Source: Phocaeicola faecium (GTDB lineage Bacteria > Bacteroidota > Bacteroidia > Bacteroidales > Bacteroidaceae). From it: 64,000 nt of DNA. The stretch is taken from the NCBI RefSeq assembly GCF_014837055.1, contig NZ_JACSPQ010000006.1:1-64000 (forward strand), in the 5' to 3' direction. This document shows positions 1 to 64,000 of this stretch, piece by piece. Every line of letters begins with the position of its first letter. The first letter of the stretch is position 1. The position numbers and the translations under genes were made by a program. The notes beneath the pieces are model-generated. The model ran no database searches. It saw nothing but the letters and a program-made list of their open reading frames with translations, and was not told the DNA's origin.

Positions 1-23
1 GCTTTCGCTCCCGAAAGCGGGTG

Positions 24-54
24 CAAAAGTACGCACTTTATCCGATTCCGCAAC
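24..54 (-). promoter_or_regulatory. Bacteroidetes-type promoter leaving the window to the left
   Basis: Read on the minus strand, 31-24 is TACTTTTG, an exact TAnnTTTG -7 box, and 54-51 is GTTG, a near match to the TTTG -33 box with a 19-nt spacer. The transcript would start near position 20 and begin with a perfect 7-bp hairpin (1-7 with 12-18, four-base loop). Its gene lies outside the window. Confidence 0.55.
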
Positions 55-250
55 ACACTCCACACACTTTTTTTCATATTTTTTTGATATTTGTGGGAAA
101 TATGCTGTAAAACAGGGTTTTACAACGGAAACTTTTTGGAAGGGAAGCCGAGAAGAAGGAAAAACCGCACATCTATATATACGGGCGTACGCGGTTACAT
201 TTATTTATGCGGCACAAACACGGAGAAATTTCTAACCGAAAGGACGGGAA

Positions 251-325
251 TTTCTATTCGGAGCGTCACCTATTCCATGCGGTAGAAACAGGCAACGCTT
301 CGGCTTGCGTTTTTGGGAGTGAGAA
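251..325 (+). repeat. Mosaic intergenic repeat, copy R1
   Basis: This copy joins the block TTCTATTCGGAG (252-263), the block CCATGCGGTAG (275-285) and a short hairpin with arms AACGC/GCGTT (294-298 and 307-311) that runs into a T stretch. The same blocks recur in the other R copies in this window. It lies in the otherwise non-coding 1-418 stretch, beyond the yitT terminator; I see nothing coding there. Confidence 0.6.
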
Positions 326-342
326 AATAGGGCATAAAAATA

Positions 343-382
343 CCTCTTTGGTGAAAAAAAGATTGCTTTCTCACCAAAGAGG
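343..382 (-). terminator. Rho-independent terminator after the YitT gene
   Basis: 343-354 and 371-382 form a perfect 12-bp stem. On the minus strand it is followed by TATTTTTA. It lies 37 nt past the stop of the YitT-family gene. Confidence 0.75.
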
Positions 383-418
383 GCAGTAATAATGTGTGAA
401 AAAATTTCTGAGAAGACT

Positions 419-1315
419 TTATTTTATCTTCAACTGGTCGAAACCTTCGCCATATACACCTACCACATTGCTTTGCGAAATAAACGCATTGGGGTCGATA
501 TCTTTCACCAAACGGAATATATCAAGCGACTCTCTTTTCTTTGCCAACACCACGATTACTTTTACTTCTTGCTTGCTGTACCATCCTTGCCCATCGAGCA
601 AGGTTACGCCACGGTCTACTTTTGTTGCAATGGCTTCGGCTATTTTTTCGTACTGCTTCGAAAAAATAAGGAACTGAACCGACTGACGGGCACTGTTTAC
701 CACGTAGTCAATCACAATGCTCATAACAAACAATACACAGAAACCGAACAATACCCGGCGCCAATCGTGAAAGATTAGGTAACAAGACGAAATTATCACA
801 ATATCGCAGTACATCATCATCCGCCCCAGCGTAATGTCTTTGTACTTATTAATAATCCAAGCAATGATGTCGGTTCCTCCCGTGCTTCCGTTGTTACAAA
901 ACACAATCCCAAGTCCGAAACCCAACAGTCCTGCTCCTATCACACACGCCATGAAATCTTGTCCTTCACCAAGCAAACGAGGAAGTTTCCCGTCGTCGTC
1001 TTTCAAAATCATTTGGAAGAACCAAAGCAAGAAAGTCAGCATAAAGATGGCATAGATGGTTTTAACGCTGAATTTCGGTCCTAATATCTTCAAGGCAAAG
1101 CCCAAGAACACGGCATTGATAATAAAATAAGAAATCTGAATTTCGACACCCGTGGCGTAATAAATGATTGCCGCAATACCGGTAACGCCACCCGTTGTTA
1201 TCTGATAAGGCAACAGAAATGCCGCCCACCCGATGGAGTAACAAATCAAACCAAAGGTAATGGCAAGGTAATCTCTTGACTCCCGCCCCAATTTTTTTCT
1301 TAGTAATGCTTCCAC
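419..1315 (-). CDS. YitT family membrane protein with C-terminal DUF2179 domain
   Basis: This 298-residue protein looks like the YitT/DUF161 family: about six hydrophobic segments fill residues 18-206, including the glycine-rich stretches TTGGVTGI (about 40-47) and NNGSTGGTDI (about 141-150). Residues about 214-290 form the cytoplasmic DUF2179 domain, thought to bind a small ligand. Transport substrate is unknown for the family. The start is GTG; an in-frame stop lies two codons upstream and no in-frame ATG is available near the N-terminus. An ATG at 1328 belongs to another frame. It follows leuS by 110 bp on the same strand but has its own -7 box at 1360-1367 and a strong terminator at 343-382. 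Confidence 0.88.
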   Translation of the reverse strand: MEALLRKKLGRESRDYLAITFGLICYSIGWAAFLLPYQITTGGVTGIAAIIYYATGVEIQISYFIINAVFLGFALKILGPKFSVKTIYAIFMLTFLLWFFQMILKDDDGKLPRLLGEGQDFMACVIGAGLLGFGLGIVFCNNGSTGGTDIIAWIINKYKDITLGRMMMYCDIVIISSCYLIFHDWRRVLFGFCVLFVMSIVIDYVVNSARQSVQFLIFSKQYEKIAEAIATKVDRGVTLLDGQGWYSKQEVKVIVVLAKKRESLDIFRLVKDIDPNAFISQSNVVGVYGEGFDQLKIK

Positions 1316-1359
1316 GTTTTATTGACATTAAGTTATACGAAACGCAAACGGGGATTACA

Positions 1360-1367
1360 CAAACTTA
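1360..1367 (-). promoter_or_regulatory. -7 box for the YitT gene
   Basis: Minus-strand TAAGTTTG matches TAnnTTTG and lies 45 nt before the GTG start, between leuS and yitT. I see no clear -33 box. Confidence 0.4.
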
Positions 1368-1425
1368 CGATATTGCTTTTGACCGTATCATTCGTGTAAC
1401 CCCCGTATGCAAGAATACTTATTTG

Positions 1426-4260
1426 TTAAAGTACAATATTAACAATCTTCTTAGGAACAATAATCACTTTCTTCGGAGTTTTTCCGGCAATCCATTTCTG
1501 TGATTGTTCTTCGCTCATTACTGCCGACTGGATGGTATCGTTATCTGCATCGGCTGGAAATTCCATCACAAAACGCGCCTTTCCGTTGAAAGAAATAGTA
1601 TATTTCACCGTATCTTCTTTCAGATAAGCTTCATCGTAAGCAGGCCAGTGTGCGTCGCATACCGAAGTAGCATTGCCCAATGCTTCCCAAAGCTCTTCCG
1701 CCAAATGGGGAGCAAACGGAGCCAGTACGACAATCAGGTTACTCAATACGGCTTTGTTACGACACTTCAGCGACGTCAGCTCGTTTACGCAAATCATAAA
1801 CGCACTGACCGATGTGTTGTAAGAGAAGGCTTCGATGTCGCCTGTAACCTTCTTAATCAGCTTATGAATGGCTTTCAGCTCTTCTTTAGTAGCTTCGCCT
1901 TCTGCCGGCAAGAAGTTATCCTGACGATCGTAGAACAGATTCCAAAGTTTCTTCAAGAAACGGTGAACTCCATCTATACCGTTCGTATCCCACGGTTTTG
2001 ACTGTTCTACCGGGCCGAGGAACATTTCGTACATACGCAGTGTATCGGCTCCATATTTCTCAACAATCATATCGGGGTTTACTACGTTATACATCGACTT
2101 ACTCATCTTTTCAACCGCCCATCCGCAGATATACTTGCCGTCTTCAAGAATAAATTCGGCATTGTTATATTCCGGACGCCAGTTTTTAAAGGCTTCCACA
2201 TCCAACACATCGTTTGATACGATATTTACATCTACATGGATGGGAGTAACATCGTACTCGCCTTTCAAGCCGAATGAAACAAACGTGTTGGTGTCTTTTA
2301 TACGATAGACAAAATTACTGCGTCCCTGAATCATTCCCTGATTAATAAGTTTCTGGAAGGGTTCTTCGGTGATGCTTACGCCCAAATCATGTAAGAACTT
2401 ATTCCAGAAGCGAGAATAAATCAAGTGACCGGTAGCGTGTTCGGTTCCTCCCACGTAAAGGTCAACACTCTGCCAGTAACGGTCTGCCTTTTCCGAAACC
2501 AAAGCCTCGTTATTATGCGGATCCATATAGCGCAGGTAATATGCACTTGAACCGGCGAATCCCGGCATGGTATTCAGTTCGAGCGGGAATACAGTCACAT
2601 TATCTATCTTAGCGTTTTCAACCACTTCGCCTTTTTCTACATCCCAAGCCCACTTGGTAGCGTGTCCCAACGGCGGTTCACCCGTTTCGGTGGGTAAGAA
2701 CTTGTCTACTTCAGGCAGTTCGAGCGGCAATTTGCTTTCGTCGATCATGTAAGGCATACCGCCTTTGTAATAAACCGGGAACGGTTCGCCCCAATAACGC
2801 TGCCGACTGAAGATGGCATCGCGCAGGCGATAATTTACTTTCACACGTCCCAAGTTATGCGCCTTTACGTATGTTTTGGTAGCAGCAATCGCCTCTTTTA
2901 CAGTCAGTCCGTTCAGATTCAAATCACAGTAAGGCGTAACTCCGGCTTTCGGTGAGTTGCAAACGATGCCTTCTTTCGCATCGAAACTTTCTTCGCTTAC
3001 GTCACAACCTTCTATCAACGGAATAATCGGCAGATTGAAATGTTTAGCAAAAGCATAGTCGCGGCTGTCGTGTGCCGGAACAGCCATAATCGCTCCCGTT
3101 CCGTATCCCGCCAATACATAATCGCTAATCCAAACGGGAACAGCTTCGCCCGTAAACGGATTAACGGCATACGAACCGCTGAATACGCCGGTTACACGAC
3201 GGTCGGAGATTCGTTCGCGTTCGGTACGTTTTTTTGTCCGGTCAAGGTAAGCCTCTACCTCTGCTTTCTGAGATTCGGTAGTCAACAGCGGAACCAGCTC
3301 ACTTTCAGGAGCCAATACCATAAACGTTACACCGAACATCGTATCGGCACGGGTAGTAAAGATGGTAAATTCCAAATCGCTGTCTTTTACCTTGAAGCGT
3401 ACTTCCGTACCCTCAGAGCGACCAATCCAGTTACGCTGGGTTTCTTTCAAAGATTCCGTCCAGTTGATCGTATCAAGCCCGTCAAGCAAACGCTGTGCAT
3501 ACGCCGACACGCGCAAACACCACTGACGCATTTTTTTCTGCACCACAGGATAACCGCCACGCACCGATACACCGTCTACCACTTCATCGTTAGCCAATAC
3601 CGTTCCCAACTGCGGACACCAGTTTACCATCGTTTCACCCAAGTAAGCAATACGGTAGTTCATCAAAGTCTCCTGCTGTTCTTTTTCAGTCTTAGCTTTC
3701 CATTCATCAGCCGTAAAACTCAGTTCTTCACTGCAAGCAACGTTCAATCCCTCTGTTCCCTGCTGTTCAAAGGCAGCCACCAACTCAGCGACAGAACGAG
3801 CCTGCTGCTTGTCGTTATCATAATAACTGTTGAACATTTTCTGGAATGCCCATTGCGTCCAATGATAATACCCCGGTTCGCAGGTACGGATTTCGCGGTC
3901 CCAGTCGAAACAGAACCCTATTTTATCTAATTGCTCGCGGTAACGATTGATATTGGCAGCGGTCGTAATAGCCGGGTGTTGTCCGGTTTGGATGGCATAT
4001 TGCTCAGCAGGAAGTCCGTAAGCATCATACCCCATCGGATTCAGAACGTTGAATCCTTGCAGGCGTTTGTAACGTGCATAAATATCGCTGGCAATATATC
4101 CCAACGGGTGTCCTACGTGAAGTCCGGCTCCCGATGGATACGGGAACATGTTCAAAACATAAAATTTTTGTTTTGATTCGTCCTCAGTAACTTTATAAGT
4201 ACGATTTTCCACCCATTTTTGTTGCCATTTCTTTTCTATCTCTCTGAAATTATATTCCAT
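1426..4260 (-). CDS. leuS: Leucyl-tRNA synthetase
   Basis: Class Ia aminoacyl-tRNA synthetase that charges tRNA-Leu. The class I HIGH motif appears as HVGH at residues 48-51, after the conserved FPYPSGAGL. The KMSKS loop reads KMSKSMYN in the C-terminal part, and an editing (CP1) region with the threonine-rich TTRADT and [15 protein letters not shown] motifs lies between. The length of 944 residues is normal for Bacteroidetes LeuRS, which carries insertions compared with the 860-residue E. coli enzyme. The reading frame stays open 14 codons further, but I chose ATG at 4260 because [13 protein letters not shown] is the usual N-terminus. It is transcribed leftwards from a -7 box at 4310-4317. 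Confidence 0.97.
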
Positions 4261-4309
4261 AATGAGGGTTTTATTTAATTGATTTTTACGTATTTCTCTC
4301 AAATTTCTG

Positions 4310-4317
4310 CAAAGATA
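4310..4317 (-). promoter_or_regulatory. -7 box for leuS
   Basis: Minus-strand TATCTTTG is an exact TAnnTTTG match 50 nt before the leuS ATG. The upstream -33 region is only T-rich. Confidence 0.55.
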
Positions 4318-4458
4318 ACAAGACTTCGGGAATAAAAGGAAGTAATTTTGAATTAAAAGTTAGCGTCTGCTTTCGATTTTATCTGTTTTCCCTGATAATT
4401 CTAAAAAATTCTTTTTGCTCTTGAAAGGGGTAAACAAACTCTAAACAAAAAAACGGAA

Positions 4459-4534
4459 AAACTCCGCAAGCTCATTAGTGTGGATGAGAGAGTTTTGATG
4501 AGGAAATAAACTAACGAAAATTCTTGCGGAGTTT
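4459..4534 (-). terminator. Long-loop hairpin followed by poly-U on the minus strand
   Basis: 4459-4470 and 4523-4534 are perfect 12-nt inverted copies (AAACTCCGCAAG), separated by 52 nt. Read leftwards, the hairpin runs into TTTTTCCGTTTTTTTG. It would end a minus-strand transcript coming from the 4.6-kb region before leuS begins. The loop is unusually large, so it might instead be part of a structured RNA. Confidence 0.45.
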
Positions 4535-4580
4535 AAAACCGGAGCATTCCTTCTGGCTATTTTCCGCCAACCCGAAAAAT

Positions 4581-4777
4581 AAAAAGCGGCAGAGCATTTG
4601 CCTATTTGCTGGAGAGGGAGTCGAAGCCCTTTATGCACAAACAGGAAACGCCCTCCGCAGATATATAGGGAAGGACGTAAAACTGTTTCGTGTGCATAGA
4701 AATTATTTCGACTTTTCTCCGGCACGGAATCAGCTATACGTTACTTGTCAATAAAATTAATCTTCGCTCGAAAAACC
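4581..4777 (-). ncRNA. Structured RNA candidate, rod-shaped, 6S RNA-like
   Basis: The minus strand folds into one long rod of eight strictly nested helices: 4776-4779/4586-4589, 4766-4769/4592-4595, 4721-4724/4599-4602, 4716-4720/4611-4615, 4707-4713/4619-4625, 4692-4695/4635-4638, 4683-4688/4639-4644 and 4670-4677/4649-4656, closed by a 13-nt loop. A large one-sided bubble (4725-4765) separates the closing stem from the rest. A -7 box lies just upstream at 4781-4788 and the rod is followed by CTTTTTATTTTT. Length near 195 nt, a closing stem, an open bubble and a terminal stem are the plan of 6S RNA, which mimics an open promoter to hold RNA polymerase. There is no long ORF of known family here. 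The identity is inferred from shape only. Confidence 0.45.
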
Positions 4778-4780
4778 GCA

Positions 4781-4788
4781 CAAAAATA
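4781..4788 (-). promoter_or_regulatory. -7 box for the structured RNA candidate
   Basis: Minus-strand TATTTTTG fits TAnnTTTG; the first predicted helix of the RNA starts 2 nt downstream. No clear TTTG -33 box was found. Confidence 0.4.
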
Positions 4789-4893
4789 TATATTCTACTT
4801 TTAAAATGCTATTTTTTATCAGACTTTTTTAGTCTGTTCTAATTTTATCCGGATTTTATTTAAGAAATTCTTGCTATCGGCTCTTCTTTACTT

Positions 4894-5046
4894 AGAGCCT
4901 GTTTAAATTTTCCGATTAAGTATTTTTATCCGCCCCTTTTTGAGTTTGTTTCCGATCTGTTTCCCCGTTTTTACTCGTCAGATAGACCGCTATCATCCTC
5001 GAAACAATTCTCAAACCGCAGGCAGAGCAAAATTTAAACAGGTTCT
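4894..5046 (+). mobile_element. MITE-like element, copy 1
   Basis: The 153-nt element is bounded by inverted ends: AGAGCCTGTTTAAATTTT at 4894-4911 and, reversed, AGAACCTGTTTAAATTTTGC at 5046-5027. It has no coding capacity. A second copy, in the opposite orientation, lies at 48611-48742 and shares most of the interior, but copy 1 has about 20 extra bases near 4975-4995. I could not see a clear target-site duplication. Confidence 0.6.
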
Positions 5047-5110
5047 TATTTATTCGCAGCTGCATTTTTTAAACTATTTTAATACTAATTGCAGTCTGAA
5101 CCCGCATTAA

Positions 5111-5240
5111 AACGCTACCGTTAGTGTCACTCATCTTATGCGGTAGCGTTGACCAACGCTTCCCATAGAACCGACCGATTCTATGGGAAGAATTTTTCAA
5201 ACGTTTCTATAAAACGTAAGAACCTTAAAATAAAGTTGTT
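5111..5240 (+). repeat. Mosaic intergenic repeat, copy R2
   Basis: Blocks in order: AACGCTACCGTTAGTGT (5111-5127), CTTATGCGGTAGCGTTGACC (5135-5154) and a perfect 12-bp hairpin, 5159-5170 with 5179-5190, around the loop CCGACCGA, then GAATTTTTCA. The tail AAAACGTAAG...CTTAAAATAA also recurs in copy R4. It lies between the 3' end of the rhodanese gene and the MITE-like element. Confidence 0.7.
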
Positions 5241-5290
5241 ATAAATTCGACTTACACTAAGTCTCAGAAGATAGATTAATTTTTTTTAAT

Positions 5291-5689
5291 CTATCGCTCA
5301 ATGTTTTTTCCTAACTCTTTCCAGTTGTCGAAACCTTTATCCAAATTGTATACTTCAAAACCTTTTTCGGTAAGAAGGCGTGCGGCATTCCGGCTCCGGC
5401 GTCCGCTTTTGCAATAAACAGCTACGGGACGTGCCTTATCTAACAGCTCATCGGCATTCATCGAAAACTTGTCATCCATCACATTGATATTCAAACTTCC
5501 TCCGATGTGTCCTTCCGAATATTCGGCAACCGTACGGACATCAACACACTGAATATTCTCGTCTTCGATCAGGCGTTCGAATTCATCGGCAGAAAGATTC
5601 TTGAAATTATCTTTTGCCTTGTCGCTACACGCATAAAGAAAAAATGCAAAAGCACATACGAAAAGCGTAAAATAAATGGTTTTTATCAT
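5291..5689 (-). CDS. Rhodanese-domain lipoprotein
   Basis: This 132-residue protein has a hydrophobic N-terminus ending in the lipobox LYAC (Cys21), so it is probably a lipoprotein. A single rhodanese domain fills residues about 30-130. The active loop is CKSGRRS with Cys93 as the sulfur-accepting residue, preceded by VDVRT (49-53) and EGHIGGSLNI (59-68). Single-domain rhodaneses move sulfane sulfur or act as redox partners; the substrate here is unknown. It is the last gene of a three-gene transcription unit, 3 nt after the NigD-like gene. Confidence 0.88.
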   Translation of the reverse strand: MIKTIYFTLFVCAFAFFLYACSDKAKDNFKNLSADEFERLIEDENIQCVDVRTVAEYSEGHIGGSLNINVMDDKFSMNADELLDKARPVAVYCKSGRRSRNAARLLTEKGFEVYNLDKGFDNWKELGKNIER

Positions 5690-5692
5690 ATC

Positions 5693-6340
5693 TCAGTAGG
5701 TAAATGTATAGGTAGAAAATCCTTTTTCGTAGGTATTTATCTGTAAAGCTATCGTATCGCCCGACCGGAGTTTGTCTTTATATCCCCGCAGAGGAATGGA
5801 GAGATAAACCTCGCGTGTGAAAGCCTCGTAATCGTCATTGCGATTATGGTAAAGGGTAAGATGAAGCGTATTTGCTCCGCCTTCTTCCGTTATTCCGTAA
5901 TCGGCAAAGTGAAAAGCGTGGTTTTTATCTTTCACCATGGGTTTCAGAATCAAGTTGATGTAATCGCCCGACCGCCATACGCTCCGAACATCAAGCGGAT
6001 CGGTTACAACTCCTTCGGTAAAACTCTCGGCAGGAAGCGGGTCGAGCGCCATTATCAACTGGGCAGAATAAAGATATACTTCGCCCGACTCGGTTAAAGG
6101 CTGATAGACGGAAACGGTCCGATAAAGCGAATCGGGTGTCAGTCCGTCTAAACCTTCCCGTGGCTGAATGGTATATACTTCACCTTCATCGGTAATCAAA
6201 CGCGATAGAACTCCTTCGCTGTCGGTCTGCCCGTCGATAAATTCGGTCACGACACTGGGATACACGTAATCGTCTTCTTTACACGACACCCCTACAAGCA
6301 GAGTGAGGCACAACAGCGGAAGAAGGTATTTCAGTTTCAT
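5693..6340 (-). CDS. NigD-like lipoprotein
   Basis: The 215-residue product starts with a lipoprotein signal (VGVSC, Cys20) followed by acidic residues, as is usual for exported Bacteroidetes lipoproteins. The rest is predicted beta-rich and resembles the NigD-like family (an N-terminal OB-like domain and a C-terminal beta sandwich), including the YRTVSVYQPLTE stretch. Members occur widely in Bacteroidales; molecular role unknown, although the founder was linked to a bacteriocin/nigrescin locus. Its ATG overlaps the stop of the upstream acyltransferase gene by four bases, so the two are probably translationally coupled. Confidence 0.7.
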   Translation of the reverse strand: MKLKYLLPLLCLTLLVGVSCKEDDYVYPSVVTEFIDGQTDSEGVLSRLITDEGEVYTIQPREGLDGLTPDSLYRTVSVYQPLTESGEVYLYSAQLIMALDPLPAESFTEGVVTDPLDVRSVWRSGDYINLILKPMVKDKNHAFHFADYGITEEGGANTLHLTLYHNRNDDYEAFTREVYLSIPLRGYKDKLRSGDTIALQINTYEKGFSTYTFTY

Positions 6341-7491
6341 TCTTCGACAGCCTTCTGATGATTAATAACAGGATTGGCATACATCACCAGCATCCGCTCG
6401 CGCAAGAATGCCTCGTCTTTATTCGGAATGTCAATCATATCCAACTTCTTTTGCAGGTAAGTTTCGAAGCGCAATTTGTCATCTGCCGTATAATGCGACG
6501 CAAATGTATCCGTCCCATCCAGCAAGTCGCACGCCACGTAATTGCCCGGATAAAGACGATAGTTGCGATGAATATGCAAATCTATCAAATGAGACACTTT
6601 AGCGAATACCTCGGTCTTCGGCAGTCCGCGGAATGCTTCCAACTCGTTGCTTATACATTTTGCCGCATGAAAATGGACGTGTCCTTTATAGCCAAAGATA
6701 CCTGTCTGCATATTGAGCAAATCGTCTGCTTGACTTTTCTTATAACCTTCCACATCCCGTTTCAACTGCATTTCCGTAGCTTTCAGATAATCGCAGGGGT
6801 CGTATTCGTAAGAAAGAGCAAGCGGAACAATATTCAACTCCTTCAAACGGTCGATGACATCGCCCGTTCCGCCCAGCACAAGCATTTTCAACACACTGTC
6901 TTGCGTACGGTCGTTTGAGTCTTTCGCCCGTCCTTCCCGTTGGGCAATCCAAACATTTTCTCCTTTCTCCGTAACGGCAAAATGAATGTAACGCGACAAA
7001 CGGGCAGATGCTTCCAACATTTGCCTCATACTGAGCGCACGCTGCACGATAAACGATTTATTGATACGTACTAATTTCTTTATCCACGGATAAATCAACA
7101 AGTTATCGCCAATGGCTATTTCTACGGTATTGGGGAATCCGTTATCAAGCAATCCCACCGAAAGAAATCCCGGATCGAGTACAATGTCACGATGATTCGA
7201 AATAAACGTATAGTTGCATGTTTTATCTGTCAGTTGCGAAGCATCCAGTTCGAAACCATCGCTATGCTGACGGATAATCTGATGAAGCAGTTCGTAGAAA
7301 AAAGTTTTCTGTATATCCAGACTGGTTTTACATTGTTTCAGTTGCGCCGCCAACGCCTCTACCGGTACACCCGGCATGACGCTTTCTATCGCTTTTCGGA
7401 AGTCAGGATCGGCAATCAGTTCTTCGCATATTCCCTGAAGTTCGTCAGGATTATAAGGGCGAATGTCGTCAAACTCGGCAGGTATATTCAT
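6337..7491 (-). CDS. PlsC-like glycerolipid acyltransferase family protein
   Basis: The protein has a central acyltransferase core: SNHRDIVLDPGF is a variant of the NHx4D catalytic motif with one more residue between His and Asp, and IAQREGRAKDSND corresponds to the substrate-binding EGTRS-type motif. It lacks obvious membrane spans. Such proteins are usually annotated as 1-acyl-sn-glycerol-3-phosphate acyltransferase, but the actual acceptor is not established. The frame is open to 7518, but the -7 box at 7516-7523 would overlap that start, so ATG at 7491 (MNIPAEFDD) is chosen, giving 384 residues. It heads the operon with the NigD-like and rhodanese lipoproteins. Confidence 0.75.
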   Translation of the reverse strand: MNIPAEFDDIRPYNPDELQGICEELIADPDFRKAIESVMPGVPVEALAAQLKQCKTSLDIQKTFFYELLHQIIRQHSDGFELDASQLTDKTCNYTFISNHRDIVLDPGFLSVGLLDNGFPNTVEIAIGDNLLIYPWIKKLVRINKSFIVQRALSMRQMLEASARLSRYIHFAVTEKGENVWIAQREGRAKDSNDRTQDSVLKMLVLGGTGDVIDRLKELNIVPLALSYEYDPCDYLKATEMQLKRDVEGYKKSQADDLLNMQTGIFGYKGHVHFHAAKCISNELEAFRGLPKTEVFAKVSHLIDLHIHRNYRLYPGNYVACDLLDGTDTFASHYTADDKLRFETYLQKKLDMIDIPNKDEAFLRERMLVMYANPVINHQKAVEE

Positions 7492-7515
7492 AGCTTGATT
7501 AGTTTGGTGATATTG

Positions 7516-7523
7516 CAAATATA
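7516..7523 (-). promoter_or_regulatory. -7 box for the acyltransferase operon
   Basis: Minus-strand TATATTTG fits TAnnTTTG and lies 25 nt upstream of the chosen ATG. A TTGAA sequence at 7547-7543, with a 19-nt gap, could serve as the -33 box. This argues against the upstream in-frame start. Confidence 0.5.
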
Positions 7524-7530
7524 CGAAATT

Positions 7531-8505
7531 TTAAAAACAATCTTCAATAATATCCGTCATAACATCTTTCATGCTTAATCCGGCAGCACGTACTTGCTGG
7601 GGAATGAAGCTGGTAGCAGTCATGCCCGGCGTGGTATTTATTTCAAGCAGATTAATTTTTTCACCTTCGGTAATGATATAATCCACACGTACCAGCCCTT
7701 TGCATCCCAATATATCATAGAGAGCAGAAGTAAGTTTCTGCACACGCCCGGTCAGTTCGTTGCTGAGACGTGCGGGAGTGATTTCGGTTACTTCGCCGTT
7801 ATATTTGGCATTAAAATCGAAAAATTCATTCTTGCTTACCACTTCGGTTATCGGTAACACCACGGTTTTTCCCCCTGCACGGTAACATCCGTTTGCCAGT
7901 TCGATACCGTCCATGAATGCCTCAACCATTACGTCGTCCGACTCTTCGAATGCCTTTTGCAATGCCGGCTGGATTTGTTCCTTTGTTTTTACTTTGGTTA
8001 CTCCAAAGCTCGAACCGCTGGCATTGGGTTTTATAAAGCAAGGCAAACCTATTTTTTCGATAACGTCTTCGTCGCTGATGCCATGACGTTTGTTGACCAA
8101 CATTGATTCGGCAACACGTATTCCGAATCCTTTCAGGTATTGGTTTAATGTAAATTTACTGAACGTAAGTGCCGATACCAGTACATCACATGTAGAATAA
8201 GGAATATCCAACAACTCGAAATAGCCTTGCAGGATGCCGTTCTCGCCCGGTGTTCCGTGGATGGTGATGTAAGCGAAATCGGGTTTTACCTTCTTACCGT
8301 TTTCCGTAAAACTGAAATCGTTTTTGTCGATGGCGGCACGTGTCCCGTCAGGCAACAGAGCTTCCCAACTCTTTTTTGTCAGCTCTACGATATAAAGATT
8401 ATACTTTTCTTTGTCGATGAAAGAATAAATTCCTTCTGCACTTTTCATCGAAACACCGTGTTCCGATGAGTCTCCTCCTGCTACAATAGCAATGGTACGT
8501 TTCAT
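7531..8505 (-). CDS. ddl: D-alanine--D-alanine ligase
   Basis: ATP-grasp enzyme that joins two D-alanines for peptidoglycan precursors. The 324 residues show all landmarks: GGDSSEHGVS with the N-terminal catalytic Glu15, HGTPGENG, the glycine-rich loop KPNASGSSFGV, the omega-loop FDFNAKY and the metal-binding LLEINTTPGMT. The ATG is the only good start and overlaps the end of the RluD-type gene by four bases. Order PASTA - rluD-type - ddl suggests one operon. Confidence 0.95.
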   Translation of the reverse strand: MKRTIAIVAGGDSSEHGVSMKSAEGIYSFIDKEKYNLYIVELTKKSWEALLPDGTRAAIDKNDFSFTENGKKVKPDFAYITIHGTPGENGILQGYFELLDIPYSTCDVLVSALTFSKFTLNQYLKGFGIRVAESMLVNKRHGISDEDVIEKIGLPCFIKPNASGSSFGVTKVKTKEQIQPALQKAFEESDDVMVEAFMDGIELANGCYRAGGKTVVLPITEVVSKNEFFDFNAKYNGEVTEITPARLSNELTGRVQKLTSALYDILGCKGLVRVDYIITEGEKINLLEINTTPGMTATSFIPQQVRAAGLSMKDVMTDIIEDCF

Positions 8506-9572
8506 AATTCTTCTCTATTACTGATATACGTTCTCCATCGCTCCAACAAGCGTGTCATGTCATCGGGCAGTTCGGAAGTGAAAAACATTTCTTCACCCGT
8601 GCGCGGATGTACAAAGCCCAACGTCTTGGCATGAAGCGCCTGACGGGGACAGATGTCGAAACAGTTATTTACAAATTGTTTATACTTACTGAAATGGGTT
8701 CCCTTCAATATTTCATTGCCGCCGTAACGTTCGTCGTTGAACAGCGTATGCCCAATGTATTTCATGTGAACCCTTATCTGATGGGTACGCCCCGTTTCAA
8801 GCACACATTTTACCAGTGTCACGTAACCCAAACGCTCTAATACTTCGTAATGCGTCACGGCATGTTTGCCCTGTTCAGGGTCTGCCATCACCGCCATTTG
8901 CATACGGTCTTTCGGATTACGTCCGATGTTTCCCACGATGGTGCCTGTATCTTGCTCCATGTTTCCCCATACCAGCGCATTATACTCGCGCTTGGTAGTC
9001 TTGTTATAAAACTGTAATCCGAGGCTTGTTTTCGCATCGGGAGTTTTAGCCACTACCAGCAGGCCGGAAGTATCTTTGTCGATACGATGCACCAATCCCA
9101 CTTGGGGGTCGTTGGGGTCATAGGTAGGAACATCGCGCAGATGCCATGCGATGGCATTGACCAGCGTACCGTGATAGTTACCGCATCCCGGATGTACCAC
9201 CAGTCCCGCAGGTTTGTTTATAACCATCAGGTCGGCATCTTCGTAAACAATGTCTAAAGGAATGTCTTCGGGGATAATGTCATTGTCGTAACGCGGACGG
9301 TCCATCATTACGGTCAACACATCTTGCGGCTTTACCTTATAGCTACTCTTCACAGGCTTTCCGTTCGCCATTACAAACCCGTTGTCTGCCGCCGTCTGGA
9401 TACGGTTGCGTGAAGCATTGACGATGCGCTCGAACAAATATTTGTCGATGCGCACCGGGGTTTGTCCTTTATCCACCACCACCCGGAAATGTTCGTACAG
9501 TTCGGGCGACTCACTTACCGGTTCAATATCGTCAAACGACTCATCCAATTCGTCGATATAATCTTCTGCCAT
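8502..9572 (-). CDS. rluD: RluD-family 23S rRNA pseudouridine synthase
   Basis: An N-terminal S4 RNA-binding domain (about residues 25-85, VRIDKYLFE...SRNRIQ) precedes a RluA/RluD catalytic domain. The catalytic Asp lies in HRIDKDTSGLLVVAK, and the family motif RTHQIRVHMKYIGH follows. Length 356 residues fits RluD-like enzymes. The frame is open to a TTG at 9602, but ATG at 9572 (MAEDYIDEL) is more likely. Which uridine is modified cannot be read from sequence, so the gene symbol is a best guess within the family. Its end overlaps ddl by 4 nt and it begins 20 nt after the PASTA gene. Confidence 0.88.
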   Translation of the reverse strand: MAEDYIDELDESFDDIEPVSESPELYEHFRVVVDKGQTPVRIDKYLFERIVNASRNRIQTAADNGFVMANGKPVKSSYKVKPQDVLTVMMDRPRYDNDIIPEDIPLDIVYEDADLMVINKPAGLVVHPGCGNYHGTLVNAIAWHLRDVPTYDPNDPQVGLVHRIDKDTSGLLVVAKTPDAKTSLGLQFYNKTTKREYNALVWGNMEQDTGTIVGNIGRNPKDRMQMAVMADPEQGKHAVTHYEVLERLGYVTLVKCVLETGRTHQIRVHMKYIGHTLFNDERYGGNEILKGTHFSKYKQFVNNCFDICPRQALHAKTLGFVHPRTGEEMFFTSELPDDMTRLLERWRTYISNREEL

Positions 9573-9592
9573 GAATGTACGTTTATAATCGG

Positions 9593-10243
9593 TTAGAACC
9601 AAGAATCATCTACCTGAGGTTTTTCTCCGGAATCAGGAGCCAAGTCTAACTGAAGCTGGGCAGAGTCTACAGTGAGCGAATCGCGCAGCACGATACTCCC
9701 CACGCATAACGTCAATAACGCTTCGTGAGGCACTTTATCTCCCGCCTTCAAAGAGCTGCCCCGATATTTGATGCCGTAAATCCAGTCTTGCTCGCCGGGT
9801 ACAAGCTCCGGCTCTGTCAAACGGAATCCCATTGCTTTCAGTTTAGCTTCTGCCTGACGGAAAGAACTGTTATCAATCAGGTCGGGCAGTTTTATGAGCG
9901 GAACATCGGTTGTAGTAACGGTAAGATAAACCGTTCTTCCCTCTTTCACGCGCGACCCGCTTATGGGTTTCTGTTCCAACACCACCCCGTCGGGCATACC
10001 TTTTACATAAACAGAATCTATGATGGTACTTTTGAAAAGCTGGTTTTTCAGTGTTTTTTCTGCTTCGCTGATGGTTTTGTTTTTCACATCGGGCACCACA
10101 TACGACTCGCCGTGATGTGTGTAGCTGTCAAGCCACAATAGCGTACCCCATGCCGCTCCGACAATAACCAGAATCATTCCGGCCAGATTGAGCCAGAAGA
10201 AGCGGTTCTTTTTAAAAGAAAAAAACTCTTTCAGTGTTATCAT
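9593..10243 (-). CDS. PASTA domain membrane protein
   Basis: The 216-residue protein has a short cytoplasmic basic N-terminus, one membrane span (about 16-38) and a periplasmic part with two PASTA-like repeats (first starting YVVPDVKNKTISEAE, second IKLPDLIDNSSFRQAE). PASTA domains usually bind peptidoglycan stems and are attached to Ser/Thr kinases or PBPs; here no kinase or transpeptidase domain is present. ATG at 10243 is chosen over 10321 because the -7 box at 10269-10276 falls between them. Its linkage to ddl supports a cell-wall role, by inference. Confidence 0.85.
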   Translation of the reverse strand: MITLKEFFSFKKNRFFWLNLAGMILVIVGAAWGTLLWLDSYTHHGESYVVPDVKNKTISEAEKTLKNQLFKSTIIDSVYVKGMPDGVVLEQKPISGSRVKEGRTVYLTVTTTDVPLIKLPDLIDNSSFRQAEAKLKAMGFRLTEPELVPGEQDWIYGIKYRGSSLKAGDKVPHEALLTLCVGSIVLRDSLTVDSAQLQLDLAPDSGEKPQVDDSWF

Positions 10244-10268
10244 TTTACATACTGTTTGGAAGTTTGGG

Positions 10269-10276
10269 CAAAGATA
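10269..10276 (-). promoter_or_regulatory. -7 box for the PASTA-rluD-ddl operon
   Basis: Minus-strand TATCTTTG is an exact TAnnTTTG, 26 nt before the ATG at 10243. It rules out the longer in-frame start of the PASTA gene. Confidence 0.55.
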
Positions 10277-10375
10277 CAACTTTTTGTATATATTCCTCTG
10301 ACTTACCTCCAGAAGATTCATTCAGAGGCGATTTTAATTTTATTTACGCACTTGGAAAACCAATGAAACACAGGC

Positions 10376-10475
10376 TCAAAACGCAACCGTTAGTTTTGGG
10401 TAACTTATGCGGATAAACCTTCCGGTTCTACCCGAAGCGTTCACCTGCTTTCCGAATAGAATTTTTCAGCCCTCA
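10376..10475 (+). repeat. Mosaic intergenic repeat, copy R3
   Basis: A diverged copy: AAACGCAACCGTTAGTTTTGGGTAA, then CTTATGCGGATAAACC, then GGTTCTACCCGAAGCG and CCGAATAGAATTTTTCAG. The order of blocks matches R2 and R4, but the pairing arms are degenerate. It lies in the gap between the PASTA operon promoter and short RNA copy A. Confidence 0.5.
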
Positions 10476-10587
10476 AAACAGGGGAAATTTCCCGTATATA
10501 ACGGCTAAAAAACTTAGAGCCTTTTTCTTAATTTTAACAACTTAACCTTTAAAGCATGTTATAAAACAAGGTTTTGACATGGAAATA

Positions 10588-10618
10588 TTTGCAGCATAAC
10601 CGAAAGTCAGTATCTTTG
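10588..10618 (+). promoter_or_regulatory. Promoter of short RNA copy A
   Basis: TTTG at 10588-10591, a 19-nt spacer and TATCTTTG at 10611-10618 give a full Bacteroidetes promoter. The preceding 50 nt (from about 10551) also resemble the sequence upstream of copy B. Confidence 0.7.
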
Positions 10619-10621
10619 TAC

Positions 10622-10687
10622 TGTGTTTTTCATAGTATTAGATTTAAGGTTAACAAAAGGTTGGAGTACAGCGGTACTCCTTTTTTT
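10622..10687 (+). ncRNA. Short RNA family, copy A
   Basis: A promoter-terminator cassette with no ORF. The core TTTCATAGTATTAGATTTAA is followed by GGTTAACAAAAGGTT and a 7-bp terminator hairpin (10663-10669 with 10674-10680) plus seven T. It is identical to copy B at 18035-18101 from the -7 box to the T tail, and shares the core with copy C. The architecture (TAnnTTTG promoter, about 65 nt, terminator) resembles the Rfam motif Bacteroidales-1, but I could not compare it directly. Confidence 0.65.
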
Positions 10688-10689
10688 AT

Positions 10690-12447
10690 TTATATGCGTT
10701 GGACTTCTTCCATCACACGCAAGAAATTACCTCCCCAAATACGCTGAATGTCTGCTTCACTATAGCGCTCTAAAAGCAAACGGCGCGTAAAATTTATCAA
10801 TTCCGATGAATCATTACATCCTATGATGCCTCCATCACCATCGAAATCCGTCCCTATTCCTACATGCTCTATTCCCATAATATTAACTATATGGTGCAGG
10901 TGTTCGACGGCATCGCAAATAGTAGCCGGAACGTCCGACCGTAAAAATCCTCCATATAAACAGACTTGAACTACACCTCCTCGGCGAGCGATGGCCCTCA
11001 ACTGTTCATCGGTAAGATTCCGGGGATGCTCGCATAACGCACGGCAAGATGAATGAGAACACACGACGGGAGTACGGCTTATTTCAAGCGTTTCATAAAA
11101 ACTGCGTTCCCCGGCATGAGAAAGGTCGACCATCATCCCCACGCGGTTCATCTCACGTATTACCTGTTCGCCAAATTCACTTACCCCCAAACCTTCATCA
11201 TTATAACGCGCAGAGCCGCAAATATCGTTGTTTCCGTTATGGCACAAAGTCATATATACTACTCCCCTGTTTCGGAAACGCTCTACGTTACGAATATCTT
11301 TCCCGATGGCGTATCCGTTTTCAATCCCCAACATAATGGCTTTCTTCCCTGCCTTTTTCAGCCGGTACAAATCGGCAGGAGTGCGTGCTATGTCTACCGC
11401 CGTACAATTATTGGCTACCATTTCTTCAATGTCGTTCAGCAAACGGTCGGCTTTTGCCGTAGCTGCCAGCAATGCTTCATCCGTCCGTTCTTTCTGAGGA
11501 ATATAAGCCACCATGATAGTAGCGTCTTGCCGTCCTTCGGTCATTTTGTGAAGGTCTACTTTTATCTTCTCGTCGCGCGTGGCAAAATTAATGTTCTGAC
11601 CGAAAAACATGGGTGTGTCACAATGCGAATCCAGTGTAAGTATCCGCTCATGCAGGCGCTTGGCTGCACGGAAAGATTTGGCTTCGCGGATAAACCAGCC
11701 GAAGAGCGGCATCATACACTTGTCACCGTTCAGGATGAAACATTCGGGATGCCACTGAACCCCCAACATTGATTTGTATTCTGTACTTTCAATGGCTTCT
11801 ATCACGCCGTCGGCAGCTCTTGCCGAAACACGGAATCCGGGAGCCGGCTCTGCCACCGCCTGATGGTGAAACGAATTGACCGGCAACGTTCCGGTATTCA
11901 TGATTCGGGAAAGCAGACTGTCCGGTTCGATATTTACCGTATGCGAAGCAAACGCCCGGTCCATATCCTGACTGTGCTTGAGGTGCATTCCCTCCATTTG
12001 TGCATCTATGTCTTGATACAGTTTTCCGCCAAAGGCTGCATTCATAACCTGAATCCCCCGGCAAATACCTAATATAGGAATCTGACGGTTGGCAGCAAGA
12101 CGGGTGAGCAGTAATTCCTGACAGTCTCGGTAAGGGTTAATATTATGTAATTCTTTTATCGGTTCTTCTCCTAAATAAAGCGGATTAATATCCGCTCCCC
12201 CTGTCAATAGAAGTCCGTCCAGATTATCCAACAGATTTATCAAAATGTCAGTATCCTCGAAGGGCGGAATCACAAACGGAATACCTCCTGCTTTCAAAAC
12301 GGATGTATAATATCCCGAAAGCAACATTAAAGTTCCGTCATTGAAATTTCCGGTAATTCCGATAACCGGATGGTCGGTATGATTTGGGAAGCGGTTATGA
12401 AGCGCAGCATACGATTTGTTTATATCAAACGTGCAAGATGTTTTCAT
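10690..12447 (-). CDS. Fusion of class I glutamine amidotransferase-like peptidase (C26) and membrane dipeptidase (M19)
   Basis: Two enzymes are joined in 585 residues. Residues about 25-255 are a gamma-glutamyl hydrolase/PuuD-like C26 domain: LTGGADINP, the nucleophile Cys129 in GICRG, and His233/Glu235 in WHPE. Residues about 268-583 are an M19 zinc dipeptidase: HCD (His275, Asp277), bridging Glu376 in GIENG, His444 in DLSHAG, His465 in SHS, and Asp534 in GTDFDG. No signal peptide is visible, so it is probably cytoplasmic. An obvious inference is sequential hydrolysis of gamma-glutamyl compounds and the released dipeptides. It has a single promoter (12474-12481) and is convergent with short RNA copy A, whose T tail ends 3 nt from its stop codon. 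Confidence 0.85.
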   Translation of the reverse strand: MKTSCTFDINKSYAALHNRFPNHTDHPVIGITGNFNDGTLMLLSGYYTSVLKAGGIPFVIPPFEDTDILINLLDNLDGLLLTGGADINPLYLGEEPIKELHNINPYRDCQELLLTRLAANRQIPILGICRGIQVMNAAFGGKLYQDIDAQMEGMHLKHSQDMDRAFASHTVNIEPDSLLSRIMNTGTLPVNSFHHQAVAEPAPGFRVSARAADGVIEAIESTEYKSMLGVQWHPECFILNGDKCMMPLFGWFIREAKSFRAAKRLHERILTLDSHCDTPMFFGQNINFATRDEKIKVDLHKMTEGRQDATIMVAYIPQKERTDEALLAATAKADRLLNDIEEMVANNCTAVDIARTPADLYRLKKAGKKAIMLGIENGYAIGKDIRNVERFRNRGVVYMTLCHNGNNDICGSARYNDEGLGVSEFGEQVIREMNRVGMMVDLSHAGERSFYETLEISRTPVVCSHSSCRALCEHPRNLTDEQLRAIARRGGVVQVCLYGGFLRSDVPATICDAVEHLHHIVNIMGIEHVGIGTDFDGDGGIIGCNDSSELINFTRRLLLERYSEADIQRIWGGNFLRVMEEVQRI

Positions 12448-12473
12448 AAGTTAAATATTGATTGGAAACTATA

Positions 12474-12481
12474 CAAAGATA
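12474..12481 (-). promoter_or_regulatory. -7 box for the C26-M19 fusion gene
   Basis: Minus-strand TATCTTTG, an exact TAnnTTTG, 27 nt upstream of the ATG. Confidence 0.5.
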
Positions 12482-12525
12482 GAGATTAATCCGGATTAAT
12501 TTCCCATATTTGTTTAGGAAATCTA

Positions 12526-13452
12526 ATGATTATGGAATTAATTGGAACGCTATCTCAGTTGGTAAACGCTCTGCGCTCGCGCGAAATTCGTAGGCGGGTA
12601 GCGGTAGTTTGTCCCAACGACCCACATACAGAATACGTAATAATAAGAAGTCTGCGCGAAGAAATAGCCGAATATCTGTTAGTAACTGATGTTGCACACC
12701 GGGAAGCCGCTTATCATATCCGTTCGGCATCACCCGACTTTGTACGGATTTACGAGACCGCTACCCCCGACGAAGCAGCTGCATACGCCGTACAACTGGT
12801 ACGTATGGGCGAAGCAGATATTCTGATGAAAGGTCTTATCAATACCGATAACCTACTCCGTGCCGTATTGAAAAAAGAAGACGGACTATTGCCTGCGGGA
12901 AGCGTGCTGAGCCATGTAACCGTAGCTCAAATTCCGTTATACCATAAATTGCTTTTCTTTTCGGATGCGGCGGTAATTCCACGCCCCACGCTGGAGCAAT
13001 ATCGCTCCATGATAGCCAATGACATTGCACTGTGTAAAAAGTTAGGCTGCGAAGAACCCCGTATCGCATTGATTCATTGCACGGAAAAAATCAATGAAAA
13101 ATTTCCTCACACGCTGAGTTATGTGGAGTTGAAAAAGGAAGCCGAAGAAGGCAAATTCGGCAATGTATTTATTGACGGGCCAATGGATGCCAAAACAGCG
13201 TGTGACAAACACAGCGGAGAAATCAAAGGGTTGTCATCGCCCGTAGTGGGAAATGCGGATGTATTGATTTTCCCGAACATCGAATCGGGAAACACTTTTT
13301 ATAAGACGCTCTCGCTTTTCGGCGATGCGAATATGGCAGGAATGCTGACCGGAACCATCGCTCCCGTAGTTGTTCCTTCACGCAGCGATTCGGGCAACTC
13401 AAAATATTACAGTTTGGCATTGGCTTGCTTGGCAAGCACTCAAAATGATTAA
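12526..13452 (+). CDS. ptb: Phosphate butyryltransferase
   Basis: The 308-residue protein belongs to the phosphate acetyl/butyryltransferase family (DADILMKGLINTDNLLRAVL, HVTVAQIP, IDGPMDAKTACDKHSG and GNADVLIFPNIESGNTFYKTL are family stretches). With the next gene it interconverts butyryl- or branched acyl-CoA with the acyl phosphate and ATP. A second in-frame ATG two codons later (12532) is an equally possible start. Nine bases separate it from buk. The upstream CATATTTG (12505-12512) is one base off a -7 box but close to the start. Confidence 0.9.
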   Translation: MIMELIGTLSQLVNALRSREIRRRVAVVCPNDPHTEYVIIRSLREEIAEYLLVTDVAHREAAYHIRSASPDFVRIYETATPDEAAAYAVQLVRMGEADILMKGLINTDNLLRAVLKKEDGLLPAGSVLSHVTVAQIPLYHKLLFFSDAAVIPRPTLEQYRSMIANDIALCKKLGCEEPRIALIHCTEKINEKFPHTLSYVELKKEAEEGKFGNVFIDGPMDAKTACDKHSGEIKGLSSPVVGNADVLIFPNIESGNTFYKTLSLFGDANMAGMLTGTIAPVVVPSRSDSGNSKYYSLALACLASTQND

Positions 13453-13461
13453 AATCTATTT

Positions 13462-14520
13462 ATGAAAAAGATACTTGTAATTAATCCGGGATCAACTTCG
13501 ACCAAACTTGCTGTTTATGAAGACGACAAGCAGGTGTGGCGCGAAAGTATTTATCACTCTACGGAAGATTTGGCACACTTCCACCACATCAATGAACAAT
13601 ATGAATACCGCCGTACGCATACGCTTGAAGCATTAGAGAAAGCAAATATCGCTTTAAAATTTGATGCTGTCATTGCTCGCGGGGGAATGTTGAAGCCTAC
13701 GCCGGGGGGTGTATATCGTATTAACGAACGTATCAAGCATGACCTTTGGCATTCGACAATGGAACATGCTTCAAACCTTGCGGCATGGATTGCCGACGAC
13801 ATAGCTTCTGCCGTAGGATGTCCGTCGTTCATTGCCGATCCGGTAGTGACCGATGAATTGCGTGATATTGCCCGCCTGACGGGAATCCCTGAAATACCGC
13901 GCATTTCCGTATTTCATGCTTTAAACAGCCGGGCGGTTTCCCGTCGGTATGCTGCCCGAATCGGACGGAAATACGAGGACATGAACCTCATTGTTGCTCA
14001 TTTAGGAGGCGGAATTTCTGTCAGTGCGCATCATTACGGAAAGGTAGTAGATGTTAACAATGCACTGAACGGAGAGGGTCCGTTTAGTCCCGAACGTGCG
14101 GGAACTATTCCTGCACGCCAATTAGTTGACCTGTGTTTCAGCGGGAAATATACGCATAAGAAACTTTGTAAGATGCTGAACGGACGCGGAGGACTGGTGG
14201 CACACTTGGGTACGACCGATGTTCCTACCATCATCCGATGGGCACATGCCGGAGACAAAAAGCATAAACTTATTATCGAATCCATGCTTTACACTGTTGC
14301 CAAACAGGTTGGAGCCATGCACGTTGCGCTTCATGCACAGACCGATGCCATTATTCTGACCGGAGGCATTGCCCACAATGAATATTGTGTAAGCACCTTG
14401 CGCGAATGGTTGGAAAGCATAGCGCCTATCGTTGTAATGCCGGGAGAAGATGAAATGGGAGCATTGGCTATGAATGCACTTGGCGCATTAAATAACGAAC
14501 TTCCTTTACAGGAATACTGA
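13462..14520 (+). CDS. buk: Butyrate kinase
   Basis: ASKHA-fold acyl kinase of 352 residues. The N-terminal phosphate-binding motif is INPGSTSTK, the central loop is LGGGISVSAHHYGKVVDVNNAL followed by EGPFSPERAGTIP, and the C-terminal adenosine motif is ILTGGIAHN. It makes ATP from butyryl or branched-chain acyl phosphates, or runs in reverse. The pair ptb-buk stands alone here; no butyryl-CoA-forming genes or keto-acid ferredoxin oxidoreductase are adjacent, so branched-chain fatty acid release or uptake is as likely as butyrate production. It ends at a bidirectional terminator. Confidence 0.93.
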   Translation: MKKILVINPGSTSTKLAVYEDDKQVWRESIYHSTEDLAHFHHINEQYEYRRTHTLEALEKANIALKFDAVIARGGMLKPTPGGVYRINERIKHDLWHSTMEHASNLAAWIADDIASAVGCPSFIADPVVTDELRDIARLTGIPEIPRISVFHALNSRAVSRRYAARIGRKYEDMNLIVAHLGGGISVSAHHYGKVVDVNNALNGEGPFSPERAGTIPARQLVDLCFSGKYTHKKLCKMLNGRGGLVAHLGTTDVPTIIRWAHAGDKKHKLIIESMLYTVAKQVGAMHVALHAQTDAIILTGGIAHNEYCVSTLREWLESIAPIVVMPGEDEMGALAMNALGALNNELPLQEY

Positions 14521-14547
14521 TTTTTCCTGCAAACCAATCTTTTATAC

Positions 14548-14589
14548 ACAAAATCTGCCCGTACTGTAATAGATGCGGGCAGATTTTGT
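14548..14589. terminator. Bidirectional terminator between buk and the Ntn-hydrolase gene
   Basis: 14548-14561 and 14576-14589 form a perfect 14-bp stem (ACAAAATCTGCCCG) with a 14-nt loop; A/T-rich arm ends give U tracts on both strands. It sits between convergent genes. Confidence 0.75.
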
Positions 14590-14605
14590 AACAGATTCTA
14601 TTCAA

Positions 14606-15688
14606 TCATTCATTCAGGAAAGTAACCGGCTGACGTTTTTCCGCATCCAACGGCACTACTTTATAGTGTACTTGTGAGAAGTCTATTTTCTTTAAATCGA
14701 TACCTCGAATAGCACTATTATACATTGTGCGGTAATAAATTACACGGTTTGTTATGTCGGTAGCCGAAGTCCATTGGGTAGCACTTGGGATATTTGCCGG
14801 GATTTTACCATCGGCAAACTCTATACCTACCGGAATATCAAAGTTGTTTAATATCTGGAAGCCTTGAAGTACAGCGTCTGCACCGGTATCTTGTGTCGGA
14901 GCCGTCGACTGGTAGAAAGCAGCACGTACAAAGCGCGAAGGGGGAGTCACATCGCCGGGAATACCTAAAAACCCGCTGCCTGCTCCGAAGGATTTCAATT
15001 TCATCGTTCCCAGCTGTTGTCCGTCTGCACTACCGGGATACAAGTTTACGTAATTGTTCAGATTGGTCAACTGCCAATCAAAGCCCGGAGAATTGGTAAG
15101 TACGCCCAGTTCGTTTTCGTAAAAACAGAGTTTGCCGTCTACTATCTCTAATACGATTTGCCGTCCCGAAGGGTCTGCAAACCGCCAGTGTACGGTAGAT
15201 GCCCGCGGGTCGACGGCTATTACCTGCACTTCCTTCAACGCCTGCTTTACCTCATCCACTGTTTTACAAGTAGCAAGCACAAACGACACTACCTGCAAGT
15301 CTGCCACACTCGTGGCTTTCAGTGACGGATTAAACGATTCGTAAGCTCCGTAACCGGGAAAATAAAACAGTCCGGCAGACAGTCCCGCTTCGTTCAGTCC
15401 TTCGGCAACAAATTCTTTTTGTTCTACGGCTAATCCTACATACCCGTAACGAGCTTTAAATTTCATTCCGTTTACGCCCTGAGGTGTGTACGATTGCTGT
15501 TCAAAACCTCTCGGAACAATGACATAGCGACTGTTTAAATCGCTTCCACCCCACTCGATGGTGCGCGCCACTACCCGAGAACTATCTTTTGCTACCAGCG
15601 TTATGCCTGTACATGCTTCTACGTTTCCTGCAAACAATAAACTCAACGACAAACATGCCGTAAGCAATAATCTGTTTTTTATATTCAT
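14606..15688 (-). CDS. Choloylglycine hydrolase family protein (linear amide C-N hydrolase)
   Basis: Secreted Ntn-hydrolase of 360 residues. A signal peptide ends right before the catalytic cysteine in VEACTGITL; processing would free this Cys as the N-terminal nucleophile. The next family motifs are VVARTIEWGG, with the usual Arg, and GLNEAGLSAGLFYFPG, with the oxyanion Asn. The family includes bile salt hydrolases and penicillin V acylases; which amide is cut cannot be told from these motifs. The frame extends to a GTG at 15718, but ATG at 15688 gives a normal signal peptide. Confidence 0.82.
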   Translation of the reverse strand: MNIKNRLLLTACLSLSLLFAGNVEACTGITLVAKDSSRVVARTIEWGGSDLNSRYVIVPRGFEQQSYTPQGVNGMKFKARYGYVGLAVEQKEFVAEGLNEAGLSAGLFYFPGYGAYESFNPSLKATSVADLQVVSFVLATCKTVDEVKQALKEVQVIAVDPRASTVHWRFADPSGRQIVLEIVDGKLCFYENELGVLTNSPGFDWQLTNLNNYVNLYPGSADGQQLGTMKLKSFGAGSGFLGIPGDVTPPSRFVRAAFYQSTAPTQDTGADAVLQGFQILNNFDIPVGIEFADGKIPANIPSATQWTSATDITNRVIYYRTMYNSAIRGIDLKKIDFSQVHYKVVPLDAEKRQPVTFLNE

Positions 15689-15760
15689 ATATTTTCCGTT
15701 TAAAGATTTAACAAACACAGAAGTTACAATGTTTAGAAACTGTCGTACATTTGTACGTTT

Positions 15761-15778
15761 AGAGCCTGTTTAAGTTTC
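15761..15778 (-). mobile_element. Isolated end of the MITE-like element
   Basis: AGAGCCTGTTTAAGTTT at 15761-15777 matches the terminal repeat of the MITE-like elements at 4894 and 48742. No second end is found nearby. It abuts the stop codon of the YgjP-like gene and is probably a remnant. Confidence 0.4.
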
Positions 15779-16483
15779 TTAAAAGGCTGTACGGAATTTG
15801 CGTAACTCCGCACGCAGACGAAGCGATTGTCCTTCAGTGAAACTATCAAGCAGCTCCCAAAACCGAGGACCGTGATTCATCTCTTTGGTATGGGCAAGTT
15901 CGTGAAGAATGACATAATCCATCAAATGGGCGGGAACCAACATCAAATAACACGAAAGGCTGATGGTACGTGTACCCGAACAGCTTCCCCAGCGTGAGCG
16001 TGCTCCTGTTATCCGTACTTTATTATAAGTAAGTCTGAAACGTTCAGCCCATGTAGCAAGCAAGGGAGGCAGATAGCTTTCTGCCGCACGTTTCAAGGCA
16101 CGGATAATCGCATTGTGCAGCAGTAGTTGTATTTCAGGAAGAGCGAAATCCGTACCCGGCGGACAGTATATCACCATCCCTTCTTCTGTATGACGGATAG
16201 TAAAACATTTCCATGAGCCGGGAGCCAAAGAAAGCCGGAAACATTCGGCTTGGATACGGTAATCAAAATCAATCCGTTTGGGTTTCACCTGAAGATATTG
16301 TTCCAACAAGCGCGCTCTGAACGGACGCAACGCTTCGAGTACAGCTTCCGTACGGCTTCGCGGAGGAACAGTCAGATACAATCCGTCCGGCTTGACACGC
16401 ATTGTAATGTTACGGGCTCCGCGCCGGGAACGCAATACGATTTGCCCGAAATCGTCGTCTGCTATGATTCGCTTCGTAGCCAT
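15779..16483 (-). CDS. YgjP-like zinc metallopeptidase domain protein
   Basis: The 234-residue protein matches the M48-related YgjP/DUF45 family. Residues about 165-172 read RWGSCSGT and the zinc site is HELAHTKEMNHGPRFW, giving HExxH plus a downstream His, near residues 195-210. The N-terminal half is beta-rich. E. coli YgjP has been reported to act on UTP, and other members look like SprT/WSS1-type proteases, so the activity here is open. It starts four bases after the BNR-4 gene and is likely cotranscribed with it. Confidence 0.83.
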   Translation of the reverse strand: MATKRIIADDDFGQIVLRSRRGARNITMRVKPDGLYLTVPPRSRTEAVLEALRPFRARLLEQYLQVKPKRIDFDYRIQAECFRLSLAPGSWKCFTIRHTEEGMVIYCPPGTDFALPEIQLLLHNAIIRALKRAAESYLPPLLATWAERFRLTYNKVRITGARSRWGSCSGTRTISLSCYLMLVPAHLMDYVILHELAHTKEMNHGPRFWELLDSFTEGQSLRLRAELRKFRTAF

Positions 16484-16487
16484 GACA

Positions 16488-17774
16488 TCAAAATGAAAGA
16501 AATTCTAATACATATACCGGCGTAGTCTCTCCATCCACGGTTTTCTCACCGTCGCCCTGATGATTTTCCTGTACAAAAAGATGCAGTTTCTTCTGTTTTT
16601 TCCACAACTCCGTGTCTAAATTCGGTTCCCACGCATCCACTGAAAAGTCGGTCAAATCCCGTACCTCCCACTCACCTCGGCTCAAATCATCCGTACTGGC
16701 TATCGAGACCTTACCGCCTCGCTCCGCATCACGGAATATGAAATATGCTTTTCCCTCGTTTACCACAATGCGCGGACGAGAAATGGGAATCATTTTCGTA
16801 CCGCCTCCTGCCAGAGAAAACGGAAGTTTCCGATCTGTAATCCGACTGTGATGCCATGCTTTTCCGTCGTTCCACACCAAACGATATTGCGGAACCCTGC
16901 TTCCCTTATCCCTCCAGTACGTAACGATATACGGATTTCCTTCTGCATCCGTACTCATGCTGGTTTGATTGATTAACTCGCTGTTCTGAGGTATGCGGCA
17001 GGCATATTCGGCATTGTCAAGACGGATGGGAAGTGTATATTTCCTGCCCGAAGAGGTATACCATGTTTTTCCTTCATCGGAAGAACGCGCATAACACAAA
17101 TCATGATTGGTTTCAACCAACCACGTTTCACGCCACACCCACGAAAGATGAATTGTCCCCTTTTCATCAACATACAGTTGCCAGTAAGCGTTCCGCTGAT
17201 TCTCGCCGTCTATCAACACGTCTTGCACGCGGCTCCACTCGCGTGTCTTCACATCATACCGGTTCATCACCAGATTACCGCGTCCGGAAGCTCCCGAACG
17301 ATAGACAAACAGCAGATTACCGTCTGCAAAACGATAAAATTCCGGATACGTAACATCGGCTTCATCACGCCCTATCATCGGTTCTTTACTTCCCAACGTC
17401 AAACTGCCCGGCGAGATGCTTCGACAATAATTCAGTGCATTGCCGTGATGGTCGAAAGCCACGTGCAGATACCCCTCACCGTCTACCATCATGCTGATTA
17501 CGTTATGCGCATCGGCTACGTTTCCCTGATACGGAGTGCGTTGCAGCGTCCATTCCGAAGTTCCCAACTGCCGTTTTCCCAACACTACATATCCTTCGCC
17601 ATCGTAATAAGATATGTATTGCGTATCGCCGTCGGTAACAAGTGCATTGTTCCGAAACACAGCCGTATTAACCGAAGTTTTGCTATATCCATCGCCTACT
17701 TCAATCAAACGCTGAGCTGAGAGAGAAAAAGGAAAAATCAGCCCTACGATATATAAAAGGAAAACATGTTTCAT
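16488..17774 (-). CDS. Secreted BNR-4 repeat protein, possible PL24/PL25-like polysaccharide lyase
   Basis: A signal peptide (about residues 1-20, ending LSAQ) precedes a seven-bladed-propeller-type sequence with BNR/Asp-box-like repeats (SSDEGKTWY). The segment AHNVISMMVDGEGYLHVAFDHHGN has two histidines 20 residues apart, the spacing of the catalytic pair described for PL25 ulvan lyases (His123/His143). From this I infer a polysaccharide lyase or related sugar-cleaving enzyme; a plain sialidase is less likely because the usual sialidase Arg triad and FRIP motif are not evident. It has its own -7 box. Confidence 0.65.
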   Translation of the reverse strand: MKHVFLLYIVGLIFPFSLSAQRLIEVGDGYSKTSVNTAVFRNNALVTDGDTQYISYYDGEGYVVLGKRQLGTSEWTLQRTPYQGNVADAHNVISMMVDGEGYLHVAFDHHGNALNYCRSISPGSLTLGSKEPMIGRDEADVTYPEFYRFADGNLLFVYRSGASGRGNLVMNRYDVKTREWSRVQDVLIDGENQRNAYWQLYVDEKGTIHLSWVWRETWLVETNHDLCYARSSDEGKTWYTSSGRKYTLPIRLDNAEYACRIPQNSELINQTSMSTDAEGNPYIVTYWRDKGSRVPQYRLVWNDGKAWHHSRITDRKLPFSLAGGGTKMIPISRPRIVVNEGKAYFIFRDAERGGKVSIASTDDLSRGEWEVRDLTDFSVDAWEPNLDTELWKKQKKLHLFVQENHQGDGEKTVDGETTPVYVLEFLSF

Positions 17775-17801
17775 ACGATTCTAATCTATACGGTTCTTTT
17801 A

Positions 17802-17809
17802 CAAAAGTA
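17802..17809 (-). promoter_or_regulatory. -7 box for the BNR-4/YgjP operon
   Basis: Minus-strand TACTTTTG fits TAnnTTTG, 28 nt before the ATG. Confidence 0.45.
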
Positions 17810-17857
17810 GGTAAAATTCACAGAATAACCTTGCTGTCACGCTGAAAATAAAGCCCG

Positions 17858-17980
17858 AAACGCTACGGGTAGCGTTGCTTATTCCATGCGGTAGAGTTGA
17901 CCATTTCTATTCGAAAGACCGCCCGGTTCTACCGTTAGAATTTTTCAGACTTCCGACCGAAACGTAATAGTCTTAAAATA
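17858..17980 (+). repeat. Mosaic intergenic repeat, copy R4
   Basis: Blocks: AAACGCTACGGGTAGCGTT (a small hairpin), ATTCCATGCGGTAGAGTTGACC, TTCTATTCGAAAGACCG, CGGTTCTACCG and TTAGAATTTTTCAG, then the AAACGTAATAGTCTTAAAATAA tail shared with R2. It lies between short RNA copy B and the BNR-4 gene promoter. Confidence 0.65.
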
Positions 17981-18034
17981 AGCTCTTTGTAAAATTGATA
18001 CATCGGATGAATTTACCTACTTAAAGTACGGACA

Positions 18035-18101
18035 TAAAAAAAGGAGTACCGCTGTACTCCAACCTTTTGTTAACCTTAAATCTAATACTATGAAAAACAC
18101 A
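18035..18101 (-). ncRNA. Short RNA family, copy B
   Basis: Minus-strand twin of copy A: identical from the -7 box through the core, the GGTTAACAAAAGGTT stretch and the hairpin (18054-18060 with 18043-18049) to the seven-T tail. It lies just downstream of nadA on the same strand but has its own promoter. Confidence 0.65.
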
Positions 18102-18104
18102 GTA

Positions 18105-18135
18105 CAAAGATACGGACTTTTGATTACAGTGCAAA
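18105..18135 (-). promoter_or_regulatory. Promoter of short RNA copy B
   Basis: Minus-strand TTTG (18135-18132), 19-nt spacer, TATCTTTG (18112-18105): the same geometry as copy A. The similarity to copy A continues upstream to about 18172 (ATGTTATAAAACA...GGTTTTG), almost into the nadA stop codon. Confidence 0.7.
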
Positions 18136-18177
18136 TAAATCCGCTTCAAAACCGTGTTTTATAACATGTTTTAAAGA

Positions 18178-19170
18178 TTACAAACCTAATTTTTCAGATA
18201 TTTCCAGCATCCTCCGAATCGGACGGACAGCTTTTTGGGCAATGTCTTTATCGACCACTACTTCCGGCCATTCGTATTTCAGCGTATTATAAAGTTTTTT
18301 CAACGTGTTCAGACGCATGAAATTACATTCGTTGCAAGCACAGGTACTGTCTTCGGGCGGAACCGGTATAAAATTCTTCTGCGGACACTTTTTGCGCATT
18401 TCAAACAAAATACCGCTTTCCGTAGCCACAATAAAATCTTTCTTGCTGCTTGCCATAGCGTGTTTCAGCAGACCTGCCGTCGATGCTACCTTGTCGGCAA
18501 GTTTGGCCACCGCTCCTTTGCATTCGGGATGAACCAATACATCGGCATCGGGGTACTGCTCTTTCAGTTGCAGAATCTTCTCGACCGAAAATTTTTCATG
18601 CACATGGCAGGCACCATCCCACAGCAACATGCTCCGTCCCGTAATCGAATTGATATAATTTCCCAGATTCTTATCCGGACCGAAAATAATCTTCTGATCT
18701 TCCGGAAAACTCTCTACGATTTGTTTTGCATTGGTAGACGTTACCACCACGTCGGTCAATGCTTTTACCGCCGCACTGGTATTTACGTATGAAATAACCG
18801 TATGGCCGGGATGCTCTTCGATAAAACGTGCAAACTTATCGTCGGGACAACTATCCGCCAACGAACAACCGGCATTCAAGTCGGGAATCAACACTTTCTT
18901 GTCGGGACACAAAATCTTTGCCGTTTCACCCATAAAGTGAACCCCGCACATCACAATAATACTTGCATCCGTCTTGGCAGCCCACTGCGCCAAAGCCAGA
19001 CTGTCGCCGATGAAATCGGCTATCTCCTGAATTTCGTCGGCTTGGTAGTAGTGCCCCAATACCACCGCATTCTTTTCTTTCTTCAGTCGGGATATTTCCG
19101 CTTTCAAATCGATACCCTCTTCTACCGGTTCATCGACATATCCCTTTTTCAACCATTCTTCTTTTTTCAT
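18178..19170 (-). CDS. nadA: Quinolinate synthase
   Basis: 4Fe-4S enzyme that condenses iminoaspartate with dihydroxyacetone phosphate in NAD synthesis. The 330 residues contain the expected pieces: AVVLGHYYQADEIQEIADFIGDS near the N-terminus, the three cluster cysteines in MCGVHFMGETAK, in SCPDDK/PECKGAV and in CNECNFM, and HPECKGAVAKLAD. nadB and nadC are not adjacent. Its start region faces a divergent TrmH-family gene across an AT-rich gap. Confidence 0.95.
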   Translation of the reverse strand: MKKEEWLKKGYVDEPVEEGIDLKAEISRLKKEKNAVVLGHYYQADEIQEIADFIGDSLALAQWAAKTDASIIVMCGVHFMGETAKILCPDKKVLIPDLNAGCSLADSCPDDKFARFIEEHPGHTVISYVNTSAAVKALTDVVVTSTNAKQIVESFPEDQKIIFGPDKNLGNYINSITGRSMLLWDGACHVHEKFSVEKILQLKEQYPDADVLVHPECKGAVAKLADKVASTAGLLKHAMASSKKDFIVATESGILFEMRKKCPQKNFIPVPPEDSTCACNECNFMRLNTLKKLYNTLKYEWPEVVVDKDIAQKAVRPIRRMLEISEKLGL

Positions 19171-19373
19171 TATTAGATTATATTTTTTCTTCTTTTTAAA
19201 AGAAATCTATGATACTAATGATTGCCTGTTAATGATGTTAGTAAAAAACATCCGTATTCTTTGCTTTTTCTGTTATGAATAATAAGCCTTGAGATATTAA
19301 TCTTTAATAAACACTCTTACTATCTGATAATATTGTTTTTACTATCATTATTAACAATTAGTTGATAACCGCA

Positions 19374-19381
19374 CAAAGTTA
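19374..19381 (-). promoter_or_regulatory. -7 box for nadA
   Basis: Minus-strand TAACTTTG fits TAnnTTTG but lies 204 nt before the ATG, implying a long leader. A closer promoter cannot be excluded. Confidence 0.35.
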
Positions 19382-19588
19382 AAAACTTTCTGTTTACACT
19401 CTTTCTTTTTTGCTTCAAAAATCTGTTTAAACCCGTGATGAAACTTTTTTGCTAACTTTTTTGGTAAGTTGATTATGAAGCAGGTATAATGCTTTTATCG
19501 GATAATGCAAGAAATAGTTTTCATTTTCTTTGCGCTTGTTTTTTACACCTTTTCAACCGTTTTCCACAGGGTTATTAATATACTTCGC

Positions 19589-19596
19589 TATCTTTG
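19589..19596 (+). promoter_or_regulatory. -7 box for the TrmH-family gene
   Basis: TATCTTTG overlaps the first possible in-frame start (19594), so translation must begin later, at ATG 19624. Confidence 0.5.
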
Positions 19597-19623
19597 TCGG
19601 CAGAAACGGATTTTAATGATTGT

Positions 19624-20172
19624 ATGTCGGAATTAAGAAAACTCAAGGTAACGGAAATGAACCGCTTGACGGCGGAAGAGTTTAAGGAAGCCGAAAAACT
19701 TCCTTTGATAGTGGTATTAGACGAAGTGCGCAGCCTGCATAATATAGGAGCCGTGTTCCGTACTTCAGACGCTTTCCTGATACAAAGCATCTACCTGTGT
19801 GGAATAACAGCCACTCCCCCGCATCCGGAAATGCACAAAACCGCACTGGGAGCTGAATATACCGTAGACTGGCATTATTTCAAACATACTCAAGAAGCTG
19901 TGCGCCAGTTGCATGAAGACGGATATACGGTGTTAGCCATTGAGCAATGCGAAGGCAGCACGATGCTGGATAAACTGAATTTAGAACCCGGGAAAAAATA
20001 TGCCGTAGTATTGGGCAACGAAGTAAAAGGAGTGCAGCAGGAGGTGGTAAACCAATGCGACGGATGTATCGAAATCCCTCAATACGGAACCAAACATTCG
20101 CTGAACGTATCGGTTACGGCAGGCATTGTATTGTGGGAGTTTGCAAATAAACTAATCGGATTCCGTAGCTGA
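19624..20172 (+). CDS. TrmH/SpoU-family RNA 2'-O-methyltransferase
   Basis: SPOUT-fold methyltransferase of 182 residues. The three SpoU motifs are visible: LDEVRSLHNIGAVFRTSDAF, VVLGNEVKGVQQEVVNQCD and IPQYGTKHSLNVSVTAGIVLWEF, the last two forming the knotted SAM site. Substrate (tRNA or rRNA) is unknown. ATG 19624 (MSELRKLKV) is chosen over 19594 because of the overlapping -7 box. Confidence 0.88.
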   Translation: MSELRKLKVTEMNRLTAEEFKEAEKLPLIVVLDEVRSLHNIGAVFRTSDAFLIQSIYLCGITATPPHPEMHKTALGAEYTVDWHYFKHTQEAVRQLHEDGYTVLAIEQCEGSTMLDKLNLEPGKKYAVVLGNEVKGVQQEVVNQCDGCIEIPQYGTKHSLNVSVTAGIVLWEFANKLIGFRS

Positions 20173-20214
20173 TAAGTGTGTTGATAACTTGTTAATTGGT
20201 TTATGATAAGGAAG

Positions 20215-20823
20215 TTATAACTGTCCGTTTTCTACCAATGTGGCTACCCGTTCTATCATCCGGTCTTCATCTTCCGGATGATATTCTTTTTTCAGGCTCG
20301 CTCCGAAGAGAGCCGCAAATGTTTGATAAAATCCCGCTTTAAAAGGTCCCATGAAGGCTTTCACTAACTGAAAAGAAGACTGGTTGCATTCTCGGTTAAC
20401 CAACTTTATCAACAACTTGCCCTGTGCGAATGTCAATTTCTTCATTTTAGGCATATATTGCTTCTTTAAGCCCTTCTCTACCGCCTTGATGTGTTGTTCG
20501 CGTGCTTTATCATCAGGTAATGTTTCTAAATACTCGTATGTTTCGATAACGGCACGCCTTACCTCTTTTGCCAAAGGAAGTGTCTTTTTCACATCGCGCA
20601 CCAGTTTATTGTAATATCTTCTTTCCCTTTTGTTTTTAAATTTCAGCTCAGGGTATATATAAACCGTTCTTAACGTTATATGAGGTATAGTATCTCCATT
20701 ATATACGTAGGCAGGAACTCTGTAATAAGTCTTTCCTTCATGCGTTGGAGATTGCTGTTGCGCGTTTGCCTTTACTAAGAAAGCAACGAGAAACAAGAGG
20801 ATTATGCAGATACCTTTTTTCAT
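20215..20823 (-). CDS. DUF4294 family exported protein
   Basis: The 202-residue product has a signal peptide (about 1-21, ending ANAQ) and a conserved basic, helical body (RRYYNKLVRDVKKTLPLAKEV, and later QGKLLIKLVNRECNQSSFQLVKAF). It matches the DUF4294 family of Bacteroidetes, whose function is unknown. Minus-strand TATTTTTG at 20836-20829 resembles a -7 box only a few bases from the ATG, which would make a nearly leaderless mRNA; this is tentative. Confidence 0.7.
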   Translation of the reverse strand: MKKGICIILLFLVAFLVKANAQQQSPTHEGKTYYRVPAYVYNGDTIPHITLRTVYIYPELKFKNKRERRYYNKLVRDVKKTLPLAKEVRRAVIETYEYLETLPDDKAREQHIKAVEKGLKKQYMPKMKKLTFAQGKLLIKLVNRECNQSSFQLVKAFMGPFKAGFYQTFAALFGASLKKEYHPEDEDRMIERVATLVENGQL

Positions 20824-20912
20824 CTTCGCAAAAATAGAAATAATAATGGTTGGATGGTGATTTGCTATGAATATTTAACGTATAAACGGATGTTGACAAT
20901 AATATAAACAGT

Positions 20913-22958
20913 ATGTTGAAAAGTATAATTATCTTTTGGATATTAAGTAATTGTGTGTTGACAACCTTGTTGGCTCAATCTGAAGTAACGGCTTGGGAAA
21001 CGTATGTAGATAATGAAAAGGATTTGGCTTACTGGCAAGAACATTATGAAGAACTGAGTGAACTGGCTGAACATCCTTTTAACATCAATACGGTTACTAA
21101 AGAACAGCTTGAACAGCTTCCGTTTTTATCCGACAGACTTATTGAAAACATCTTGTATTACGTATATAAGTATAATCCGATAAAAAGTGAAAACGAGTTA
21201 TGGGGAATAGAAGGAATGGATTATCAGACACAGAATTTATTGCGGCAGTTTATTTATGTAGGAGAAACTACCGAAAATAAACAGAAGTTGACCTTGAAGA
21301 ATCTGTTGAAATATAACAAACAAGAGTTATTAACACGTATTGATATCCCATTAAACAAGAAAGCAGGATATGCGCCTTATCCTCCGGAAGAACTTGCAGA
21401 AAGCCCAAACAAGAAATATTATGGCGATGCGTTTTATCATAACCTTCGGTATAGGTTTCAGTATCGTAATCAAGTGTTTATAGGATTTACGGCTGAAAAA
21501 GATGCAGGCGAACCATTCTTTAAGTTGTATAATCGGAAAGGATATGACTTTTATTCGGCATACGTGTTTTTGCAGGATATAAAGCAGTTGAAAACATTGG
21601 TGGCAGGAAATTATAAAGTAAGCTTTGGTTATGGATTGGTTATGAACACCGGATTCAGTTTTGGAAAGTCAGGAAATAGAAACAATATCCACAGATACGG
21701 AAGCGGTATCGGTAAATATACTTCCGTGAATGAAGCTAACTACCTGCAAGGCATTGGAGCAACTTACCGCTTATCTGCGAAATGGAATTTATCGGCTTGG
21801 TATTCTTTCCGAAACCAAGATGCTCGTGTGGATAATCTGTTTATAAACTCGTTGAAAACGGATGGATATCATCGGTTGAAATCAGATATAGATAAAAAGA
21901 ATACTATTAGTAATCATTTGGTAGGCAGTAATTTAACTTATAATGGCAAATATGTTGAATACGGATTAACTGCTGTTTATAATATTTTTAACATGCCATT
22001 AAATCCCGACTTTCGTCCGTATAATCGTTACTATCCTCGCGGTAGGGATTTTTATAATATGGGGATATTCTACAAATTCTTTTTCCACAAATTTATTTTT
22101 TCCGGCGAAACGGCTGTTGATAAGCAAGGAAGTTTAGCTACACTGTCGGCTTTAAGTTATTCACCATCGGTTAATACTGTTTTTACACTTATCAACCGTT
22201 ATTACGATAAGCGTTATCAGTCGATTTATGCAAATGCTTTTTCCGAGAATTCAAGAATTCAAAATGAAGCGGGTATTTATATCGGATTGGAAACCAATTT
22301 ATTTAGTCGGGTTAAACTATTATGTTATGCCGATTTTTTTTATTTCCCTTATCGGAAATATCAAGTAGATAAAGATAAAACCGTAGGAATGGAAGGAGTA
22401 TTTCAACTGAGTTATTCACCGGTAAATTCACTGTCAATGTTAATAAAATACGGTTATAAGAATAAAGCGAAAAACTATACATCGCCTTCTGATTCCAAGT
22501 ATGTGATACCTGATATACGCCAGCGTTTACACTGTCAACTGACGTATTCGCCGAATGAACAAACCTTGTTGAAAACAGTGGTTGAATATGTTCATTCTTC
22601 TCGCTGGAAGCAGTCGGTTTCCCACGGACTGGCTTTGGGAGGTACGGTTAAAACGGGATGGAAACGATTTCCTGTTCAAGCTGTACTCAGTGGCGTTTGG
22701 TTTAAAACGTCCGATTACAGTTCGCGTGTATATATGTACGAACCCGGTTTGCTGTATGCTTTTTCGATGACTTCATTTTACGGGGAAGGTTTGCGGATGG
22801 CAGTCAATCTGCGTTATGCTGTTAACAAGCGGTTGATAATTCAGGCAAAGTGGGGCATGACAAACTATTCCGATCGCGATAGAATCGGTTCGGGTGCGGA
22901 AGAAATCATGGGAAATAAGAAGTATGATTTACAATTTCAAGCGCGGTTAAAATGGTAG
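20913..22958 (+). CDS. Helix-hairpin-helix protein with outer-membrane beta-barrel
   Basis: Exported protein of 681 residues (signal peptide about 1-22, ending LLAQ). Residues about 50-115 contain ComEA-like helix-hairpin-helix segments (FNINTVTKEQLEQLPFLSDRLIENIL and ENELWGIEGM). The remaining 550 residues are rich in Tyr/Asn with alternating polar/hydrophobic strands and end in ...LQFQARLKW, typical of an outer-membrane barrel with a C-terminal aromatic. Such proteins are common in Bacteroidales; the DNA-uptake idea suggested by the HhH part is untested. It ends just before the R5 hairpin. Confidence 0.72.
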   Translation: MLKSIIIFWILSNCVLTTLLAQSEVTAWETYVDNEKDLAYWQEHYEELSELAEHPFNINTVTKEQLEQLPFLSDRLIENILYYVYKYNPIKSENELWGIEGMDYQTQNLLRQFIYVGETTENKQKLTLKNLLKYNKQELLTRIDIPLNKKAGYAPYPPEELAESPNKKYYGDAFYHNLRYRFQYRNQVFIGFTAEKDAGEPFFKLYNRKGYDFYSAYVFLQDIKQLKTLVAGNYKVSFGYGLVMNTGFSFGKSGNRNNIHRYGSGIGKYTSVNEANYLQGIGATYRLSAKWNLSAWYSFRNQDARVDNLFINSLKTDGYHRLKSDIDKKNTISNHLVGSNLTYNGKYVEYGLTAVYNIFNMPLNPDFRPYNRYYPRGRDFYNMGIFYKFFFHKFIFSGETAVDKQGSLATLSALSYSPSVNTVFTLINRYYDKRYQSIYANAFSENSRIQNEAGIYIGLETNLFSRVKLLCYADFFYFPYRKYQVDKDKTVGMEGVFQLSYSPVNSLSMLIKYGYKNKAKNYTSPSDSKYVIPDIRQRLHCQLTYSPNEQTLLKTVVEYVHSSRWKQSVSHGLALGGTVKTGWKRFPVQAVLSGVWFKTSDYSSRVYMYEPGLLYAFSMTSFYGEGLRMAVNLRYAVNKRLIIQAKWGMTNYSDRDRIGSGAEEIMGNKKYDLQFQARLKW

Positions 22959-22972
22959 CGGATGAATCCTTT

Positions 22973-23035
22973 AAAACTACCGCATGTTTACCTGAACTCA
23001 TGCGGTAGTTTTATATGGTTTATGCGGTAGTTTTT
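22973..23035 (+). repeat. Mosaic intergenic repeat, copy R5, acting as a terminator-like hairpin
   Basis: Here the CATGCGGTAG block occurs three times: 22973-22986 and 22999-23012 form a perfect 14-bp stem (AAAACTACCGCATG) with a 12-nt loop, and a third copy follows (TATGCGGTAGTTTTTT, 23020-23035). It lies 14 nt past the stop of the HhH-barrel gene and could end its transcript. The following 160 bp up to GH92 hold nothing I recognise. Confidence 0.6.
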
Positions 23036-23199
23036 TGAAACAGAAATGTACTATTCGGATGGTAACCCACCGATGGTTGTGATTAATCATCCGTATGGGT
23101 TGTTTATTTCCGGGAAAAAGTATATTTTAGAGCTGTGTTAGGCGGTACGCTATGTTCCTCTTGACACAGCTTTTGTTTTTATACACAGAATAAGATGTC

Positions 23200-25470
23200 A
23201 TGAGGAAATTTTATGTTTTGGTTGCGTTGTTTGGGATGTTGCTGACTTCGATGTCGGCACAAACATTTCAAGGTGAATTGTTATCGGAGTATGTCGATCC
23301 ACGTATCGGCTCTGAAGGGTTAGGGCGTGTGTTTGTCGGTCCTTCCTGTCCGTTCGGGATGGTGAAGCCCTCGCCCGACTGCACGGTTCATCCCAATAGC
23401 GGATGGTTGCCCATGCCTGAACAGGTCAACGGATTCGCGCAGGTACATGTCAGCGGAACAGGAGGCGGACCCAAGTATGGCAATGTGTTGATAATTCCTT
23501 TCGGGTCAGGGATGGACAGAACAGAACACATTGATTATCGGGAATACGAGAACATCCGGTTGGGATATTACGATACACGCTTTAAGCAGAGCGGTATTCG
23601 TACCGAGATAACTACTGCCATGCGAGCCTCTTTTTATCGTTTTACTTATCCTGCAGATTCTTTGAAATCGCTCGCCATCGATGCCGGATTCTTTTTGGGC
23701 GAAAGTCCTGTACCCGATGCCCGCGAAGCACAGCAATTCGTAGGGTCGGAGATTGAAATCCTTTCCGACCGGGAAGTGGCAGGTTATACACGCATACGAG
23801 GCGGGTGGAATAACGGACGTGCTTATACTGTGTATTTTTATGCTGAAACAGATAAACCGTTCGTCAAGTCGGCCACATGGAAAGGAGACCGCATTACGAA
23901 TGATGTATATCAGTATGATTCGTACGAAAAAACAGGTGCGTTGCTGCGTTTTGCCGACTCGGATACGGTGGTACAAGTAAAAGTAGGTATTTCTTTTATC
24001 AGTTCACGCCGTGCTCAGGTAAACGCACATGCCAACATACCGCATTGGTCGTTTGAAACCGTACGCCGTGATTTGGTACGTCAGTGGGAACAACTGTTCC
24101 GTACCATCCAAATATCTCCCCGTACTCCCGAAGCACAGAAAAGGATGTTTTACACAGCCTTGTATCACACCATGTTGATGCCTGTCGACCGAACGGGTGA
24201 AAATCCGCTGTGGAACGACCCTGAACCTTATTACGATGATTTCTATGCTATTTGGGATACGTATCGTACTTCCTCTCCTTTGATTACGCTTATCGATCCG
24301 CAGCGGGAAGTAGATATCATACGCTCGTTGGTAAATATTTATAAACGAGACGGATATATGCCCGATGCCCGTAGTGGAAACTGCAACGGGCGGACGCAGG
24401 GCGGTTCGAACGCAGAAATCGTAATTGCCGATGCTTTCGTTAAAGGGCTGAGAGGGATAGATTATGAACAGGCACTGCAAGCCATGTTGAAAGATGCCAC
24501 TGTTCCGCCCGGAGGCAATGAGGAAGCCGAAGGAAGAGGCGGTTTAGTGCCTTACAGAGAATTGGGATACATACCTTACGGGATTCCACGTGCCGGAAAC
24601 CGTACAATAGAATACTCATATTGCGATTACGCCATCGCTCAGGTAGCCCGCGGATTGGGTAAAGAAGACTTGTATCAGGAGTATCTGAAACAATCCGGCA
24701 ACTGGAAAAACTTATGGCGCAGCGATTACGAACATGCCGGAGTAAAAGGATTTATCATGCCCCGCGATGCCGACGGAAACTGGCTCGACCAATTACCGTT
24801 CGGAAATTCAAAGTTGCAGAAACCTACGTTTACTTATACACCTGTTACGTTTGAAGGTCCGTGGTACACGCCGTGGTGGGATATGTTTTTCTACGAAGCC
24901 AGTTCATGGGAGTATTCGCTCAGTATTCCGCACGATGTTCCGGGGCTGATAGCGCAATGCGGAGGCAGCGAAGCGTTTGAAAAACGTCTGGATATCTTTT
25001 TCGACGATGGCTTCTTCAATGTCAACAATGAGCCTTCATTCCTTACTCCTTGTCTCTACCATTGGATAGGGAAACCGTGGCGAAGCGGTGAACGTATCCG
25101 TCAAATCATCGCCGATAATTATAATGACACTCCGATGGGGTTGCCCGGTAATGACGATTCAGGTGCCATGTCTTCATGGTTGGCTTTCCACATGATAGGC
25201 TTGTACCCCAACGCCGGACAAGATTATTACCTTATCCATGCTCCGTTATTGGAGGAGACCACTTTCTATTTGAGCAACAGAAAACAATTTAAAATCATAG
25301 CCCGGAACTTATCGGATACGAACTGTTATATTCAGTCTGTTACTCTCAACGGTAAAGATTATCCGTATTCGGCTTTGCGCCATAAAGACTTAATGGCTGG
25401 CGGTGAATTGGTGTTGGTTATGGGAGACCGTCCCGGAGCATGGGGAAACGAATTAGGGTTGAACAATTAA
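23200..25470 (+). CDS. GH92 family alpha-mannosidase
   Basis: Secreted glycosidase of 756 residues (signal peptide about 1-20). GH92 hallmarks are present: the N-terminal beta-sandwich opening YVDPRIGSEG, VSGTGGGPKYGN, then in the catalytic (alpha/alpha)6 domain AIWDTYRTSSPL, NEPSFLTPCLYHW and GNDDSGAMSSWLAFHMIGLYP with the acidic catalytic residues. The family comprises calcium-dependent inverting exo-mannosidases acting on N-glycans or yeast mannan; linkage specificity is not readable here. A small secreted protein follows 10 nt later. No SusCD pair is adjacent, so it is an orphan glycosidase. Confidence 0.92.
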   Translation: MRKFYVLVALFGMLLTSMSAQTFQGELLSEYVDPRIGSEGLGRVFVGPSCPFGMVKPSPDCTVHPNSGWLPMPEQVNGFAQVHVSGTGGGPKYGNVLIIPFGSGMDRTEHIDYREYENIRLGYYDTRFKQSGIRTEITTAMRASFYRFTYPADSLKSLAIDAGFFLGESPVPDAREAQQFVGSEIEILSDREVAGYTRIRGGWNNGRAYTVYFYAETDKPFVKSATWKGDRITNDVYQYDSYEKTGALLRFADSDTVVQVKVGISFISSRRAQVNAHANIPHWSFETVRRDLVRQWEQLFRTIQISPRTPEAQKRMFYTALYHTMLMPVDRTGENPLWNDPEPYYDDFYAIWDTYRTSSPLITLIDPQREVDIIRSLVNIYKRDGYMPDARSGNCNGRTQGGSNAEIVIADAFVKGLRGIDYEQALQAMLKDATVPPGGNEEAEGRGGLVPYRELGYIPYGIPRAGNRTIEYSYCDYAIAQVARGLGKEDLYQEYLKQSGNWKNLWRSDYEHAGVKGFIMPRDADGNWLDQLPFGNSKLQKPTFTYTPVTFEGPWYTPWWDMFFYEASSWEYSLSIPHDVPGLIAQCGGSEAFEKRLDIFFDDGFFNVNNEPSFLTPCLYHWIGKPWRSGERIRQIIADNYNDTPMGLPGNDDSGAMSSWLAFHMIGLYPNAGQDYYLIHAPLLEETTFYLSNRKQFKIIARNLSDTNCYIQSVTLNGKDYPYSALRHKDLMAGGELVLVMGDRPGAWGNELGLNN

Positions 25471-25480
25471 ACAAAAAAGA

Positions 25481-26050
25481 ATGATGAGAAAATATATTCT
25501 GTTATTATGGTTGGCAATGGGAGCAAGTGTGGGTTGTTGGGCAGCGCAGAATGTGATGCCAGACACATTGCTGTTTGTTTTTAAGCTACACGGACAGACC
25601 CGGAAATATCAGATGGCATTTCATGAAAAGCAAGATACGCTGTATCTGAACTGGAAGATTTTGCGTAACCTGCGCTGGCAGTCGGGCAGTTACATCACCA
25701 CGCCCGCAGGCAGAGAACAAGGCAGCAGCCTCTGTTTCCTTCAGCCCGAAGACGGGGTAAACCGTTTGTTGGTACCCGAAGAAACCGCGTATGTCTTGTC
25801 TCGCAAGGCTTATAAGGAATTGAAACAGCAAGGAATGTTTCAATTCAATAAAACAACCTACGTTTTAAAAGACAAAGAGAGCAAAGCGTTAGGTTTCCCG
25901 TTGCTTCATTGTGTAGACCAAAACGAAGGCGGAGAGATGTGGATATTGGATAACGAAGGTTTGCCCATCGTATGGCGGATGCAGAATAATCCGTTGAATA
26001 TTAACTGGCAGGTAGAGCATCCTTCGGCTGTATATACAGAACTCAAGTAA
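25481..26050 (+). CDS. Small exported protein of unknown function
   Basis: I do not recognise a family. The 189-residue product has a signal peptide (about 1-21, ending CWAA) and a beta-rich body with many Trp and Gln (LNWKILRNLRWQSGSY, GEMWILDNEGLPIVWRMQNNPLNINW). It follows the GH92 gene by 10 nt and is probably cotranslated from the same mRNA; a periplasmic or lipid-binding role is possible but unsupported. Confidence 0.6.
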   Translation: MMRKYILLLWLAMGASVGCWAAQNVMPDTLLFVFKLHGQTRKYQMAFHEKQDTLYLNWKILRNLRWQSGSYITTPAGREQGSSLCFLQPEDGVNRLLVPEETAYVLSRKAYKELKQQGMFQFNKTTYVLKDKESKALGFPLLHCVDQNEGGEMWILDNEGLPIVWRMQNNPLNINWQVEHPSAVYTELK

Positions 26051-26080
26051 TACGCCTTTTTATCGTATAAAGCAAACAAA

Positions 26081-26121
26081 AATCGCTGTTGTTTTTCAGA
26101 GAGCCGGAAACAACAGCGATT
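26081..26121. terminator. Bidirectional terminator between the GH92 operon and sufE
   Basis: 26081-26094 and 26108-26121 are a perfect 14-bp stem (AATCGCTGTTGTTT) with a 13-nt loop, between convergent genes. Confidence 0.75.
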
Positions 26122-26127
26122 ATCGTT

Positions 26128-26553
26128 TTATCCTTGTTTTGCCTTGAACGCCAAAGCATACATTCGGATTTGCTTTACCATAGCCAGCAATCCGTTGCTG
26201 CGCGTGGGCGACAAATGTTCTTTTAAACCTATTTTTTCAATGAAATAAAGGTCGGAATTCAGTATCTCGTCCGGCGTATGCCCCGACACCACCTTGATAA
26301 GCAAGGCAATGATGCCTTTTACTATCAGCGCGTCGCTCTCGGCTTGAAATACCACGTTTCCGTCTATGTAATCCGCCTGAAGCCATACGCGGCTTTGGCA
26401 ACCGTCTATCAGGTTTTGTTCTGTTTTATATTTCGGGTCGAGCGGTTCTTGTTCGTTACCCAAGTCAATCAGCAACTGATATTTATCCATCCAGTCATCG
26501 AAGTCGCTGAACTCCTCGATAACTTCATCTTGTAATTCGTTTATCGTTTTCAT
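26128..26553 (-). CDS. sufE: SufE family cysteine desulfuration protein
   Basis: Cytoplasmic sulfur acceptor that takes persulfide from a cysteine desulfurase for Fe-S cluster assembly. The 141 residues match SufE throughout, with the acceptor Cys52 in DGCQSRVW and the C-terminal SPTRSNGLLAMV helix. No sufBCDS genes are adjacent. It starts 16 nt after the M28 gene, so both share the promoter at 27617-27624. Confidence 0.92.
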   Translation of the reverse strand: MKTINELQDEVIEEFSDFDDWMDKYQLLIDLGNEQEPLDPKYKTEQNLIDGCQSRVWLQADYIDGNVVFQAESDALIVKGIIALLIKVVSGHTPDEILNSDLYFIEKIGLKEHLSPTRSNGLLAMVKQIRMYALAFKAKQG

Positions 26554-26569
26554 TGTCAGATAGAATAAA

Positions 26570-27580
26570 TTATTTTTCGTTATAAATGACTCCCATCACT
26601 GTTTGTCCTACAGCTTGGAGCGTTGATTTATCAATGTGCTCAAGATTATCGTTTAACGTATGCCATGTAGGATTGAAGCCGGTATTTCCTTCACTGTCGT
26701 AATGGATAATGTCTACGCATGGAAATTGTCGTAACTGGTTTACATACACGTGGTCGTCGGTAACCTCTCCTCCATCTTTCTTTATGAAGTAATTGCTGAA
26801 TCCTAAACGTTCCGCCATCTTCCAGATTTTCTTCATGGCACGGTTTGCGGTACGGCTCGAATAACCTTCGTAATAGAAAGTTGCATTTTTTCCGCCTACC
26901 ATGTCAAGCAGAATCCCGAAACGCGCCTTGTAGTTGGTAACGTGCGGAATGCGTCCCCAATATTGCGAACCCAAACACCACGTATCCTGTTTATAGCTGC
27001 CCTCGTAAAACTCCGGAATACCGTAATCTTCCGCATCGAAGAAAGCAATGTCTATCCCTATTGCGGGAGCTTGCATCTGAATCTGACGGGCAATTTCCAG
27101 CAATACGCCCACACCGCTTGCCCCATCATTAGCCCCATCTATCGCACGGTGGTGATTCTCTTCCTTGTCTTGGTCGGCATACGGGCGGCTGTCCCAATGT
27201 GCGCAAAGCAATACACGCTTCTTGTTTTCAGGATTATATACTCCCACGATATTCCGTGCTTTTAAAATCGTACCATCGTAAGCTATCAAGTCGGCAGACT
27301 GGTTATACACCTTTGCCCCGAATCTTTCAAGCTGTTTTGCCAGATAATCCCCACACGCTTTATGCGCCGGAGTATTTGGCACGCGCGGTCCGAAAGCTAC
27401 CTGATCGGCTATATACTGATAAGCACTGTCGGAAGAAAAAGCAGGAGCTGTAATAATCGTTTCGTTTTCGGTCGTTTCTTCACTTGAGCCACTGTCTTTC
27501 TTCGAACTGTTTCCGCAAGAAATCAGTGCTGTACCGGCGAGCAATACGGTAGTAACCAACGTGTTTCTTAAAAAATTCAT
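26570..27580 (-). CDS. M28-fold lipoprotein, probable glutaminyl cyclase
   Basis: The 336-residue protein has a lipobox (ALISC) and an M28 fold. Its motifs are those of animal-type glutaminyl-peptide cyclotransferases rather than aminopeptidases: HWDSRPYAD, DGANDGASGVGVLLE, FFDAEDYG, CLGSQYWGR, DDHVYVN and TWHTLNDN carry the zinc ligands and catalytic acid. Such enzymes in Porphyromonas and relatives convert N-terminal Gln to pyroglutamate on periplasmic proteins. ATG at 27580 is used because the frame's earlier start (27619) overlaps the -7 box at 27617-27624. sufE follows. Confidence 0.78.
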   Translation of the reverse strand: MNFLRNTLVTTVLLAGTALISCGNSSKKDSGSSEETTENETIITAPAFSSDSAYQYIADQVAFGPRVPNTPAHKACGDYLAKQLERFGAKVYNQSADLIAYDGTILKARNIVGVYNPENKKRVLLCAHWDSRPYADQDKEENHHRAIDGANDGASGVGVLLEIARQIQMQAPAIGIDIAFFDAEDYGIPEFYEGSYKQDTWCLGSQYWGRIPHVTNYKARFGILLDMVGGKNATFYYEGYSSRTANRAMKKIWKMAERLGFSNYFIKKDGGEVTDDHVYVNQLRQFPCVDIIHYDSEGNTGFNPTWHTLNDNLEHIDKSTLQAVGQTVMGVIYNEK

Positions 27581-27616
27581 GGCGTTCTGTCTATATAAAT
27601 AAGTTAGCTTTGCCTG

Positions 27617-27624
27617 CAAAGGTA
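27617..27624 (-). promoter_or_regulatory. -7 box for the glutaminyl cyclase-sufE operon
   Basis: Minus-strand TACCTTTG fits TAnnTTTG, 37 nt before ATG 27580; it excludes the longer start. Confidence 0.5.
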
Positions 27625-27639
27625 GTCAAATTTTTATAT

Positions 27640-27905
27640 GAATGTTTGCAGTCGGTTAAATCTTTGATGCCGCTGTAAGAAATATTGGTGTTTTAACCTC
27701 TTGTTTCTGTCTCTTTTTCAGTATTTTATTTATTGGTAGACTGAATTTTACCGCATGGATTTTGGGAGGAACGGGATATGTTTTTAACTATTGTGAAGAA
27801 ACAAACAGGTATGAGCTTTTTATTCCATTGGCTCTAAGAATGAAAAATTTTTCTGGATACGATGAATTTGTAATGTATTTATTTTTAATGATTTAAGTCT
27901 TTGCT
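27640..27905. other. Non-coding stretch, nothing recognised
   Basis: AT-rich sequence upstream of the glutaminyl cyclase promoter. Only ORFs shorter than 25 codons occur and no fold or repeat was recognised. Confidence 0.4.
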
Positions 27906-27907
27906 TA

Positions 27908-28005
27908 AAACGTAGAAAACACAAACGGTAGAACCGCTCGGTCTTCCGAATAGAATTGGTCGACGCTACCGCATGGGATGAGTAACACTAACGGTAGCGT
28001 TTTCT
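27908..28005 (-). repeat. Mosaic intergenic repeat, copy R6
   Basis: Read on the minus strand the blocks are AACGCTACCGTTAGTGTT, ACTCATCCCATGCGGTAGCG, TCGACCAATTCTATTCGGAAG, ACCGAGCGGTTCTACCG and TTTGTGTTTTC. It is one of the best-preserved copies and lies 58 nt past the stop of the susR-like gene in the direction of that gene. Confidence 0.7.
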
Positions 28006-28062
28006 TGTGTTTTCCGGTCATGAAAACAGGTAAAACTACACTGCCTGCATTTTAATAGTATA

Positions 28063-29685
28063 TTACAGCTTCATCACCTCTTGCTCAAAATTTTCTTTAT
28101 CTCCTTTGGCTTTGTTACGAATCTTGCTGCGGTAATTATATACCGTGGCGAGTGAATAGCCGAGGAAATGGGCGATGCTGTTGGCGTCTGTCACTCCCAA
28201 ACGGATAAGGGCGAAAATACGAAGCTCTGTATTTAGCAGTTCGTTGGGCTTGGGGTATATTTGGGCGTCATCGGTTAATAAGTTGTTGAAGTCTTCGATG
28301 AAATTGGGAAACAGTTCCAAGAACGACTTATCAAATTCGGTGTAGAAATTTTTACGTTCGTCGCGCAGGAACTGTTCCGAACGGATGGCTTTAAACAGTT
28401 CTTCGATACGCGATGCCATAGCCAGTTTCTCAAGCGAACGGCGGTATTGTTCCAGCTTGTTCAGGTAACTTACACAGCGGTCTAAGTAGCGGGCAATGTA
28501 GACTTCCTTTATTTTTCCGGTTTGCTCTAATTTCTCGTTTACTGCTTTCAGTTGTCCGTTGGTCAGCGATAAATGTTGACGTACCAGCGACAGGTTTTTC
28601 ATTCCGTGGTATAGGTATAAGGCTAAAATAACCAGTGCCACTGCCAGTATGCTGACGGTTAGGAACAAAATCCATCCCATCCGTTTTTCTTGGACTTCTT
28701 TTTCCGAATAGGCTTGGTCGATGATGGGATAATATTCCGTTACTTCTAAAAAACGTAAGCGGGCATTACATGCCACGGCATCTTCCATCGAGCAGCTCAG
28801 ATATTCGTAAGCTCGTTCGATGTTGCCTTGTTGGTAGAGTACGCGAGCCAATTTTTGCAGAGAGGCATACTCGCGTACCGAAGCTGTCAGGTCGAGAATG
28901 GCTGTTTGTGCAAGGTAATAAATCTGCATGTCTACATCGTTTTTGGTTTCATACACCAATGCCAGCGTGTAGTTTACGTACGCCTTTTCTCGCATGTCGA
29001 GCGGTTCCGATAAAGCTTTGTTTAAGATGGGGATGGCTTGCTCTGCTTGCGAGTCGAGAATCATCTTTTCTGCCAGTGAGATGCTTTTGCTTGCCCCTTC
29101 AGGCACAAGCAGCAAAACCGAGTCGCGGTAACATGCTGTTTTTTCTATGTATTTTTGTTTTTCTTCGTTTACAATGGTGTAATCTGCCATCCATCCGTAG
29201 TATGTGCGTAACGCATAATAGTAAGACAGCAGAAGTTCAGGCGTGATAGATTGGCGGTTGATTTTTTGGAGTTCCGTCAGTGCTTCGTTATATGCTCCCA
29301 TGACCCCCATAGCGTCTGCCCTGTTGATGATCAGTGTGGTTTCTACTCCCTCGTCAGAGACAGCCGAAGCATATTTTTGTTTTTCTTCTACGTAGTGAAG
29401 GGCTGAATCAGCCTGATAGTGCAGATACAGGTTAAAGAGTTCGCCGCACAGCTTGTACTTTTCAGCATTGTCTGTTTCGGCAACCAACTGTTGTTTGAGC
29501 TGTGCTATGGTTTGTTCATGCTTTGCCCGGTATTCATGCTTCCGTGCTATAACCTCGTCCAGTTCATTCAGTATTCCGTCGTACGAATGTGACTCGGCAT
29601 AAGCCCATATTGGGGTGAACAGAGCAATAATCCATATTCTCCACAAAGCCTTCCTGATAGTGTTTGATTTATATTTTCCCATCAT
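28063..29685 (-). CDS. susR: SusR-like transmembrane regulator (DUF6377 type)
   Basis: Inner-membrane sensor/regulator of 540 residues. A signal-like N-terminus is followed by a helical TPR-type sensor region (about 40-330), one membrane span (about 336-362), a coiled-coil stretch and a C-terminal helix-turn-helix (about 483-522, ELRIFALIRLGVTDANSIAHFLGYSLATVYNYRSKIR). Size, layout and divergence from a neopullulanase gene match SusR of the starch system, which activates sus genes on maltose. The symbol rests on this context. ATG 29685 (or the next codon) is used; the frame's first start is a TTG. A -7 box lies at 29750-29757. Confidence 0.8.
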   Translation of the reverse strand: MMGKYKSNTIRKALWRIWIIALFTPIWAYAESHSYDGILNELDEVIARKHEYRAKHEQTIAQLKQQLVAETDNAEKYKLCGELFNLYLHYQADSALHYVEEKQKYASAVSDEGVETTLIINRADAMGVMGAYNEALTELQKINRQSITPELLLSYYYALRTYYGWMADYTIVNEEKQKYIEKTACYRDSVLLLVPEGASKSISLAEKMILDSQAEQAIPILNKALSEPLDMREKAYVNYTLALVYETKNDVDMQIYYLAQTAILDLTASVREYASLQKLARVLYQQGNIERAYEYLSCSMEDAVACNARLRFLEVTEYYPIIDQAYSEKEVQEKRMGWILFLTVSILAVALVILALYLYHGMKNLSLVRQHLSLTNGQLKAVNEKLEQTGKIKEVYIARYLDRCVSYLNKLEQYRRSLEKLAMASRIEELFKAIRSEQFLRDERKNFYTEFDKSFLELFPNFIEDFNNLLTDDAQIYPKPNELLNTELRIFALIRLGVTDANSIAHFLGYSLATVYNYRSKIRNKAKGDKENFEQEVMKL

Positions 29686-29749
29686 TAAACTCAAGCTAAA
29701 TACCTTATTATCTGAATAATATTGTTTATACGCATTTATATTTTATTTC

Positions 29750-29757
29750 CAAAGATA
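29750..29757 (-). promoter_or_regulatory. -7 box for susR
   Basis: Minus-strand TATCTTTG, exact TAnnTTTG, 65 nt upstream of the ATG. Confidence 0.5.
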
Positions 29758-29778
29758 AAAAAAGTTTTTTCAACAATC

Positions 29779-29786
29779 TACTTTTG
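29779..29786 (+). promoter_or_regulatory. -7 box for susA
   Basis: TACTTTTG fits TAnnTTTG, 27 nt before the susA ATG. There is no good TTTG -33 box, as expected of an activator-dependent promoter (inference). Confidence 0.45.
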
Positions 29787-29792
29787 CTTTGA

Positions 29793-31667
<1,875 letters not shown>

Positions 31668-31782
31668 ACCATTTATATTTCTATGGGCATGTGTCTGCTT
31701 TAATTAATTGATTAGTAATTGTTTAATATCTATAATGGTTTATATTTTCAGCCTTGTCCGAAAAAGAGGCTATCAAGAAATC

Positions 31783-31790
31783 TAATTTTG
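31783..31790 (+). promoter_or_regulatory. -7 box for susB
   Basis: TAATTTTG fits TAnnTTTG, 48 nt before the susB ATG. The -33 region is poor. It suggests susB is transcribed separately from susA, as in B. thetaiotaomicron. Confidence 0.4.
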
Positions 31791-31820
31791 CATCACAAGC
31801 TAATAATTCATTAATCGTAA

Positions 31821-34019
<2,199 letters not shown>

Positions 34020-34083
34020 ATTAAGGTATCAGCAATACGGATACACACAGATTATTGTTTTCAGTTAAAAAGATGAGTAGCCG

Positions 34084-34110
34084 GCGTCCCTCACAGGTAC
34101 GGAGGGACGC
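34084..34110 (+). terminator. GC-rich hairpin between susB and susC
   Basis: 34084-34092 and 34102-34110 form a 9-bp stem (GCGTCCCTC), followed by TTCCTTCCTTTC rather than a pure T run. It could weaken read-through from susB into susC. No exact TAnnTTTG was found in the remaining gap before susC. Confidence 0.4.
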
Positions 34111-34213
34111 GGAGGCTGCTTCCTTCCTTTCAGAATAACACACACTTGCTTTTTCAATAGGTCTTATCATATACGAATTAGAACAGATTAATAATAAAAC
34201 TTAATTTAATAAT

Positions 34214-37200
34214 ATGAAAATAGAAACTATCAAACAACGGAATAAGCTCCTGATAGCAATGATGTTAGGCATGTTATTATCCGTGCAAGCCTTTGCACAA
34301 AGCCTTACAGTGACAGGAGTGGTAAAAGATAACATGGGAGAAGCTGTTATCGGAGCAAACGTAGTAGTAAAAGGAACAACGAACGGTACGATTACCGATT
34401 TCGACGGAAACTTTACACTAACTGCCAATAAGGGAGATATCATTGTTATTTCGTTTATCGGCTATCAGCCTCAGGAACTTCCTGCTGCTGCTAATATGAA
34501 TGTGATTTTGAAAGACGACAGCCAGCTGCTGGACGATGTGGTGGTTATCGGTTACGGTACGGTCAAGAAAGACGATGCCACCGGTTCGGTTACGGCTATC
34601 AAACCCGATAAGATTAGTAAAGGTATCACAACATCTCCGCAAGACATGATTACCGGAAAGATAGCCGGTGTGAATGTAGTGTCTACGGGTGGTACTCCGG
34701 GTGCAGGAGCTACGATACGTGTCCGTGGAGGTTCTTCACTGAACGCCAGCAACGACCCGCTGATTGTCATCGATGGTTTGGCGATGGATAACGACGGTGT
34801 GAAAGGTATGTCGAATCCGCTTTCATTGGTCAACCCGAATGATATCGAGACCTTTACCGTATTGAAAGATGCTTCGGCTACTGCCATCTACGGTTCGCGT
34901 GCATCAAACGGTGTCATCATCATCACCACCAAGAAAGGAAGTGCCGGTTCAGCACCGAAGGTTAGCTACGACGGAAACGTTTCTTTCGGTAAACTGCGTT
35001 CTAAATTGGATGTAATGACAGGCGACGAATACCGTGAGTATGTAACCAATTTGTATGGCGAAGAAAAGTTGCCTCATGAGTTGGGAACAGCAAATACCGA
35101 CTGGCAGGATGAAATTTACCGCACTGCCATAAGCCACGACCATAACATTACTATTTCGGGCGGATTGAAGAACATGCCTTACCGTGTATCGTTGAGCTAT
35201 ACCAACCAAAACGGTATTATCAAGACTTCTAATTTCGAACGTTTCACGGCATCAGTGAACTTGGCTCCGGCGTTCTTCGATAATTATTTGAAGTTTAACA
35301 TCAATGCCAAGAGCATGGTGGCTTGGAACCAATATGCCGACGGAGGAGTAGTAGGTTCAGCCATTACGATGGACCCCACACGTCCGGTATACGATAACAG
35401 TACGAATGTATTCGGCGGTTACTACCAATGGAGTACAAAAGCCGAATTTAATAATCCTGATTGGTTGCTTACTAAGAATTCACTGGCTCCGCAGAACCCG
35501 GTGGCTTTGCTCGACTTGAAAGACGATCAAGCCAAATCAAAGAGTTTTATAGGGAATATCGAAGTTGACTATAAGTTCCATTTCTTGCCCGATTTGCGTA
35601 TCCACGCCAATTTAGGTGCCGATTATTCGGAAGGACGTCAGACTACCATCATTTCTCCGTATTCTTACTCAAACAACTACTACGGATGGAATGGAACTTC
35701 TTACGAGTATAAGTATAACCTTTCAGGAAGTGCTTATTTGCAATATATCAAAGATTTCAACGAAGGCAAACATGCTTTGGATGTAATGGTGGGTATGGAA
35801 GAGCAACACTTCCACCGTACCGGATATGAGATTGGTCAGGGTACCGACCCCGTTACCGGCGATGCTTACGATGAAAGAAAAAGAGATAATACGGCTTATG
35901 GTTATCATAGCACGTTGCTTTCTTACTTCGGCCGTATCAATTATACTTTCTTGAACCGCTATTTGCTTACCGCTACGCTGCGTCAGGATGGTACATCACG
36001 TTTCGACAGCAACAACCGTTGGGGTACTTTCCCGTCGTTCGCATTCGGATGGAAGATGAAAGAAGAAAGTTTCTTGCAGGATGTTGATTTCTTATCTGAT
36101 TTGAAGCTCCGTTTGGGATGGGGTATTACCGGACAGCAGAACTTGAGCAATACGATGGACTTCCCTTACATGGCGCTTTATACTGCCAACCGTGAGTTTG
36201 CTTACCTGCCTATGGGCGACCAGTATCTTACTACTTTACGTCCGGGTGCGTATAACCCCGATTTGAAATGGGAGGAAACCACTACTTGGAACGCCGGAAT
36301 CGACTTCGGTTTCTTGAACGGACGTATCACCGGTACGTTGGATTACTACTACCGCGAAACAAACGACTTGATTAATACGGTTTATATCCCTACGGGAATG
36401 AACTTCAGTAACATGCTTACCAGCAACGTAGGTTCGCTCCGTAATCAGGGTGTGGAATTTTCAATCAACGCCAAACCCATTGTAACCGATGACTTTGTTT
36501 GGGATTTGGGATATAACATTACGTGGAACAACAACAAGATTACCAAACTGACCGCTTCCGATGATTCTGATTATTACGTGGCAACAGGAGGTATCTCTAC
36601 TGCTACGGGTTCTACCATTCAGGCTCATAAGGTGGGTTATGCCGCTTCTTCTTTCTACGTTTATCAACAGGTGTATGATGAAAACGGAAAACCGGTTGAA
36701 AACACGTTTGTTGACCGTAATCACGATGGAATGATTAACGACAGCGACCGCTATATCTACAAGAAACCCAGTGCCGATGTATTGATGGGATTGACCTCGA
36801 AGATGACTTACAAGAACTGGGACTTCAGTTTCGCACTCCGTGCAAGCATCGGTAACTATGTTTATAACGACGTATTGGCAAACCGTTCTGACGTAAGCAC
36901 TACCGGTATTTGGTCTACTTCCGGATTCTATTCAAACCGTCCGACGGCTGCGCTCGATTTGGGATTCAGCGGAGTAGGTAACTACTACATGTCCGACTAT
37001 TTTGTACAGAACGCATCATTCTTGCGCTGCGATAACATTACGTTGGGATATTCATTCCAGAACCTGTTTAAAACAAACGGTTATAACGGAGTGGGCGGAC
37101 GTATCTATGCCACTGTACAAAATCCGTTCGTAATCACCGGTTACGATGGTCTTGACCCCGAAGTACAAGGGTCTGCCGACACTCCGGGTATCGACAATAA

Positions 37201-37252
37201 CATCTACCCGCGTCCGGTAACCTTCCTTATCGGTTTGAGCCTTCAATTCTAA
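34214..37252 (+). CDS. susC: SusC-like TonB-dependent outer-membrane transporter
   Basis: The 1012-residue protein has a signal peptide (about 1-28, ending AFAQ), an N-terminal carboxypeptidase-like beta sandwich (VTGVVKDNMGEAVIGANVVVKGTTNGTITD...), a TonB box/plug (VVVIGYGTVKKDDATGSV, then VRVRGGSS-type IRVRGGSSLNASNDPLIVIDG and DASATAIYGSRASNGVIIITTKKG) and a 22-strand-type barrel ending in LSLQF. With SusD it imports starch oligosaccharides. susD follows after 30 nt. Confidence 0.96.
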   Translation: MKIETIKQRNKLLIAMMLGMLLSVQAFAQSLTVTGVVKDNMGEAVIGANVVVKGTTNGTITDFDGNFTLTANKGDIIVISFIGYQPQELPAAANMNVILKDDSQLLDDVVVIGYGTVKKDDATGSVTAIKPDKISKGITTSPQDMITGKIAGVNVVSTGGTPGAGATIRVRGGSSLNASNDPLIVIDGLAMDNDGVKGMSNPLSLVNPNDIETFTVLKDASATAIYGSRASNGVIIITTKKGSAGSAPKVSYDGNVSFGKLRSKLDVMTGDEYREYVTNLYGEEKLPHELGTANTDWQDEIYRTAISHDHNITISGGLKNMPYRVSLSYTNQNGIIKTSNFERFTASVNLAPAFFDNYLKFNINAKSMVAWNQYADGGVVGSAITMDPTRPVYDNSTNVFGGYYQWSTKAEFNNPDWLLTKNSLAPQNPVALLDLKDDQAKSKSFIGNIEVDYKFHFLPDLRIHANLGADYSEGRQTTIISPYSYSNNYYGWNGTSYEYKYNLSGSAYLQYIKDFNEGKHALDVMVGMEEQHFHRTGYEIGQGTDPVTGDAYDERKRDNTAYGYHSTLLSYFGRINYTFLNRYLLTATLRQDGTSRFDSNNRWGTFPSFAFGWKMKEESFLQDVDFLSDLKLRLGWGITGQQNLSNTMDFPYMALYTANREFAYLPMGDQYLTTLRPGAYNPDLKWEETTTWNAGIDFGFLNGRITGTLDYYYRETNDLINTVYIPTGMNFSNMLTSNVGSLRNQGVEFSINAKPIVTDDFVWDLGYNITWNNNKITKLTASDDSDYYVATGGISTATGSTIQAHKVGYAASSFYVYQQVYDENGKPVENTFVDRNHDGMINDSDRYIYKKPSADVLMGLTSKMTYKNWDFSFALRASIGNYVYNDVLANRSDVSTTGIWSTSGFYSNRPTAALDLGFSGVGNYYMSDYFVQNASFLRCDNITLGYSFQNLFKTNGYNGVGGRIYATVQNPFVITGYDGLDPEVQGSADTPGIDNNIYPRPVTFLIGLSLQF

Positions 37253-37282
37253 TCATGTTAAACTTAAAAGCAAACTATTATT

Positions 37283-38866
37283 ATGACATTCAATAGATTA
37301 AAATCATTGATTCCGTTGACTGCAATAGCAGTTGCGTGCAGCTTGGGATCTTGTTTAAATGATTTGGACATCAGTCCGATAAATCCGCAAGTAACCGAAG
37401 AATTTTCGCAAGATGAGGTTTACAATAAGATATATGCCACGTTGAGCCTTACCGGACAGCAGGGAGCTGCCGGTTCGGGCGATGTAGCCGGTGTTGATGA
37501 AGGTAGTGCGTCACCTTTCTACCGCATGATTCTTACCGCTTACGAGTATCCTACCGACGAAGTAATCTGTAGCTGGACAGACGCAGGTATCCCCGACTTT
37601 TATCAGATGAACTGGGGTTCTTCCAACCTTCCGCTGACCGGTTTTTACAGCCGTTTGATGTACGATGTTACGCTGTGTAATCACTTCATGGAAAGAACTG
37701 CCGAACTGACCGACGAAAAAACCGTGCGTCAGCGGGCTGAAGTACGCTTTCTCCGCGCCTTGAACTATTATTACCTGATGGATGCATACGGTAATCCGCC
37801 GTTTACCGAAACCGTATCTTTAAACGAAGCTCCTCAGCAAATCAAGCGTGCCGATTTGTTTGATTATCTTGAAAATGAACTGAAAGAAATAGAGAGCGAC
37901 TTGGTTGACCCGCGTACCGGACAGTTCGGTCAGGTAGACAAAGCCTGCACATGGCTGTTGCTTTCGCGTATGTATCTGAATGCCGAAGTGTACACCGGAA
38001 CGGCTCGTTGGGCAGATGCCATTACGTATGCGCAAAAGGTTATCAGCTCAGACTACGGACTGGCAGATACGTACAAGGAACTGTTTATGGCAGATAACGA
38101 CGAGAACGAAGAAACCCTGAAAGAAATCATCCTGCCCATCCGCTTGGACGGAGCAAACGCACGCTCATACGGTGGCGCACAGTTTGCCATCGCTGCTACC
38201 CATACATCGGGCATGACCCCGTGGGGCACTTCAGAAGGCTGGGGAGGCGTAAGAGCGCGCAAGGCTTTGGTTAATAAGTTCTTCCCGAACGATAGCGACG
38301 CTCCGCTGGGAGTGGATGAAACTCAAATGGTTGCTGCCGCAAACGATGACCGCGCCTTGTTCTTCTCAGGTACGTCCAGTGACGAACGCACGCTGGAAAT
38401 CACCAAGCCGACTACCTTTAAAGAAGGTTTCTCTATCGCCAAATGGACGAATGTACGTTCCGACGGGCAACCCTCACACGATGCTACGTGGGTAGATACC
38501 GATGCTCCGCTGTTCCGTACGGCTGAAGCTTACCTGACACTGGCAGAGGCTACGTTGCGCAACGGAGGTTCGCAGAAAGACGCATTAGAGGCTGTGAATA
38601 CTTTGCGCCGCCGTGCTCACGCTACCGAACTTCAGTCTGTTACGCTCGACCAGATTTTGGACGAGAAAGCCCGCGAATTTTACTTTGAAGGACAAAGAAG
38701 AACCGACTTGGTACGTTACGGATACTTTACCGGAAGCGGCTATGTATGGGACTGGAAAGGCGGTACGGCAAACGGTACGGCTGTCAGCTCGAATTACAAC
38801 CTCTTCCCCATCCCGTCATCAGACATGAACGTGAACGGTAATTTGGACCAAAACCCCGGATATTAA
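37283..38866 (+). CDS. susD: SusD-like starch-binding outer-membrane lipoprotein
   Basis: Surface lipoprotein of 527 residues with lipobox LGSC (Cys24) and the TPR-rich SusD fold (FLRALNYYYLMDAYGNPPFTE, WLLLSRMYLNAEVYTG, then RTAEAYLTLAEATLRNGG and LDEKAREFYFEGQRRTDLVRYG). The CSWTDAGIPDFYQMNW segment corresponds to the starch-binding arc region of SusD. It forms the lid on SusC. Confidence 0.95.
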   Translation: MTFNRLKSLIPLTAIAVACSLGSCLNDLDISPINPQVTEEFSQDEVYNKIYATLSLTGQQGAAGSGDVAGVDEGSASPFYRMILTAYEYPTDEVICSWTDAGIPDFYQMNWGSSNLPLTGFYSRLMYDVTLCNHFMERTAELTDEKTVRQRAEVRFLRALNYYYLMDAYGNPPFTETVSLNEAPQQIKRADLFDYLENELKEIESDLVDPRTGQFGQVDKACTWLLLSRMYLNAEVYTGTARWADAITYAQKVISSDYGLADTYKELFMADNDENEETLKEIILPIRLDGANARSYGGAQFAIAATHTSGMTPWGTSEGWGGVRARKALVNKFFPNDSDAPLGVDETQMVAAANDDRALFFSGTSSDERTLEITKPTTFKEGFSIAKWTNVRSDGQPSHDATWVDTDAPLFRTAEAYLTLAEATLRNGGSQKDALEAVNTLRRRAHATELQSVTLDQILDEKAREFYFEGQRRTDLVRYGYFTGSGYVWDWKGGTANGTAVSSNYNLFPIPSSDMNVNGNLDQNPGY

Positions 38867-38890
38867 TAACTTACCTTACTGATAAACATT

Positions 38891-39949
38891 ATGAAAAAAC
38901 TGAATATATTTGCTTACTGTCTTGCCGGAATGCTGGCTTTCAGTTCCTGCCAAGACGATAGAGACGATAATCCTACCATTCTTCATCCGGAGACTTTCAC
39001 ACTGAATGCCTCTACGGAAACTGTATACGACTTGCAGAACATTGAGACGATCGACTGGACGTGCGATGTTCCTGATTACGGTTACAGCGCAGCCGTTACT
39101 TATTCGGTGCAAATCAACAAAGATAATAACTGGGTAGATGCCGAAGGAGAAAACGCAGCTTCGTATGTTACGCTGGAAGCTACTTATTCTACCAACCAGC
39201 TGAAAATAAGTGCGGCTGAGATGGACCGCTCGCTCATTATCTTAAATGAATGGTTCGATGCGGAGACCTTCCCCACTACCGAACAGACTGTTTTCGTGCG
39301 CATCATGTCGTCTATCTCAACGGTATCGGGTTACGAAGCCTATTCCGAACCGGTAGAAATCCGCTACTTGCCTTACTACATGGAGGTTTCGCTTGAGCCG
39401 AAAACAATGTATGTAGTGGGCGACCATAATGGATGGGCTGCCAACGACGATGCGCCCCGCCTTATCGCTACCGATGAAGCAGGCATGATATTCCACGGCT
39501 ATGCACAGTTGAACACGCAATTTAAGTTTATGACTACCGACTCATGGGCTGACCCAAATTACGGTGGCGGAAGCGGCACGTTGGCGTTAGGTGGAGGAAA
39601 CATCACTGCAACTCCCGGATTCTATCAGATAGATGCGAATCTGAATACGATGACTTATTCGCTCCGTACTTGTACATGGGGAATCGTGGGTTCTGTTTTC
39701 GATTCAGAATGGAAAACAGAAGTACAGTTGACTTATAATTCGTCTACCGGAGCTTTGGAAGCTGACGTAGAATTCTCTGCCGGACAATTCAAATTCCGTC
39801 AGGATGGTGCTTGGGATTATTCGTTGGGTGGCAGTTTGGATGAATTGGTATACGATGGTGGTAATATAACTGCATCTCCGGGCCGTTATACCGTCCGTCT
39901 GTATCTGAACGGACCTACCTACCGTGCCGAACTGATTCCGGTGGAATAA
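38891..39949 (+). CDS. susE: SusE/SusF-type outer-membrane starch-binding lipoprotein
   Basis: Lipoprotein of 352 residues (lipobox FSSC, Cys20, followed by acidic QDDRDD export signal). An N-terminal FN3/DUF5116-like domain (about 35-165) precedes two carbohydrate-binding repeats, each opening with a VVGDHNGW- or IVGSVFDSEW-type strand and having GGGNITATPGFYQID / GGNITASPGRYTVRL. SusE of B. thetaiotaomicron has two such starch-binding modules and SusF three, so this one matches SusE. It is the last gene of the locus; the next gene is convergent. Confidence 0.87.
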   Translation: MKKLNIFAYCLAGMLAFSSCQDDRDDNPTILHPETFTLNASTETVYDLQNIETIDWTCDVPDYGYSAAVTYSVQINKDNNWVDAEGENAASYVTLEATYSTNQLKISAAEMDRSLIILNEWFDAETFPTTEQTVFVRIMSSISTVSGYEAYSEPVEIRYLPYYMEVSLEPKTMYVVGDHNGWAANDDAPRLIATDEAGMIFHGYAQLNTQFKFMTTDSWADPNYGGGSGTLALGGGNITATPGFYQIDANLNTMTYSLRTCTWGIVGSVFDSEWKTEVQLTYNSSTGALEADVEFSAGQFKFRQDGAWDYSLGGSLDELVYDGGNITASPGRYTVRLYLNGPTYRAELIPVE

Positions 39950-39960
39950 CAGGTAAAATT

Positions 39961-40045
39961 TCTACCCATAGAGATGAGTATTTCTATTCGGAGCGTTAGT
40001 TGTTTCTATGGGTAGCGTTGACCGTTCCTATGGGTAGAAAATAAA
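39961..40045. repeat. Mosaic intergenic repeat, copy R7
   Basis: This variant is built on the CCCATAG block: TCTACCCATAG (39961-39971) can pair with CTATGGGTAG at 40006-40015 or CTATGGGTAGA at 40028-40038, with TTCTATTCGGAGCGTTAG between. It lies between convergent susE and the nitroreductase gene, just before the terminator. Confidence 0.6.
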
Positions 40046-40047
40046 CA

Positions 40048-40091
40048 AAAAAACGTGGATGTATTCTTTTCTGAATTCATCCACGTTTTTT
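40048..40091. terminator. Bidirectional terminator between susE and the aroQ-nitroreductase operon
   Basis: 40048-40061 and 40078-40091 make a perfect 14-bp stem (AAAAAACGTGGATG) with a 16-nt loop and T runs on both strands. Confidence 0.8.
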
Positions 40092-40125
40092 GTTATTCTA
40101 TCAGATTGTGTATAAACGAGTTACC

Positions 40126-40653
40126 CTACTCTACCCATACCGTGTAATCCGGTTTGCGGGGCTTGGCCGCCGGTGCGTTTTCATCGGCAGGATAGCCAAG
40201 AACGCAATGTCCGATGCCTTCGTAATCGCCTTCAATCCCCCACTTTTTCAATAGCTCTTTGCCTTCGGGCGAATTGAATACTTCTTTGGCACGGTGAATC
40301 CAGCAACTTCCCAAGCCTACGGCGTGTGCCGCATTCATCAGGTTTCCCATCACCAATGAACCATCGTAAAGATACGTAGGCCGGTTGCGGTCTGCCAATA
40401 CCACAAGTACCACGGGTGCGCCGTAGAAAGGGTCGGAAGTTGTTCCTAACACCTCGGCGTTCAGTTTCGACAAACGGTCGCGTACAGCCTTGTTTGTAAC
40501 GGCAACAATAACAGGCGATTGCATACCCCTGCCCGTAGGTGCGTATGTACCAGCCTCTATCACCTGTTCTATCAACTCACGTGCCGGCATCCGGTCGGGT
40601 TTATAACCGCGTATGCTGCGGCGCGTTTTCATGTTTTCGATTATTGCATTCAT
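40126..40653 (-). CDS. Nitroreductase family protein
   Basis: Flavin-dependent oxidoreductase of 175 residues. Family stretches: TRRSIRGYKPDRMP at the N-terminus (FMN phosphate), APTGRGMQSP, DGSLVMGNLMNAAHAVGLGSCWIHRA and CVLGYPADENAPAAKPRKPDY. Substrate unknown. It is the last gene of the seven-gene operon and its ATG overlaps the stop of the ogt-type gene. Confidence 0.87.
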   Translation of the reverse strand: MNAIIENMKTRRSIRGYKPDRMPARELIEQVIEAGTYAPTGRGMQSPVIVAVTNKAVRDRLSKLNAEVLGTTSDPFYGAPVVLVVLADRNRPTYLYDGSLVMGNLMNAAHAVGLGSCWIHRAKEVFNSPEGKELLKKWGIEGDYEGIGHCVLGYPADENAPAAKPRKPDYTVWVE

Positions 40654-41186
40654 ACTTTATAAGGATTAAACAGATTCATGTTTTCTTGTTCCAAGTTCAG
40701 CAAATACGCCTTAGCCTGAAGTCCTCCGGCGTATCCCGTAAGTTGGTGGTTGCTGCCTATGACGCGGTGGCAAGGCACGAAGATGGAAAGCGCATTCATA
40801 CGGTTGGCAGACGCTACGGCACGGACTGCCTTCGGGTTTCCCACCCGCTGGGCAAGCTCTGCATACGAGACGGTTTCTCCGTAGGGAATCGTGAGCAATT
40901 CACTCCATACACGCTTCTGGAAGTCTGTCCCTGCAAACAAAAGCGGTACGTTGAAAGCCGTCCGCCGATGAGCGAAATACGCATCCAGCTCTTCGGAAGC
41001 CTGCCTTGTGACATCGGATGAACCCGGCTCGAACGCCGCATCCAACAGGTGACGCAAGCGTTTGTCTACCGCCTCTCTCCGCCCGGCGTCTGTCATCCAG
41101 TCGCATAAGCAAAGCCGTCCGTCGCACGAGCCGAGCAGGATTTCTCCGCAAGGCGAGTGATAAGTTTGTAAAAAAATGGTTTTCAT
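40650..41186 (-). CDS. ogt: Methylated-DNA--protein-cysteine methyltransferase
   Basis: Suicide repair protein for O6-alkylguanine. The acceptor Cys is in FVPCHRVIG, preceded by the helix-turn-helix arginine finger region (VGNPKAVRAVASANRMNAL) and followed by LTGYAGGLQAKAYLLNLE. Length 178 is standard. It overlaps the nitroreductase gene by four bases and follows the LolC-type gene by 12. Confidence 0.92.
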   Translation of the reverse strand: MKTIFLQTYHSPCGEILLGSCDGRLCLCDWMTDAGRREAVDKRLRHLLDAAFEPGSSDVTRQASEELDAYFAHRRTAFNVPLLFAGTDFQKRVWSELLTIPYGETVSYAELAQRVGNPKAVRAVASANRMNALSIFVPCHRVIGSNHQLTGYAGGLQAKAYLLNLEQENMNLFNPYKV

Positions 41187-41198
41187 AGTGGAGATAGA

Positions 41199-42422
41199 TT
41201 ATAATAAACGTTTGCTAAGGAAACGTGTAGGATACCATATTGAGGCAAAACCGATGGCAAGCACGGTGAGAAGTATCAGTATCACATCGCCGGCATGTAC
41301 GCTTACCGGATACGCCTCGACCACAAAACTGCCCGACGAGCCTAATGATATCAGTCCGAACTGCTGCTGGAGGAAACAGAGCAGAATGCCCAGCACCACG
41401 CCCGAAACAGCTCCGAAGCAAGAAATCATATAACCTTCGAGAAGGAAAATACGGGTAATCTGGCGGTCGTTTGCCCCCATGTTCCGTAAAGACATCACAT
41501 CGTTTTGCTTGTCGATAATCAGCATCGAAAGCGGTCCTACGATATTGAAGCAGGCAATGAGCAGGATGAAAATCAGAAACAGGTACGAAACCAACTTTTC
41601 TATTTTCATGATGCGGAAAGTGTCTTCTTGCTGTTCGTAACGGTCTTGCACGACGAACTCTTTTCCCAACCGCTTTTCCAACATCCGTTTTACTGTTTCA
41701 ACGTCCTCCCCTGCCTTCAGTTTCAGGTTCAGTGCGCTTATTTCGGTAGTGTATCGGAATAACTGTCGGGCAAAATCAAGCGAGGTAAGTATATAAGCAT
41801 TGTCGTATTTCTCTTGCCCTACGACAAAAGTCAATCCGGACGAGAATAAGTTTCCTGTGGTAAATGCAGTCGAAGGATTGGCAATGTTGACCTTCGCCCC
41901 TCGCTTGGGTGCATACACCTCCAACGGGTCGAGAAAGCGTATGCCTGTACCCAGTGCCGAAAGAAGTTGAATACCCGGAATGGCATAATTAGCCACCTCG
42001 TCATGCAGTATCAGTTCCCCCCTTCCGAAGAGGATGCTGTCTATGGGTGTCAGGCTGTCAAAATTATCTTCCACTCCCCTGATTACTGCCATCACCTGCC
42101 TGCCTTGATACTGCACCATCGCGTTGTCTTCCAACGACTCGGAGCAGACTTCTATTTCCGGCATCTGACGGATGGAAAGCACCCGCGGGTCTTGCCCGTC
42201 GAACACCTTCCCCACAGCAGGCATGACCTTCAGTTCGGGGTCGAACGCCGTAAAAAACGTGGAGACCAAATCCTGAAAGCCATTAAAGACCGAAAGCGTG
42301 CATACCATAGCCATTGTCGCTAATGCTACCCCGCACACCGAAATGCAAGAGATAATATTGACGGCATTGTGAGATTTCTTCGAGAAAAGATACCTGCGGG
42401 CTATGTAAAAAGAAAAGTTCAT
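41199..42422 (-). CDS. FtsX-like ABC permease, LolC/LolE type
   Basis: Membrane component of 407 residues with one N-terminal span (about 22-45), a long periplasmic domain (about 46-270) and three C-terminal spans (about 275-300, 325-350, 370-395). This MacB_PCD/FtsX layout is that of the lipoprotein-releasing LolCE permeases. The ATPase LolD is not adjacent. Its ATG overlaps the rbfA stop. Confidence 0.85.
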   Translation of the reverse strand: MNFSFYIARRYLFSKKSHNAVNIISCISVCGVALATMAMVCTLSVFNGFQDLVSTFFTAFDPELKVMPAVGKVFDGQDPRVLSIRQMPEIEVCSESLEDNAMVQYQGRQVMAVIRGVEDNFDSLTPIDSILFGRGELILHDEVANYAIPGIQLLSALGTGIRFLDPLEVYAPKRGAKVNIANPSTAFTTGNLFSSGLTFVVGQEKYDNAYILTSLDFARQLFRYTTEISALNLKLKAGEDVETVKRMLEKRLGKEFVVQDRYEQQEDTFRIMKIEKLVSYLFLIFILLIACFNIVGPLSMLIIDKQNDVMSLRNMGANDRQITRIFLLEGYMISCFGAVSGVVLGILLCFLQQQFGLISLGSSGSFVVEAYPVSVHAGDVILILLTVLAIGFASIWYPTRFLSKRLL

Positions 42423-42754
42423 TTTTTCAGAAGTTCGTCGATGTGTGCCGCATAATCCAGCGAATCGTCTACGAAAAACTTCAATTCAGGGATGATGCGC
42501 AACTGAAAGCGTACACGTTTTCCCAGTTCGTACCGGATAGACTTCATGTTGTCATTGATGTTTTTAACGATTTCTTCGCTACGCTCTGAAGGGAAAACGC
42601 TTAGATAAGCGCGGGCATAGCTTAAATCAGGACTGATACGTACTACGCTTACTGACACCAATACGCCCGGCATCATCTTGGTTTGTAACAAAAATATTTC
42701 GCTGAGTTCTTTCTGAATCAGGCGGGCAATTTTATTTTGTCTGGTTGTTTCCAT
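42419..42754 (-). CDS. rbfA: 30S ribosome-binding factor
   Basis: Small KH-fold ribosome maturation factor, 111 residues: RQNKIARLIQKELSEIF at the start, then LVSVSVVRISPDLSYARAYLSVF and RYELGKRVRFQLRIIPELKFFVDDSLD. It assists 16S 5' end maturation and cold adaptation. It sits in an operon, overlapping the LolC-type gene by 4 nt. Confidence 0.94.
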   Translation of the reverse strand: METTRQNKIARLIQKELSEIFLLQTKMMPGVLVSVSVVRISPDLSYARAYLSVFPSERSEEIVKNINDNMKSIRYELGKRVRFQLRIIPELKFFVDDSLDYAAHIDELLKK

Positions 42755-42765
42755 AATTCTTTTAT

Positions 42766-43404
42766 TTATTTCTTACGTATAATAGTCAATCCGTCGCGCA
42801 ACGGTAGGATTACTTTCTCCACACGTGTATCGGCAGCCACCGTGTCGTTAAACTTTTTAATGCCGAGCGTCTGTGTATCGGCAGGACGAGTTTCTTCGAG
42901 TACATGTCCGTCCCATAACGTATTATCGGCAATGATATATCCTCCGGAGTGCATTTTACTGAGAATCATCTCATAATACTCTACATAGAAACGCTTGTTT
43001 CCATCCATGAAAGCCAAGTCGAATACTACATCCATCTGCGGAACCATGGTCAGGGCATCACCGATGTAGAACTTTATTTTGTCGGCATACGGCGAGTTCT
43101 CCAGCCACGGACGTGTAAAATCTTCCTGTTCGTCATTGATTTCGAATGTATGGAGCACGGCTCCATCTTCGAGTCCTTCTGCCAGACACAGTGCAGAATA
43201 TCCGCTGTATGTGCCTATCTCAAGCACTTGTTTCGGACGTATCATCTGTACGAACATCTTCAGCATCCTTCCCTGAAGATGCCCCGAAGCCATACGGGGA
43301 CGCAAGAGTTTTACATGCGTCGCCCGGTATAATGCTTTCAGGTAATCGTTTTCTTCGTCGATATGGCGAAGGATATATTCATCCAATGCGTCCGTTTCTT
43401 TCAT
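42766..43404 (-). CDS. SAM-dependent O-methyltransferase
   Basis: Class I methyltransferase of the caffeoyl-CoA/catechol O-methyltransferase-like family (212 residues). SAM motif I is VLEIGTYSGYSAL, the metal-binding acidic loop is FDLAFMDGNK, then YIIADNTLWDG, all as in this family. Substrate unknown. It lies 9 nt after pyk and 11 nt before rbfA. Confidence 0.87.
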   Translation of the reverse strand: MKETDALDEYILRHIDEENDYLKALYRATHVKLLRPRMASGHLQGRMLKMFVQMIRPKQVLEIGTYSGYSALCLAEGLEDGAVLHTFEINDEQEDFTRPWLENSPYADKIKFYIGDALTMVPQMDVVFDLAFMDGNKRFYVEYYEMILSKMHSGGYIIADNTLWDGHVLEETRPADTQTLGIKKFNDTVAADTRVEKVILPLRDGLTIIRKK

Positions 43405-43413
43405 TGTCTGTAT

Positions 43414-44874
43414 TTATAAGTAGCGGTGGCGGTTAGGCAATACATAGTCGTCTCCTGCCTGTAATACATCGCCTACCTGATTGATTTCAAGGAATGAAGT
43501 ATGTGTACCCTTCTTTCCGCCGCTCAGATATGCCACCATGTCGTTTTCATTCAGTACGCCATCGTTAATCAGTTTGCGGAGTGCCGTGAAGTAATACTCC
43601 TGTCCGTTGGCTTTTTCCGGCATGTAAATGGCTTCTACTCCGTACGACAGAGCCAGATGGCGCATGGTTTTTTCTTTGTAGCAAATAGCCATAACCGGAT
43701 ATTTGCCACGGAAAGCAGCCAGATTGCGTGCTGTCAGTCCGCTGAAACTGTCGGTAATGATCGCGCGAATAGGCATCAACGTGGTAGAAAGCACAGCCTG
43801 TTTAGCCAAGAAACTGGTAACGTCGGTGTTTTCGGGAGTCAACGGAATAGGAATATCGTTTTCTTCCATTTTGTCTTTCTCTGCCTGCGCTGCAATTTTG
43901 GTCATAGTTTTCACCGCTTCTACCGGATATTTGCCGTAAGCCGTTTCCCCGCTCAGCATCAAAGCATCCGTACGATAATAAATGGCATTGGCAATGTCGG
44001 TCACCTCGGCGCGGGTAGGACGCGGGTTGTTTATCATCGTATGCAACATTTGAGTGGCTACGATTACCGGTTTTTTTGCCAAGATACATTTTTTTATCAG
44101 ATGGCGCTGAATGCCCGGAATACGTTCTTGAGGAACTTCGATGCCCAAGTCTCCACGGGCTACCATGATTCCGTCTGCCACTTCCAGAATCTCGTCGATG
44201 TTGTCAACGCCTTCTTGGTTCTCTATTTTGGCAATGATTTTGATGTCGCTGTTATGAGCGTCCAGTATTTCACGGATATCCAATACGTCTTGGCGGTTAC
44301 GGACAAAAGAGTGAGCGATAAAGTCGATATCTTTTTCGATAGCGTAAAGAATGTTATTGCGGTCTTTCTCAGTCAGTGAAGGAAGGTTAATCCGGACTCC
44401 CGGTACGTTTACGCTTTTGCGGTTTCCCAAAGTGGCATCGTTGCAAACCTCGCAAAACAGGGTGTTTTCGTTTTTATCGGTTACTTTCAGCTGTAATTCG
44501 CCATCGTCTATCAGAACATCGGTATCGACCGACAAGTCTTGTACAAAATTTTTATATGTAACGGCGATGCACTCCCGCGTTGTTTCCTGTTCAGGATTAC
44601 CCACAATGCAGACCTTGTCTCCCGTTTTAAAGTCGATAGCACCTTCGGCACTGGCTGTTGTGCGGACTTCAGGTCCTTTGGTATCCATCAGGATGGCAAT
44701 GCGATTGGATACTTCGCGCACGTTAGTTATCAGTCTTTCAAAGCCTTCGCGGTTGGCGTGAGCTGTATTCATACGTACTACGTTCATACCCGCATTGAAA
44801 AGGTCTCTGATAAAATCTACGTCACATCGTAAATCCGAGATGGACGCAACGATTTTTGTTTGTTTAAGCATCAT
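43414..44874 (-). CDS. pyk: Pyruvate kinase
   Basis: Glycolytic enzyme making pyruvate and ATP from PEP, 486 residues. Visible: MNTAHANREGF and ILMDTKGPEVRT in the A domain, IIAKIENQEGVDNIDEIL with the catalytic Lys and metal-binding Glu, VARGDLGIEVP, and the signature VATQMLHTMINNPRPTRAEVTDIANAI. The C-terminal allosteric domain is present. A tandem ATG makes the first residue uncertain by one. It follows aroQ by 25 nt. Confidence 0.96.
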   Translation of the reverse strand: MMLKQTKIVASISDLRCDVDFIRDLFNAGMNVVRMNTAHANREGFERLITNVREVSNRIAILMDTKGPEVRTTASAEGAIDFKTGDKVCIVGNPEQETTRECIAVTYKNFVQDLSVDTDVLIDDGELQLKVTDKNENTLFCEVCNDATLGNRKSVNVPGVRINLPSLTEKDRNNILYAIEKDIDFIAHSFVRNRQDVLDIREILDAHNSDIKIIAKIENQEGVDNIDEILEVADGIMVARGDLGIEVPQERIPGIQRHLIKKCILAKKPVIVATQMLHTMINNPRPTRAEVTDIANAIYYRTDALMLSGETAYGKYPVEAVKTMTKIAAQAEKDKMEENDIPIPLTPENTDVTSFLAKQAVLSTTLMPIRAIITDSFSGLTARNLAAFRGKYPVMAICYKEKTMRHLALSYGVEAIYMPEKANGQEYYFTALRKLINDGVLNENDMVAYLSGGKKGTHTSFLEINQVGDVLQAGDDYVLPNRHRYL

Positions 44875-44899
44875 ATTATAAAAAACTAATTATTACTTT

Positions 44900-45322
44900 T
44901 TACCTTACTATAAGAGCTTCTACTCCCAAGCGATAAGAATCAAGTCCGAAACCACAAATCACCCCCTTACATGCGCATGATATCATCGACTTATGACGGA
45001 ACTCTTCCCGTTGATGTACGTTTGATATATGCACTTCGATGACCGGAGCCGTTACGGCACGTATTGCGTCTTGCAGCGCAATGGAAGTATGTGTGTAAGC
45101 TCCCGCGTTCAGAATGATTCCATCATAATTAAACCCAACTTCATGTATTTTGTTTATCATTTCCCCCTCTATATTCGATTGGTAGTAGCTTATTTCTACT
45201 TCCGGGTAGCGTGCCCGGAGGCGTACCAAATAATCTTCGAATGATTCTGAGCCGTAAATAGAAGGTTCACGTTTCCCCAATAAATTGATATTAGGGCCGT
45301 TGATAATTTGTATCCTCATCAT
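44900..45322 (-). CDS. aroQ: 3-dehydroquinate dehydratase, type II
   Basis: Dodecameric type II dehydroquinase of the shikimate pathway, 140 residues. Motifs: INGPNINLLGKREPSIYG with the catalytic Tyr, NAGAYTHTSIALQDAI, and EVHISNVHQREEFRHKS with the catalytic His. Two adjacent ATGs exist; the second (45319) is equally likely. It heads the seven-gene operon, with a -7 box at 45369-45376. Confidence 0.95.
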   Translation of the reverse strand: MMRIQIINGPNINLLGKREPSIYGSESFEDYLVRLRARYPEVEISYYQSNIEGEMINKIHEVGFNYDGIILNAGAYTHTSIALQDAIRAVTAPVIEVHISNVHQREEFRHKSMISCACKGVICGFGLDSYRLGVEALIVR

Positions 45323-45345
45323 CGTATATTTTTCTGAACTTTTAA

Positions 45346-45353
45346 TACTTTTG
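45346..45353 (+). promoter_or_regulatory. -7 box for xerD
   Basis: TACTTTTG fits TAnnTTTG and lies 33 nt before the chosen xerD start. It is only 15 nt from the oppositely directed aroQ box, so the two initially transcribed regions overlap. Confidence 0.5.
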
Positions 45354-45368
45354 TCGAAAAATTTGGGA

Positions 45369-45376
45369 CAAAGGTA
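45369..45376 (-). promoter_or_regulatory. -7 box for the aroQ operon
   Basis: Minus-strand TACCTTTG fits TAnnTTTG, 46 nt before the aroQ ATG. Confidence 0.5.
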
Positions 45377-45386
45377 CGAAAAAAGA

Positions 45387-46322
45387 ATGAAAAGTCAGGA
45401 TAAAAATCAGAAGATTATAATAAAGTATAAGCAATATCTCAAATTAGAGAAAGCGTTATCCGACAATACGGTAGAGGCTTACCTGACGGATTTAGACAAA
45501 CTGTTTGCTTTTCTTACGTTGGAGGGGATCGACTTTACCGAGGTAACGACCGATAATCTGGAGACGTTTTCGGCAGGCTTGCATGACATCGGCATTCATC
45601 CGCGTTCCCAAGCCCGCATCCTTTCGGGCATACGCTCGTTTTACCGGTTCTTGGTGCTGGAAGATTACATCCGGCAAGACCCCACCGAACTGTTGGACTC
45701 TCCGCAGATAGGGAAACACTTGCCCGATGTGCTTACCGTGGAAGAGATAGACAGCCTGATAGGGGCGATAGACCGGGGAAGCCGTGAGGGGCAGCGCAAC
45801 TGTGCCATACTGGAAACGTTGTATAGCTGCGGATTGCGTGTGTCTGAACTCTGTAATCTGAAGATTTCCGATTTATATTTGAACGAAGGCTTCATAAAAG
45901 TAGAAGGAAAGGGAAACAAGCAACGCCTTGTGCCCATCTCTCCGCGAGCCGTCAGCGAGTTGAACGACTATTTTCTTGTCCGGGGAGAAAAGGTGATAAA
46001 GCCCGGATTCGAAGATTATGTATTTATAAGTAACTTCGGCAAGAACATTTCGCGTATTATGGTGTTTCATATTATAAAGGAACTGGCGAATCAGATCGGG
46101 CTGAAGAAAAGCATAAGCCCCCATACCTTTCGCCATTCGTTTGCCACTCATTTGTTGGAAGGCGGTGCGAATTTGCGTGCCATTCAGTGTATGTTGGGAC
46201 ATGAGAGCATCGGAACTACGGAGATTTATACCCACATCGACCGCAACCGCCTGCGTGAAGAAATCATAGAACATCATCCGAGGAACAAAAGAAGCAGGGA
46301 ACTGTATGAGAACAAGCCGTAA
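45387..46322 (+). CDS. xerD: Site-specific tyrosine recombinase XerD
   Basis: Chromosome dimer resolution recombinase of 311 residues. An N-terminal SAM-like core-binding domain (about 10-95) is followed by the catalytic domain with Arg in YSCGLRVSEL, HTFRHSFATHL, GHESIGTTEIYTH (R-HxxR-H-Y). The frame is open back to 45285, but those 34 codons lie over the aroQ start and before the -7 box, so ATG 45387 (MKSQDKNQKI) is chosen. There are no flanking mobile-element genes or attachment repeats, which supports the housekeeping role. Confidence 0.92.
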   Translation: MKSQDKNQKIIIKYKQYLKLEKALSDNTVEAYLTDLDKLFAFLTLEGIDFTEVTTDNLETFSAGLHDIGIHPRSQARILSGIRSFYRFLVLEDYIRQDPTELLDSPQIGKHLPDVLTVEEIDSLIGAIDRGSREGQRNCAILETLYSCGLRVSELCNLKISDLYLNEGFIKVEGKGNKQRLVPISPRAVSELNDYFLVRGEKVIKPGFEDYVFISNFGKNISRIMVFHIIKELANQIGLKKSISPHTFRHSFATHLLEGGANLRAIQCMLGHESIGTTEIYTHIDRNRLREEIIEHHPRNKRSRELYENKP

Positions 46323-46363
46323 AACCGGCTTCAACGGAAGAAATTCTCTGTCGGAACATACCG

Positions 46364-46460
46364 AAAAACACTACCGTTAGTGTTGCTCGTTCCATGCGGT
46401 AGCGTTGACTGACGCTACCCATAGAACCGACCGGTTCTACCGCTTGCGTTTTTTCAGGGT
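46364..46460 (+). repeat. Mosaic intergenic repeat, copy R8
   Basis: Blocks: AACACTACCGTTAGTGTT (perfect small palindrome), CGTTCCATGCGGTAGCGTTGAC, ACGCTACCCATAGAACCGACCGGTTCTACCG and GCTTGCGTTTTTTC. It starts about 40 nt after xerD in the same direction and may end that transcript. Confidence 0.7.
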
Positions 46461-46464
46461 TCAG

Positions 46465-46756
46465 GCAATGCCGAAACTCAACAAAAACTCAGGTTTCACA
46501 CTTTGTCGTGCCGTGTTTTTTGTTCCGTCAGGCAGGGCATGAGAAGTAATTGATTAGCATGAGATTGGTTTACTTATACATTTATTATATATAGTGATTT
46601 CCGATTCCGGATCCGATGCCCTGAAACGTAAGTTAAAATCGTCGTTTTATCATGCTTGTCAGGCTGGAAAAGCTCTGGAAAAAAACGTTTTAATCTTTTT
46701 TTAATGAGTGTTTAAAAAAAAAAGAGATAAAGTTTAACAACTATAATAGTTTTTCT
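46465..46756. other. Non-coding region upstream of the TPR lipoprotein gene
   Basis: No ORF of interest. An 8-nt pair of inverted copies (CAGGGCAT at 46533-46540, ATGCCCTG at 46616-46623) is the only structure seen. The last 80 bp are strongly A/T-rich, as in upstream regions of strong promoters. Confidence 0.4.
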
Positions 46757-46764
46757 TATCTTTG
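46733..46764 (+). promoter_or_regulatory. Promoter of the TPR lipoprotein gene
   Basis: TTTA at 46733-46736, a 20-nt spacer and TATCTTTG at 46757-46764. The leader would be about 70 nt. Confidence 0.55.
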
Positions 46765-46840
46765 CCCCAAATAACAAAACTTAGACGCATACCAAAACTT
46801 GAGAAAAAATTTTATAATATAAACCTAAACATTAACAATC

Positions 46841-48517
46841 ATGATTAAGAAGTTGTATTTGCCCTTAGTGGCACTGTTGGTCCTTGCTCTTTCTTCTTGT
46901 AGCAAGATGGGCGAATTGTCTGCCGACTACTTCACAACAGACCCCGAAGTTCTGGAAGCGATTGGCGGTAAAGTACCTGTAACAATTACAGGAAAATTCC
47001 CTGAAAAATATTTCAAGAAAAACGCAACCGTTGAAGTTACGCCGGTTTTGAGATGGGACGGAGGCGAAGCTAAAGCTCAGCCCGCTATGTTCCAAGGCGA
47101 AAAAGTACAAGGAAACGACCAGACTATCTCTTACAAAGCAGGTGGTACTTATACGATGAAAGCCGTTTTCGATTACATTCCTGAAATGGCTAAATCAGAA
47201 CTTTACTTGGATTTCAAAATTAAGAAAGGAAAGAAAGAATACACTATTCCTTCTGTAAAAATCGCAGACGGTGTAATCGCTACTTCTGAACTTCCTACTG
47301 TAAAATCAGCTAACGCTGCTTATGCTGCCGATAAATACCAGCGTATCATCAAGCAGGCTAAAGAAGCTCAGATTATGTTCTTGATCCAGCAGGCTAACCT
47401 CCGCGCAAGCGAATTGAAGTCTGAAAGCTTGAAAGATTTCCACAAACAAGTGGTAACTGTTGCCGGCGATACGAAGAACTACAAGCTGAATAACATCGAA
47501 ATTTCTGCTTACGCTTCACCTGATGGTGGTTTGGACCTGAACGATAAGTTGGCTAAAAACCGTCAGAACAACACTGAAAAATACATGAACCAGCAACTGA
47601 AGAAAGGTAAAATCGAAACAGAAGTTGATGCTGTTTACACAGCTCAAGACTGGGACGGTTTCCAAGAATTGGTTTCTAAATCAAACATCCAAGACAAAGA
47701 TTTGATTTTGCGTGTTCTTTCTATGTATTCTGATCCCGAACAACGTGAAACAGAAATCAAGAACATTTCTTCTGTTTACAAGACTTTGGCTGACGAAATC
47801 CTGCCGCAGTTGCGTCGTGCACGCTTGACAGCTAACTACGATGCTATCGGCCGTAGCGATGAAGAAATCAACGCTGCATTCGATGCTAACGAAGATTCTT
47901 TGAGCGTAGACGAATTGCTGTACGCTGCTACCCTGACTCAGGACAACGCACGTAAGGAAGCTATCTATAAGAGAACTATCCAGAAATATCCGAACGATTA
48001 CCGTGCTTACAACGATTTGGGTCAGATGGCTTATGCTGCCGGTGACTTGAATGCTGCTGAAAACTACTTCAAACAAGCTGCAAGCAAAAACGCTAACGCT
48101 CCTGAAGTAAATACAAACCTCGGTTTGTGCGCATTGGTTAAAGGTAACGTAGCTGAAGCTGAAACTTACTTGAGCAAATCTACTGGTGCCGACACTGCAA
48201 ACGAAGCATTGGGTAACCTGTACATCAAACAAGGTCAGTACGACCGCGCTGTTCAGGCTTTCGGTGATACGAAGACTAACTCAGCTGCTTTGGCTCAAAT
48301 CCTTGCTAAAGACTATAACAAGGCTAAGAGCACACTGAGCGCAGTTAAGAATCCGGATGCTTACACTGACTACCTGATGGCTATCGTTGGTGCAAGAACT
48401 AACAACGCCGACTTGGTTAAATCAAGCATGGATAAAGTGGCTCAGAAAGACGCTGCATTGGCTGCAAGCGCTCAGAACGACCGCGAGTTTGCTAAATACG
48501 CAAACGAAATCAAGTAA
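46841..48517 (+). CDS. Tetratricopeptide repeat lipoprotein with OmpA-like segment, probably abundant
   Basis: Lipoprotein of 558 residues (lipobox LSSC, Cys20). Residues about 40-150 are beta-rich; about 225-265 contain IEISAYASPDGGLDLNDKLAKNRQNNTEKYM, resembling the OmpA peptidoglycan-binding pattern; from about 370 come TPR units (RAYNDLGQMAYAAGDLNAAENYFKQAA, VNTNLGLCALVKGNVAEAETYL, ALGNLYIKQGQYDRAVQAF). Codon choice is narrow (GCT, GAA, AAC, CGT dominate), unlike its neighbours, and there is a good promoter and a terminator right after it; I infer very high expression. A structural outer-membrane or cell-wall role is likely but unproven. Confidence 0.8.
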   Translation: MIKKLYLPLVALLVLALSSCSKMGELSADYFTTDPEVLEAIGGKVPVTITGKFPEKYFKKNATVEVTPVLRWDGGEAKAQPAMFQGEKVQGNDQTISYKAGGTYTMKAVFDYIPEMAKSELYLDFKIKKGKKEYTIPSVKIADGVIATSELPTVKSANAAYAADKYQRIIKQAKEAQIMFLIQQANLRASELKSESLKDFHKQVVTVAGDTKNYKLNNIEISAYASPDGGLDLNDKLAKNRQNNTEKYMNQQLKKGKIETEVDAVYTAQDWDGFQELVSKSNIQDKDLILRVLSMYSDPEQRETEIKNISSVYKTLADEILPQLRRARLTANYDAIGRSDEEINAAFDANEDSLSVDELLYAATLTQDNARKEAIYKRTIQKYPNDYRAYNDLGQMAYAAGDLNAAENYFKQAASKNANAPEVNTNLGLCALVKGNVAEAETYLSKSTGADTANEALGNLYIKQGQYDRAVQAFGDTKTNSAALAQILAKDYNKAKSTLSAVKNPDAYTDYLMAIVGARTNNADLVKSSMDKVAQKDAALAASAQNDREFAKYANEIK

Positions 48518-48545
48518 TTTGATTCTTGTATAAACTTTGATATTG

Positions 48546-48586
48546 AAGCCGGGATGCTGTAAAGGTATCCCGGCTTTCTTTTTTAT
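48546..48586 (+). terminator. Terminator of the TPR lipoprotein gene
   Basis: 48546-48555 pairs with 48567-48576 (AAGCCGGGAT), followed by TCTTTTTTA. Confidence 0.85.
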
Positions 48587-48610
48587 ATGAGACAAAAATC
48601 AGAAAAGTAT

Positions 48611-48742
48611 AGAGTTTGTTTTAATTCTGCTCTGCCTGCGGTTTGAGAATTGTTTTCGAGGATGAAAACAGGGAAACAGACCGGAAACAAACTCAAAAAG
48701 GGGCGGATAAAAAGACTTCATCGGAAAATTTAGACAGGCTCT
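48611..48742 (-). mobile_element. MITE-like element, copy 2
   Basis: Inverse copy of the element at 4894-5046: on the minus strand it begins AGAGCCTGTCTAAATTTTCC and shares the central CCGCCCCTTTTTGAGTTTG and ATTCTCAAACCGCAGGCAGAGC stretches. At 132 nt it lacks about 20 bases present in copy 1, and its other end is degenerate (AGAGTTTGTTTTAATT). Non-coding. Confidence 0.6.
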
Positions 48743-48791
48743 GATAAAGGTTCTGATAAAATTGTGTACATTCGCAGAAAATAAGAGATTC

Positions 48792-49799
48792 ATGAAGAAA
48801 CTTTATCCGTTACTTACGCTGATTATACTTTTGTCTTGCTTTTCCTCGTGTGAAAAAAAGACGGATTTTGAACTTCGGGGTGAACTTGAGAACTTTAAGT
48901 CGGAACGTATTCTTGTCGTGTACGATGACCCGGAGGTAAAACTCGATACCATTTACCCGAAAGATGGTAAATTCTTATATAAACTCATTCCTGATACAAT
49001 ACACTTGTTCCGTTTGGTTGACGAAGCGGGGAGAGCCATTCCTATCTTTGCCGATAAGGGCGATAGGGTTACACTGACAGGCAGTTTTGAACAACCGGAA
49101 GTCAGCGGCGACGGAGCGAATCGCGATTATCAGGAGTTTCGTGAGCGTATTGCATCCATACAGCATGATTCGGCTGCAGTGAGTAAAGCGGCGGAAGACT
49201 TTATCCGTTCTCATCCCCAGTCGTTTGCCTCGGCTTATCTGATTGACCGCTACTTTGTGCAAGTTCCCGACCCTGATGTAGAACGCATCAAGGGACTGAT
49301 TGACCCGTTGAGCGGAAATATAAAAGATTGTCGTGTGTTAAGCACGGTTTTGCAAACCATTCCTCAGAAAAATGAACCCCAATTAACCAATGTCAGCTAT
49401 TTCTCTTGTAAAGACCGCAGCGGTAAATATGTTTCATGGAGTTCGAAAGAAGGATATACGCTGATTAATTTTTGGGCAAGCTGGAACGAACTTAGCAAAA
49501 TAAGACGCGATTCGCTGGCAGAACAGGTGAAACGATTGCCCAAAGATGAATTCAGGGTATTGAATTTGTCGCTCGATTTCAACGAAAAATCATGGTTGTC
49601 AGCCTGTAAAGACGATAGCGAACAGTGGATAGAAATATGCGACAATAAAGGATGGGAGAACCAAATCATCAAACAACAAAATATAAAGCGTCTGCCTGCC
49701 AATATTCTGGTAGACCGTAGCCGTAAGATTTTAGGTACCAATCTTTACGGAGAAGCACTTTACGACAAAGTGATGCAACTGACCCAAAACAAAGATTAA
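48792..49799 (+). CDS. Thioredoxin-fold lipoprotein without the CxxC motif
   Basis: Lipoprotein of 335 residues (Cys16 or Cys20, LLSCFSSC). An N-terminal DUF4369-like beta domain (about 25-115) and helical linker precede a C-terminal thioredoxin/AhpC-TSA-like domain (about 215-330). At the active-site position the protein reads NFWASWNELSKIRR: both cysteines of the usual WCxxC are replaced (N and S), so classic disulfide exchange is not possible. The fold markers (cis-Pro region RLPANILVDRSRKILG) remain. The ORF opens at a TTG (48762), but ATG 48792 gives the signal peptide. comM follows 19 nt later. Confidence 0.78.
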   Translation: MKKLYPLLTLIILLSCFSSCEKKTDFELRGELENFKSERILVVYDDPEVKLDTIYPKDGKFLYKLIPDTIHLFRLVDEAGRAIPIFADKGDRVTLTGSFEQPEVSGDGANRDYQEFRERIASIQHDSAAVSKAAEDFIRSHPQSFASAYLIDRYFVQVPDPDVERIKGLIDPLSGNIKDCRVLSTVLQTIPQKNEPQLTNVSYFSCKDRSGKYVSWSSKEGYTLINFWASWNELSKIRRDSLAEQVKRLPKDEFRVLNLSLDFNEKSWLSACKDDSEQWIEICDNKGWENQIIKQQNIKRLPANILVDRSRKILGTNLYGEALYDKVMQLTQNKD

Positions 49800-49818
49800 A
49801 ACTAATATCCTGAATAAC

Positions 49819-51357
49819 ATGCTGATAAAACTATTTGGTGCTGCCGTACAGGGGATAGATGCAACCATTGTAACAATCGAAGTAAACAGTTCGCGCGGCA
49901 TTAAATTCTTCTTGGTGGGATTACCCGACTCTGCGGTAAAAGAAAGTCACGAACGTATTATCTCCGCTTTGCAAGTAAACGGATACAAATTTCCGTCGTG
50001 CCAGTTAGTAATCAATATGGCTCCTGCCGATATTCGTAAAGAAGGGTCTTCTTACGATTTGCCTTTGGCTATCGGCATACTGGCGGCTGCCGGTACGGTG
50101 GCTGCCGATAAGTTAAGCAAATATCTGATTATCGGGGAACTTGGATTAGACGGTAACCTGCAACCCATACGAGGGGCTTTGCCTATTGCCATTGCAGCCC
50201 GTCAGCAAGGGTTCGAAGGGTTTATTCTTCCAAAACAAAATGCTCGTGAAGCGGCTGTTGTAGACAGGCTTCAGGTGTATGGGGTAGAAAACATAACAGA
50301 AGTAATCGATTTTTTTAACGGAGTACGCAGCTTGGAACCCACTGTGGTTAATACCCGCGAAGAGTTTTATCGGAACCAGATAAATTTTCCTTTTGATTTT
50401 GCTGAAGTGAAAGGACAGGAAAACGTAAAGCGTGCGTTAGAAGTAGCGGCGGCAGGAAGTCATAATATTCTGCTGATTGGTGCGCCGGGCAGCGGAAAGT
50501 CGATGATGGCAAAACGGCTTCCCGGTATTCTTCCTCCTTTATCTTTAGGCGAAAGTTTAGAGACGACCAAGATTCATTCCGTTGCCGGTAAGTTGGGGCG
50601 GGATGTGTCACTGATAGCCATCCGTCCGTTTCGCAGTCCGCACCACACCATATCCCAAGTAGCGATGGTAGGAGGAGGGACAACTCCCCAGCCGGGCGAA
50701 ATCAGTTTGGCACATAACGGCGTATTGTTTCTTGATGAGTTTCCGGAGTTCAACCGTGCGGTGCTCGAAGTGCTTCGTCAGCCGCTCGAAGACCGTCACA
50801 TCACCATCTCACGTGCCAAGTATACGCTCGATTATCCCGCAAGTTTCCAATTAGTGGCATCGATGAACCCTTGTCCCTGCGGGTATTACAATCACCCCAC
50901 GCGCAGGTGCGTATGCAGCCCCAGCCAAGTGCAGCGCTATCTGAACCGTATTTCAGGTCCGCTGCTCGATCGCATTGACATTCAGGTAGAAATTGTTCCT
51001 GTTCCGTTCGAGAAGATGGCTGAGCGTACGCCCGGCGAATCCAGTGCCGCCATCCGCGAGCGGGTGATGCGTGCGCGCCAGATTCAGGCGAAACGGTTTG
51101 AAAACGAAGCAGGCATATATAGCAATGCTCAGATGACCTCGCGCCTGCTTAATATGTATGCTACTCCCGATGCAAAAGGCTTGGAATTGTTGCGTAACGC
51201 CATGACGCGGCTGAATCTTTCTGCCCGTGCTTACGACCGCATCTTAAAGGTTTCGCGTACGATAGCCGATTTGGAGGCTTCCGAACAGATTCAGCCCCAT
51301 CATTTGGCGGAAGCCATCAGCTACCGGAATTTAGACCGGGATAGTTGGGCCGGATAA
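49819..51357 (+). CDS. comM: YifB/ComM family Mg-chelatase-like AAA+ ATPase
   Basis: The 512-residue protein has the N-terminal Lon-protease-like domain of ComM (SRGIKFFLVGLPDSAVKESHERIISAL), an AAA+ core with Walker A GAPGSGKS and Walker B VLFLDEFPEF, then the zinc-like cysteine loop MNPCPCGYYNHPTRRCVCSP and a C-terminal helical domain. ComM hexamers drive branch migration in natural transformation; in non-transformable bacteria the role is less clear. Possible relevance: an HhH/ComEA-like barrel protein lies at 20913, though unlinked. Confidence 0.92.
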   Translation: MLIKLFGAAVQGIDATIVTIEVNSSRGIKFFLVGLPDSAVKESHERIISALQVNGYKFPSCQLVINMAPADIRKEGSSYDLPLAIGILAAAGTVAADKLSKYLIIGELGLDGNLQPIRGALPIAIAARQQGFEGFILPKQNAREAAVVDRLQVYGVENITEVIDFFNGVRSLEPTVVNTREEFYRNQINFPFDFAEVKGQENVKRALEVAAAGSHNILLIGAPGSGKSMMAKRLPGILPPLSLGESLETTKIHSVAGKLGRDVSLIAIRPFRSPHHTISQVAMVGGGTTPQPGEISLAHNGVLFLDEFPEFNRAVLEVLRQPLEDRHITISRAKYTLDYPASFQLVASMNPCPCGYYNHPTRRCVCSPSQVQRYLNRISGPLLDRIDIQVEIVPVPFEKMAERTPGESSAAIRERVMRARQIQAKRFENEAGIYSNAQMTSRLLNMYATPDAKGLELLRNAMTRLNLSARAYDRILKVSRTIADLEASEQIQPHHLAEAISYRNLDRDSWAG

Positions 51358-51386
51358 GTGGCTGTTTTTGCCTGTTGATGCTCCCG

Positions 51387-51480
51387 AAAACGCTACCGTT
51401 AGCGTTACCTATCTTATGCGGTAGTGTTTACCTGTTCTTCCCATAGCGTTGAGCAGTCTAACGGGTAGAATTTTTCAAGG
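51387..51480 (+). repeat. Mosaic intergenic repeat, copy R9
   Basis: Blocks: AAAACGCTACCGTTAGCGTTACC (7-bp palindrome), TATCTTATGCGGTAGTGTTTACC, TTCCCATAGCGTTGAGCAGTC and ACGGGTAGAATTTTTCAAGG. It lies between convergent comM and GH97 genes. Confidence 0.68.
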
Positions 51481-51506
51481 TCTTTAGCATTGAAATAAGT
51501 CCGATA

Positions 51507-51554
51507 AACAAAACGGCTTGCATGATTATGTTGGTTCATGCAAGCCGTTTTGTT
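51507..51554. terminator. Bidirectional terminator between comM and GH97
   Basis: 51507-51524 and 51537-51554 form an 18-bp perfect stem with a 12-nt loop; A/T-rich ends give U tracts in both directions. Confidence 0.82.
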
Positions 51555-51581
51555 GTTATATATTCTGATAAATGTCAGCCA

Positions 51582-53528
51582 TTATTTCGTAACCCATATC
51601 GCTCCACCTTCCGGCTGAATGGTAACTTGTACCGATTCGGGCGATTTGATGGTCTGTTCCAATAGCTGCGGAACATTCTGTTTGCCGTCAGAATAGAATG
51701 ATACAGTTTCTCCGCTGTTGAGCATGGGCAGATTAAGCGTCAGTTTCAGTGGTTCTTTCCGGGCATTGATTCCGGCAATGTACCAGCGGTTTCCATGACG
51801 GCGAGCGAGGACAACGTATTTGCCGGGATAGCCGTCGATAAACACGGTTTCATCCCACGTGGTAGGAACTTGTTTCATAAAGTCGAGTGCTACCTTCGGT
51901 GCGTCCGTCAGGTTATTCGGTGCAAGTGCAAAGTTCTGAATCGGATTTTGGAAAAGAACCGCCGTAGCCAGTTGGAACACATCGGTAGTGCGGCGGATAG
52001 TACCTCCGTCGTTCGTCCGGTTATACCGTTTGTTCAAGAACGTACCGCCAAACTCCATTGAGCCGACCGTGTTACGGATAAACGGATGCAGGCAGGCATT
52101 AAACGCTTCGTTATCGTCGAAATGTTGGTTGAAAATCAGGTTCTCCGACGCCAATACCGCCTCGCTTCCCACGTAGTTGGGGTACATGCGTTCCCATCCG
52201 CGCGGTAGCGTACAGCCGTGGAAGATAACCATCAGTCCGTGGTCGTCGGCATCGCTTAGGATAGCCTCGTACAGCCGCATGGTTTCCTGCTTGTCGCCTC
52301 CGAAAAAGTCCACTTTAATACCTTTTACTCCAACTTTCTGCAACCATTTCATTTCGCGCTTGCGTGCTATCGGGTCGTCCATCAGGTTGGTAGGACCTTG
52401 TTCGATGTCATTCCAGTAGCCGCTTGAACTATACCAAAGGAATAACGAAACGTTTTTGCTGCGCGCATATTTGATAAGCTCTTCCATGCGTTCGCGGCCG
52501 ATATTCGTATTCCACCAGTTGTCTATCAATACATATTCATATCCCATTGCATGGGCAAGGTCGATGTAACGGATTTGGTCATCGTAATTGATACTGCCGT
52601 CTTGCCATAAAATCCAGCTCCATGTCCCGCGTCCGAAACGGTAAGTGTGTTCCGTTTCAAACCGAGGTTCTACCACGTCCCACGGTACGGTGGTTTCCAC
52701 AATCGGTTTTAAGCTGTTGCCTACGGTCAGTGTGCGCCACGGTGTTTTTCCCGGCAAAGCCAAGCCCGGAGCCGAAGTTCCGTTTCCGTTATTCTCTTCC
52801 GGCAGGGGGAATGCGATGGTATACCGTCCGTCGGGGGTAGCGTCGCTCAGGTGAGAGGCACAGTATTTTCCGTCCACGCCCGTTTCGCTGACCAGCGCCC
52901 ATCCGTCATCTCCGATACGGAACAAGCAGGGGAATGTATATCCGTGGCCGTATTGCGAACGGACATTCATCGGCGCATCGGCGGTATATTCTTCTTCATA
53001 ACTCGGTTTGGTACGTTTCCAGCCTATCATGGCGTCGCTTTGCGGACAAAGGAAAGTAGTGGTAGAGGAGGGGAAATCGAATCCGGTTTTTTCTTCGCGG
53101 ATGACGATGCTGCCCGGTTCGCCCGATTTGGGAATTTCATAACGGAAAGCCACATCGTTGTTACTCACCCGGAAAACAATGTCAAGCGGTGTTTTGTCGG
53201 CATTCTGGAAAGTCAGTACCAGTTCGTTTGCCGTATAATTAACTACCGAGCGTTTTATCCGGTCTTGCGTATAAGTCTTGCTTATTTTTTGTGTTTTTTG
53301 TCCAACAAAAGACATGTTTTTACTGAAGTCGCCGATATTCGATACGAAACCCAGCGGAGAGTCTTCCAATATCGTCTTTTCGTCGTAGGTAACCGCATAT
53401 ACGGGAGTTCCTTTTTGAAGATTGAAATTAACTTTTAGCCGAGAGTCTGGTCCTGTAACCGTAGCCAGTTGGGCGAACGCCTGCGAAGCGAGCCATGCCA
53501 ATGTGCAAAATAATACTTGTTTTTTCAT
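51582..53528 (-). CDS. GH97 glycosidase, retaining alpha-galactosidase type
   Basis: Secreted glycosidase of 648 residues (signal peptide about 1-19, ending AFAQ). It has the GH97 N-terminal sandwich and barrel, but in contrast to SusB it carries KGIKVDFFGGD with Asp407 at the position of the catalytic nucleophile of retaining GH97 enzymes, and a Glu in the following YVGSEAVLASE segment (456-462) as acid/base. In B. thetaiotaomicron this subgroup is alpha-galactosidase; the sugar here is inferred. ATG 53540 is an alternative start; the ORF opens at TTG 53558. Not linked to a SusCD pair. Confidence 0.88.
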   Translation of the reverse strand: MKKQVLFCTLAWLASQAFAQLATVTGPDSRLKVNFNLQKGTPVYAVTYDEKTILEDSPLGFVSNIGDFSKNMSFVGQKTQKISKTYTQDRIKRSVVNYTANELVLTFQNADKTPLDIVFRVSNNDVAFRYEIPKSGEPGSIVIREEKTGFDFPSSTTTFLCPQSDAMIGWKRTKPSYEEEYTADAPMNVRSQYGHGYTFPCLFRIGDDGWALVSETGVDGKYCASHLSDATPDGRYTIAFPLPEENNGNGTSAPGLALPGKTPWRTLTVGNSLKPIVETTVPWDVVEPRFETEHTYRFGRGTWSWILWQDGSINYDDQIRYIDLAHAMGYEYVLIDNWWNTNIGRERMEELIKYARSKNVSLFLWYSSSGYWNDIEQGPTNLMDDPIARKREMKWLQKVGVKGIKVDFFGGDKQETMRLYEAILSDADDHGLMVIFHGCTLPRGWERMYPNYVGSEAVLASENLIFNQHFDDNEAFNACLHPFIRNTVGSMEFGGTFLNKRYNRTNDGGTIRRTTDVFQLATAVLFQNPIQNFALAPNNLTDAPKVALDFMKQVPTTWDETVFIDGYPGKYVVLARRHGNRWYIAGINARKEPLKLTLNLPMLNSGETVSFYSDGKQNVPQLLEQTIKSPESVQVTIQPEGGAIWVTK

Positions 53529-53622
53529 GATATCTTTCATCTGTTGTTTTATTTCCAATAAAATATAAACTTATCCCGAAGACACCTTTTTACTTGATGG
53601 ATAAAACCGTTTACGAACGGAC

Positions 53623-53691
53623 AAAAAAAATGGGAGAACGCTTTCTCCCAACCTTGTTAACCTTAAATCTAATACTATGAAAAAAATCACG
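53623..53691 (-). ncRNA. Short RNA family, copy C
   Basis: Shares the core TTTCATAGTATTAGATTTAA and GGTTAACAAGGTTG with copies A and B, but the terminator hairpin has a different sequence (8 bp, 53643-53650 with 53631-53638, TGGGAGAA/TTCTCCCA) with pairing kept, followed by eight T. It lies upstream of the retaining GH97 gene, same strand; its terminator precedes that gene by about 95 nt. Confidence 0.62.
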
Positions 53692-53694
53692 TGA

Positions 53695-53726
53695 CAAATG
53701 TAGTAAACACACTTATTACATCCAAA
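53695..53726 (-). promoter_or_regulatory. Promoter of short RNA copy C
   Basis: Minus-strand TTTG (53726-53723), 20-nt spacer and TACATTTG (53702-53695). Confidence 0.62.
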
Positions 53727-53902
53727 TAAAATAGATATTATTATTCTTTACTTATAATTCTTTTGCATTTCGCACCGTTTTCGTACACAATATTTCACAT
53801 TGTGAGGAAAATCAGGGAGTTTTGATGTTTATTCCTTAACGGGTTTCGGAATAAAATTTACATTCGCCGGATGCCGCAAATGCGATGGTTGATATGTGAA
53901 AG
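53727..53902. other. Non-coding stretch between short RNA C and the pdxB terminator
   Basis: AT-rich, no ORF with family features on either strand; no repeat or fold recognised. Confidence 0.4.
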
Positions 53903-53940
53903 TTTAAGGGCATCGGCTTACTTGAACCGATGCCCTTAAA
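53903..53940 (-). terminator. Probable terminator of pdxB
   Basis: 53903-53916 and 53927-53940 form a perfect 14-bp stem (TTTAAGGGCATCGG) with a 10-nt loop, 11 nt past the pdxB stop; the following T tract is weak. Confidence 0.6.
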
Positions 53941-53950
53941 AGTAGTATCT

Positions 53951-54961
53951 CTATTCCCTGCGCAGCGGATAATTTCCCCGCAACTGTTCGAACTGTTCGG
54001 GATGTGCGCGTAGTGCAGCGCAATCGCGGCGGGGGTCATATAGCTGAAGGATGCGGGTATTCTCATCATCCGAAAGAGCAAGCATCGGAGTGCCGGCAGG
54101 CTGAATGTGGAAATCGGCAGGCTTGTTGAAAAAGCGGCAAAAGGCTTCCAGCACCATGCGGGTGGCATTGGCTTTTCCATCGGCAGAGTAACCGGCTATG
54201 TGCGGCGTTCCGATAAACACTTTATCAAGCAGTTCCCGGTTAATGTCAGGTTCGTTTTCCCACACATCGATAATCGCACCGTTTACTTGCCCGCTATCCA
54301 GCGCCTCTAATAACGTGCGGGTATCGATAACTTCGCCACGAGAGGTATTGATAATGTAAGGTTTTCGGCACAATCCGGTAAAGAAAGAATGGTCGGCAAG
54401 ATGGTAGGTAGCATATTTACCCTCTTTATCCAGCGGTGTATGAAAAGTAAGAATGTCGCATTCTTGTTCCAATGTCTGCAAAGAAACAAATCCTTTCTCA
54501 CCTCGGTCGGCACGGGGCGGGTCGTTTAGTAAAACACGCATACCCAATCGTTGTGCCATAGCCGCTATCCGGCTGCCTACGTGTCCTACGCCGATTATGC
54601 CTAAACACGTATCCGATAAGTGAATTTGTTTTTCTTGCTCCAGCAGCAAGAGCGAAGCGTGTACATACTGTTCCACTGCTCCCGCATTACATCCCGGACA
54701 ATTACTCCACGCAATGCCTGCGCTACGGCAATAATCCGTATCTATGTGGTCAAACCCGATCGTTGCCGTCCCGATGAAGCGGACCCGGCTTCCTTCCAGC
54801 AGTTGCCGGTTACAGTGTGTGCGGGTGCGGATAATCAGTGCCTCGGCATCTTTCACCGCTTCTGGCGTAAACGCTTCACCCGGTAAGTAAACCACCTCGT
54901 CTGCCAAGTGCGGCATAACCTCTCGGATATAAGGTATTTTGTTATCAACTATAACTTTCAT
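53951..54961 (-). CDS. pdxB: 4-phosphoerythronate dehydrogenase
   Basis: D-2-hydroxyacid dehydrogenase family enzyme of vitamin B6 synthesis, 336 residues. PdxB-type N-terminus (MKVIVDNKIPYIREVMPHLADEVVYLPG), IGTATIGFDHID, SNCPGCNAGAVEQYV, the NAD-binding GIIGVGHVGSRIAAMAQRLGM, INTSRGEVIDT with catalytic Arg, and GTPHIAGYSADGK with catalytic His. Start ATG 54961 rather than 54991, because the -7 box at 54991-54998 overlaps the latter. Confidence 0.92.
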   Translation of the reverse strand: MKVIVDNKIPYIREVMPHLADEVVYLPGEAFTPEAVKDAEALIIRTRTHCNRQLLEGSRVRFIGTATIGFDHIDTDYCRSAGIAWSNCPGCNAGAVEQYVHASLLLLEQEKQIHLSDTCLGIIGVGHVGSRIAAMAQRLGMRVLLNDPPRADRGEKGFVSLQTLEQECDILTFHTPLDKEGKYATYHLADHSFFTGLCRKPYIINTSRGEVIDTRTLLEALDSGQVNGAIIDVWENEPDINRELLDKVFIGTPHIAGYSADGKANATRMVLEAFCRFFNKPADFHIQPAGTPMLALSDDENTRILQLYDPRRDCAALRAHPEQFEQLRGNYPLRRE

Positions 54962-54990
54962 TTCTTTTTCAATCTCCTTTACAAGGGGCA

Positions 54991-54998
54991 CAAAGGTA
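54991..54998 (-). promoter_or_regulatory. -7 box for pdxB
   Basis: Minus-strand TACCTTTG fits TAnnTTTG, 30 nt before the ATG. Confidence 0.5.
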
Positions 54999-55018
54999 AC
55001 TACTTTATGCCGAATATA

Positions 55019-55050
55019 ATTGCGGGAATAGAAATCTTTACCTATTTTTG
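55019..55050 (+). promoter_or_regulatory. Promoter of the glf operon
   Basis: ATTG at 55019-55022, a 20-nt spacer and TATTTTTG at 55043-55050, 23 nt before the glf ATG. Confidence 0.55.
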
Positions 55051-55072
55051 CTTTTCAAGATATTAAAACGGT

Positions 55073-56182
55073 ATGAGCAAGAAGCAATATGATTATTTGA
55101 TTGTGGGAGCGGGGCTTTTCGGAGCAGTATTCGCTCATGAAGCCAAGCGTGCCGGAAAGCATTGTTTGGTGATTGATAAACGTAATCATCGGGGAGGAAA
55201 CATCTACTGCGAAGACGTAGACGGCATTCATGTGCATAAGTATGGCGCGCATATTTTCCATACAGACAATAAGGAAGTATGGGACTACGTAAATCGGTTT
55301 GTAGAATTTAATCGTTATACCAATTCGCCGTTAGCCTGTTTCGAGGGAAAGTTATATAACCTTCCTTTCAACATGAATACGTTTTATCAGCTTTGGGGAG
55401 TAAAGACGCCGGCTGAAGCGAAAGCCAAGATAGCCGAACAACGCCGGAAATACGATGCTATCTCCGAGCCCGCCAATCTGGAAGAGCAGGCTTTGAAACT
55501 CTGCGGAGAAGATATTTACCATACACTGATAAAGGGGTATACCGAAAAGCAGTGGGGACGTTCTGCAACGGAATTGCCGGCTTTTATCATCAAGCGTGTT
55601 CCGTTCCGTTTTATTTTCGATAATAACTACTTTAACGACGGTTATCAAGGAATCCCGAAAGGAGGATATAATGTGTTGATTGACCGGCTGCTGGAAGGTA
55701 CAGAAGTTAGGCTTGACACAAACTACTTCGAACATCGCGACGAGTTGGATGCTTTGGCAGACAAAATTTTATTTACCGGATGTATTGACGAATTCTTCGA
55801 CTATCAGTGCGGACGCTTGGAATACCGCAGTTTGCGTTTTGACCATAAACGTCTGGAGATAGAAGACTTTCAGGGAAATGCCGTGGTGAATTATACGGAA
55901 GGTAGTGTTCCTTATACGCGAATAATTGAGCACAAACATTTTGAGTACGGTACGCAGCCTACAACCGTCATTACCTACGAATATCCTGATTCATTCGAGG
56001 CTGGTAAAGAGCCTTATTATCCGGTAAACGACGAACGTAACTCTGCCATGTTTGCCGAATATCAGAGACTGGCAGCGAAGAAAGAGAATGTGTTGTTCGG
56101 AGGACGGTTGGGACAATATACTTATGCCGACATGGACGATACCGTGGCTGCCGCATTGCAGCTCTGTGCCCAAGTTTTATAA
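55073..56182 (+). CDS. glf: UDP-galactopyranose mutase
   Basis: FAD enzyme that converts UDP-galactopyranose to UDP-galactofuranose. The 369 residues carry the FAD dinucleotide motif IVGAGLFGAVFA, KRNHRGGNIY, YGAHIFHTDN with the key His, NLPFNMNTFYQLWG, TEKQWGRSATELPAF and the C-terminal GRLGQYTYADMDDTVAAAL. It heads a four-gene plus-strand run with two GTs and a WaaP-like kinase, so galactofuranose is presumably built into LPS or another surface glycan. Confidence 0.95.
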   Translation: MSKKQYDYLIVGAGLFGAVFAHEAKRAGKHCLVIDKRNHRGGNIYCEDVDGIHVHKYGAHIFHTDNKEVWDYVNRFVEFNRYTNSPLACFEGKLYNLPFNMNTFYQLWGVKTPAEAKAKIAEQRRKYDAISEPANLEEQALKLCGEDIYHTLIKGYTEKQWGRSATELPAFIIKRVPFRFIFDNNYFNDGYQGIPKGGYNVLIDRLLEGTEVRLDTNYFEHRDELDALADKILFTGCIDEFFDYQCGRLEYRSLRFDHKRLEIEDFQGNAVVNYTEGSVPYTRIIEHKHFEYGTQPTTVITYEYPDSFEAGKEPYYPVNDERNSAMFAEYQRLAAKKENVLFGGRLGQYTYADMDDTVAAALQLCAQVL

Positions 56183-56207
56183 TCATCTTATTTAGTCTGA
56201 TAAAAAT

Positions 56208-56924
56208 ATGAAATGCCTTCATGTACTAACTCCCGTAAAAGATTCGATTGATTTCACTCTCGAAACCATTGAAGCCATCATGCAGTCGGAGGTAACCGTA
56301 CCTTTTACTTATACCGTCTATAACGACTTCAGTACCGAAGAAAATACCCGGCGGCTGGAAGAGGCTTCTCGCCGTTATGGTTTCCGTTTGATAAATTTGT
56401 CGGATGTAACAAGCCACCCTTCTCCTAACTATTTGTTGGTGTTGCAGATGGCGCAACAAGAAGCCCTTGCAGCCGATGCAGGAATGTTGATTGTCGAATC
56501 GGACGTAGTCGTGAAGAAAGATACGCTTCAGTCACTCTTTAACGGTGCGGCAGAGCGAGGCGACTGTGCGATAGCCGCAGCCGTGACCGTAGACGAAACG
56601 GGAGCGATTAATTATCCTTACCTTCATGCGAAAGGCAACGAAGGGAAAATATATCCGGAAAAGAAGCATTGCAGCTTCTGCTGTTCGCTGCTTACGCCGA
56701 AATTTCTGCAAACATACGATTTCCATCAGTTAGACCCGGCAAAGAACTGGTACGATGTAACCATCTCTCACGAAGCGTTGAAGAAAGGATTCCGAAACTA
56801 TCTTTTCGCCAACCTCCCCGTATGGCATCGTCCGCACGGAAGTCGTCCGTGGAAACAATTGAAATACAAGAATCCGCTGAAGTATTATTGGCTGAAGTTC
56901 ACGAAAGGGCTGGATAAAATCTGA
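56208..56924 (+). CDS. GT-A fold glycosyltransferase family protein
   Basis: The 238-residue protein has a GT2-like nucleotide-binding start (MKCLHVLTPVKDSIDFTLETIEAI, TYTVYNDFSTEENTRRLEE) and an acidic VESDVVV segment at the position of the metal-binding DxD. It ends in a basic stretch (WKQLKYKNPLKYYWLKFTKG). Donor and acceptor are unknown. It lies 25 nt after glf and 12 nt before the kinase gene. Confidence 0.72.
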   Translation: MKCLHVLTPVKDSIDFTLETIEAIMQSEVTVPFTYTVYNDFSTEENTRRLEEASRRYGFRLINLSDVTSHPSPNYLLVLQMAQQEALAADAGMLIVESDVVVKKDTLQSLFNGAAERGDCAIAAAVTVDETGAINYPYLHAKGNEGKIYPEKKHCSFCCSLLTPKFLQTYDFHQLDPAKNWYDVTISHEALKKGFRNYLFANLPVWHRPHGSRPWKQLKYKNPLKYYWLKFTKGLDKI

Positions 56925-56936
56925 TAGTAGGAAGTT

Positions 56937-57677
56937 ATGAGTCTGTTCAATCACCGTACACTTGTCGTACATGCCGCATGTAAAGACTTGGAATCATTCG
57001 TGTTGTCCGTCCCCGAACGTTTCGAGCGGGGAGAGGGAACCGTGATTCACAAGGGACGTAACGAATTGCGCAAAATAACCTACGGCGGACGCTCGTTTGT
57101 GGTAAAGTCATTCCACCGACCCAATCTCATCAATCGTTTTGTATACGGAGTGTTTCGCCCCTCCAAAGCAAAACGTTCGTATGAACACGCCCAACTGTTC
57201 TTGGAGGCAGGCGTAGGAACTCCCCGTCCGGTAGGTTATCTGAATATCCGCAAAGGCTTGCTGTTCGACCGCAGCTATTACGTCACTTACGCCTCCGAGT
57301 GTCCGTATACCTACGAAGCCCTGTTTAAGCAGAAGTTTGATTACGAAGACGATGTAATACGCGCCGTTGCCCGCACCACAGCCATCCTTCATGAGCATGG
57401 CTATGCCCATAAGGACTACGGACGCGGAAACATTCTGTTCGGTAAAACAAGCGAAGGAATCAAGATCGAAATCGTAGACCTCAACCGCCTTTCGGTAGGT
57501 AAACTCGACCTGCGTGCCGGATGCAAGAATTTGGAACGCCTGCCCGCCACGCCCCACATGCACCGGGTTTTTGCCGACGAATATGCCCGTTTGCGCGGCT
57601 TCGATGCCGAAGAGTGTTATAAGCTGTTGGTTGCATTCCGCAGCACGCAGCCCGGAAAAATTGACGGACTTTATTAA
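56937..57677 (+). CDS. WaaP/KdkA-like lipopolysaccharide kinase family protein
   Basis: A kinase-like fold of 246 residues. The catalytic loop is HKDYGRGNILF (HxD...N) and the metal-binding motif is VDLNRL in place of DFG. An N-terminal Lys (FVVKSF) would bind ATP. The family phosphorylates Kdo or heptose in the LPS core, and the context (glf, GTs, MsbA-like exporter, LpxL-like acyltransferase) fits LPS core modification. Confidence 0.82.
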   Translation: MSLFNHRTLVVHAACKDLESFVLSVPERFERGEGTVIHKGRNELRKITYGGRSFVVKSFHRPNLINRFVYGVFRPSKAKRSYEHAQLFLEAGVGTPRPVGYLNIRKGLLFDRSYYVTYASECPYTYEALFKQKFDYEDDVIRAVARTTAILHEHGYAHKDYGRGNILFGKTSEGIKIEIVDLNRLSVGKLDLRAGCKNLERLPATPHMHRVFADEYARLRGFDAEECYKLLVAFRSTQPGKIDGLY

Positions 57678-57686
57678 TACTGGCTT

Positions 57687-58583
57687 ATGAAGATTATAGC
57701 TGTGGTTGTAACATACAACCGGAGAGAATTGCTGAAGCGGAATATCGGTTGCCTGCGGCAGAATACACCGCTCCATTCCATTGTGGTAGTAAACAACGGC
57801 AGTACCGACGGAACGAAAGAGTGGTTGGACGAACAGACGGACTTACGTGTGATTCACCAAGAGAATGTTGGCGGTTCGGGTGGCTTTTATACCGGTATCC
57901 GATACGCTTTTCAGGAGGGAGCCGACTGGATTTGGTGTATGGACGACGATGTGTTTCCGCGCCCCGACTGCTTGGAACATCTGCTTCCGCACACTGCCCG
58001 TCCCGATGCGGGGATTCTCGCACCGCGCCGGCTGATGGAAGGCAAGATATTCACCAACGATTTCCGGCAGGTCAACCTCACCAATCCGTTCGCATCCATG
58101 TATCAGGACAAACTGAAAAAGCAGGTGGTAAATGCTCCCACAGAGATATGCGGCACAGCTTTCGAAGGACTGTTTATCCGCCGGGAAGCGGTAGAGAAAA
58201 TCGGTCTGCCCAACAAGGAACTCTTTATCTTCTGCGATGATACCGACTACTGCCTGCGCGCGGTATTGGCAGGATATAAAATATGGTACATACCCGATGC
58301 GCTGATGGATAAAGAAAAATTCTTTTCAAATGATACGTGGAAAGAGCGCAATCGGAAAAAGAAATGGAAACGATTCTACCAAGTACGTAATGCAGCCTAT
58401 CTGAACCACCGTTACGGGCGTAACTGGGCGGTAAAATACCTCCGCAGCTTCAATGCCGTATTGGGTTACATGCTGACGGTTCTGCTTACAGCCCCCTTTA
58501 CCGATGCTTATCGGTTCAGCGACCTTGCCAAATTCTGGAAAGCCTATACCGATGGGGTTAACGAGCGGTTAGGCAAGTATTAA
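57687..58583 (+). CDS. GT2 glycosyltransferase, galactofuranosyltransferase-like
   Basis: The 298-residue enzyme has VVVTYNRRELLKRNI, VVNNGSTDGTKEWL, the ENVGGSGGFYTGIR motif and the metal-binding WCMDDDVFP, a set typical for GlfT-like GT2 enzymes; FIFCDDTDYCLRA holds the catalytic Asp. Together with glf three genes upstream, transfer of galactofuranose is the likely role. A paralog lies at 61638. It is the last gene before copy R10. Confidence 0.82.
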   Translation: MKIIAVVVTYNRRELLKRNIGCLRQNTPLHSIVVVNNGSTDGTKEWLDEQTDLRVIHQENVGGSGGFYTGIRYAFQEGADWIWCMDDDVFPRPDCLEHLLPHTARPDAGILAPRRLMEGKIFTNDFRQVNLTNPFASMYQDKLKKQVVNAPTEICGTAFEGLFIRREAVEKIGLPNKELFIFCDDTDYCLRAVLAGYKIWYIPDALMDKEKFFSNDTWKERNRKKKWKRFYQVRNAAYLNHRYGRNWAVKYLRSFNAVLGYMLTVLLTAPFTDAYRFSDLAKFWKAYTDGVNERLGKY

Positions 58584-58626
58584 CGAGCGGTTTAAGAGCC
58601 AAGAAAATTCCTTGCGGTTTGTGCCG

Positions 58627-58720
58627 CAAAATGCTACGGTTAGTATTTTAAATTCATGCCGATAAACGATGCAGTTCTATTCGGAAGACTGACGACTCTT
58701 CCGAATAGAATTTTTGAGCC
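58627..58720 (+). repeat. Mosaic intergenic repeat, copy R10
   Basis: Contains AAATGCTACGGTTAGTATTTT, ATTCATGCCGATAAACGATG and a perfect 14-bp hairpin of the TTCTATTCGGAAGA block (58675-58688 with 58697-58710) followed by TTTTTGAGCC. It lies between convergent GT2 and ABC transporter genes and probably ends transcription from the GT side. Confidence 0.68.
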
Positions 58721-58751
58721 TCGTGCGGAAGCAGAAAACTCCCTCCGGATG

Positions 58752-60593
58752 TCACAGCGCCTGCATATCGTTCAGACGCTTGTAATAACCGTTTTTGGCG
58801 AGCAATTCCTCGTGCTTGCCGTGTTCCACGATTCTTCCTTCGTAAAGCACATAAATCTGATTGGCGTTCTTGATGGTCGACAGGCGGTGGGCGATGGCTA
58901 TCGTAGTACGGGTTTTCATCAGCCGCTCCAGTGCCTCCTGTACCAAGCGCTCGCTTTCCGTGTCAAGGGCAGAAGTCGCCTCGTCTAATATCAGGATTGC
59001 AGGATTCTTCAGGATGGCGCGGGCGATGGAAATACGCTGGCGTTGTCCGCCCGACAGACGGCATCCTCGGTCTCCGATGTTGGTGTCGTAACCTTCTTCG
59101 CTTTCCATGATGAAATCGTGCGCATTGGCTATCTTTGCCGCCTCGATGACCTGTTCTTTCGTAGCGTTGTCTACACCGAAAGTAATGTTGTTGTAGAACG
59201 AGTCGTTGAACAGGATAGCTTCCTGATTCACATAGCCTATCAGCGAACGTAAGTCCATAATAGACAAGTCTTTGATATTAACGCCGTCGATAAGAATTTC
59301 GCCGCCTTGAACATCGTGGAAGCGCGGAAGCAAATCAACCAATGTCGATTTTCCCGAACCGCTTTGTCCTACCAGCGCGATGGTTTCACCCTTGTTGATA
59401 TGCAGGTTAATATCGTTCAAAACTTGGTGCTGCCCGTTGTAGCTGAACGTGATATGATTGAAATCGATGCCGCTTTTCAGTTCCGATATATGGCATGGAT
59501 GCTGTTTCTCTACGATGTTGTTCGGCGCTTTCAATATCTTATCCACACGCTCCATAGACGCCAAGCCGCGCGGAATCATATAGCTTGCTTTCGAGAAATC
59601 TTTCAGCGGGTTGATGATGCTGTACAGGATAACCATGTAATAGATAAAGGTAGAAGCATCTATCGAAGAGTTATTGCCCAATATCAGCGAACCGCCGAAC
59701 CACAATACGAAAACAATCAGCACCGTGCCCAGAAACTCACTCATCGGGTGAGCCATCGACTGGCGGGTAGATACGCGGCTCGTAGCGTCGCGGTATTCGT
59801 TGCTGCACTTGTTGAAGCGGTTAATCATCTTTTCTTCGGCGGTAAAGGCTTTGATTACGCGCATACCTCCGAGGGTTTCTTCAAGCTGCGACATGGTTTC
59901 GCTCCATTTTCCCTGAGCTTCAAGCGATTGACGCTTCAGCTTACGCCCGATCTTTCCCATCAGCCATCCCATTGTAGGCAGTACGAGGATGGTAAACAGC
60001 GTAAGCTGCCAACTGATGATAAGCAAGGTGGTGAAATAAGAAATAATCAGGATGGGGTTTTTCAGCAGCATGTCTAATGAGCTGGTTATCGAATTCTCTA
60101 TCTCCGAAACGTCGCCGCTCATGCGGGCTATGATGTCGCCTTTCCGCTCCTCCGATAAGAAACCCAGCGGAAGATACATTACCTTTGAGTAAACCATCGT
60201 GCGGATATCCCTCACGATACCCGTACGGAGAGGAATCATTACTGCCGACGATCCGAAATAACAAGCCGTTTTCAGGAACGTCATCAGCGCAAGAAACAGT
60301 CCGAGGAACAGCAAGGTAGTGGCAGGACCAAACGAAGCAATCAGTTGGTTAACGTAATAATAAAAGTTATTGACCGCCGTTTCTTTCAGCGAATCAACCG
60401 TCCATTCCCACTCCATGTAAGTATAAACCTGCTCTTGCGCATTGGTCTTAAACAAGATGTTCAGGATAGGAATCAGCAGTGAAAAAGAAAATACATTGAA
60501 TATGGCCGAAAGAAGATTCAGAACCACAGCCCAGCAAACATATTTTTTGTAAGGCGCGACAAAACGCCCCATGAGTTGGAAAAATTCTTTCAT
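58752..60593 (-). CDS. msbA: MsbA-like ABC transporter, fused permease-ATPase
   Basis: Half-transporter of 613 residues: six membrane spans in about residues 15-325, then the nucleotide-binding domain with Walker A GQSGSGKST, signature LSGGQRQRISIARAIL, Walker B ILILDEATSALD and the switch His in IAHRLST. It is the type that flips lipid A-core (MsbA) or other lipids. The frame is open to 60740, but that overlaps the divergent gene and the -7 box; ATG 60593 (MKEFFQLMGRF) is chosen. The symbol is a functional guess. Confidence 0.87.
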   Translation of the reverse strand: MKEFFQLMGRFVAPYKKYVCWAVVLNLLSAIFNVFSFSLLIPILNILFKTNAQEQVYTYMEWEWTVDSLKETAVNNFYYYVNQLIASFGPATTLLFLGLFLALMTFLKTACYFGSSAVMIPLRTGIVRDIRTMVYSKVMYLPLGFLSEERKGDIIARMSGDVSEIENSITSSLDMLLKNPILIISYFTTLLIISWQLTLFTILVLPTMGWLMGKIGRKLKRQSLEAQGKWSETMSQLEETLGGMRVIKAFTAEEKMINRFNKCSNEYRDATSRVSTRQSMAHPMSEFLGTVLIVFVLWFGGSLILGNNSSIDASTFIYYMVILYSIINPLKDFSKASYMIPRGLASMERVDKILKAPNNIVEKQHPCHISELKSGIDFNHITFSYNGQHQVLNDINLHINKGETIALVGQSGSGKSTLVDLLPRFHDVQGGEILIDGVNIKDLSIMDLRSLIGYVNQEAILFNDSFYNNITFGVDNATKEQVIEAAKIANAHDFIMESEEGYDTNIGDRGCRLSGGQRQRISIARAILKNPAILILDEATSALDTESERLVQEALERLMKTRTTIAIAHRLSTIKNANQIYVLYEGRIVEHGKHEELLAKNGYYKRLNDMQAL

Positions 60594-60621
60594 AACGGAG
60601 GATGTAACTTCTTGTATTCGG

Positions 60622-60629
60622 CAAAGATA
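60622..60629 (-). promoter_or_regulatory. -7 box for the MsbA-like gene
   Basis: Minus-strand TATCTTTG, exact TAnnTTTG, 29 nt before the ATG. Confidence 0.55.
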
Positions 60630-60675
60630 GTGCAAAATCCGATAGGTAACGTTATGTTGTAACCCATATTTTTTG

Positions 60676-60683
60676 TAGTTTTG
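60676..60683 (+). promoter_or_regulatory. -7 box for the LpxL-like gene
   Basis: TAGTTTTG fits TAnnTTTG, 27 nt before ATG 60710. Confidence 0.5.
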
Positions 60684-60709
60684 CCCAAAATTGTAACCGC
60701 TTGTTTGTA

Positions 60710-61624
60710 ATGAACTTTGCATACCGTATACTGTTTGCATTTCTTTATTTGTTGTCTTTGCTTCCGCTGAGGCTACTTTACGTTGTGTCCGATATCTTGT
60801 TTTTCCCCCTGTTCCATTGGATTAAGTACCGCCGCAAGGTGGTAGAGAAAAACCTTACGGAGTGTTTCCCCGAAAAAAGCCCGTCGGAGATACTGAAGAT
60901 AGAGAAAGATTTTTACCATTTCCTTTGCGATTACGTGGTAGAAGTAATCAAGCTCTTTTCCATATCCCATGAGGAGATGCGCCGGCGCATGGAGTTTGTG
61001 GGGCTCGACGAGGTGCGCGCCAACATGGAGCGCGAAGGAAAAAAGTTCTGCCTGCTTTATCTGGGGCATTACTGCAACTGGGAGTACGTGGCTTCGCTGA
61101 GCGGCTGGGTATCTGAAATGCACGGCGGACAGATTTACCACCTTATCTATAACCGCGCGTTCAACGAGCTTTTCCTGCACTTGCGCGGACGGTTCGGCGG
61201 CGAATCCATCCTGATGAAAGACACGTTGCGCCGCATCATCGAACTGAAACAGCAACCTAAAAAAGTGATGATAGGATTCATCTCCGACCAAGCGCCCAAG
61301 ATAGAGAACATGAACCATTGGACTACTTTTTTAAACCACGATACATCTTTTTTCATAGGAACCGAACGGATAGGTAAACAAATTGATGCCGCTATTTATT
61401 ATGTAAGAGTAGAGCGCATCAAGCGCGGATATTATCGGGGGACGTTCGAACTGATGTCGCTTCATCCGAAAGAATATCCCGACTATGAACTGACGGACAT
61501 GTATGCCCGCCGCTTGGAAGAACAAATCCGCCGCGAACCGGCTTACTGGCTGTGGACGCACAAGCGATGGAAACGTACGAAAGAGCAGTGGCTGGCGTGG
61601 AAGGAGAATAAACATAATCCCTAA
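60710..61624 (+). CDS. LpxL/HtrB-like lipid A acyltransferase
   Basis: Membrane-anchored acyltransferase of 304 residues, with an N-terminal span (about 8-30) and the catalytic HX4E motif in YLGHYCNWEY. Further family stretches are KKVMIGFISDQAPK and the C-terminal PAYWLWTHKRWKR. It adds a secondary acyl chain to lipid A. The ORF opens at a TTG (60701); ATG 60710 is chosen. It is divergent from the MsbA-like gene and followed 14 nt later by a GT2 gene. Confidence 0.88.
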   Translation: MNFAYRILFAFLYLLSLLPLRLLYVVSDILFFPLFHWIKYRRKVVEKNLTECFPEKSPSEILKIEKDFYHFLCDYVVEVIKLFSISHEEMRRRMEFVGLDEVRANMEREGKKFCLLYLGHYCNWEYVASLSGWVSEMHGGQIYHLIYNRAFNELFLHLRGRFGGESILMKDTLRRIIELKQQPKKVMIGFISDQAPKIENMNHWTTFLNHDTSFFIGTERIGKQIDAAIYYVRVERIKRGYYRGTFELMSLHPKEYPDYELTDMYARRLEEQIRREPAYWLWTHKRWKRTKEQWLAWKENKHNP

Positions 61625-61637
61625 TAAACGATATTTT

Positions 61638-62552
61638 ATGATAATCAATTGCGTGGTTGTAACCTATAATAGGTTAGCCTTATTAAAAGAATGTTTGGAT
61701 GCGTTAGATAAGCAAACTTATCCCATTCATAAAATAGTTATTGTTGATAACTGTTCAACAGACGGAACAGGTGCTTTTTTAGAAAGTTTGGCTAATCAGT
61801 CACGCTATATGATTATCCGTACCACAGAAAATATCGGTGGTTCCGGAGGATTTTCTTTAGGATTGAAAACTGCAGTTTTAGACGGTTGCGATTATGCTTG
61901 GTTAATGGACGATGATACGATTCCACAACCCACTGCATTAGAAGAGCTGGTAAAGGCTGTTTCATTGGATAAAACGCCGGGATTTATTTGTAGTAGGGTT
62001 AATTGGACAGACGGTACGCCTCATGTTATGAATAAAGCATCGGTTATTCATGAAAATGGGAATCCGGTGAAAGTGACTAAAGGAAATGTATCGGCTTTTC
62101 GCTGTAATTTGTGTTCGTTTGTATCGGTTCTTATAAATTCGGAAGCTGTCTACCAATTAGGTTTACCCGTTAAGGAATTTTTTATTTGGTGTGATGATAT
62201 AGAATACACTTTGCGCATCGCAAGAGCCGGATATCCATGTTTTTATGTTGAAACAAGCGTTGTTTATCACAAAACGGTTTCTAATTATGCTCCATCTATT
62301 GATAAAGCTCCGGCAACGATGGCATGGAGGTTTTATTATCAGGCGCGCAACCGTTGTTACATGAAGCGTCAACAAATCAAAGTGAAGTTATTCTTTGTTT
62401 TATCTGTACTTAATATGTATCGGGTTTATAAACATCGGATAGGAAAACGTAAGGATAATCATTCTGAAGAGTTTTTGAAGGCAGTAAAAAAAGGATGTAT
62501 TGACGGATTACATTTTGCCCCTTCCATTGAGTATTTAAATAAGCCTAAATAA
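61638..62552 (+). CDS. GT2 glycosyltransferase, galactofuranosyltransferase-like paralog
   Basis: The 304-residue enzyme is laid out like the GT2 at 57687: VVVTYNRLALLKECLDAL, VDNCSTDGT, TENIGGSGGFSLGL, WLMDDDTIP and FIWCDDIEYTLRIA. Its DNA is clearly more A/T-rich, with different codon preference than the LpxL-like gene just before it, suggesting a different origin. The frame is open back to 61503 inside the upstream gene, but ATG 61638 (MIINCVVVTYN) is the natural start. Confidence 0.84.
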   Translation: MIINCVVVTYNRLALLKECLDALDKQTYPIHKIVIVDNCSTDGTGAFLESLANQSRYMIIRTTENIGGSGGFSLGLKTAVLDGCDYAWLMDDDTIPQPTALEELVKAVSLDKTPGFICSRVNWTDGTPHVMNKASVIHENGNPVKVTKGNVSAFRCNLCSFVSVLINSEAVYQLGLPVKEFFIWCDDIEYTLRIARAGYPCFYVETSVVYHKTVSNYAPSIDKAPATMAWRFYYQARNRCYMKRQQIKVKLFFVLSVLNMYRVYKHRIGKRKDNHSEEFLKAVKKGCIDGLHFAPSIEYLNKPK

Positions 62553-62616
62553 ATTGTGGTTAATAAACGGAAAGGTCATGGCAGCGATTTTTATCAAATG
62601 CTGCGGTTACCGAACA

Positions 62617-62717
62617 GTAGGGGCGTATCGCATACGCCCTGAATGTGTAAAGTTATCCACGTGGGTGTTTTCGGGCGTATGCGATACGCCCCTACATTGG
62701 CGAATGTCGGACATTCG
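62617..62717. repeat. Palindromic repeat pair
   Basis: 62617-62639 and 62673-62695 are perfect 23-nt inverted copies separated by 33 nt. Each arm contains its own palindrome, GGGCGTAT-CGC-ATACGCCC. Immediately after comes a second palindrome, CGAATGTC-G-GACATTCG (62701-62717). It lies between convergent glycosyltransferase genes and may act as a transcription stop or a REP-like element; nothing else is seen in this gap. Confidence 0.75.
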
Positions 62718-62743
62718 TTAATCGTGCTTTCCGACAATCGGAG

Positions 62744-63652
62744 TCAAACAGCCTGCTCTTTGGGGAAATAATTCTCCATGATGTGTCCGTAGAATGTCTT
62801 TTTACCTTCGGGCGTTGTCTTATGAAGTTGGATTTTATACGTCAGTTTGTGGAAATCGTAGTCGGTGCAGAAACGTTTCCATTCGGCTTCGGTGTACTCG
62901 TCATTCAGACACTTGCCCAATGGTCCCATTACCGTGATGGGGACTTCCTCTATCATCCGATGGATGGCGGGGATGTACTTGCGGGCGATGGCAAATGTGT
63001 AGTCTAACAGCAGGTAATCAATCAGTTTATCGAACCGTTTCCAGTAGCTGATGTGTAGGTCGGCAATGAAAGACGGCAGCAGGTTGTTCTTTCCGCACGC
63101 CCAAAAGAAACTCGTCCATCCGCCTCGTGACACGTTGTGGTAGATGGGTAGATGATGGCAACTCCAGAACGTATCGGACGCATGGATAAACTCATCGATG
63201 TTTTTTGCAGGGAGCAGCACGGTGCTGTCCATCCAAATGCCTCCGTGCCGGTGGAGCAACACGGCGCGAAGTATATCCGAAAAATGGGTCAAATCAATGA
63301 TGCCTTTCTGTTGCTTCTCCACGATTTCGGAAGGCAACGTTACATATTCCTTATAATTTTCGCCCGTTATCAGAATTACCGGATGCGTGCCGGCGTGCAT
63401 CTTTATCGAGTTGAAGCACGCTTTGGCAATGTCGGGCATGGCATCCGCTCCCTGCCACCAGCATACCCATATCGGCGCGTCGGCTCCGAGAGGACGGCAG
63501 TCGTCGTTCGTGCGTCGGGCATAGCGGGCAATCAGTTCCTTGCCTCCGGCTTTGGTTAAAAGGTAATTGATGATATAACGTTGTTTGAAAGAGGCGAAAA
63601 ATCCCTCGATGCGTTTAAAAAAACGTTTCGTTTTACTCTGTTTCTTTATCAT
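62744..63652 (-). CDS. Capsular polysaccharide synthesis-type glycosyltransferase
   Basis: The 302-residue protein matches the capsular polysaccharide synthesis/GT32-like family: IWVCWWQGADAMPDIAKACFNSI at about 60-83, then DILRAVLLHRHGGIWMDSTVLL with the DxD-like metal site, and a C-terminal YGHIMENYF. Cytoplasmic, N-terminus basic. Sugar unknown. It follows the GT8 gene by 4 nt on the same strand. Confidence 0.82.
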   Translation of the reverse strand: MIKKQSKTKRFFKRIEGFFASFKQRYIINYLLTKAGGKELIARYARRTNDDCRPLGADAPIWVCWWQGADAMPDIAKACFNSIKMHAGTHPVILITGENYKEYVTLPSEIVEKQQKGIIDLTHFSDILRAVLLHRHGGIWMDSTVLLPAKNIDEFIHASDTFWSCHHLPIYHNVSRGGWTSFFWACGKNNLLPSFIADLHISYWKRFDKLIDYLLLDYTFAIARKYIPAIHRMIEEVPITVMGPLGKCLNDEYTEAEWKRFCTDYDFHKLTYKIQLHKTTPEGKKTFYGHIMENYFPKEQAV

Positions 63653-63656
63653 GGCA

Positions 63657-64000
63657 TTATAAATCTGTCATCCGTATGTATTTGGGTTTTCTCAGATGGA
63701 TGTAGAACGGCAGCAGGCGGAAGAAACGCTTGATGCGGTTCAGCGGATTATTTAACGCGCGCTGTCCTTTCCACGGAGTGAGGTCGAGGTAACGGAAATA
63801 CTCGTTGCGCAGCGGATGCTGGCTGTCGTAATCCCACGGCTTTCGGTTGGTGTAATGCAGGATAACGGGATGCTTCAGGCACGCTCCGTATTTCGCGCGC
63901 CACGCCTCTGCATCCTGCGGTTTCGGTATCCGGTAAAAAGCGTCCTGTACGTTCCAGCGCAGGTCAACGAATACCTTATGTTTATACAATATGCTGTTTA
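63657..64000 (-). CDS. GT8 family glycosyltransferase, C-terminal part, cut by window edge
   Basis: Only the last 114 or so codons are inside the window. The sequence NSILYKHKVFVDLRWNVQ corresponds to the DQD-LN...K....D.kWN region of LgtC-like GT8 enzymes, and HYTNRKPWDYDSQHPLRNEYFRYL to their conserved H-x-x-x-x-KPW motif. The apparent start at 63989 is an internal TTG, not a real start; the frame continues out of the window. Confidence 0.75.
   Translation of the reverse strand, partial: NSILYKHKVFVDLRWNVQDAFYRIPKPQDAEAWRAKYGACLKHPVILHYTNRKPWDYDSQHPLRNEYFRYLDLTPWKGQRALNNPLNRIKRFFRLLPFYIHLRKPKYIRMTDL

Follow-up and report, generated by a model that had tools for sequence, protein, structure and literature searches.

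Ten sites in the window analysed here, a 64,000-nucleotide stretch of the Phocaeicola faecium genome, hold arrays of short repeated units (Table 1). The original prediction had described them as recombined versions of a few sequence blocks, and these blocks or variants of them are present at 10/10 of its coordinates; the perfect hairpins that it quoted for R2, R5, R7 and R10 are likewise found in the sequence. All ten sites have one layout of four 18-bp units with a period of 22 bp, one site lacking one base, and each unit consists of two facing 5-nt half words (RRYNCWWNSSNWWGNRYY). At 9/10 sites the four units are in phase in the 22-nt register, with a total of 1 to 9 mismatches to the unit pattern, and at the tenth (58630) a single base is deleted after unit 1. 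R1 begins ahead of position 251, where it had first been placed.

Table 1. Positions of the ten arrays within the window
Array	Position	Strand	Remark
R1 (four units at 22 bp)	228..311	-	strand from profile match
R2	5111..5194	+	adjoins unrelated MITE (about 4895-5045)
R3	10380..10463	+	
R4	17859..17942	+	
R5	22951..23034	.	unit 1 shares 8 nt with the end of gene 20913-22958
R6	27918..28001	-	
R7	39958..40041	.	
R8	46367..46450	+	no array at the corresponding place in 6/6 other Phocaeicola genomes
R9	51389..51472	+	
R10	58630..58712	+	one base deleted after unit 1

Order and genomic context of the arrays

The mosaic intergenic family proposed from the window exists across the genome as high-copy, intergenic, imperfect palindromes, with 127 arrays in a 1.264-Mb sample of P. 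faecium; 400 kb of the sampling was partly chosen around motif matches and 800 kb without regard to the motif, and array matches were joined into one at separations below 60, 110 or 180 bp, depending on the count. The same test gave no arrays in the reversed sequence, none in the complement-only sequence and none at periods of 20, 21, 23 or 24 bp. The pattern GGTAGCGTTGACC, with at most one mismatch, occurs 57 times in the P. faecium genome compared with 3 times for the reversed pattern, and a sequence profile matched 150/150 of the candidates scored, out of 1442 found. A chance origin of the repeats is excluded; they are real, and more ordered than was seen at first. The unit number in P. faecium is four, with the slots next to the four units near background, and close unit-to-unit distances are 22 bp in 133/153 cases and 44 bp in 12/153. 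Two further rules govern the units of this species: identical half words never occur within one unit (0/465, 72 expected), and palindromic 4-nt unit centres are lacking where 136 would be expected.

That none of the elements lies in a gene holds within the window, apart from the short overlap at R5; in the sample, 7/127 overlap a predicted ORF. The further claim that they are mostly found at 3′ ends of transcription units is not generally true, with arrays in 32/73 divergent, 22/47 convergent and 60/183 tandem intergenic regions. In the genome of a second species, G025, the corresponding counts are 8/51, 12/35 and 21/78, arrays being rarest between divergent genes; genes for both sets of counts were called by a simple custom ORF caller.

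Spacing, distribution and possible mobility

Intact arrays keep apart from one another. Among other intergenic regions of at least 130 bp, for which the baseline frequency of holding an array is 0.37, none of 70 within 0-2.5 kb of an array holds one, rising to 4/36 at 2.5-3.5 kb, 15/46 at 3.5-4.5 kb and 42/92 at 4.5-6 kb. No inter-array distance in P. faecium is below 2 kb (0/115; minimum 2666 bp); spacing was taken from the 127 arrays and also from 137 arrays found by a looser test, which gave 1 in the reversed control. An unrelated MITE lies within 2 kb of an array in 21/38 cases, as expected (21.2, sd 3.0), and so shows no such exclusion. In the second species none of 31 distances is below 3 kb (5.3 expected, P 0.001). 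Two decayed remnants do lie near arrays, one (L045:1542-1603) at about 240 bp and the other (L050:4233-4272) directly adjoining, which limits the exclusion to intact arrays. Over kilobases, intact arrays thus keep apart from one another more than the unrelated MITE keeps from them, a behaviour like that of target immunity.

Arrays of the same layout occur in 14/61 Phocaeicola genomes among the matches listed, with species-specific half words; in the match counts for these 61 genomes, one array can be counted on each of its strands. Among 393 genomes drawn from the order, with 11 candidates scored per genome, a match was found in P. faecium only, and two pattern scans of viral contigs found no arrays. 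We found no report of such arrays in the literature searched, most subscription journals lying outside that search. G025 arrays mostly have four to six units, and palindromic unit centres are again scarce there (8/134, 45.6 expected). Avoidance of palindromic units is not common to all species, as arrays of G005, G020 and G002 use the perfect palindrome CATACGTATG.

Array positions in P. faecium and G025 are unrelated (odds ratio 1.08, p 1.0). Orthologous arrays are kept in G001, G084 and G017, which indicates that some arrays are old. We also discarded the idea that the arrays are hypervariable: orthologues in G001 and G084 differ at 13/88 positions and those in G017 and G067 at 2/110, similar to their flanks. 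The flanks of the G001/G084 arrays differ by 0-4% on the left, by 10-18% just to the right and by 0.5-3% thereafter.

Some copies carry arms related to those of other arrays, on the left in 23/122, on the right in 24/118 and on both sides in 7; most copies lack detectable arms. For this count, flanks with the unrelated MITE were removed and the cut was set above 15,500 shuffles. A looser first count (62 left, 59 right and 32 both of 125, with a cut from 2000 shuffles) was inflated, because flanks containing the unrelated MITE were included and the cut was low. The lower recount took our confidence in a mobile element from just short of even to a more tentative level, and slightly raised, within the range of the unlikely, that in a role in chromosome architecture. 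The outermost inverted match of the arms was judged by eye, and no target-site duplication was found at the array edges. At R8 the extra DNA amounts to 365-373 bp, which exceeds one element; synteny with the named relatives was too short for an empty-site comparison.

Searches for an associated transposase of three kinds, Y1_Tnp, Mu-transpos_C and DDE_Tnp_1, gave no candidate. The Y1_Tnp domain (PF01797) has no match in the P. faecium genome, compared with matches in 5/14 control genomes, and Mu-transpos_C matches 0/12 array-bearing genomes and no control genome either. A Mu-transpos_C match does occur in G066, a Phocaeicola genome with no array among the matches listed. The five DDE_Tnp_1 loci have no matching ends and no array.

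Folding, function and rival explanations

In the original prediction, stem modules were exchanged while the fold was kept. Part of this stands: in the half of the arrays whose words diverge from the common ones, perfect inverted unit pairs are found in 20/58 compared with 6.3 in slot shuffles (sd 2.4), and folding energy is -27.35 compared with -23.17 kcal/mol (sd 0.57). Direct unit pairs are also raised in that half (11 against 6.1, sd 2.0), and kinship among the copies can add to the inverted-pair excess. The half nearest the common words is at shuffle level (18/69 against 16.9, sd 2.4), a first test on 46 arrays had shown little inter-unit complementarity, and no single fold is conserved: RNAalifold gave -1.3 kcal/mol over the 45 copies of an alignment chosen by profile E-value (46 passed, one left out), which favours gapless copies. 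The exchange of RNA stems is therefore hardly the governing principle, the excess in the larger sample being confined to the word-divergent half. A structured RNA family, with mutually pairing units and stems kept by compensatory exchange, would agree with that excess; it is very improbable given the missing consensus fold, the lack of a strand preference, the direct repeats in several G025 arrays and the lack of Rfam matches to any array in the window (Rfam 15, gathering score, three FopS matches elsewhere).

A role as terminators or in mRNA 3′ protection, which had also been proposed, is not supported. If inter-unit hairpins and outward T-runs stopped transcription from both sides, the arrays would be bidirectional terminators or insulators, and T-runs of at least four do point outward at 97/127 right and 102/127 left ends, U3/U4 folds at -11.4 compared with -9.7 kcal/mol in slot shuffles (sd 0.37), and the G025 arrays are rarer in divergent than in convergent or tandem regions. 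A terminator finder nevertheless passes only 20/127 arrays, hairpins that resemble terminators but lie beyond the array are roughly equally frequent with and without arrays, the arrays of P. faecium are found in divergent regions too and have no preferred orientation (29/56), and kilobase-scale exclusion would be left unexplained, all of which makes this account improbable, though less so than a structured RNA. Least credible of the explanations weighed is the REP/BIME type of palindrome, moved by a RAYT or an IS200/IS605-like enzyme, as first suggested. Its high copy number, intergenic place and imperfect palindromes agree with the arrays, and GTAG is present in many words; in the RAYT sense it is countered by the missing Y1_Tnp domain, by the lack of a consensus fold and by the rigidity of a four-unit 22-bp array, which is not a REP. 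The main rival to mobility is instead that the arrays are chromosome-organising sites, bound by a nucleoid or segregation protein and kept a few kilobases apart in the core chromosome by selection. Inter-array distances fall mostly at 3-12 kb in P. faecium and are at least 4.4 kb in G025, the only long stretch of the sample that lacks arrays (111.6 kb) carries conjugation genes, arrays are weakly co-oriented with the G-rich strand (64/106, p 0.04), and unit columns hold about 1.0 bit compared with 0.03-0.3 in the flanks, a value inflated because arrays were selected by the unit pattern. Against this reading, which we consider unlikely but serious, stand the lack of a match in 47/61 Phocaeicola genomes, by the matches listed, the positions that are not conserved between P. 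faecium and G025, and the arms common to some copies, as if these had spread as a unit.

Known systems and a possible mechanism

Comparable arrays of sites are found at the ends of Tn7 and Mu, where TnsB and MuA bind 22-bp sites, four of them at the Tn7 right end, and where target immunity excludes a second insertion nearby. The present arrays resemble these in their sites of about 22 bp and their mutual exclusion, and differ in the missing Mu-transpos_C matches in 12 array-bearing genomes and in their units, which are close to palindromic and do not all point the same way. Plasmid iterons also repeat at about 22 bp, or two helical turns; the P. faecium arrays, unlike iterons, are dispersed over the chromosome and built from near-palindromic units of several words. 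Within the Bacteroidales, the BrickBuilt MITE of Porphyromonas gingivalis has 19 copies in ATCC 33277 with 1 to 22.8 repeats per element and, in the parts of the published account on which we draw (PMC4596501), consists of 23-nt direct repeats with terminal inverted repeats that resemble those of IS5-family elements. It is described there as always intergenic, with tandem short units in a MITE-like element with arms and inverted ends, a likeness to the present family, though for arms and ends at most in a minority of its copies. P. faecium, in contrast, has 127 arrays in 1.26 Mb; these have four units of 22 bp, follow the half-word rules and exclude one another, and they are not 23-nt direct repeats in variable number. 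REP, BIME and REPIN sequences, as far as the sections of the sources used here describe them (PMC3733652, PMC2817692, PMC3116915), are similar in being abundant, in lying between genes and in combining imperfect palindromes into composite structures. A RAYT was not found in P. faecium, and there the 22-bp phase and unit number are fixed.

We tentatively favour, at somewhat less than even confidence, mobile arrays of candidate protein-binding sites with a spacing like that of target immunity. It is plausible that the units serve as binding sites; protein binding, mobility and immunity as the cause of the spacing are what we infer from the arrangement. The elements would be non-autonomous, with the 22-bp-phased array as their core, and its sites (four in P. 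faecium, mostly four to six in G025) might be read by a dimeric DNA-binding protein, each site offering two facing half words and each period of two helical turns placing the protein on the same side of the double helix. The arms that a minority of copies still show would, together with the array, make up an element of about 200 bp that resembles a MITE. Such elements may have spread into intergenic DNA separately in each lineage, and an intact array would prevent the insertion or persistence of a second one up to about 3 kb away, much as target immunity does in transposition.

Possible, though somewhat more doubtful than this favoured reading, is that these arrays form a genus-level class. 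A DNA-binding protein would recognise their 22-bp sites, which are exactly in phase and made up of interchangeable half words, and any array that it occupies would shut others out for about 3 kb on each side. The family would then space itself along the core chromosome, as a mobile element taken, or on its way, into service as a chromosome-wide scaffold. In the usual view, the copies of a dispersed bacterial repeat take up their positions independently of one another. The present family, which spaces itself by kilobases in two species with different words, offers in common gut bacteria a testable case of either target immunity or selection for chromosome architecture, and the half-word rules, with a fixed phase and two unlike halves per site, provide ready bait for finding the protein.

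Layout of the arrays and rules within units

The short sequence blocks named in the original prediction recurred, as stated or as variants, at all ten sites of the window, and once these were placed in register a single layout was common to them: four units per site, separated by 4 bp, each of them 18 bp long and following the pattern RRYNCWWNSSNWWGNRYY (R10, the tenth site, is one base short after unit 1). In a unit, the ten inner bases form two facing 5-nt half words drawn from a small set (CTACC, CTATG, CTAAC, CATGC, CATCC, CTTCC, CTACG, CAACC, CAAGC, CTTGC and others), and what had been read as block shuffling proved to be new pairings of these half words. Close unit-to-unit distances in 464 kb were 22 bp in 133/153 cases and 44 bp in 12/153, and an alignment of 45 copies picked by profile score spans 92 columns. 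Mismatches number 6.54 in the slot preceding the first unit and 6.73 in the slot following the last, against a genome mean of 7.45, and the unit number is therefore four.

Among 465 units of the P. faecium genome with up to two mismatches, none had identical half words (72 expected on shuffling) or a palindromic 4-nt centre (136 expected); in 432 one half ended in CC and its partner did not, ending mostly in GC, TG, AC or CG. Covariation peaked inside the half word and across the centre, and units covaried little with one another. Palindromic centres were also rare in G025, the second Phocaeicola genome analysed (8/134 against 45.6 expected); the rule is broken by perfect-palindrome CATACGTATG 22-bp arrays in three others (stretches L317 of G005, L307 of G020 and L308 of G002).

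Perfect hairpins between facing blocks had also been noted in several copies. Between-unit inverted pairs that are perfect over 11 nt or more were present in 38/127 arrays, where a shuffle of the units slot by slot left 18.4, and no consensus RNA fold was found. The hairpins stood above chance in the word-divergent half (20/58 against 6.3, sd 2.4), where direct pairs showed a smaller excess (11 against 6.1, sd 2.0), but not in the other half (18/69 against 16.9, sd 2.4). The hairpins noted at first thus exceed chance in part, by kinship, by selection or by copying inside an element.

Abundance, distribution and gene context

A family 13-mer with up to one mismatch matched the genome 57 times, against 3 for the reversed control, and all 150 scored candidates matched a sequence profile. 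A word-free test (up to nine mismatches summed over four units) identified 127 arrays in a 1.264-Mb sample and none in its reversed sequence, its complement or at periods of 20, 21, 23 and 24. The 800 kb picked without regard to motif hits held 69 of these (127 less 58), ∼86 per Mb, and extrapolation gives roughly 300 for the genome.

In an order-wide draw, P. faecium alone matched among 393 genomes (11 candidates scored per genome). Within the genus, 14/61 genomes, P. faecium included, matched a five-genome profile at E up to 1e-4, and 47, including G011, did not. The nearest named leuS relatives, including P. coprocola, share 91%, and 0/80 named leuS loci had arrays. Array words vary from species to species, and neighbour genes are not the same in P. 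faecium and G025 (odds ratio 1.08, p 1.0), with syntenic regions holding an array in both in 1 case, in P. faecium only in 5, in G025 only in 1 and in neither in 15. The array beside xerD is absent from six other genomes, where 365-373 bp are missing; at another locus an orthologous array is common to G001, G084 and G017, and the G017 copy is set apart from that of G001 by 5 substitutions and a gap of 22 nt.

In P. faecium regions of at least 130 bp, arrays lie in 60/183 tandem, 32/73 divergent and 22/47 convergent regions, with 7 further arrays overlapping ORFs and 6 at stretch ends. The G025 counts (21/78, 8/51 and 12/35, with 2 at stretch ends) make divergent regions the poorer in arrays there. 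Arrays stay away from gene starts (78 bp at the 10th percentile) and lie nearer to the stop in 43/60 tandem regions, sharing the orientation of tandem genes in 29/56. Orientation weakly followed the G-rich strand (64/106, p 0.04). A terminator finder flagged 20/127 arrays. Beyond the array itself, hairpins resembling terminators were seen in 6/22 convergent, 10/60 tandem and 2/32 divergent regions with arrays, and in 17/61, 25/212 and 0/67 of those without. Also in the window are three members of FopS, a family of paralogous sRNAs.

Coordinates of features in and around the arrays
Feature	Position	Strand	Remark
xerD	45285-46322 (window)		array beside it
FopS (RF04319)	10623-10690 (window)	+	near array site R3
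FopS (RF04319)	18033-18100 (window)	-	near array site R4
FopS (RF04319)	53620-53690 (window)	-	∼2 kb from array site R9
Unrelated MITE	about 4895-5045 (window)		ends GAGCCTGTTTAAATTTT
Unrelated MITE	about 48612-48742 (window)		ends GAGCCTGTTTAAATTTT
Decayed units	L045:1542-1603		∼240 bp from intact array
Decayed units	L050:4233-4272		directly adjoining intact array
Longest array-free gap	G000 (P. faecium) C1:306714-418325		111.6 kb
Other dispersed repeat (apparent)	G025 C50, near 33 and 39 kb (L213)		adjoins two arrays

Arms, spacing and origin

Arms beyond the array are common to some of the copies: once flanks holding an unrelated MITE were taken out and the cut was placed above 15,500 shuffles, 23/122 have a left-arm relative, 24/118 a right-arm relative and 7 both. 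In an earlier, looser comparison 28/64 left alignments stopped 62-70 nt from the array, and right ends were spread over 28-86 nt. On reading by eye, the two arms are inverted at their outer extremes (left GAACTTATTTAAACTTT; on the right, reversed, GAGCTTGTTTAAACTTT) and there resemble the ends of the unrelated MITE. For this MITE, reading by eye also gave 3-bp TNA duplications; it occupies 38 loci of the 1.264-Mb sample when its ends are allowed three mismatches, and has copies in G084 and G017. In G025, too, array flanks read outward are alike: 49/3655 pairs score above the maximum reached by shuffles, and one of the top pairs looks like a different repeat. Searches for a duplication at array edges and, among Y1_Tnp, Mu-transpos_C and DDE_Tnp_1 transposases, for an enzyme with such arm ends found none.

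Arrays keep apart. In six long stretches of P. faecium the smallest distance is 2666 bp, with 0/115 below 2 kb and 2/115 below 3 kb, where random intergenic placement gives ∼12 and ∼23. Of the further intergenic regions lying up to 2.5 kb from an array, none holds one (0/70; overall share 0.37), the count rising to 4/36 at 2.5-3.5 kb, 15/46 at 3.5-4.5 kb and 42/92 at 4.5-6 kb. G025, with 43 arrays in 600 kb, has a smallest distance of 4415 bp and, in two long stretches, 0/31 distances below 3 kb against 5.3 expected (P 0.001). At 21/38 of its loci the unrelated MITE has an array less than 2 kb away, as expected (21.2, sd 3.0). Like excludes like but not another MITE, as target immunity would produce, a reading that we hold tentatively; against exclusion stand two cases of decayed, sub-threshold units near intact arrays. 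Exclusion would also follow if selection kept chromosome sites evenly spaced, a reading that we consider unlikely and rank below target immunity.

The longest array-free gap in the sample carries conjugative-element genes (TraG, ArdC, primase) and is uneven in G+C. The arrays spread separately in two lineages, have arms in some copies and are missing from this conjugative element, all of which points to a mobile origin in the core chromosome. They may be compared to Tn7 ends, Mu ends and iterons. Their constant phase, their constant number of units and the two halves of each site favour a putative protein on DNA over an RNA.
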